Positions 1-33,373 of a stretch of 33,373 nucleotides of DNA are shown here, one piece after another. The position numbers were made by a program, and so were the translations under genes. The stretch lies in the NCBI GenBank assembly GCA_003990745.1, contig RBNI01000331.1, forward strand, positions 1-33,373. Reading direction: 5' to 3'. How positions within the stretch are numbered: position 1 is the first letter of the stretch; each line of letters opens with the position of its first letter. Source of the stretch: Jimgerdemannia flammicorona. Lineage: Eukaryota > Mucoromycota > Endogonomycetes > Endogonales > Endogonaceae. The notes below the pieces were generated by a model. The model was not told where the DNA came from. It worked only from the letters and a program-made list of their open reading frames with translations, and searched no databases.

Positions 1-163
1 TAGTTGGAGCAGTATAGTTCTTATTCAATGGTATTTCATCTATATATAACGAATTAAGATAGAAATGATCAAATTTGAATAGTTGAACCTAGTGACGTAA
101 GCGACCTTCAATAAATTATATTAATTAAGAAATTAGATCACAAATATACCCTTTTACACAAAC

Positions 164-1309
164 ATGGCCACTACAGATATTGAATACTACAACTCTAAGC
201 ATCTCCACAAGATATGCAACAATAATTTTGAAGTGAACATCTCGGATTTGAAATCACTCAGTTTTAAACTGACTACCTTTGAGAGTGGGTTTCTCCATAT
301 CATTCAGCCAGACAACAGTGATGATAACATCTGTGTCTCTATTAGCAGTTTTGCTGACCACAAGGATTTGATTGAGAGAATACAAATAACACCCACTACG
401 GGTAGAAACAGCTTCAGTTTAGTTATTGACAATCAACCGATTAGTAGGAATACCACATTCGACATCAATGATCGCTTGCGTATCGAAATGGTGGTAACCA
501 TCCCAATCTCGCTAGACCGTCTCGAAGAATTGCGACTTGAGAGCAATGGACAGAATATCAAGATCTTCGATTTGAAGGGGCTCTTTACAGAGTCTTTTTG
601 GGCAAATACAAATTCAGGCAAAATTTTCATCGACAATTACCTTCGTACCTCTGTCATCTCCCTCAAAACTGCCAGCAGCATTATCGGCCCTATGTTTCTC
701 TCTGCAACCACGTTGCTCTCTGTCTCAACAGTGAGCAGTGATATCAAGATCCAACAACAGCACAGCAGCACAATGTCATTGGCATCACTTGAGACAATCT
801 CAGGTAATATCAAGGGCAGTTTTATGGCATGGCAGTATTTCACAGCTAAAACTATCAGCAGATCAGTGGATGTGGCAGTGAACATGTCAGAATTAAGCTC
901 GCAGCCAAGTGTCAACTTGCTGACCGTTAGTGCAAGAGAGTTGATCGTGAGGTAGCTGAAACTGTCAAGCATTTCTGGTCCCATCAAACTGCAGCTGGAT
1001 TCTGAGAACAAGGCACTTAAGGTCATGGGATCGACCGTCTCAGGCAATATAACAATCGATTTTCTTCACCCCTTTGCTGAAGATTTCATGCTGACTACTC
1101 TTTTCGGTGATATATATATACAAACCTCCAACAACTACAGTGTGGAGTACTGGGAGAAAATGGAGACCAAGTTGTCAGGGTTGGTTAACATACCAGGAGT
1201 TAATTATACTGCGTCAATCCAATTGAATATGACGTCTGGAAACATACAATTGAATTTATCAACAGCCGGTGTCCTTAGAACTCATAATTATATAAAACAA
1301 CTTGCATGA
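164..1309 (+). pseudogene. DUF4097-type (putative adhesin) protein, interrupted by one in-frame TAG
   Basis: The frame runs 381 codons without indel but holds TAG at 953-955 (codon 264); the same frame continues to TGA at 1307-1309. The C-terminal half repeats the short motif S-x-S/V-G-x-I (for example SISGPIKLQL, TVSGNITIDF, TSGNIQLNL), which is typical of the beta-strand ladder of the DUF4097 family of fungal and bacterial proteins. No signal peptide is visible, so location is unknown. The start ATG at 164 is the first in frame and follows AT-rich leader sequence. The TAG could come from CAG by one transition. The gene may be inactive, may be translated as a 263-residue fragment, or may be read through or edited. 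Family assignment rests on the repeat pattern only. Confidence 0.6.
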
Positions 1310-1962
1310 TTACTGATCTTGCCAGTTGTTTTAATATTGTATTTAAAAACATATGCTTTTATTATGATATACACTTGCCAATGTGATAGGACTATCAATA
1401 GGTTATATGTATTATGTTACTGTTCAGAATCTGGATATATTATAAACAAATCGTGTGATTGAATAAAACCTATTAACATTGGAGAAATCCATACTGAATC
1501 TGAGATGTGGTAATCGAATTTTTGGGAAATATTGAAAGGTAAATATACATATTGTCAACACTACCAACTAACAGTTGAAATAGCAACTATAAATTCTTTG
1601 ATTATTATTTAAAACGAATATTGACAAATCATTTTCATGACTAAATACAATTATATAATTGTGAGTTAACAGTGCATTGATAAATATATTCTAGTTGAGG
1701 ATATATAGTTTTCCTAATGTTTTATAGATCGTAACGATTTTTGATTAAACCATGCTATTTGGATTTATCAAACTTAAACAATATAGCATGGTTTAAAGTC
1801 ATTTTCGTTTTTGAAAAATGGGATTTCAGTACATTTTATACATGTGAACAATCAGTACCTGTGTATATAAACAATATCCTTCAAAACATTATTGTTATAT
1901 TTTAAAACTGCATACACAATATCGATATTTTAATCCAACTGCGGATATTTCGCATATTGGGC
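1310..1962. other. Intergenic, AT-rich, with one long-loop inverted repeat
   Basis: No gene is seen. It contains a perfect 14-bp inverted repeat, TTAAACCATGCTAT at 1745-1758 and its complement at 1783-1796, separated by 24 bases. It lies between the converging 3' ends of the DUF4097 gene and the secreted helical protein, so it probably holds both polyadenylation regions. Confidence 0.5.
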
Positions 1963-2868
1963 CTAAAGTTCGTTAATGGCTTGATTGACTAGTTTAACAT
2001 AGCTACATGTGATACTCTTCCCCAAAAGAGGAGTCTTGACAGTCTGGCGAATAGTACCCACTTGCTCTCGGAACTTACTAAGGGCATTAGACATAAATAT
2101 CAACTCATTCATGTGTGCTATGCGTGCCTCCTCAAACATCTGGAGCATGTCCAGGTTGTCAGTTAGCAGTTTTCTTTGCATGTGGTTTATGCCCCAGTCA
2201 TTCCAGACCTTTGCAAGGGATGCACTTTGTTCACATTGCACATTATTCTCTTTGACAATGACTTCGTAAGCTTTGGCAAGGCATACATCCATCTCTACAA
2301 AGTATTTGAGAACAATCCCCACCTGAGAATCGAGAATTTGCATGCCATTGTTCACGTCAGTCATGGCATCCTCGAAGATTAATGCTAAGTTTGTCAGGAG
2401 CATAGCATCGGTATCACCCTTCAGTTGCATCAGATCCCGCCGGATCATCCGGCTGCATTCGATGAGGAGGCAGAAAATGATGGATGCCCTAGCCTCCAGC
2501 ATTTCCATGCTGTAGGCTGCCTGAGTTGTGACCTTCCACAGTTGATTCAATGAATTTACAAAACTTCTCCTGTTGTTGGGGCTCAAGTCTGAATTCTTAA
2601 CCAGTGACTCGAGGTTGTGTATCGCTGACCAAGTTTTGAGTAACTCTTGACTATAATTTCCATGCAGGGTCAGATCATAGGTCTGCACAGTCTCTAAGTA
2701 TACATTAAGATGTGTAATTATATTGTGGATTTCAATGAACTGAGGAGGTGGTAGTGGTGTGCAGGCATGACCAAGCACTTGCACTGCGGAAAACTGGCAT
2801 ATAACATCAGTGGAAATAGGGAATAGGGCCAAGAGGCATCCGAGCCCTAGCACTAAACTCGACGCCAT
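1963..2868 (-). CDS. Secreted alpha-helical protein of unknown family (301 aa)
   Basis: An uninterrupted frame of 301 residues. Residues 1-25 form a clear signal peptide: a short N-terminus, a hydrophobic core (LVLGLGCLLALFPI) and a polar end. The rest is rich in Leu, Met, Glu, Asn and Lys with heptad-like spacing and predicted helices throughout (for example around residues 60-150 and 210-270), with five or six scattered cysteines. No catalytic motif is visible and I do not recognise the family. Signal peptide plus helix suggests an extracellular or vacuolar protein. It is one of few genes here without an in-frame stop. A neighbouring helical protein at 6166-6726 looks similar in style but I could not align the two. 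Confidence 0.65.
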   Translation of the reverse strand: MASSLVLGLGCLLALFPISTDVICQFSAVQVLGHACTPLPPPQFIEIHNIITHLNVYLETVQTYDLTLHGNYSQELLKTWSAIHNLESLVKNSDLSPNNRRSFVNSLNQLWKVTTQAAYSMEMLEARASIIFCLLIECSRMIRRDLMQLKGDTDAMLLTNLALIFEDAMTDVNNGMQILDSQVGIVLKYFVEMDVCLAKAYEVIVKENNVQCEQSASLAKVWNDWGINHMQRKLLTDNLDMLQMFEEARIAHMNELIFMSNALSKFREQVGTIRQTVKTPLLGKSITCSYVKLVNQAINEL

Positions 2869-3505
2869 GATCGTATATCTAAAAAATAATATTTCTATAA
2901 ATGAAATAATTGTTAGTTGATGATATACATAGCATTAATCCAATATGATCACCTAGTTTATGCAAATATGTATCATACAAAACTAGACATTTTCCAAGAA
3001 CTAAAGGCCACAATGACACTAGTTTCTCAGTAATAGGTATCTGTGGTTGTGGTATTGTGTTGAAGCTTTGTTGTGCCATCGAATGTACTCGTGATAGTGA
3101 TATATATGTGTTGTGACATCGACGTCGGGGAAAGTGTATTCACGTGGATGGGATTATCCTATCCACATGAATGCACTTTCCCCAACAGACTTTACACATA
3201 TGCGGGCTGAGAAATTTTATAACAATCGAACTAGGTTAGTTATAACAATAACAATGTAAAACCTTAGTATATTATTGGGATCTGGATTATGCCTGTTTTT
3301 CTGTGGAACTCTCATATGGTCTTTGATAATTTCAAAAGAATAATAAAAATATGAGAGTTCTGCCAGGACTTAGTTTTCCATGCACTAATTATAAAGAGTT
3401 CATATGTTACTAGGTCATGAAATAATTAATGACATGACAAGCACAATAATATTACAAAGCCCAATTTTCCAACATATATGCTGAGGCCTCTCCTTGCAAC
3501 ATCAG
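2869..3505. other. Intergenic; holds a palindromic element and a second inverted repeat
   Basis: No convincing gene. The 57-bp palindrome at 3127-3183 is listed separately. A perfect 12-bp inverted repeat, GAACTCTCATAT at 3306-3317 and its complement at 3349-3360 with a 31-base loop, lies downstream. A 66-codon open frame on the minus strand (2879-3079) has no protein-like character. Confidence 0.5.
3127..3183. repeat. 57-bp palindromic element, copy 1
   Basis: Near-perfect inverted repeat starting GGGGAAAGTG and ending CACTTTCCCC around an ATGGGATTATCCTAT centre. The left arm carries CACGTG (E-box-like). It lies upstream of the secreted helical protein (minus strand). Confidence 0.9.
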
Positions 3506-4030
3506 TCAACACTTCTTATTAAAGCACAAATCAATTTCCCAATATACTCTCGTACATTGATTCCCACAAATTTGGTAACACCTGCCCTTGAAACACGTCC
3601 TCAGCAGTCCTACGCTTGAGAAATTCAGGCCCCTGCACACTAGCCTTATCTCCTCCCTGCATATCCTACAGCATTTCGGCGCCCAACACTCTCCTATCTC
3701 ACACACAGCATAGGCATTCCTCCTCCCGTCCGTGGGGTCTTGCTTCCAAATGAGCCTACCCTTGCATGCCCAACATCGGTGGCCCTCATGCAGGAAATAG
3801 TTTGGACAAACTACTTCATCGCAGTGGTACACCACCTCTGTAATTGAAAATTGCAAACAGGACTGGCACAATTTGTAGTGACAACAGGCGAGTAGCGCCG
3901 ACAATGTGTCCAAGTATGGTTCGGGGGATGCAGGTTGGTAGTTTATATTCGGAAGGAAGGTTCGCTCACTGACTGGTAATATATTAAATATTGACATAAA
4001 GGATGGTAGGGGAGTTGGAGTGTAAAACAT
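3506..4030 (-). CDS. Cysteine-rich, probably zinc-binding protein (174 aa)
   Basis: The frame has about 22 Cys in 174 residues, many in C-x2-C or C-x4-C pairs: CCHYKLCQSC near residue 48, HCDEVVCPN, HRCWACKG, CEIGECWAPKCCRICREE and a final CFNKKC. Spacing of Cys pairs with one or two His (HEGHRC) suggests several zinc knuckles in a RING or B-box style, but I cannot match a named domain. There is no signal peptide. The ATG at 4030 is the first in frame; sequence just upstream in another frame may be a further exon but no clear splice pair joins them. A perfect AT-rich palindrome (4101-4121) lies in the upstream region. Confidence 0.45.
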   Translation of the reverse strand: MFYTPTPLPSFMSIFNILPVSERTFLPNINYQPASPEPYLDTLSALLACCHYKLCQSCLQFSITEVVYHCDEVVCPNYFLHEGHRCWACKGRLIWKQDPTDGRRNAYAVCEIGECWAPKCCRICREEIRLVCRGLNFSSVGLLRTCFKGRCYQICGNQCTRVYWEIDLCFNKKC

Positions 4031-4286
4031 ACACGTTGGGATCTAGACCCTTTGTGTGACTTTAAATACATAAACATGTGTGGTATTTCTTTATTATCCA
4101 TATATTTCAAGTTGAAATATATATGACAATAATAATTGTTACACCAATTTAACATAGGTTCGGTTTTTGGACGCATCCCTAAAATACTCCTGCAACTCTG
4201 TACCATTTGAGATTGGTGGGGTCATTGCGAGCCATTATCGGATATAACAATCGAAACAATCTGACAATGTGAACAATGTCAGTATA

Positions 4287-4682
4287 TTACCATTTCCAAT
4301 CGGAATCTGGATTGCTGATAAAGAGGGCAAGTCCTTCTAGATTTACAGCTCGAAAGTCATCAATTGACAATATGGGTTGAGTTGTGAGCTCTCCAATACC
4401 ATAACTGCAAAAAAAAATGCAAAGAACTGTTCAAAGCATTTATATGTTTCTAATTGATCGATTGCCAGGGATATCAATGCAATTCGATGCATGATTGGCA
4501 ATATTCTGCCAGCGGATGAACATGTTGTATAAGTTATCGGCAAATATCGTTGGTGCTTTGCTCGTTGATGCTTGAGATACCCGATAGTGGCTGTCACCAT
4601 GTTTTTTAACACACAGCTGTATCCGGAATTTGTCCCTGCCTATATTGTACCATGTTTGTTGGTGTAGAATATCCCCATTGTT
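4287..4682 (-). pseudogene. Protein-like frame of unknown identity with two internal stops
   Basis: One frame from 4682 to TAA at 4287-4289 reads as plausible protein for about 75 codons (including GRDKFRIQLCVKKHGDSHYR), meets TAA then TGA within four codons, passes a pyrimidine run ending TTTTTTTTTGCAG (a good 3' splice site), and resumes as ELTTQPILSIDDFRAVNLEG to the end. Either an intron lies across the stops, although I could not find its 5' site, or this is a decayed exon. No start codon is clear and I do not recognise the family. Confidence 0.3.
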
Positions 4683-4731
4683 TTAAAGACTAATGAAACG
4701 TGGGGTGGTAAATTGCTGTAATTATAGTGTC

Positions 4732-4788
4732 GGGGAAAGTGCATTCACATGGATGGGATAATCCCATCCACGTGAATGCACTTTCCCC
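4732..4788. repeat. 57-bp palindromic element, copy 2
   Basis: GGGGAAAGTGCATTCACATG on the left and its near-complement on the right around ATGGGATAATCCCAT. The ATG of ubiquitin-like copy 1 begins two bases after its right end. Confidence 0.9.
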
Positions 4789-4789
4789 A

Positions 4790-5203
4790 ATGCTGACGCC
4801 ACTCCTGAAACTGACCAACATGGAGATAAATATGACTAAAAACAAGATGACTGAGACCCAGACTAAGGTCAAGGAGGAGATGAAATATGTTGTTAGGTCT
4901 GGTGAACTAAGGGATGATGACCGTCGTGGTGTGGTGGAAACGTAACCCGAATTCATCACCTTTATGGTTCGATGGTTGAACGGCACATCCCACACCATCA
5001 GGATAGAGAAAATGTCCAATATTGGCGAATTGTTGCACACGCTTGAGACGCAGCATAATCCGGGGGGTAAAGATTTCATTCTGAAGAGGAAAGATGACGA
5101 CAAACTTATCCCAATAGATATCAATGATGAGAGCGTCACCCTGGAGAAACTTGAAGTCACTCCTCAGTGGATCCTTATCATGGAGCTGGATCCAGAATCT
5201 TGA
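4790..5203 (+). pseudogene. Ubiquitin-like (beta-grasp) small protein, copy 1, with in-frame TAA
   Basis: The frame starts ATG at 4790 or 4820 and ends TGA at 5201-5203, with TAA at 4943-4945 just before the conserved domain. The domain (about 78 residues, 4946 on) shares with the three other copies the order W-L-[ND]-G-T, K/E-x-x-x-N-I-G, the block HNPGGKDFILKRKDD, the pair DESVTLEKLEV and a final W-x-L-I-M-E. Alternating strands, one helix after N-I-G and the length suggest a ubiquitin-like beta-grasp fold; no di-glycine tail is present, so it is unlikely to be conjugated. The N-terminal 40 residues are charged and differ between copies. Function is unknown. Confidence 0.5.
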
Positions 5204-5344
5204 GGTTCCGTGTGCAGCCAAGGTATATCAGCAATCATGTATTGAAATAAATTATATGCCATATCATAGACATTATAATTAAACGTTACACAACTAAACA
5301 TAAATACTCTGGATGGAACCACTTCATCATCATCCTTGTAACAA

Positions 5345-6077
5345 ATGGTATACCTCAAGTTACCATTCTTCCCAGACAAATTATATTTAACCCAAGCTTC
5401 GGATTTGACCTGATTAACACTATGCCTGAACACAGACCTGGTGCACTTCATATATGTCACTGGTAGAATCACTGAACTCATCATTCAATTGAATGCTCTT
5501 TTGCAAAATGACATTTGTCAAAATGTGCAGAACATTATCTCAAATCTTCCAAGATTAGTGCATCTCTATGTTTTCAACATCATGCCTGGTCAATTTAAGA
5601 GAATCTTTAAGAGCATCATATTCATGTCCAAAGACTTTATTGAAATTCGACTGAGTCAGGTTGTAGCTTCTGACGAATTCTTGGAATTTATTTCCAACAA
5701 TCCAAGTATTCAATGCGTACAATACACTGGTATATTATTATTGTGTTTTATGCCTTGTATTTTTATACACATAGTTTATATAACGTTTTCATAACGATTT
5801 CTCCTGTACAGATACTTTAGATTCATCCCTGGACAATTCGTTTTTAATTCAGCTCATTCAGTGCTACCAGCTACAGAAATTAATCATAACAGAGGCGCGC
5901 CACAACATAATACCATTCGACAACCTCATAAAGGCAGTAGATGAACGGAAGGATGGTTTTTGTTTAATAATCAGAGATGACGATGCTGAATTGTCGCTAC
6001 TACTGGAATGCACTATGTGTGGGTGGAATGGTAGTAATAGTTGTGTTTGCGATAATTGGAATGATAGTTCAAAGTAG
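5345..6077 (+). pseudogene. Leucine-rich-repeat-type protein, two exons, one in-frame TGA
   Basis: Exon 1 (5345-5729) has TGA at 5411-5413; an 82-bp intron (5730-5811, GTATAT...TACAG) leads to exon 2 (5812-6077, stop TAG). Joined phases agree. The protein has LRR-like spacing (NIISNLPRLVHLYVFNIM, later LQKLIITEARHNIIPFDNL) similar in style to the F-box/LRR copies further right, and ends in a Cys-containing acidic tail. No F-box is seen, so the 5' part may be missing or further upstream. A 106-codon minus-strand frame (5164-5484) overlaps the 5' part and is the main alternative there. Confidence 0.45.
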
Positions 6078-6165
6078 TACAATGTCCCAACCTGTAATTT
6101 ACAACAGTCGCGTAATATAACTGAGACACACACACATATACGCATTTCCAATCTTTCAACTCAAT

Positions 6166-6726
6166 ATGTATGACACACTTGACACATTGGAGTTCGAGAA
6201 GCGCCTTCACATACTGGAAATCCAATTATACCTCCAACAGATCCTCGATATCGATGTCACCTTGAGATATATAAACAAGATCGAATGTCGCATGAGATGG
6301 ATAAATGTCAGCCTTGATGCCGCTCAGCGTAATTTTCCACATATTGGTGTGATACTGGAATGTATGAGAAGGTTCACAATGAAGGTGGATGTGGTAACGT
6401 CGGGACAGGAGTTGGTGTCCAAATGGAATACGTATGATACGACCGCTCAGTCTTTGGCCCAGTTGGAGTGGGGGAAGGCCATTGCATGTATGTTTGGGAA
6501 CATTATTGGGGATTTCAAGATCACAATCACATATATGAGGTCGCTGGAGAGCATGGCGAGGACAGCCAGAACCAACCTCGGTAACTTGGCTATCGTGATC
6601 AAAATGCGCCAGGCCCAGGATATATTCATCAAAGGCAATGGTGTTGGACTGACGAGGAAGATGGTTGAGGAGGTAGTTGTCAATGTTCAAATCTTTCTCG
6701 AAACAATCAAGGCAGATATTGAATGA
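6166..6726 (+). CDS. Alpha-helical protein of unknown function (186 aa)
   Basis: Uninterrupted frame of 186 codons ending TGA at 6724-6726. The sequence is almost wholly predicted helix with heptad-like hydrophobic spacing, and stretches such as LEFEKRLHILEIQLYLQQIL suggest coiled coil. There is no signal peptide at the ATG at 6166; the same frame is open for a few codons upstream, so a 5' exon could add one. No motif is recognised. It may belong to the same broad class as the secreted helical protein at 1963-2868. Confidence 0.5.
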   Translation: MYDTLDTLEFEKRLHILEIQLYLQQILDIDVTLRYINKIECRMRWINVSLDAAQRNFPHIGVILECMRRFTMKVDVVTSGQELVSKWNTYDTTAQSLAQLEWGKAIACMFGNIIGDFKITITYMRSLESMARTARTNLGNLAIVIKMRQAQDIFIKGNGVGLTRKMVEEVVVNVQIFLETIKADIE

Positions 6727-6898
6727 CTGCAAAATACACCCAGGTGCTGAATGCTACATCTTTATTATAAAAGTGTAAAATACAGTATTAAAAATAAAAG
6801 ACACATACATTTGTATGTGTATATTCCCCATTATCAATTTGTTACTAGAGAATTTAATAACACATAATTGCATATGTTAGCATATACACGTCAGCATC
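6727..6898. other. Intergenic
   Basis: AT-rich 3' region after the helical protein. No gene or repeat is seen before the palindrome. Confidence 0.4.
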
Positions 6899-6955
6899 AG
6901 GGAAAGTGCATTCATGTGGACGGGATAATCCTGTCCACGTGAATGTACTTTCCTC
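6899..6955. repeat. 57-bp palindromic element, copy 3
   Basis: The arms extend beyond the 57 bp here: ACGTCAGCATC on the left and GATGCTGATGT on the right also pair, giving an inverted repeat of about 80 bp. The inner arm pair GGAC/GTCC replaces the GGAT/ATCC of most copies, a paired change. Confidence 0.85.
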
Positions 6956-7275
6956 GATGCTGATGTAGTAAATCGACAAATATTGGGGAATTTAGCATTG
7001 GTGATGCTATACTGTTCTAAATCCAGGTGTCGTGAATCCACATCCAGCAGATTCAGAACGTCGAAGGTGACGACAACTGTGTGTTTAGATCTCTTGCAAT
7101 AGCTATTTATGATACTGAGAATAGGCAGGCAGAGATCTAAATGTCTCAAATATATCATCAGAGCTTTGCAGACATATATAAGTCCTGGTTTATGGTGCCA
7201 GACTATGTACAGATTACAGTTGAGCTGTTTTGAGTGACGGTTGTTAGGTACAATGCTGGTGAAACCCGATCCTAT
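6956..7275 (-). pseudogene. Orphan open frame of about 105 codons
   Basis: From TAG at 7276-7278 the frame is open leftward to the palindrome at 6955 and through it. It reads as plausible protein (VCKALMIYLRHLDLCLPIL, then TVVVTFDVLNLLDVDSRHL), a little like the LRR proteins nearby. Upstream of the TAG the frame continues for a few sensible codons, so the TAG may be another internal stop. I do not recognise a family and no start is clear. Confidence 0.3.
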
Positions 7276-7559
7276 CTACCTATATAGAACGATTGACACC
7301 AATTATATTACACCTTATAAATGACGACCACATCATTTCTATAGTCCTTATTGCTAATAGCTCCTTAAAGCTACCACAAAATCAATCCTTATCACAAATC
7401 TGTGTGCAGACATTACAACTGCACTAATGGATTATGTAATCTGGAAAATTTCTCATTAGAGAATAAATACGTGCATTTGTGTTAGGTTTAAATAAACAGG
7501 GACCGTAGTATATCTTATTAACTATTGAAATAACAGAATCCGAAATTCCTGAGTTAGTG
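7276..7559. other. Intergenic, probable promoter side of the next gene
   Basis: About 280 bases of AT-rich sequence with no feature that I can support. Confidence 0.35.
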
Positions 7560-8530
7560 ATGTTTCACGATGTGTGTTTTGGTATACTGGAAGACGGGGC
7601 TATAGTACCTCAGACACATCCATCACAATATACCCTAGCAAATGTAGTATCTCAGACATTTCCACCACGACGTACCCCAGCAAATGTTATACTAGAGGCT
7701 CTAATCAATCTAGGGAATGACCAAACAGAACCCCCCAATGATGAGCATGCACAAATTGTGAAAACATTTACAAAAATGCTTACATATTACAACCTCCACA
7801 AAACAATGGCACAACTCATTACCAACCAGAAACGGGACCTAACGTACCTTACAAAACACAACAGCGAGTTGCAGGCCAGGATAAATGAATTGCAGGCAGG
7901 AAATGCAGTGGCCCAAGACATTGTGATAGTGATAATGATGGATCAGTCATCAAAGCAAGCCGAATTGATATCGCGAGTGATGGATCGTGCAGTCAACGGG
8001 TGTGACAAAGGTAAAATGCACAAGTATGAAATACCGGGACATAAAACCCATAGTGATCATTGCAAATTATATGGTTTTGACTGCAAGTTTTGTGAAAGGT
8101 ATTTTATCTGATTTATAATTTCTGAATTGTGTGTGTGTGGTATCAATCAAACTTATTAGAGTGTATATATGTCATAAGGTTCTACAATGCAACAGATGGC
8201 CTCCTGGTAGATATATACGGACCCCAGTTCAGATCTTCCTCACATATCAATATTGACAGTCATCAGCATCAGTTAGACCTTATGTCGAGGCATTGGAAGA
8301 GACCTACCCTGCCTTCAGAACCACTAGAGTTCTGGACCATGGACTTTCACACTGATGAGGAGATCGCACAACAAAAGAAAGAGGGCAGACACATCAATCG
8401 TGAAAAAAGGAAGCAGGAATGGTCGCCCTTGTCTGGTATTGGGCTCAGTCAATGTCGCCGAATGCTACCGAAATGTCGATCAGGTTCACCAACTCTATCA
8501 CCAATATCTGATTCTGATTATTTTGTATAG
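7560..8530 (+). CDS. Two-exon protein with coiled coil and a DDE-transposase-like patch (289 aa)
   Basis: Exon 1 is 7560-8098 and exon 2 is 8179-8530, with an 80-bp intron (GTATTT...CATAAG); codon phases agree and there is no in-frame stop. The first 100 residues are Gln/Pro/Asn-rich, followed by a coiled coil (LTYLTKHNSELQARINELQA). Across the splice junction, HCKLYGFDCKF...ATDGLLVDIYGP resembles the 'H..KFQ..V.PDGLI..LYGP' strand of fungal DDE transposases; the acidic catalytic residues cannot be confirmed. The C-terminal third is basic and polar (EEIAQQKKEGRHINREKRKQ). It may be a domesticated or chimeric transposase fragment. The similarity is weak. Confidence 0.5.
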
Positions 8531-8609
8531 TTTAAGGACTATTGTTACTATTGGCAAATAAAATCGAATTCACACAATAAGCAATAACGTTAATTGTGAT
8601 GTCGACATT

Positions 8610-8666
8610 GAGGAAAGTGCATTCACATGGATGGGATAATCCCGTCCACGTGAATGCACTTTCCCC
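8610..8666. repeat. 57-bp palindromic element, copy 4
   Basis: Same element, with GAGG instead of GGGG at the left end and GGAT opposite GTCC (a G-T mismatch) inside. It lies between the preceding gene's end and the membrane protein. Confidence 0.9.
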
Positions 8667-8751
8667 AATAATACATGTAATATAGTTCCGCTTTAACAAT
8701 TTGTGTCATCATTGTGTCGACAAAATCATATGGTGTTATATATATATATAA

Positions 8752-9366
8752 CACAATTGTAAGGTACTACCAAATGCACATATTATTATAAATCTATTCA
8801 ACGGCATTGGGGCCGGCCTCGGTGGTATTACCATTATAATTCTAATAGCCTTTGGGATTGTTGCCATACTGCTCAATATCTACAACATAGTGAATGCCTC
8901 TAATGGTATTAAAATATACCCAATCATATAACTGTGTTGGGGTGGCGGACAGCTCTACACATTTCTGATCGGCGTCATCGTCAGTGCTGCACTCTCTCTT
9001 GTCCACATGCTTGCAGTCTGCTGTCGCCCAGAGTCATCCAACAACCAGCACTTGTCTAGTAGAACTATGGATAGTTTAATGGGCATGTTTTTGCTTATCT
9101 GGACTATTATAGATAGGCGACCTTATACACCCACTGCACTGCTGTCCCACCAGTTTGTCCAGGCTGTAACATATCTGTTTGAACTAGGTACTGTCTGGGT
9201 TTCGAGTGCCTGCTCATGCCAATCAGAGTTTCTATCCTTCTACGAAATGGTCATGCGATCGCTCATAATTATATACATTAACTGTGTAGTAGGATTGATC
9301 ATAGTTATTTTTGGCCACTCAGCTCTGTGTTGTATTAGGCTTGGTAATGCCACCCCATCTGTCTGA
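8752..9366 (+). pseudogene. Multi-pass membrane protein with in-frame TAA
   Basis: An open frame from 8752 to TGA at 9364-9366, with TAA at 8929-8931. Hydrophobic segments: around 8800-8880 (GGITIIILIAFGIVAILLNI), 8950-9020 (FLIGVIVSAALSLVHMLAV), near 9085-9110 and 9255-9340 (IIYINCVVGLIIVIFGH), giving about four membrane passes. A Cys-rich stretch (ACSCQSE) lies between the last two. No ATG opens the frame; either a 5' exon is missed or the start is lost. The TAA falls in a loop after the first segment. The family is not recognised. Confidence 0.45.
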
Positions 9367-9504
9367 TACATGTCAATATAAACTTAATAATACCATTTTC
9401 CAACTATAACACATAATGGTTTATTTGGGATCGGAATGCACAATTGTTGTGATATTGATACCAGCTACATTGACCACTCTGGTGGATTCATACAGACTGT
9501 CTGG

Positions 9505-10563
9505 TTAGCTCGTAGGTGATGATATTGCTTGTGTAATTGTCAGACACATCAATGGAGTTGTGAGTTGCATGCTGCTCCGGGCACCATCATCGTCCCACAG
9601 GGCAACCAACCAACGTGCAGTGAGCATCCAAAGCAATTGTCGTTCTTGTCTCCCGAACGACGCCAATGGCAGCACATCTGTTGGCTTGCTGTGCAGGAAT
9701 CTGTGAAGACAGTTTACACCGACATCGTCAGCCATATGTTTGTACAGCTCGTCATCAACATCATCCACACGCAGGTGGGTGTAGAACTCCAAAGAGAGTA
9801 TATAACAGAGAATCTCATCCATGGTTGCTAGCATGCATCTAAATTTATCACTCAAATACTTCAACATTTGCCGAAGCTAGCCTGGGTGTCTGCCAGATGA
9901 GTTAAAGATAGCATCCAGAATCACACTGCAATCGACAGACTTCGCAACCCATTGACTGATGAGGACGAGTCGCAGTGTCAATGCTGTAACTTTGTTCTGT
10001 GTCAAACCCAGCCATCGCATGCCCATGGTGCAGATGTACTGCAGTAGAAATATGTTGCTGTTGTATTGATTGGGGTCAAGTCATAACAGGAGTAGGATTT
10101 GTAGATGCTGTCCTGACTCCACATATAGACACTGCCAGAAATATGGTGCGTCCAGTCCAGACAGGACATCCACGTCATCGATTATGAGGCGCACAGTCGA
10201 GTTTGCATCTGTGTGTTATAGCCATGTTGTCGTTGGTTTGGCCTTCGTGCGCCAGTAATTGCTGAACACGGTTTCTGGATTTGGCATCCTGCTGTTGATC
10301 ACGAACTCCGACAGCAAAACATACACAACAGATCCCTCGCCGTGCTGCAATCTGATATGCTTGATGAGTTTGTATGCAAGCACAGTTTTGCCTGATGAAG
10401 GTGGACCACAGACGACAAGCATGTTACAGGTCTGCCAAAGATCAAACAGTCCAGTTAGTCGAAGTGGTGAAATGTAACATGCATCATTGACGGTAGTATC
10501 TCTGACATTGTGTCCATCGTCTGCAAACGACAGAGCCTGCACCCGACATAAGATGGGTCTGTG
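9505..10563 (-). pseudogene. P-loop ATPase with Walker A and B, three in-frame stops
   Basis: A single frame of about 353 codons, with TAA at 10216-10218, TGA at 10081-10083 and TAG at 9877-9879 and no frameshift. Walker A is VCGPPSSGKTVLAYK (about residue 45) and Walker B is RLIIDDVDVL (about residue 125), separated by the TAA. Downstream are long helical segments (ALTLRLVLISQW, QMLKYLSDKFRCML). Order and spacing fit an AAA+ or STAND-type ATPase; the layout is loosely like ORC/Cdc6 proteins or the ATPase part of CRN proteins, but I cannot choose. No ATG opens the frame; a 5' exon is likely. The stops are compatible with Gln, Trp or Arg codons changed by one transition. Confidence 0.55.
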
Positions 10564-10723
10564 TCAATGCTGAACTGGTACTCTTTTCAATATTCTTCTA
10601 CTGTGAAGTGTTATCATTTAACAAACAATATAATGCTGATGATGACTCAGATTTATGACAATGTAATAGGTTGTATTTGCTCATTTATTCGGATTGACAG
10701 ATCTCAAACTCATCATTATAACC

Positions 10724-12241
10724 TCAATCATAAGAGGCTTCTTCCATCTCAAAATCGCTATACTCAGCCACAATCCTGGCTGCAGTCTCATCCATTCTTT
10801 TAATTTGCAGGGCCTCAGCTGCTTCTATTCTCAGTTTCTTTGCGTTGTTTCTACTTGGTCTGATTGTCACGTCGTTTTCGTAATCTCTCTGACCATTCTT
10901 GCACAACCCAATGTCAATATCGAATTTATCCAGATAGAATCCAGGTAAGGTCCACTGTCCACAACTGCACAATGTCCCATCTCTGATATGTTTACCCAGT
11001 AATTCTTTGCAGTTGGAGTTGCAATACATGATGTTACCACTTTCTGAAAATGTGTCAGAGCCCCATATCTAGGCCATGGCCTGGATGTGGTATTGATCAC
11101 AGTTAGGGCCAATACCACTCGTTAGGTCTGAAGAAATATAGAAATCGTTATGTAAATAATAGAAAGAGATGTAATTTGAAATTTACAATAATACGCTATC
11201 TTTGTTACCTTTGCTTTTTTGCGAATAGATCATCATGTTATCTAGTCTTGCTAATCTCCATCTGTAGTAGTGGTGGCAAATCAGTTTAATTATCTACCAA
11301 ATAAAAAGACAAAAATTTAAAAAGGCTAAACACCCACTTGCAGTATATACAGCATATTAATGTTTCATTAGGATCCAGTTCCAGATTTCCTGCCTTCACG
11401 CTTTCTGGATCTTTACCGAGGTTATCTATTTTATAAGGCTCGCTAACTGATGTGTGTGATAGCAATTAGGATCTATAGGCATGTAGATAAGCATCAATAC
11501 ATACACACTGAATACACATATAATAGGTTGAGATCAACCAGGAACTTCATGTAGGTTGAGTTACTTGGATCTAACACCATCCCCATATCCTCATACAGAT
11601 CCAGCTGAGCATAGAAACTTGAGTTGGGCCTTCAAAAAAGAGCTAAAATAGTGAGAAAGTGTAGGCAGATAGCATTCATAATGAGAGTATACACGCTATT
11701 ACCCCAGACACACTTTGCCTGACTCCGCATTTTTCTGATCATATCAAGAAGTTCATCAACCAATTTCCCATTCAACAGGTACTTCATGAGATAGGCAACG
11801 ACTAGTGTAACATTGCGTGATATTCCCTGCTCGCAATGCACGAGCACCGGGTTTCCACTAGTATGCGCATCATTAATAAATTGTGTGCCAGAGTCCAGAT
11901 GTTGTATAATGTTAGTATCTTTGTCATCTGGGATGTTGATAACCATGTGTTGCATAACCTACAAGGATGAGGGTTTAATAGTGTATTGAATATACACTAC
12001 ATTTAGTCAACATAGTCGCTTTTCGTACCTTTGGGAAAATGCTATTGGAAGTGTTGCAGACTGACACTATAATGTTGATCCTCTTGTTGTTGATCTCATT
12101 TTGAGATGTAGCAGCATTGAGTCTATTTGGACAGGTTGTTAGTTGTATGTGGATGGGGCTCTAGTTGACTACATTACTCTCAACATACCCGCTTAGGAAT
12201 AGACCATTGAACACTTTGACTGCTAGATCTGCGACTGACAT
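10724..12241 (-). pseudogene. YVH1: Yvh1/DUSP12-type dual-specificity phosphatase, six exons, two in-frame TAG
   Basis: Exons read 12241-12029, 11958-11714, 11629-11505, 11446-11338, 11261-11209 and 11127-10724. The five introns (58-84 bp) all have GT...AG and the total is 1149 bases, exactly 383 codons, matching the usual Yvh1 length. The phosphatase loop is VLVHCEQGISRN (HC-x2-G-x-S-R). After it comes AKPNSSFYAQLDLYE, the family's P-N-x-x-F-x-x-Q-L block, created by splicing. The C-terminal zinc domain is present: CCIYCKWRLARL, then YCNSNC and LCSCGQWTLPGF. Yvh1 is a conserved phosphatase acting in late 60S ribosome assembly. TAG codons sit at 12161-12163 (exon 1) and 11069-11071 (exon 6). 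Everything else, including splice sites, looks functional, which makes old pseudogene status odd. Confidence 0.8.
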
Positions 12242-12402
12242 CCTGCTAATCGTAGTTCAATGCATATACTCTCTATTTTAAATTTAAATACTCTGTATAT
12301 AATAATGACCATATAAAATGACATATTTATTTAGTCATATATATGACAAATCATGACTTTGTAATTTTAGTGTATACAGGTTGTATGTTGGATAAACAGT
12401 AG

Positions 12403-13500
12403 CTAGAAACAGTCCTCTTCAATAGTGTCGAGTTGGGCCCACAATGCTCTATCGATTGTGAGCTGTATTACTGAACCATATTCGCTAATGACTGCATCTG
12501 TAAAGCCGCTTTGCGCTAGCATGTTTGACAACCCTGGATCTGTTAGCAGAGATACTGGAAGGATGACCCATTCAAGTTTTGAATATTCTTGTAGCACCCA
12601 TTGCATAAACTTTGCCGCCATGCCATACCAGTCATTCATCTCTAGTGATTTTAATTCGGGCCATGGCCAAACAACAGGCATTTTTAACACCCAATTACTG
12701 TGGAATCTTGGGTGTTTGAGTTCTTCAAGCCTTGGACAGTATTCCATCAATACCTCCAGATCATCTTTATTAATGAGACTGAATCCACTCTCAGTAGTTT
12801 TTTTGTATACCTGCATACATTTGAGGTTTGAACAATTCGCTACAAAGATTTTAAAAATGGTGTGGAAGATTTCCAGATCCCAATAGTAATGATTGATTGT
12901 CTGTATGATTGACAGATCCTCCACCATTGGAAACTGATTATAGTGTGTCTGCAAACAAGGTATACCGCACCAACAATGTGTATCTGATATTGTAATTCGC
13001 TGCAACTGTGGTCAGGATGGTAACAGACACCACATAATTTTGATGCTAATAGCCTGCACCTCTACAGACTGAATGGTAGTGCACTGTGTGAGTGCTAGTT
13101 GAGCCTTATAGCTGGGATTGTGGATGATTTTGACTGTCGTTGGTGTTGTTGTGCACAAAATGTCCTCCAGGGCTGCATCAGAAGCATCTTGCTACACCTA
13201 CAAGGTTGTAAGTCTGGTGTGGTAGTCGAGACCAACACTCTGTGAGCTCTTCAACAGGTCCGCCAGGTGTCGCAGGTGGTCTGGCTCACCATCACCAAAT
13301 GGACATTCAATGTGATGAGTTGGTATCCAAGGCCGCACCTGGTTGTAGAATCTATGTGACACCATAGACAGCGTCAGCAGGTCTAGAAACGTCTCTGTCA
13401 TATATCCAATGATCTGATCAATAGTTTCGACAGCCAGTTTATCCCAATGGTTGACTAGTATGTCCTGGGTTGAGTTTGTATCTGTGCAAAGACGCTTTAT
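12403..13500 (-). pseudogene. F-box/LRR protein copy A, three in-frame stops and an ATA start
   Basis: A single frame from 13500 to TAG at 12403. It opens at ATA (13498-13500), near where copy B has ATG. An F-box-like segment follows (LAVETIDQIIGYM, then FLDLLTLSMVSHRFYNQVRP) and then leucine-rich segments such as CPRLEELKHPRF and WPWPELKSLEM. Internal stops are TAG at 13198-13200, TAG at 13192-13194 and TGA at 13012-13014; no frameshift. Alignment to copy B places the first TAG and the TGA at TGG (Trp) codons. About 50 codons present in copy B are missing here without breaking frame. F-box proteins are substrate adaptors of SCF ubiquitin ligases. Confidence 0.65.
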
Positions 13501-13886
13501 GTTGTGGAGTTTGATAGCGTATTTATATAATTTTGATTGTCATATATATATATTCTGTAATACACACCATGTGATTATTATGCAGATGAATGCACGTTCC
13601 CAAGCCAATATCACAACAATATATATCTCATCCACAGGTCACTAAAATAAAGAGAGATATATAGGGTTTTCAAATTTCCATGCAGTATTTTGTGCCATCA
13701 CCAATAGAGTAATTCACTCTTGACAGTTCAGACCAAGGCGGAATCGAAGTGAAATCTGAATTTGCTGATTGTTACATGTTTAAAAATATAACGACACTAT
13801 TACTAATAATGAAAGTGTGTGTATAGCATTAATATATCATATCTAAATACCTTTTACCACTACAACCTTCCACCCCCTTACACTGA
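13501..13886. other. Intergenic with a half palindromic element
   Basis: No gene. A degenerate right half-arm of the 57-bp element, GATGAATGCACGTTCCCA, lies at 13585-13602, about 285 bases before ubiquitin-like copy 2. Confidence 0.5.
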
Positions 13887-14224
13887 ATGTCAACTGCTGA
13901 AAGTCCTTTTGCATGATACAATTTTCGCCCTGATGATGCTATCCGAAGCTCAAATAAAAAAAAAAAGTGGACTATGTGACAATCAGCATTACATGGCTCG
14001 ACGAAACAATACATTCACTCAAAATCGAAACTACTGCTAACATTGGCGAATTGGACATCAACATCAAGAAATATCACAATCCCAAAGGAAAGGATTACAT
14101 TCTTAAGCGAATGGATGGTACATCTCTTATCAACTTTGACATGACCGATGAAAGCATTACGATGGAAAATCTTGGGGTTAATTCCAGTTGGATGCTCGTC
14201 ATGCAGCCAAATCCAGACCCGTAG
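13887..14224 (+). pseudogene. Ubiquitin-like small protein, copy 2, with TGA and an A-run frameshift
   Basis: ATG at 13887-13889 opens a frame with TGA at 13914-13916; a run of 11 A (13956-13966) then puts the conserved domain in a different frame (nine or twelve A would restore it). The domain (13967-14224) has VTISITWLDET, NPKGKDYILKRMDG, DESITMENLGV and a final SWMLVMQPNPDP, closely matching copies 3 and 4. It could be a pseudogene, a homopolymer sequencing error, or a separately initiated small protein. Flanking sequence (ACTACAACCTTCCACC) is also shared with copy 3, so the repeated unit extends upstream of the gene. Confidence 0.5.
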
Positions 14225-14456
14225 CTAGGATTGTGTTCGTAAATAATACACATTTATTCATAATGGTCTCAATGATTGAAGCTTTGTATTGACTTGAGCA
14301 ATTTGTAGAGAGACACATATACACTGTATTCTACAGACTCTAAAATAAAATGACGTGGATTAGCATCAGTAAATTGTGCTTTAATATGATAGTGGTGGAA
14401 GTGGGAGGTCATATATTGCCATAACTCTGATAACAACTAACTCACAGGTGTGGATA
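14225..14456. other. Intergenic, may hold a 5' exon of the MIR gene
   Basis: A good 3' splice site (ACTAACTCACAG) ends at 14447, just before the MIR gene frame, so a short 5' exon may lie near 14350-14400. I could not fix its 5' splice site. Confidence 0.35.
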
Positions 14457-15080
14457 ATGAACTCAAACACCAACAGATATCTGTATTGGAAAAAAGTATA
14501 CTACAGTTCACAATCGAGGGCATGTAGTCTTGTCGTAACCACATACCCATTTGTTAAAGAATACGATGATAATCGCAATGAAGCTTGTACTTGGAAGTTT
14601 GTCAAATCGGTGTCTACCATTAACCAGGACCAACATATCTGCTTCAGTGATATAGTCTTTTTCCAACTGGTGGTCAACACAAGACTGTATTTACATGGAA
14701 GCCTAAATCAATCTGCACCTGTTACTAACACGGTACATGAAGTCTCAGTCCGCTTTTTCAAAAATACTGAACCAAATGAATATGATGAGTGGATGATTAT
14801 ACCTTACGATGATGCTGGCAGAGACATCGGTTTTGATACTCTAAGTCATCTGACTAATATCAGTTGCTTTAAGTTGTGCCATAAACACACTAATGAATAT
14901 CTTGTGTCTCACAACAAAAGTATTCTGTCTATCTCGACCCAATGCACACCTGATCAACCAGACATCAAACTGCAACAACAAAAAAAGCTTAACATATCTG
15001 GATCCTATTATAAGGTACTACTGCTTGCAGCATCTGATTACAATCATCAAGAGGATGTTTGGTACATCGCACATAGCTAA
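14457..15080 (+). CDS. MIR-domain-like protein (207 aa)
   Basis: Uninterrupted frame from ATG at 14457 (open to 14448) to TAA at 15078-15080. It shows three repeats of the MIR/beta-trefoil type: NTNRYLYWKK, NTRLYLHGSL and HTNEYLVSHN, each of the form 'N/H-T-x-x-Y-L', plus the interspersed TWKF, EWMIIPYD and final DVWYI that mark trefoil strands ('W-x-I'). MIR domains occur in protein O-mannosyltransferases, SDF2 and inositol-trisphosphate receptors and bind ligands; here the domain stands alone with no membrane segment. A 5' exon may be missing. The neighbours give no functional hint. Confidence 0.6.
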   Translation: MNSNTNRYLYWKKVYYSSQSRACSLVVTTYPFVKEYDDNRNEACTWKFVKSVSTINQDQHICFSDIVFFQLVVNTRLYLHGSLNQSAPVTNTVHEVSVRFFKNTEPNEYDEWMIIPYDDAGRDIGFDTLSHLTNISCFKLCHKHTNEYLVSHNKSILSISTQCTPDQPDIKLQQQKKLNISGSYYKVLLLAASDYNHQEDVWYIAHS

Positions 15081-15288
15081 CTAAACAAATCGTAGTTTCC
15101 AAACAACTCAGGAACATTCATACCACTACTATAGTATTTGTAATGTTGCTCTGAATGTTCTATGTATATTTTGGACATCCACATAATATATCAGTTGTGT
15201 ATAATTATAAGTGTAAAGTTCATTAAATATATGATATCGTGAGACTGTTCAAATATTTATTACACCTAACCTCTTTTTAAAAACTTGG

Positions 15289-15725
15289 TCATTTCTTCAC
15301 ACCATTAAACATATCTAGTGCCTCTTTGTCAAAGAAATCTTTAGCATTTGTCTGATCAATTACAAGAATTATCCCACTGTCATCCTCATAACGGCTACAT
15401 CCTGTGTTCCTACAAGGATATATCACAATTATGCCAATGAACGATATGCAGATTTTTACCTTGCAATACCTCTGCTATAGCAGAGGTGGGGGGTTGGTTT
15501 GTAATGCAGTTAGTATAGCACTTGGCATGAAGACAGGTATATCCATCTTCCAAAGAGTGAGTTCGGTGATAACAATGTAGTCAAAACATAGTGTTAGCTT
15601 TGACTTTATCAACTCCTTGAGCTCACTAATATAGCACTTTAATGAATCGTGATTGGGAATATATGGTCAGACAGTGGAGTGTTACTATGGACGAGATAGT
15701 TGAGGGTTAGGTCATTGGTCGACAT
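15289..15725 (-). pseudogene. Internally deleted CRN (Crinkler) copy
   Basis: ATG at 15723-15725 opens a sequence parallel to the CRN gene at 24169-27482. It begins with a matching N-terminus, has TAA at 15639-15641 where the other copy has CAA (Gln), then a one-base deletion. The frame then reads the hallmark ITELTLWKMDIPVFMPS and meets TAG in an 18-bp palindrome (15469-15486). Directly after this it reads GIILVIDQTNAKDFFDKEAL, which matches the extreme C-terminus of the full CRN. The whole P-loop and most of the nuclease-like part are missing, so this is a deletion remnant joining the two ends of the gene. Confidence 0.7.
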
Positions 15726-15810
15726 ACTGTGAAGAACAGTGTAGTCAGTCACTATAAAAAGTACATGTTTAGTAGTTGTCGCGTCACATATTTTTATCCA
15801 AGTTCTGTGC

Positions 15811-15868
15811 TATGGGTGTACACTAGTCCCACTAGGTGCACACCAGTCCCACTGGGTGCACTTTCCCT
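15811..15868. repeat. 20-bp tandem repeat joined to a half palindromic element
   Basis: Two copies of a 20-bp unit (GTGTACACTAGTCCCACTAG and GTGCACACCAGTCCCACTGG) differ at three sites, all transitions. They run into a right half-arm of the 57-bp element (GTGCACTTTCCC, 15857-15868). Related flanking sequence occurs beside palindrome copies 6 and 7. Confidence 0.65.
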
Positions 15869-15959
15869 GACGCTCACATCACAAACATATATGTGGCTGT
15901 CACGGTCAATAAGATGTATTATAAATAAATACCACTACAACCTTCCACCTCTTCATTAA

Positions 15960-16295
15960 ATAGCACCTGAACAAAATTATTTTAAAAGATTCTATCCAGA
16001 ACTTTATAAAGTTCAGAATGACATCATTAAACTGAGCGAAGAATTTGTGACAATCAGCATTCAATGGCTTGATGGAACAACACATCTACTCAAAATCGAA
16101 ACCTCGAACAATATTGGCATGCTGCTCTTCACCCTTGAGACAGACCACAATCCTAAAGGAAAAGATTTCATCTTGAAGCGAATGGATGATACATCGCTTG
16201 TCGACTTTGACACGAACAATGAAAGCATTACGATGGAAAATCTTGGGATCAATCCTGAATGGAAGCTTGTCATGGAGCCAGATCCAATCCCGTAG
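15960..16295 (+). pseudogene. Ubiquitin-like small protein, copy 3, with ATA in place of the start
   Basis: The frame is open from 15960 to TAG at 16293-16295 with no internal stop. Its N-terminus aligns base for base with copy 4 (EQNYF, then a charged linker), but the codon aligned to copy 4's ATG is ATA (15960-15962). The domain reads VTISIQWLDGTTHLLKIE, NPKGKDFILKRMDD, ESITMENLGI, then WKLVMEPDPIP. Without an upstream start, translation could only begin at a later near-cognate codon. The downstream flank also aligns to copy 4. Fold and function as for copy 1. Confidence 0.55.
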
Positions 16296-16820
16296 TTAGT
16301 GTTGTTGTTGTTGTCTTCGTAGATAATACACATTTTATTCATAACGGTCCTAAGCGATATCTGACAGAATAGTTAGTATCTTAGTTTCCAGATAACTCAG
16401 AACTATAATATTTGTAATGACTCTGAAATATACAGTATCATTATTTAAACAAATTTTCCAAATCAATAATTTATATATGCTTGTGTTGGAAATATATATT
16501 GTTCAAACCACCTTTTAAGACATGTACTAATGGCAATTGTTGTAGATAAGTCTGAGGTTCACATATATGTATATTGCGACCCCCTAAACATGTCATACGT
16601 AGTCAGACCCCTTGTGCTATATATATATATATATCAATATATCAACATATTTAAAAGATGTGTTCAAGTCACTCATTATTGTGCTCAGGCTTAAATATAG
16701 AAATTAAAAATAGACCATAGTAGTAGTTATATGACAATAATGATATCAACCTAAATTATATTTTCAATTTCTATTGCTAAGTTGCTCTATAATGTGACTG
16801 TTAACGAAGACACTTGAGTT
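16296..16820. other. Intergenic, AT-rich
   Basis: Downstream flank of ubiquitin-like copy 3 and promoter side of the BTB gene. It includes a (TA)n run near 16617-16632. Nothing else is supported. Confidence 0.45.
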
Positions 16821-18461
16821 ATGAATGAGCAACAACCAGATACTGGGCTCGATCTTAAGAGTGACATTGCAAACATCTTGAACAACACTGTCTACCATGA
16901 TCTGACAATTGTGTATGCCGATGGCATCAAGGTGACAACATGTTGCAGTATCCTTGCAGGGAGATGTCCATTTTTCCATGCAATGCTGTACGGTGGCATA
17001 TGTGAGGCCACATCAAATACCATCAAGTTGAATGCCATTGAGTCACATGTGCTTCGCGACGTTCTCATCTTTGTGTTTACCGAAACTATACTGGATCTTC
17101 TAACTGACATTATAGGACTGTACTGCACAGCAAACTTTCTGCTATTACCCAGACTTTCGGAGCTGGTGGTTAGCCATTTAGCAAGTCCCAATGATCCAGA
17201 TGATGTAATATTGCTACTTGAAACTGTGGGGAAGGTAGTACCCCATGATGAACTCAACAGCAAGTTCTACAATGCTATTGTTAAATCACTGTATATCCAT
17301 GAATTATCCATTGGAAGTCTAAGCAATATGTCTATGGATATTCTGGAGATGATTCTCACAACCCAGAACTCTAGTACCATACCCCAGCATACTCTGCTTC
17401 TGTGTGTGATCGATTGGGTATGGTGTCATTGTAATGAGGCTCCATCAGCGGTCGATCGCCATGCTGTTCTCAATGACATCGACCGAGGAGCAATTCACAT
17501 ATCTTGCACCCACAACGACTTCTTAAAACTAGTTGATCACATAGATCTCGTGCGCATCAGCCCATGCCGTCTCAAAACTATTACAGGAGCCATCAATGCG
17601 CTGGTGTCTATTGTGGTAGCTGTCAATCCCATAGACGTTATTGGGTCTAGAATCACCCAGATTGATGATGAGGAATTCTTTTCAAAAACACAACAAGAGA
17701 TGATGGATATGCTGAATTGGTAAGAGGTGGATCTGACATCTCTTGAGGTAGATCTTCTACAGCTGTACAATGAGCTACCTGTCCCAGCCAGTCGATTGAA
17801 TAAGGCAGAGCGATGTATGTCATTTATGGTGAGTCTGGACAATGGATGGCGGGTGATGGAGGTGCTGGTTACGGAATCGACGAATATAATGTGGATGCTT
17901 GATATCGACAAATACTACATGTTTGACATATGGGCATCTATTGTTCTCTCAGGGATTTATGGTCCACACTACTATGCGGATGATGGATTGTCACTTTTTC
18001 GCTATTTATGCAATTATATAAGTGTGGATGGTAGCCATTGTTTAATCCATCTGAGCATAGACCTCGACATAGTCAAAACCACAGTTAGAAAAACACTGGA
18101 TAACTTGTAGACAATTGCTGATGATGATGCAGTGTTGACGACTTGGTTTGTCTGAAATGACCTTAACATGCTGTTTGATTACTGCTATATGGGTGACCAA
18201 CACAACATTGCAAGAATATTTGCTAATATTGTGCAAAAGGGGTTTGGCCAGCTGCTTGGAATAGCCAATATCAGAGTTGAACAATACAACATCAATGGTG
18301 TATGGGTATTTATTACAGGATTCAGACAATTCATCTTGCTGGCCATTATACATTGTATCAGTTTGGTAAATGATGCCAAGATTGTTTCCCTATATAAGGG
18401 ATCTCTAGTATTACATGACATTATATCAGAATTAAAACTATCTCAACTACAGGGTATTTGA
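16821..18461 (+). pseudogene. BTB-BACK domain protein, one frame with TAA, TAG and TGA
   Basis: ATG at 16821 opens a frame that continues to TGA at 18459-18461 without a shift but contains TAA at 17721-17723, TAG at 18108-18110 and TGA at 18153-18155, one of each stop. Residues 20-110 form a BTB/POZ domain (DLTIVYADGIKVTTCCSILA, then FFHAML, then LRDVLIFVFTETI); residues 130-230 resemble BACK (LLCVIDWVWCHCNEAPSAVD). BTB proteins usually bring substrates to cullin-3 ubiquitin ligases. The C-terminal part has no domain that I recognise. A natural 300-residue BTB-BACK product ending at the TAA is possible, but the downstream sequence remains clearly protein-like. Confidence 0.7.
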
Positions 18462-18485
18462 ACTATGGTATATGTTATATAAATC

Positions 18486-19781
18486 TTAGCTAGGATAGGA
18501 AGTGTCATTCTTAAATTCTTTACACAGTCTGCTATCTATAGTAAACTGAATAAATGAGCCGCATTTACTGTGAGACTTCTCTACAAAACTGTGCATTTCC
18601 AGTGTGTCTAATACCTTTGAGTCACTTGTCAGTGCTATGGGAATAACAATATTCTCGAGATCTCTACTACCATACAGTGCCTGACTAACAAACTCTGCTA
18701 TGACTGAGGCACACCACACTTCCAACACTCTTAAATGCCTCCATGGCCACCCTGCATCCAACACTGAATTGCCTGTGAGTATTGAACTTGGTGGAAGCTT
18801 GAGTTCCTTGAGGGATTGACAGTATCTTGCCAATATATCCAAGTGTTCGTCATCAATTAGGCTGCTTTCTCATGATAGGTTATCCTCCACTCATTTGAGG
18901 GATGGACATCTCCTAATAAGTGATTGAAAAAGAGTTTTGGCCATTCTCCAATCTGCATTAGACTTAATCGTGTGCATGACGAATAGCTCTTCCACAAGTA
19001 AAAGCTGGACAAATTTCTTGTGCAATATAGAAATTTGGTGTGCTAAATGGAAATTCACAATTTTAATCCTGTGCAACCATGGCCAGTATGTAAACTGACA
19101 AAATCCAATGGGGTAGTTAATGGCCTCCAGCTCCACGGATTCAATAGAGATGCAATCTGCAAGTGCATGCTGACATACATCATTGAGCATACCACTGATC
19201 TTGACTATAGTCAGATATGGTTGGATAGATGCTATCAAATGTTTCAGACCCTCGTCTGTGTCCTTGTTAATGTCAGTTTTATTTTGCAGCCACAGACTGT
19301 TAACTGAGCGAATGTGGGGTATGAGCTGGTGAAGAAATATCGAATTTGTGGAGCCGTGGATGCGGATGCAGAGCTCTTTGAGTATTGTAATGCGTAAAAT
19401 AATTAACAAGTCTGCTGCCATTGTATCAGATATATCTGTTGGTATCCATAGGATGGTGAGCTCATTGTGGTATGCAAGGGCATATTTCTGCGAGGCCACC
19501 AGTAGCATTGCTAGGTGATGGACATGGATGTTGTCAGTCTCTCTCTCAAATGGACATTTTATGCGATGGGTGGGTATCAGAGGTCGAACTATATTGTAGA
19601 GTTGGTTCGACACCAATGATATGGAGAGCAGGTTTAAGAAGTCTTCTGTTGTATCACCCATCAGATAACTGGTAATCTGCTGAATAGTTTCTGTGGCCAG
19701 CTCTCCCTAGTGGCAAACGGGTACTACTACCGAGGTGCTCGGATCAGGTACTACTGATATGCGATGATATTTTGTGGACAT
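18486..19781 (-). pseudogene. F-box/LRR protein copy B, three in-frame stops
   Basis: ATG at 19779-19781 opens a 431-codon frame with TAG at 19707-19709, TGA at 18891-18893 and TGA at 18870-18872. F-box-like segment: GELATETIQQITSYL then FLNLLSISLVSNQLYN. Leucine-rich segments follow, including SVELEAINYPIGFCQFTYW and CPSLK and later CQSLKELKLPPSS. Aligned with copy A, the TAG stands where copy A has TGG (Trp), and the first TGA faces a Cys codon. It is longer than copy A by about 50 internal codons. It is presumably an SCF adaptor if expressed. Confidence 0.65.
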
Positions 19782-19836
19782 TGTGGTTGGGGTATGAATT
19801 TGTTAGATCACAATAGAAGATGTGATTTTGAGCATC

Positions 19837-19893
19837 GGGGAAAGTGTATTCACATGGACGGGATAATCCCATCCACGTGAATGCACTTTCCCC
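19837..19893. repeat. 57-bp palindromic element, copy 5
   Basis: Full-length copy with CACATGGACG on the left and ATCCACGTG on the right. It ends seven bases before the ATG of the ankyrin gene at 19901. Confidence 0.9.
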
Positions 19894-19900
19894 GACGCTC

Positions 19901-20507
19901 ATGTCACACTCTCAGCTTACCTATGATATTATCAAAATATTACCTGACAAAAATGATCTTGAACGGATATACCCAATAAACAAATTTGTTTTTAAAACAG
20001 TCTCTGATATCAATTCTACATGCTGCAGTCAAGGATGGCGATGCCATCCAGGTCCAAAAGTTGATTAATGCAACCTCACTGTTTAGCACAGATAGGAATG
20101 GAAATACACCAATGTACATAGCACTCGACTACATCACTCATTCGACCACAATAATTCTCAACAGATGGGTGATTTCACCTGAAACACTAAAGAAATGTAT
20201 ACACTCAACAGATATTCCTACTACCACCCCTGAATCCAAATGGCATGCTATTATACTCGTGGATCTACTTTGCAATGGCGCAGACATCGAAGCATTAAAC
20301 AATAAGGGTATTGCTGCTATAGTGACCTATGATGGTGACAAAGAGGTAAAGTCTGTGGTGCGTCGACTGCTTTGTGTGCTAAATGGCCTTGGCGAGGTCA
20401 AACCATATAATGGTACACCCTCTCCTGGTGTCAGGAGTCTTCCGGAAAAATATTTTCTGAAGTATTATGATACGTTTGGTGATGTTGATGTTTGCAACTT
20501 ATCTTAA
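19901..20507 (+). pseudogene. Ankyrin-repeat protein with a one-base frameshift
   Basis: ATG at 19901 opens a sensible N-terminus (SQLTYDIIKILPDKNDLERI) that runs into a T-rich stretch (about 19984-19992); one base more or less there joins it to the frame that continues to TAA at 20505-20507. The second frame has two ankyrin repeats: LHAAVKDGDAIQVQKLI with DRNGNTPMYIAL, and LVDLLCNGADIEALNNKG. Ankyrin repeats mediate protein contacts. The shift lies in a homopolymer-rich spot, so a sequencing error is as likely as mutation. No in-frame stop is present, unlike most neighbours. Confidence 0.6.
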
Positions 20508-20526
20508 AATATATGTACATTTATAG

Positions 20527-20552
20527 GATCTATCATCTTGGGATGATAGATC
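20527..20552. repeat. Short perfect hairpin after the ankyrin gene
   Basis: GATCTATCATC, four-base loop, then its exact complement (11-bp stem). It lies 20 bases after the ankyrin stop and 14 bases past the tRNA terminator run. It may be a 3'-end structure; no known function. Confidence 0.5.
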
Positions 20553-20565
20553 TAAATTAATACAA

Positions 20566-20571
20566 TAAAAA
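20566..20571 (-). terminator. RNA polymerase III T-run of the tRNA gene
   Basis: Six T residues on the minus strand, four bases after the tRNA 3' end. Confidence 0.6.
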
Positions 20572-20575
20572 AGAT

Positions 20576-20659
20576 TGCCCTAAAGTGGATTCAAACCACT
20601 ATCCAACTGCAACAGTATATGTGTAAATCAGTTGCTCTACCAATTTGAGCTACTAGAGC
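20576..20659 (-). tRNA. tRNA, probably Val (anticodon TAC), with a short intron
   Basis: Cloverleaf on the minus strand: acceptor GCTCTAG pairs with TTAGGGC (with G-T pairs) and discriminator A; D stem GCTC/GAGC; T arm AGTGG-TTTGAAT-CCACT. The anticodon loop begins TTTACA, giving TAC (Val), followed by a 10-base intron at the standard site. The anticodon stem has one A-G mismatch next to the loop. Internal promoter boxes are present (TAGCTCAAATTGG; GGTTTGAATCC, where the usual C is T). A run of six T follows on the minus strand (20566-20571), a good RNA polymerase III stop. It could be a mildly decayed copy. Confidence 0.6.
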
Positions 20660-21025
20660 CAAATTATTAACATTGCAATGCCACATAGTGCTTTCCACCA
20701 GAAATCTGTAAATTCATCAGTAAGACTTTGGATCTATGGATCATTTCTGTGCATGGATATTTCATTTACATTCTGCTCAGAGGCGACTGGACGTCTATGC
20801 ACACAATATGGGAAATATTCGAGTATATTTACTCCTCTCTTTGCACCATTTAGGCTTCTGTTTGTCGCTGAAGAATGTTTTGGGGTTTAATGTTTTATGT
20901 CAGTTTTTATGTTAACACCGGGACTCAGTTTGGCTTGAACAAACATGGGAATTGTGATCAGCTCAGATTGTCATGTATAGAAATGTTGATCATAAAAACT
21001 ATATCAGTCCCCCTCCTACTCAACG
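20660..21025. other. Intergenic
   Basis: A 70-codon plus-strand frame (20678-20890) has no start context or domain that I would support. Nothing else is seen. Confidence 0.35.
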
Positions 21026-21484
21026 CTACTGATTGAGTTTACACTTTATCGCTTTAGTTATCTCCAGATATATGGAAACAGGTATTATTCTGACTAATGC
21101 TAACCCTATAGTATGACCATGGTCAACTGACATACTACTATTCCCATTGAGTATCCTGTCATCGTCAATGGCGAATACATACTCCTTCAGCATAAACTGC
21201 ATGATGCCAACATCCATGGCTTTGGCGAACGACAGAAATAAGGATATGGTACAGATGAGTCTGTGGAATGCCCACATAATCAGCTTTGGATACTGTCTCA
21301 CCGCGAGGTGCTGTGCCATGTCCGTAAGTATTTGGAAATGATTTTCGGCATCCAAGTTGGAGTTATAATAGAAGTAAGGTTGGTGGTCATCATCGGGTCT
21401 GTACGTTTGATTGACAAATATGGGGGGGGGGGGTATGCTCGAAGAATGGCTATTCAAGAAGAGGTTTAGGCACTGTTGTTTCAT
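21026..21484 (-). CDS. Small protein of unknown function (152 aa)
   Basis: Uninterrupted frame from ATG at 21482-21484 to TAG at 21026. The N-terminus has a proline run encoded by a long C tract (plus-strand G run at about 21422-21431), which is prone to length error. Residues 75-105 include a hydrophobic helix (LICTISLFLSFAKAM) that could be membrane-associated. No motif is recognised. Confidence 0.4.
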   Translation of the reverse strand: MKQQCLNLFLNSHSSSIPPPPIFVNQTYRPDDDHQPYFYYNSNLDAENHFQILTDMAQHLAVRQYPKLIMWAFHRLICTISLFLSFAKAMDVGIMQFMLKEYVFAIDDDRILNGNSSMSVDHGHTIGLALVRIIPVSIYLEITKAIKCKLNQ

Positions 21485-21822
21485 AGGAGATAGATGAGCG
21501 ATCGTTCACTTTATATTTTACCAAAATCTACTACTTCTGAGATGTGTTTTGAAATCTCTACATATCCCTTAGTTCCTTCATTATCAGATAAGCAAGAATC
21601 CTTTTTTATTTAGTGACCTGTGGATGAGATATATATAGTTGTGATGTCTGCTCGGGGAAAGTACATTCTTCCGCATACAAAACAACAATACTAATTACCA
21701 TTCACCATAGGTACCACTAATACACATCTATATGTAATCACATGACAGTATGCCTTTTTATTAGTGTATAATTCACGTGATATAAACAGTCTAATTACAG
21801 TCTCTGATACTGAACTGTATTG
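21485..21822. other. Intergenic with a left half palindromic element
   Basis: GGGGAAAGTACATTC at 21654-21668, preceded by GATGTCTGCTC, matches the left arm of the 57-bp element; the right arm is absent. No gene is seen. Confidence 0.45.
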
Positions 21823-22686
21823 ATGTTGTTTATTATGGAGGACATTCTCACCAGGTTCTGTACAGCTACATGCCCATTCCTCCCTCTCGATCTCCGTGAA
21901 CCCTTCACGTCTGCACTCTCCCAATTTTCCGCTGTCATCACCCTCTGTGATTCCTTGACAGATGTTGCTCTTGTCCACAAATACCTGAGTGACAGTGTCG
22001 TCGTGCTTGTTCACTCCCATGAGGTCAAAACTCCCACACTACAAAGAGTGACCATTAACAGTAACGAGACCACTACCAAGATGCCAGATGGGCAAAAAAT
22101 AACCTCTAAAAAGTGAGCACTAAAAGGTTAGTCTATCCTATATTTTATTAATATAAACAAATATGATGCAATTGGTCACTTATGTATTTTTTGAGGGGGT
22201 CTAGGTATTGATAAACAGGATACAAAACATGTGCTCGACAAGAATGCATTCATTAAGACTGTTCAATATGCCCAACATCTTGCCAAGGACTCTGAATTTA
22301 TTGCACCAACCCTTCCCATTATTGAAAACTATACACTTGCCGAGATAGAATATTATCATCGCCAATCTAATATAGACACTACACACGGTCTAATTGTTCA
22401 ATACCTGCTTGGCAGACATGTGGACTGAATTACCAGGGAGCTACCAGAGGGAACAAGAGTGACTTGAGATATAACATTCAGCAGACAATATTGGACAGAA
22501 GCAGGTCTTGATTTTTCTGTGAATATTAGGAGTCGGATACACCAATCGCGACTTGTTTACAGTATTTTAAAAAATCTTACTGTGGGGGAGGTCTTGGCAA
22601 TTCATGAGATTATAGTATCGCATTTATTCAATATTAGCCACGATGAGGCCAGACAGCTCTGTGTGGCGATTTCTAGCAATATATAA
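21823..22686 (+). pseudogene. Two-exon protein of unknown function with three TGA codons
   Basis: Exon 1 is 21823-22126 (ATG at 21823 or 21835) and exon 2 is 22205-22686, with a 78-bp intron GTTAGT...CTAG; the phase is kept. In-frame stops are all TGA: 22114-22116, 22426-22428 and 22465-22467. The terminal stop is TAA at 22684-22686. The protein looks helical (KTVQYAQHLAKDSEFIAP, LVYSILKNLTVGEVLAIHE) and no domain is recognised. Use of only TGA inside and TAA at the end is notable but the numbers are small. Confidence 0.45.
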
Positions 22687-22733
22687 ATGTATATCTATTA
22701 GCCAAATGTCAACCCTGTGTTATGTGTAAATTC

Positions 22734-22790
22734 AGGGAAAGTGCATTCATGTAGATGGAATAATCCCATCCACGTGAATGCACTTTCCCC
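22734..22790. repeat. 57-bp palindromic element, copy 6
   Basis: Full-length copy with GTAGATGGAATAATCCCATC in the centre. Its right flank (ACCGCAGTTGTATGCCCAGT) is shared with copy 7. Confidence 0.85.
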
Positions 22791-23052
22791 AATGACCGCA
22801 GTTGTATGCCCAGTAGGACTGTTGTGCACCCATGGCACAGGACTTGGATGGTGTGACAATTAAAATATTGTCTACACACAATATAGGATCATTATTGTCA
22901 GGTTTGGTCACCACGAAATAATCTAATAGTTCCTACATATTGTTTGTGGGGGATTAAAAATAGTGTTTCTTGTTATACATCACACATTTATTCAATTGAT
23001 CGCAAATGTTTGTACAAATTGATTGTTTTAATACAAACACATATTCATAATT
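22791..23052. other. Repeat flank and intergenic sequence
   Basis: The first 70 bases match the flank of palindrome copy 7 (23980-24040). A 63-codon minus-strand frame (22954-23145) competes with the plus-strand exon below; I favour the latter because of its splice sites. Confidence 0.35.
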
Positions 23053-23415
23053 ATGTCTAATTGAAGTTACACCACTAGTGAACTGCTCAGGCCTGTGAAT
23101 AGATATATAGCTCTTGAATTGATATACCCAGGCCTTAAATGCCATCTAGAACATTGACTTTGTTAGTATATACAAATATATTAATGCCAACAACACCTGT
23201 CATTTTGGCTGTACTTTTTAGGTGATTCTGAAACATTGCATATCATGTGTGATAAATATAGAAGGGTTCCGAGCCCCTCAGAATACATTTTCAGGAAGAG
23301 AGTTAATACACCAGACCTAGTATTTAATTACCAGAAAACACTTCACGGTATTACCGAATTGCTGCTCATATTGACAAGCATCACATCAAACAATATGAAA
23401 AATTTATTTGAATAA
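23053..23415 (+). pseudogene. Short spliced gene of unknown function with two TGA codons
   Basis: Exon 1 is 23053-23161 and exon 2 is 23222-23415, with a 60-bp intron GTTAGT...TTTTTAG that keeps phase. TGA codons at 23062-23064 and 23155-23157 interrupt exon 1; exon 2 is clean for 63 codons to TAA at 23413-23415. Exon 2 reads as protein (LHIMCDKYRRVPSPSEYIFR; TLHGITELLLILTSI). More 5' exons may exist. The family is not recognised. Confidence 0.35.
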
Positions 23416-23456
23416 TGATTCAGAGTAATATTATAAATACTATAGTTCTGAGTTAT

Positions 23457-23849
23457 CTAGAAACTAAGACACCAACTATTTGTTCTAATATCGCTTAGGA
23501 CTGTTGTCAATAATTTAGTGTCTAGATCTGGCTCCATGATGAGCTTCCAATCAGAATTGACTCTGAGATTCTCCATCGTAATGCTTTCATCAGTTATGTC
23601 AAAGTCGACAAGAGATGTATCATTCACTCTCTTTAAGATGAAATCCGTTCCTTTGGGATTGTGGTCTATCTTGAGGATGTGGATCAGGTAGCCTATATTG
23701 TCAGATGTTTCGATTTTGAGTGAATGTATTGTTCCATCGAGCCATTGAATGCTGATTGTCACATATTTTCCACTTCTTTTGTCATTATCATTCATAACCC
23801 CATCATTGTATTGATGGAATCTTATAAAATAATTTTGTTCAGATACCAT
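23457..23849 (-). CDS. Ubiquitin-like small protein, copy 4 (130 aa), apparently intact
   Basis: ATG at 23847-23849 opens a clean frame to TAG at 23457. After a charged 35-residue N-terminus the beta-grasp-like domain reads VTISIQWLDGTIHSLKIE, NPKGTDFILKRVND, ITDESITMENLRV and WKLIMEPD. The stop used by copies 2 and 3 is lost, so about 20 extra residues follow from what is 3' flank in copy 3. It is the only copy with ATG, domain and frame all intact. The palindromic element (copy 7) lies 74 bases upstream of its start. Confidence 0.6.
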   Translation of the reverse strand: MVSEQNYFIRFHQYNDGVMNDNDKRSGKYVTISIQWLDGTIHSLKIETSDNIGYLIHILKIDHNPKGTDFILKRVNDTSLVDFDITDESITMENLRVNSDWKLIMEPDLDTKLLTTVLSDIRTNSWCLSF

Positions 23850-23922
23850 TTAATGAAGGAGTGAATGGTAAAAGGCATTTATTTATAATGTATATCATGT
23901 ATATGTTCATGATGTGAGCATT

Positions 23923-23979
23923 GGGGAAAGTGCATTCATGTGGATGGGATAATCCCATCCATGTGAATGCACTTTCCCT
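23923..23979. repeat. 57-bp palindromic element, copy 7
   Basis: Full-length copy (GGGGAAAGTGCATTCATGTG...), 74 bases upstream of ubiquitin-like copy 4 on the minus strand. The outer flank GTGAGCATT continues the pairing arm. Confidence 0.9.
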
Positions 23980-24168
23980 GACTACCGCAGTTATGCACCC
24001 AGTAACTGGTGTGTGCCCATAGCATGGGACTTGGACAATCAAGCATATACTTTATAAAAGTTTATCAAGTTCATTTTGCTACAATTGTACATTGGATTCA
24101 TCTCGAACAAAGTAAGAAATTGCCTTGAACATTCATTTACAATATTCTATCACTAACACCTATCATTA
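23980..24168. other. Repeat flank and CRN 3' region
   Basis: The first 60 bases (ACCGCAGTTATGCACCCAGT and on) match the flank of copy 6 and, inverted, the tandem repeat at 15811-15868. No gene. Confidence 0.45.
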
Positions 24169-27100
24169 TTATTTATTCTGAAGTCCATACTTTTGTTTCT
24201 ATAAAAAAAAATGGAGTAAATTAAATTACGATATATATAAAATGCCAAACATAATAATATCATTTACACTAACCTTTTCCACTCCACCTCCACTGACTAA
24301 GGAACTTATTTGCTTGGTATCAGGAAGGGGCTTTATAGTTTTAAGTATCGCAATTACCTCTTTGCTGAAAAATGACCTAGCATTTGTGCTATCAATCACA
24401 ATTGTTAGCTCCTGTGTCTCCTCATTGTATCCACCGATAATGGTGGTCTTTGATGGCTGGACAATTAGTATACCAATGGACGATATGACATTAAGTGGGT
24501 ATATATCTGCAAGACATTGCAAAATCTGCTCCCTCTCAACAGTGTATGATGCAGGCTGCTTTTTGTTAGTGAAAAACATTTTGGATGATGTAGTCTTGAT
24601 GGCTGGTTTGGCATCAATTGTCAGAGAAAACTTGGCCTGTACAAATACTGGAATGCGTGTTATATTGTCATCGCTACTGTTATACTCCAGTGGATGCATA
24701 CAAATAATGAATACGACATTAGAACCCGTCTTTTTGGGCAGTATGAGAAATGTCTCACATGGGTCTTCAAGATACGACAACAGATTGCCCCTTCCACAGA
24801 GATTCTCGGGTCTGGCATCACTGTTGCGTCGAAGTACGGTAATCTGGCGGGAGAATACCAGTGCGAGCCACTCATGTTTGTGAATGAATGGCACAAACAG
24901 CAGATGGACGTCTAGGCATAGCTTCGAGTTGCACGTATCGTCAAACAGGTCGAAGAGCGGCTCAAGCAGATACTGTTCAAAGAGATCACCAAGATGCTGT
25001 GGCGCTCAGTGGGCCTGCCTCATTTTTTTGAGCACCATCCGGCTGATGGTTGGATTGTCACGTGGGATGCCGTCGCCATCAAGGCTGTCGCAAATGAGAC
25101 AGAAATATGCCATTGCAGCCATTGGCTCTGATAGCCTGGCCACCACAACTACTGTACCAGCTGCACCATCATCGATGCGGATGAGCTGCACAAACCCATG
25201 CTCCACCGCGAGTGCCTCTTCTTTGAGAATGACAATGTTATCTGAAAATGCGTGGTAGTTGAGCACTGTCTCCTTGATAATTGGCTATATTGTCGACTCT
25301 TCGCGTATCAGCGAGAGACAACCCTCCAGCTGAGTAACCAGGAGGTCCACCGTGCTGTCACGCCAGTATCATATAGTTGTATTTGTGACTGTAGCTGCTT
25401 CTATAGGCCCTTGGATGGCATTTTCCAGGAATCGGATGGTAAACTGATGATGGCCATGGAGATAGTCGAAAACAGACTCGATCTGATTATCGGTGAATGG
25501 CCCGAGAAACTGCTCAACAAATACCCGCATCTCTGAAATGTCATCAAACCCATGTGTGACACTGACAAAATATATCTTGTCAATCGATGCCTTTCCAATT
25601 GTGCTCTCTGTCACATCCATAAGATGGTCGATGCAAAGTCCTGTCCCTGCGAGAATGGTGTATATGACACGGTGTCCACCCACAATTCCCATCACGGTGT
25701 ACAGAAGTATTGTGAAGTATGACCGTTTCGTCGTAGTTGATGTGGTGGAGGGATACATATTCTGCTGCTTGGTGATGGCAATATGTGCCTTGTCCATTGC
25801 AACAGGTAGTTTTGTAGTTTTGGTGTACTCCAGGATTGTGTCAACAGTCTCGATAATATAGGTTTGAATATGGTCAGAATCAGAACCTGCGAATATTTTC
25901 CAGAGATCGATCCAGAAGTCAGGAGGGTCGATGCTGACACTGCTTGGCAACAACTGCATCAGAAGCCACATCTTTGGTGTGAATCTGGACGACCGCATTC
26001 AGGTAAGCTTCTCGAGGATATAGAGATGGACCGCCAGCACAGCCTGAGCCTTGATAAGCACTTTGGCATTGTTGTCCTCCAGTTGGTCGCCACTCAGCCA
26101 CAACAAAACGGAGGCTTTGTCCAAGTCTCCAGACCCCAGATTTCTATCAACACCTCCGGCATTGAGTGTGAGATATATGCCAAATATCCAACAGAACAGT
26201 TCATATATGCTGCACGTTTTCCCAGCTCTATTGTTGTTGAATAAATATAAATTAGAAAGATATATATATATGGTATTTATTGAAAGCCAGTAAAATGAAT
26301 ACTTACTCAGACGTTCCAATCAACATGAGCCACACCTGCTTCAACATCCAGTCATGCAACTCACCAAGCTCATCTTGACCGATAAACCCCAAGTCGTCTT
26401 TGCCTTCCGGTAGTGAATGCAATATCAACGAAGGTGTTCTTCCACCATTTACTGTAGGTATCCTGGCATTATTGATATGTATGGTGTATGGATGATTTTC
26501 TGTCTGATATAGCTATAATGGGAAGCCATTGGCGATTATTGATTCAAACATCGGTCGCCACTCATACCATCGGGCATCTGCTCTGGCTTGGATCATTTCA
26601 AATGATGTATCAATCTTGTCATCCGTCGATGCTGCTGATGATGGCATGTCTATTGCAGTATAAAATAATACATAGAAATTGGGGATCAATCTCAATAGAC
26701 TCTATCATTTTAATTATTATTGTTTATAATATGTTAAGTATTATTTATACTAATATACAGCTATTAGAATGTACATTGTACCATGGGTGTTGTTTCATCC
26801 TAGTATAAGGACATTTCAAATTGCATCGTATTGGTGAAATTAACCTCCCTCCATACCTCCGCATGGCATTTGCAATCAAAGTCACCCTCTAGAGACTATC
26901 ACCACGCCACCCATTGTTGACTATATTTGTAGTCTTTTTTTGCGAGAGTACCAGCATATCTTCAATAGTGCGATTTGGGGCTCCCAATATTGATGGTCCA
27001 TGTGAGTCATCTGTGAGTATAACAATGATATTGTCAGAATATGATATATAATATATATTGATAGTTAATGATTTCAATATCTAACCATTACCTGCGAGCG

Positions 27101-27482
27101 CTTGTGCAGGCAATCTGATGACAGGTTCAGTATATTCAATAATAACATGAATATTTTTTTTGTCTAGCTGGAGTGGGAAACATTCTCTGATCTCAAACAG
27201 TATCGGTAGCTCTTTGCCACCCAATGCATCAGTGATGGTGGAGTTGGGGTGGACTTGTAATGCAGTGAGCCTATCATTCGGCATATAGAGGGGTATGTTG
27301 ACCTTCCAGAGAGTGAGTTCATTGATGGTGACATGATCAAAGCATGGGACTAGCTTTGCCTTGATATGTTCTCGTAGATTGTCAATACTGGCATTTTGGT
27401 GAATTGTGATGGAAAACACATGTCTGGAAGGAGGGGTCTTGCCGTGGACAAGACAGTTGAGCATGATACTATCGGTCGACAT
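24169..27482 (-). pseudogene. Crinkler (CRN) effector-type protein, five exons, six in-frame stops
   Basis: Exon 1 (27482-27092) encodes the ubiquitin-like CRN N-terminal domain with the hallmark INELTLWKVNIPLYMP. Exon 2 starts at 27010 and its end is uncertain (26950-26890). Exon 3 is 26649-26307, exon 4 is 26227-24274 and exon 5 is 24198-24169. Introns 1, 3 and 4 are 81, 79 and 75 bp. The Walker A motif GTSEAGKTC is split by intron 3. The C-terminal part has IPVFVQAKFSL, the Q-x-K strand of the PD-(D/E)xK nuclease-like domain found with P-loops in fungal CRNs, and a TIVIDSTNARSFF block. CRNs were first described as oomycete effectors that act in host nuclei; in fungi the role is less clear. 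In-frame stops: TAG 26889, TAG 26513, TGA 25999, TGA 25369, TAG 25285, TGA 25006. No frameshift is seen. Confidence 0.75.
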
Positions 27483-27812
27483 TCTGTATATATATAGTAG
27501 ACCTTTGTTAGAATTGATATAACATTCTGGTAGAAATGTGTTCAGTTTATACAACTTACTGTAGTTGTGATTGTCGCACTATCAAACTAGTTATGGTTGC
27601 ATGTTAACTAAAGTGGCTTGATATTAGAGTCAACAAATTATATTGGAGACATCACGCATTCCTTATTAACAGTCTTACTTCGAAGTCACAACCGAACCAT
27701 TGTGGAAACGTAGTGGCTGAGACAACCATATCCAGCCACTGTTTTTGTATAGAAATAAATTATATAAAGGTCATTACTGCACAGAAATAATTGTATCCTC
27801 TGTCTGTGTGCC
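27483..27812. other. Divergent intergenic region between the CRN and F-box-like genes
   Basis: 330 bases holding both promoters; no repeat or motif that I can support. Confidence 0.4.
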
Positions 27813-29156
27813 ATGAGCCCAATTTTTGCAGAAGTCTTCCTAAACATATACATCCTCCTCAATAGAAGATGTGATATATTTGCAATATCTCTTACCTGTC
27901 GTATATTCAGACAATATACCAACCTGCCTCTTGCGCAAGCACACTTGCTTATTACACTATTCAGCAACACCATATCTCTGGCCTATGGTATCGCACTGCT
28001 TCTACATCTCATTGATAATAGGACGTGTGAACTGCTTAAATACCGTGGTGCAGTAGTCACATCCCGCATATTGGAGGCAGCTTATTTCATCTCAGTTATC
28101 AATAATGAGACCAAGCAAGCAATCATCGAATGGTTTGCCAGATGCCAGATCGTGCTGCCCACAGACCATATTTGGCTCCAAATCTGTACAGAAATGGATG
28201 CATGGACACATACTCACCCAGCAGTGGGGATACCACGTGACAGTCAAGCCATAGAAGACTTCATCCAACATATGGATTCTGGAGACTTTGTTCCAATCTC
28301 TTTCTTCAAGTACCACATGATCGAGGGAGAGCCTGTACAGTGCTGGCAGATACTTAATAACCAGAAATCAAATGGAAGCCAGGAATTGTGGACAGATCTT
28401 CTCTGTCTTGCAACCATCTTGGCCCCTGAGGCATTGGAGAGGGCAGTCGGTCATGGATACAGAGTGCCAGACTGGCCTGGACAGGATGTGTTTGAATGTC
28501 TCTGTGGTGCTGCAATACTGTATGGTCTGTCATATGTAGAGACAGGAGCCATGATGACAATGCTCATCGACTATGGGCTCGTGCATTTAGATGATGAATA
28601 CATTACCCAACATTCGCTTACACCAGAGTGCAAACTCATCTTTCACTATATAATGGCAGAAAGCTGTGTACCAGCCATCGAGGCAGCCACAACAATTGGG
28701 ATTGAGCAGTATGTTGCTATATTTATGACACTAGATGAGCCTGATGATGAAACAATCGAATACATGGAATACCTCAAACAGCAAGTACCGTCATGCACAT
28801 CTCACATACAGAATGCAATTGAACAATATGCGGTACCAAACCACAACAATAGTATGCCTGGAAAAATCAGATATACTTGCATACCAAACCAGCTTGCTTT
28901 GTGGATACTGGAGCAATGGCCTCATCCTGGCCATATCACCAGACCGGTCTTTGACAATCTTGTATTAAGCATGATCAGAGATCATGAGATGTCAGGTGTT
29001 GTATCAAAATACCTTAAAGAAGGGCACGTATTCTCTGACAGACATCGAGAGTGGATTACCAACAGTCCAAGGAATTGGGCACTCATCACGATCTGGAGGA
29101 GCACAAAGACACAGCCACCTATATGGCTGTGGGCCCAGTCAGGACACCTTCTGTAA
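27813..29156 (+). CDS. F-box-like protein with helical repeats (447 aa), intact
   Basis: The longest clean frame in the window, ATG at 27813 to TAA at 29154-29156. Residues 1-45 fit an F-box (IFAEVFLNIYILL then CDIFAISLTCRIFRQY). The remainder is helical with loose repeats that resemble divergent ankyrin or TPR units (LLKYRGAVVTSRILEAAYFI; AMMTMLIDYGLVHLDDEYIT). An SCF adaptor role is an inference. There is no intron and no internal stop, in contrast to the F-box/LRR genes, so this copy is presumably functional. Confidence 0.65.
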   Translation: MSPIFAEVFLNIYILLNRRCDIFAISLTCRIFRQYTNLPLAQAHLLITLFSNTISLAYGIALLLHLIDNRTCELLKYRGAVVTSRILEAAYFISVINNETKQAIIEWFARCQIVLPTDHIWLQICTEMDAWTHTHPAVGIPRDSQAIEDFIQHMDSGDFVPISFFKYHMIEGEPVQCWQILNNQKSNGSQELWTDLLCLATILAPEALERAVGHGYRVPDWPGQDVFECLCGAAILYGLSYVETGAMMTMLIDYGLVHLDDEYITQHSLTPECKLIFHYIMAESCVPAIEAATTIGIEQYVAIFMTLDEPDDETIEYMEYLKQQVPSCTSHIQNAIEQYAVPNHNNSMPGKIRYTCIPNQLALWILEQWPHPGHITRPVFDNLVLSMIRDHEMSGVVSKYLKEGHVFSDRHREWITNSPRNWALITIWRSTKTQPPIWLWAQSGHLL

Positions 29157-29320
29157 ATGAGTGAAATAGATAATTTACTCCATATGACGTGTGTTCCAAT
29201 TAGAGAGATACACTATAGTCGACAATTGAGTTTCTTAGATGATATACCCATTACCGTTTAGTAAGAAAGAGTCAAATAATGTCTGAGTGACGTTTGCTGA
29301 TAAATGAGTTTATTGTAATT
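29157..29320. other. Intergenic between converging genes
   Basis: AT-rich 3' regions; nothing else seen. Confidence 0.4.
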
Positions 29321-30513
29321 TTACATGGTCGCATGTTCCCAAATATGTACTACCTTACTGCTCTCCAATACCCAGACAGGACACAACATACTTTGTTGAC
29401 GTATAGCATCTGCAAGAAGGACATTGTGTATCTCATGCTGCCTAATCGCTACTAGGACGTTGTTGGCAATCTGATCCAGATGGTGATTATAGTGGGTAAA
29501 GAGAAGCACCTTCTTGATGTTTAGTCTGGATAATGGTATAAGGGAGTATGAGGTGTGGGATAGCCAAGATTATCAATCTGATTTACTATAATGCTTGGAT
29601 ATTGTACCTCTGCAGTACACCCATTACGTATGATGGTTCCTCTCGCAGCTTCATCCTCGTTACAGGTTTAGTAAAATCGACAAGAGAGCCACTGATGAAT
29701 AAGACCAGATTGACTCTGTGTTTCGGTTGGCTGCCAAAGACAGTATTAATGAACTTTATAGATATAATAATAAGTATAATATTTTGATAAAAACAAGACT
29801 GAATATACCAAATATAATTTTGCCTACATTTTCAAATGAGATGGCCCATAGCTGTCTATCTCTATTATTATAAGCCCACAGTGTGCCATCATTATGAGTG
29901 TGTGTTGGAACCAGCAGCCACTTGCTTGCCTCCAGTTGCCATCTTAATGAGGAAAATCATATAGGTTTAGACAGTTGTCATAATCTGAATGTTAATCGAG
30001 AATATAAATTTAGTTCACCTCTTATCAATATCGTTTGCTACTGTCCCAAGCATGTTTTTATTCAAAATCAAGTTTTTTGTAAAAAGTACTTGATCATTCT
30101 GTACCAGTATTATCATGGTTAAATATAGCATTTATATACTTTGCAATATATCCAGCATCTGGACACGTACCATATATGTTGTGAATGAAGACATAGTTGC
30201 AGTCTTGAGGATCCTCCATTCGGTGAAGGATGCAAGTTCGATTGTCTGGATATCAATATAGCAGTTGCTATCATAATAGGTAATTGTATTAGATCTACCA
30301 TCATCATATTTCTAAAATTTGACATCCACCCATATGGTATTGAGTTACAAAGCTACCCTCAATCCATTTGTCATCATGCAGGTATACCTGGTCATCTGCG
30401 TCATTGACCCTTCTTGGGACCCAGAGTTCAACTGTTTTGCAGCCTGTCTATTGTGTGTCATCGTATCTATAATAGAGAGGAATGTGATGCATGATGTCAC
30501 AGTAAACAAGCAT
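29321..30513 (-). pseudogene. Six-exon protein of unknown family (270 aa), one in-frame TAG
   Basis: Exons: 30513-30388, 30311-30171, 30098-30019, 29942-29828, 29753-29608 and 29525-29321. The introns are 76, 72, 76, 74 and 82 bp, all GT...AG with good sites (GTATAC, GTACGT, GTGAAC, GTAGGC, GTACAA), and the exons sum to exactly 271 codons. TAG at 30448-30450 is the only internal stop. The protein is Trp/Asn/His-rich (KWLLVPTHTHNDGTLWAYNN; HRVNLVLFISGSLVDFTK; KVLLFTHYNHHLDQIANN) and looks like a compact globular enzyme or binding domain, but I recognise no family. The frame is open a little upstream of the ATG chosen (then TGA), so more 5' sequence may belong to it. Confidence 0.55.
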
Positions 30514-30738
30514 GATATGTGGCTTGGTGTCATGTGACCCAACCAGAAGTCACATAAAACTAAATATATATCTCAGTACATACACCTAACCATGTCTACC
30601 AAATATCTGTGAAATGCTCAGGGGTGCTTTTGCACCCTAGACGAATATCTCAAAGAATTGATTAAACAATGTCTAGTATCTAATATGCTATTTTCAAACA
30701 CAGATACCACCTTCTATGCCTGACTCAAGGAACTAATT
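30514..30738. other. Intergenic between divergent genes
   Basis: AT-rich; no supported feature. Confidence 0.35.
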
Positions 30739-31608
30739 ATGTCAGTTCCTACACAACAGGAGCTGGCAAGCTATAGACCTTATTATTATTATTATTTTGT
30801 ATCCTCTTTATCATCCTTTATTCATTTTTTTCAGCACTATACACAGGAGCCTGAAATACCTACCCCCATACAATATGCTCATAAACATCTTCATGAAGAG
30901 GAAGGGGATGATGGTGAAGGTCCATCTGCTCCAAAACATGTTCGCTTTGAAAAGTTATTCCTATTTTCACAAATCCTAATTATATCAGTCAGTCATTTAG
31001 TAATATCCTGGTATATTTTATAGGATTGGCCATCCCCCCCTCCCCACCACCGCCACTGCAGTATCTTGAAGAATAACCAACAAGTACCTCTACAAACTGA
31101 TAGAAGCAGGTCTCCAACTCTGCCAATCCATGAGCCCACAGAGAATGAGCTAGCCCAGGCGGAGAACTTCAGGACTACTGTTGCAGAGGTGGTAGCTGAT
31201 CCCTCACCAGCCCAGCTGTCTACTCTGAGAGAAACATACTCACCAGATACACTTGGTGGGCTGTTTGGCTCTATCCTAACTGCCCTGAAAGTAGCTGGTG
31301 TATCATTCCCTTCAAGTAGTCTTAAGGGTGCTTTGGATCAACTGATTGCAGTAAAAAAGTTTCAATGCTCACTCAGGGGGCCAGAACAAGCTTGCTATGA
31401 ACAGCAGATCAGGCAATGCTTTGGTTTGGAAATTTTAATCTTTGTTACAAATATGATGTTTCCACTATATTTTGATACTCAGGTGGTAAAACAAGAGTAT
31501 GGAGCACTATACTCTTGTATATGCATTGCATATGAGCTGGCCCGCACACTACCTGTAATGCCATTTTATGCAGTCGTTAACAAGAAACTTGTTATAGTAG
31601 ACACATAA
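30739..31608 (+). pseudogene. Proline/glutamine-rich N-terminus plus helical domain, one TAG or an intron
   Basis: ATG at 30739 opens a frame that reaches TAG at 31021-31023 and continues in the same frame to TAA at 31606-31608. The stretch before the TAG (about 30950-31020) is AT-rich, hydrophobic in translation and ends TATAG, so an intron of 70-82 bp is likely; GTTCGC near 30942 gives the right phase, GTTATT at 30954 does not. A pyrimidine-rich site (TTTTTTTCAG, about 30833) may mark another intron. The C-terminal half is helical (TLGGLFGSILTALKVAGVSF). No family is recognised. Confidence 0.45.
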
Positions 31609-31798
31609 CAAATTGTATAATTGCAATAGATAGATTGCTATAGTATTATATTATCTGTCAGTTCAGTATAATTAATAGTCATTGATATATAAATTTCAGA
31701 TAACATATATACATCTTATTCTTCAATATTCGTTAGACTGCTGACACACTTCAAAGAGGACTGTTTTAACAGTTTTAGAACTCCCAATAATGGAAAGA
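31609..31798. other. Intergenic
   Basis: AT-rich 3' region of the gene to the left; no feature seen. Confidence 0.35.
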
Positions 31799-32873
31799 GC
31801 TAAGAAGAACACAAAGTTGGGAAGAGTTTTGTCAACATGTCCTTGTTTAAGAGGTCTCTCCACACAATGTCTCCTGCCTCAAAATCACCAACAAGACTAA
31901 TATCCCCACAGTCTGTGTAAGTACCCCTAAAATGTAATTTATTATATGACTGTATATTTCCAATAAACAGGTACAGTCTATCAAATTATCTGTGAATAGG
32001 TGGATGGCTTCTTCATACCAATCATATACCACGACACTCTTCACACTCTGGTCCACATTCTGGCTCATCTTCGGTGACTCTTGGCAACCAGAAGGTGTCA
32101 ATGAGAGCAAAGTCTGTACATGCCTTTGCTAGACTCCATTGGTGTTCCACCTCTGGGTGAAGGATTCCACACATGAACTCGGAAAACCCAGGAGTACAGT
32201 TATACTGGAATGCGCTGTCATTATCGAACACCTCATTAATGATTGCCTGTTTACCACTGAAGATCGACACTTGGTTCATAAGAACTTGGTACAGAGTGAT
32301 GCCGAAGGACTGCACATCGGATTTTTCCAGGTTGGATTGCTGCTGTGTGTTGTATTCTTTACCAGTATGAATTATTATACAGTCAAAGTCAAAAAGCTTC
32401 ACTTCTGATATATTGTCTGAGTGGAATGTGTAAAATATACTCTGTGGCTCAAGGTTGTGGTAATATATGCCACATCCATGAAGATAATATAGAACGTCAA
32501 GGACTTGAGAGAATATGAATTTGATATTCATTTGTACGTTGAGGTCATCCACCATCACCTGACATTCACCCTCCTTCGGCATAGATATGAATTGACTGTA
32601 TAGAGAGCTAATCACAGGCTCCATGAGTAGGTATATTGCATTCTGGTCTTTGTGGTGATGAATAACCCTCCTGATGTTGGGATGTTAGACTGCTGAAAGG
32701 TTGTTGCCGATGCACTGGTTGTCAATGACTTTTAGAAAATGCACAGTTCCATCACTTGCTCTGGTCTTGTATATAGCGCTGTTCATCCCCTTGAGGATGG
32801 GTTCACTAATGATAATGACACCAAACATGTGGGTACTGGCATTTGGCTGTGGAGGTTGTTCGAGGTACAGCAT
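31799..32873 (-). pseudogene. Protein-kinase-like protein, probable pseudokinase, one in-frame TAA
   Basis: The frame from ATG at 32871-32873 to about 32022 contains TAA at 32685-32687, placed directly before HPNIRR, the conserved H-P-N-I of kinase strand 4, where Gln or Lys would be normal. N-lobe: VHFLKVIDN supplies the lysine of strand 3. C-lobe: VLYYLHGCGIYYHNLEPQSI is the catalytic loop, but Asp and Lys of HRDLKxxN are replaced by Asn and Glu, and the final Asn by Ser; DFG reads DFD (KLFDFD). SDVQSFGITLYQVL fits helix F. These changes predict a weak or inactive kinase. A 3' exon (DCGDISLVGDFEAGDIVWRD, about 31800-31915) probably follows one or two introns. Exact 3' exon limits are uncertain. 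Confidence 0.6.
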
Positions 32874-33373
32874 TTGGAATGAATATTGATTGCGTAGTAT
32901 ATTTCAATAGCAGTATGAGTTGGCTATTTATTCACTTGTAAACCAAACAATAAATGGCTATATCCAGTAAGTTGACATGTACTGTAATATATTTACATGC
33001 AACTGTATTTCTTCTGGGTAGTTAAGTTGTGGTTGAAACAAAGAAAAGCTATGCTACCTTTCCAACATTATGTAACATTTTAGCATAGTTTATTTCTTTT
33101 CTCTATCTTTCTTGAATATTCTATAACCTTCCGGCACTTTCTGCATACTTAGAAATCCCCTTCTTGGCGCTGAGCATTAACTAGTACTTATTTAGTTAGT
33201 CACTGAATGTCCTGGAAACTTGTAGAACTTTATTCATCATCATTTGTCATCTTTGCTAAGAACTTTCCTCTTGGCATTTTCCTTTGATTTCTCAGATCCT
33301 TCCGGATCCTTCTTTCAGATCTTGTATAAATATCTCCTTTGTTCTCATGAATAAAGCTTCAGAATATTTTCTC
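32874..33373 (+). other. Non-coding right edge, possible LTR or promoter
   Basis: No gene. TATAAATA at 33325-33332 is followed 18 bases later by AATAAAG at 33350-33356, a spacing seen in LTR U3-R regions, and a TGTAACATTT boundary-like sequence lies near 33070. The window ends before this can be tested. Confidence 0.3.

Follow-up and report, generated by a model that had tools for sequence, protein, structure and literature searches.

The 33,373-nucleotide stretch of Jimgerdemannia flammicorona DNA analyzed here (contig RBNI01000331.1, or C331; hereafter the window), which comes from a 134.8-Mb genome assembly of 7754 contigs, carries a duplicated, gene-rich segment whose reading frames are interrupted by real stop codons. 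Comparison with the other copies supports the view that these stops are mostly scars of C-to-T changes, found chiefly at CG sites, and that the window holds an additional copy of the segment. Since a better-preserved sister copy largely lacks the window's stops, they point to decaying duplicates rather than to any novel decoding of stop codons.

Copies of the Segment

The segment occupies positions 122..33069 and is, by blastn, inverted with respect to two contigs of the same assembly, C79 and C1532, which match window positions 122-21433 and 21427-33069, respectively, are collinear with the window and were together taken as the sister copy; the two contigs abut where the window has a G10 run. 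The right part is also found on C392 (window 26274-33069) and C3179 (window 26359-33069), giving at least four copies of this part in the genome, and relatives at 87-92% identity exist. CpG observed/expected ratios (CpG o/e), calculated over the fetched parts where contigs were not taken in full (37500 of 44358 bases for C79, 22800 of 33947 for C310, 26700 of 30505 for C484, and 10000 of 29358 for C559), come to 0.97 and 0.84 for the two sister contigs, against 0.49 for the window and 0.22 for copy C392. The window is low in CpG throughout, at 0.19-0.65 in every 2-kb bin. For C310, C484, and C559 a CpG profile was made, and these contigs were left out of the stop count.

In-Frame Stops and Their Genes

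Stops were counted by projecting onto the window 33 stop-to-stop open reading frame segments of at least 90 amino acids from the sister copy, picked by eye from a longer listing according to strand and plausibility. In the 7149 window codons aligned to open sister frames there are 37 stops (12 TAG, 18 TGA, and 7 TAA), 26 of which (10 TAG, 11 TGA, and 5 TAA) lie well inside frames by our reading of their positions. Seven were set aside as upstream of the first Met, intronic or uncertainly placed (7506, 8123, 8749, and 10564, plus the doubtful 5411, 13914, and 21039, the last of which adjoins indels) and four as near the end of a frame or exon (1963, 3506, 6724, and 22114). The original prediction of about 32 in-frame stops (13 TAG, 13 TGA, and 6 TAA) across some 16 gene models is thus borne out in order and mix, albeit on segments derived from the sister.

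The forward-strand Toastrack (DUF4097) gene at 164..1309 has one in-frame stop (953-955) flanked by two DUF4097 matches, one narrowly passing the curated cut-off (E 5.5e-5) and the other narrowly missing it (E 2.6e-4), and its sister counterpart is a single open frame of 390 codons; where it could be tested, therefore, the claim that frames remain protein-like beyond their stops held. The BTB-domain gene (16818..18458, forward; BTB E 1.2e-11) contains stops at 17721, 18108, and 18153, and in the sister gene a single stop separates the two segments. The Crinkler gene (24176..27578, reverse) comprises five segments with stops at 25006, 25285, 25369, 25999, 26513, and 26889; its N-terminal domain, PF20147 at 27084-27578, scores 59.5 bits (E 6e-16) against a cut-off of 24.6, which places it in that family. 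The first four of these stops are internal to exon 4, where 651 random codons of that composition would be expected to hold 35.9, in agreement with the deficit proposed for this exon. The protein kinase gene (32025..32903, reverse; Pkinase E 9.8e-13) is interrupted once, at 32685, and is open in the sister over 293 codons.

The remaining frames are less firmly classified. A frame at 8581..9363 (forward), membrane-like by eye, has a stop at 8929-8931 and an open sister of 265 codons, the stop at 8749 preceding its first Met. A P-loop NTPase-like frame (9508..10581, reverse; stops 9877, 10081, and 10216) gives weak nSTAND3/NPHP3_N matches below cut-off. Two reverse-strand frames are F-box/LRR-like by eye: that at 12406..13627 (stops 13012, 13192, and 13198), with an F-box match of E 0.076 only, and that at 18489..19802 (stops 18870, 18891, and 19707), whose sister is open over 438 codons. 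A two-segment frame (30538..31605, forward) has stops at 30610 and 30721, and single stops interrupt segments at 4712..5200 (forward; 4943-4945), 10791..11195 (reverse; 11069), and 22195..22464 (forward; 22426). The forward frame at 27768..29156 (462 codons) is open in the window, and has one TAA in the C1532 copy and four stops in the C3179 copy.

Spectrum and Context of the Changes

Transitions outnumber transversions by 1419 to 253 against C79 (5.6) and by 712 to 104 against C1532 (6.8), and 31 of the 37 stops are explained by C>T or G>A changes alone. From sister to window, the C>T rate is 0.307 at CpG, 0.110 at CpA, and 0.033 at CpT, a roughly ninefold bias of CpG over CpT, with CpA at three times CpT. 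Compared with C79, 484 CpG sites have been lost in the window and 62 gained, a directional loss to TpG and CpA of the kind that decay of 5-methylcytosine requires. No clustering of C>T changes along the segment was detected as excess variance in 300-base bins. The fraction of same-strand C>T changes against C79 is 0.495 versus 0.468 (sd 0.014), and 0.507 versus 0.521 without CpG; against C1532 it is at the null. Clustered, strand-coordinated action of a deaminase was accordingly rejected, there being no clustering and the slight C79 excess disappearing once CpG is removed.

In the shared right part, stops increase as CpG falls across the four copies, from 1 in 1446 codons to 5 in 1448, 10 in 1424, and 18 in 1444 at CpG o/e of 0.68, 0.35, 0.34, and 0.11, the sister itself thus lying below 1 in this region. 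Of 29 stop positions, 24 are private, each occurring in a single copy, five are shared by two copies, and none is shared by more. Private C>T changes follow context in C331, C3179, and C392 and are flat in C1532 (0.021-0.035). Compared with the sister, the window shows a smaller number of private transversions (14 versus 32) and about twice as many private C>T changes (122 versus 64; Fisher p = 2e-5). The type of substitution, its CpG-first context, its direction, and this graded series all favor the suggestion that stop-generating transitions, by deamination or a RIP-like process, are the cause.

Indels and Constraint

Clear indels had been noted in only three places, which proved an underestimate: alignment of these segments to the sister copy reveals 42, of which 38 are not a multiple of three, with nine in one segment and seven in another. 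Indel density is 2.37 and 1.19 per kb in the segments versus 7.46 and 7.27 per kb outside them. The expectation of numerous frameshifts under neutral decay is itself weakened when the C>T excess is left out, as the comparison with C79 then shows 253 transversions and 81 indels. Divergence is similar in coding and noncoding DNA (0.0857 versus 0.0771 and 0.0738 versus 0.0747), and by codon position it is nearly even (7.9, 7.0, and 9.5%).

The 37 stops observed are about half of the 80-88 expected under unconstrained C>T decay, an expectation that is somewhat too high because it takes the sister as ancestor and about a quarter of the C/T differences (517 of 2131) run in the opposite direction; corrected for these reverse changes it is, by our own estimate, approximately 60-67, still above 37. 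This deficit suggests that constraint acted on the frames during part of the divergence, or still acts on some of them, and certain frames, 27768-29156 for example, may remain in use. The proposal that the frames had been silenced recently is therefore upheld only in part, by the shortfall of stops relative to free decay, with silencing as such being an interpretation. The same shortfall offers a means to ask which copies remain in use.

Other Loci in the Genome

The association with CpG depletion extends to other Crinkler loci, within a sample that was not random (the 20 best-scoring stop-free Crinkler loci, five of the 19 Crinkler matches with stops and a single TCP-1 locus, with two loci each for methyltransferase and TCP-1 and one for HSP70 as further contrast). 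CpG o/e is 0.83 or more in 16 of the 20 stop-free loci and 0.51-0.71 in the other four; four of the five stop-bearing loci fetched lie at 0-0.05 and one is normal, at 0.97. Among 22 matches to the essential HSP70 and TCP-1 genes, no clear exonic stop was found. Three of these matches contain one TAG each, considered as a possible sign of stops genome-wide and dismissed, as one is intronic and the other two each form the first codon of their match, consistent with a splice acceptor. Searched exon by exon with the general PF00145 model, the genome has cytosine-5 methyltransferase genes: two loci score above cut-off, each with further weak PF00145 pieces, and one has a DIM-2-like motif-I exon.

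Explanations Considered

We consider it probable that the depleted copies are silenced duplicates, methylated at CpG first and CpA second, in which deamination of 5-methylcytosine makes stops in frames that remained under constraint during part of the divergence. C>T change has removed CpG from the window and from two further copies, and far more of it is retained in the sister; the depleted copies would have been held in a cytosine-methylated, silenced state; and 5-methylcytosine would over time have deaminated to thymine, turning sense codons into stops. Counting against methylation decay are the CpA rate of three times CpT, which is not expected of a pure CpG maintenance methylase, the stop-bearing Crinkler locus at CpG 0.97 and the four stop-free loci at 0.51-0.71, the numbers of stops and of frame indels, both below the prediction for free decay, and the sister's own CpG o/e of only 0.68 in the shared region. 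Possible but unlikely is a homology-triggered, CpG-directed RIP-like system, in which a RID- or DIM-2-type enzyme would mutate duplicated DNA directly in bursts instead of by slow deamination. The C>T excess does sit in duplicated segments, CpA is raised as well as CpG, a DIM-2-like gene is present, and the twofold private C>T excess in a copy with fewer private transversions suggests that the process was fast. In Neurospora-type RIP, CpA is the preferred site and all copies are generally mutated; the pattern here, with CpG leading, CpA second, and a single copy spared, fits that type poorly, although its C>T transitions do lie in duplicated DNA. Private changes in C1532 are also without context although relatives at 87-92% identity exist, and RID has, according to part of one source, been lost in sister clades of Mucoromycota (PMC8298701).

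Plain neutral decay of pseudogenes, without any particular mutational mechanism, would account for the likeness of coding and noncoding divergence and the small differences among codon positions, but is very improbable given transition:transversion ratios of 5.6 and 6.8, a CpG bias that is strong in the CpG-poor copies and absent from C1532, and half the neutral expectation of stops. An artefact, whether from consensus errors, deaminated specimen DNA or mixed nuclei or strains, might be suspected in so fragmented an assembly, where the ends of C1532 and C79 abut at the G10 run and some copies could represent alleles from separate nuclei; it is nevertheless extremely improbable, as errors would yield neither four copies graded in CpG nor clean HSP70 and TCP-1 genes, every 2-kb bin of the window is poor in CpG, and four distinct copies over the right part are not a single pair of alleles. 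That the genes are functional, with readthrough, stop recoding or mRNA editing, would fit the shortage of stops and the continuation of frames past them, but it is barely credible when most stop positions are private and none is in all four copies, 38 frame-shifting indels lie in the same segments, stops rise with CpG loss, and the 22 HSP70 and TCP-1 matches have no clear exonic stop.

Relation to Known Systems

Methylation decay of silenced duplicates would turn puzzling stops into a measurable process, with one gene cluster seen in four copies at successive stages of CpG loss and stops increasing accordingly. The pattern suggests silencing and mutation of duplicated gene clusters, Crinkler genes included, in a Mucoromycotina-like fungus, and it suggests that gene models predicted from genomes of this kind will include decaying paralogues. 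The genome studied here appears to belong to the Mucoromycotina. RIP signatures went undetected in Gigaspora margarita and Mucoromycotina species in the portion of PMC8647823 available. More speculatively, and rather improbably, an early-diverging fungus of the Mucoromycotina might have a system that senses copies and mutates them from C to T at CpG and then CpA, perhaps through a DIM-2-like enzyme, sparing one master copy of a multi-gene segment; if so, the system would be an analogue of RIP acting on Crinkler-bearing clusters in a lineage where, according to those passages, RIP signatures are undetected (PMC8647823).

The changes resemble known decay by 5-methylcytosine deamination in that CpG to TpG/CpA is dominant, ApCpG is highest, the spread is even, and CpG loss is graded; they differ in the second preference for CpA and in striking gene-rich, multi-gene segments, the methylation here being putative. 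With RIP of Neurospora and other Ascomycota they share stop-creating C>T changes in duplicated DNA and few indels, but CpG rather than CpA comes first and one copy is spared. Rhizophagus irregularis is likewise an early-diverging mycorrhizal fungus and has bimodal CG methylation, whereas C>T decay, described here, does not appear in the passages of that source available (PMC8647823). In Microbotryum lychnidis-dioicae, a CpG-biased RIP-like mutation has similarly left cytosine-transition-rich copies that are mostly CpG-biased; as far as the available part of that source describes, it concerns transposons of a basidiomycete (PMC4469406), whereas here the affected DNA consists of Mucoromycotina-like clusters of protein-coding genes.

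Copies of the Segment and Gene Content

The Jimgerdemannia flammicorona assembly containing the window comprises 134.8 Mb in 7754 contigs. Contig C79 is collinear with window positions 122–21433 and C1532 with 21427–33069; because the two meet at the window's G run, they together make up a single inverted sister copy that spans almost all of the window. This G run (21423–21432) marks the end of both sister contigs and is probably an assembly break. Further copies of the right part of the window lie on C3179 and C392, and a segment beyond it is common to C1532, C310, C3179, and C392. Positions 33070–33373 are 97% identical to C310:462–765, compared with 87–92% between adjacent DNA and its copies, and could be a younger repeat or the place where the copy carries on in another contig.

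The window carries Crinkler, BTB, protein kinase, dual-specificity phosphatase, ankyrin-like, and Toastrack genes, the introns between their frame pieces having been read by eye. In a database of 5.8 billion proteins, the frame at 27768 (a 447-aa query) has a single relative, from J. flammicorona (82%, covering 68% of the query), and the Toastrack piece has two (53 and 58%), both from the same species. Among the contigs compared, the sister copy comes closest to the relative of the 27768 frame (87%); C3179 (83%), the window (82%), and C392 (two pieces, 77 and 79%) follow in that order. Short related frames (13973–14268, 15951–16286, and 23525–24019) recur through the segment and are 77–84% identical to one another's repeats on the sister contigs; no Crinkler Pfam match was found in them where scanned. 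An Rfam tRNA match (47.7 bits) lies at 20576–20659 on the minus strand, where ARAGORN with a bacterial setting reported none. A near-perfect palindrome of 57–62 bases with CACGTG near-sites occurs at seven window positions (3127, 4732, 6900, 8606, 19832, 22735, and 23918) and on at least 12 other contigs (at least 79 strand-wise matches); four of the seven lie 31, 57, 74, and 259 bases upstream of gene starts as read here, and the palindrome is possibly a foldback or promoter element.

Substitution Spectrum and CpG Loss

Aligned blocks of more than 700 bases contain 1419 transitions, 253 transversions, and 81 indels between the window and C79, and 712, 104, and 34, respectively, between the window and C1532; the corresponding counts are 656, 107, and 49 for C392 and 532, 64, and 22 for C3179. 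The share of sites with C/T differences was 48% for CpG, 15% for CpA, 12% for CpC, and 6% for CpT. Polarized from C79 and C1532, C-to-T change reached 0.307 at CpG (797/2599), 0.117 at CAH, 0.084 at CAG, and 0.033–0.034 at CT, the highest context being ApCpG (0.43). CpG change was strongly directional against C79 (484 lost by the window, 62 gained) and ran in reverse against the more depleted C392 (15 lost, 70 gained). Observed/expected CpG (o/e), for some contigs taken from part of their length, was 0.97 in C79, 0.84 in C1532, 0.61 in C310, 0.49 in the window, 0.39 in both C3179 and C559, 0.30 in C484, and 0.22 in C392.

Across seven frame segments of the region common to four copies, stops per aligned codons (with CpG o/e) numbered 1/1446 (0.68) in C1532, 5/1448 (0.35) in the window, 10/1424 (0.34) in C3179, and 18/1444 (0.11) in C392. 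These stops occupy 29 distinct positions, of which 24 occur in a single copy and five in two copies. Changes in which one copy differs from the other three comprised 122 C-to-T, 17 T-to-C, and 14 transversions in the window, 64, 52, and 32 in C1532, 139, 37, and 26 in C3179, and 241, 69, and 56 in C392. The window lineage thus has fewer transversions than its sister but twice the C-to-T changes (Fisher p = 2e-5), indicating a faster C-to-T process rather than greater age. Private C-to-T change at CpG and CpT, respectively, was 0.123 and 0.014 in the window, 0.14 and 0.014 in C3179, and 0.351 and 0.027 in C392; in C1532 it was independent of context (0.021–0.035).

In-Frame Stops and Constraint

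Projection of 33 sister frame segments onto the window identified 37 stops in 7149 aligned codons, 26 of them judged from their positions to be well inside frames. Only C-to-T or G-to-A change separates 31 of the 37 from the sister; the other six involve a transversion. The absence of these stops from the sister is built into the comparison, whose yardstick was the sister's open frames; the sister has flaws of its own, with one stop in the 1446 shared-region codons and another separating the BTB gene's two segments.

When the sister was mutated at the measured context rates in 400 neutral simulations, noncoding rates gave 88.5 stops (sd 8.5) and all-site rates 79.5 (sd 7.7), expectations that are somewhat too high because the sister is treated as ancestor. 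N/S was 2.00, against a simulated 2.25 or 2.26 (sd 0.12), and was equally low in 1.5% or 1.0% of simulations. In a trimmed set (6148 codons, 31 stops), CAR-to-TAR change was observed seven times against 21.6 expected at noncoding rates and the missense control CAY-to-TAY 21 times against 28.2; CGA-to-TGA occurred nine times against 16.1 (CGA-to-CAA, 16 times) and the control CGB-to-TGB 44 times against 57.9. Indels were rarer in frames than outside them, both against C79 (33 in 13897 bases; 51 in 6835) and C1532 (9 in 7576; 25 in 3441), although noncoding sequence may itself be more indel-prone. Together, the deficits of stops, codon changes, and frame indels and the lower N/S point to constraint on the frames, chiefly against truncation, which on these alignments acted during part of the divergence or is still present in some frames. 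This extends the original prediction of stop-generating transitions in recently silenced frames and speaks in part against the genes being dead.

Among housekeeping matches (12 TCP-1, 10 HSP70), three contain one TAG each; as exonic stops these were rejected, one being intronic and two coinciding with the codon that opens the match, as expected of a splice acceptor. Four of these housekeeping loci had CpG o/e of 1.05–1.10. Internal stops occur in 19 of 76 Crinkler matches. CpG o/e was at least 0.83 in 16 of the 20 best-scoring stop-free Crinkler loci and 0.51–0.71 in the other four; in five sampled from the 19 stop-bearing matches it was 0–0.05 in four and 0.97 in one. The last, L058 (C6194:2650–3550), has three stops inside the match that C-to-T change does not explain, possibly reflecting a read-through intron.

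Origin of the C-to-T Changes

Judged from the aligned copies, C-to-T change removes CpG, and then CpA, from duplicated gene clusters, as seen in three copies out of the four compared. The most likely cause is that extra copies would be methylated and silenced, and their 5-methylcytosine would then deaminate. A PF00145 profile search identified two cytosine-5 methyltransferase loci (L062 on C4112 and L063 on C1512), both with CpG o/e near 1. The motif-I exon of one is DIM-2-like, matching PDB 9baq/9bap over 29 residues (E 3.3e-4), entries described in PMC11315935 as DIM2 structures; the other has a weak DNMT1 match (E 0.0076) and a motif-I piece similar by eye. The main rival is a homology-triggered RIP-like system that would itself cause the C-to-T changes. 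Two studies report RIP signatures as undetected in Gigaspora margarita and Mucoromycotina (PMC8647823), and DNMT5 and RID as lost in sister clades within Mucoromycota (PMC8298701).

No report of such a pattern in Endogonales appeared among the listed matches of full-text searches, whose scope mostly excludes subscription journals. The finding is of an ordinary kind, yet it is well resolved, and its notable points are the lineage (Endogonales, Mucoromycotina) and the spared copy. For Phycomyces blakesleeanus, published work describes DNMT1-class and DIM-2 enzymes (PMC13297926, PMC7862722) and more CG than non-CG methylation (PMC7862722).
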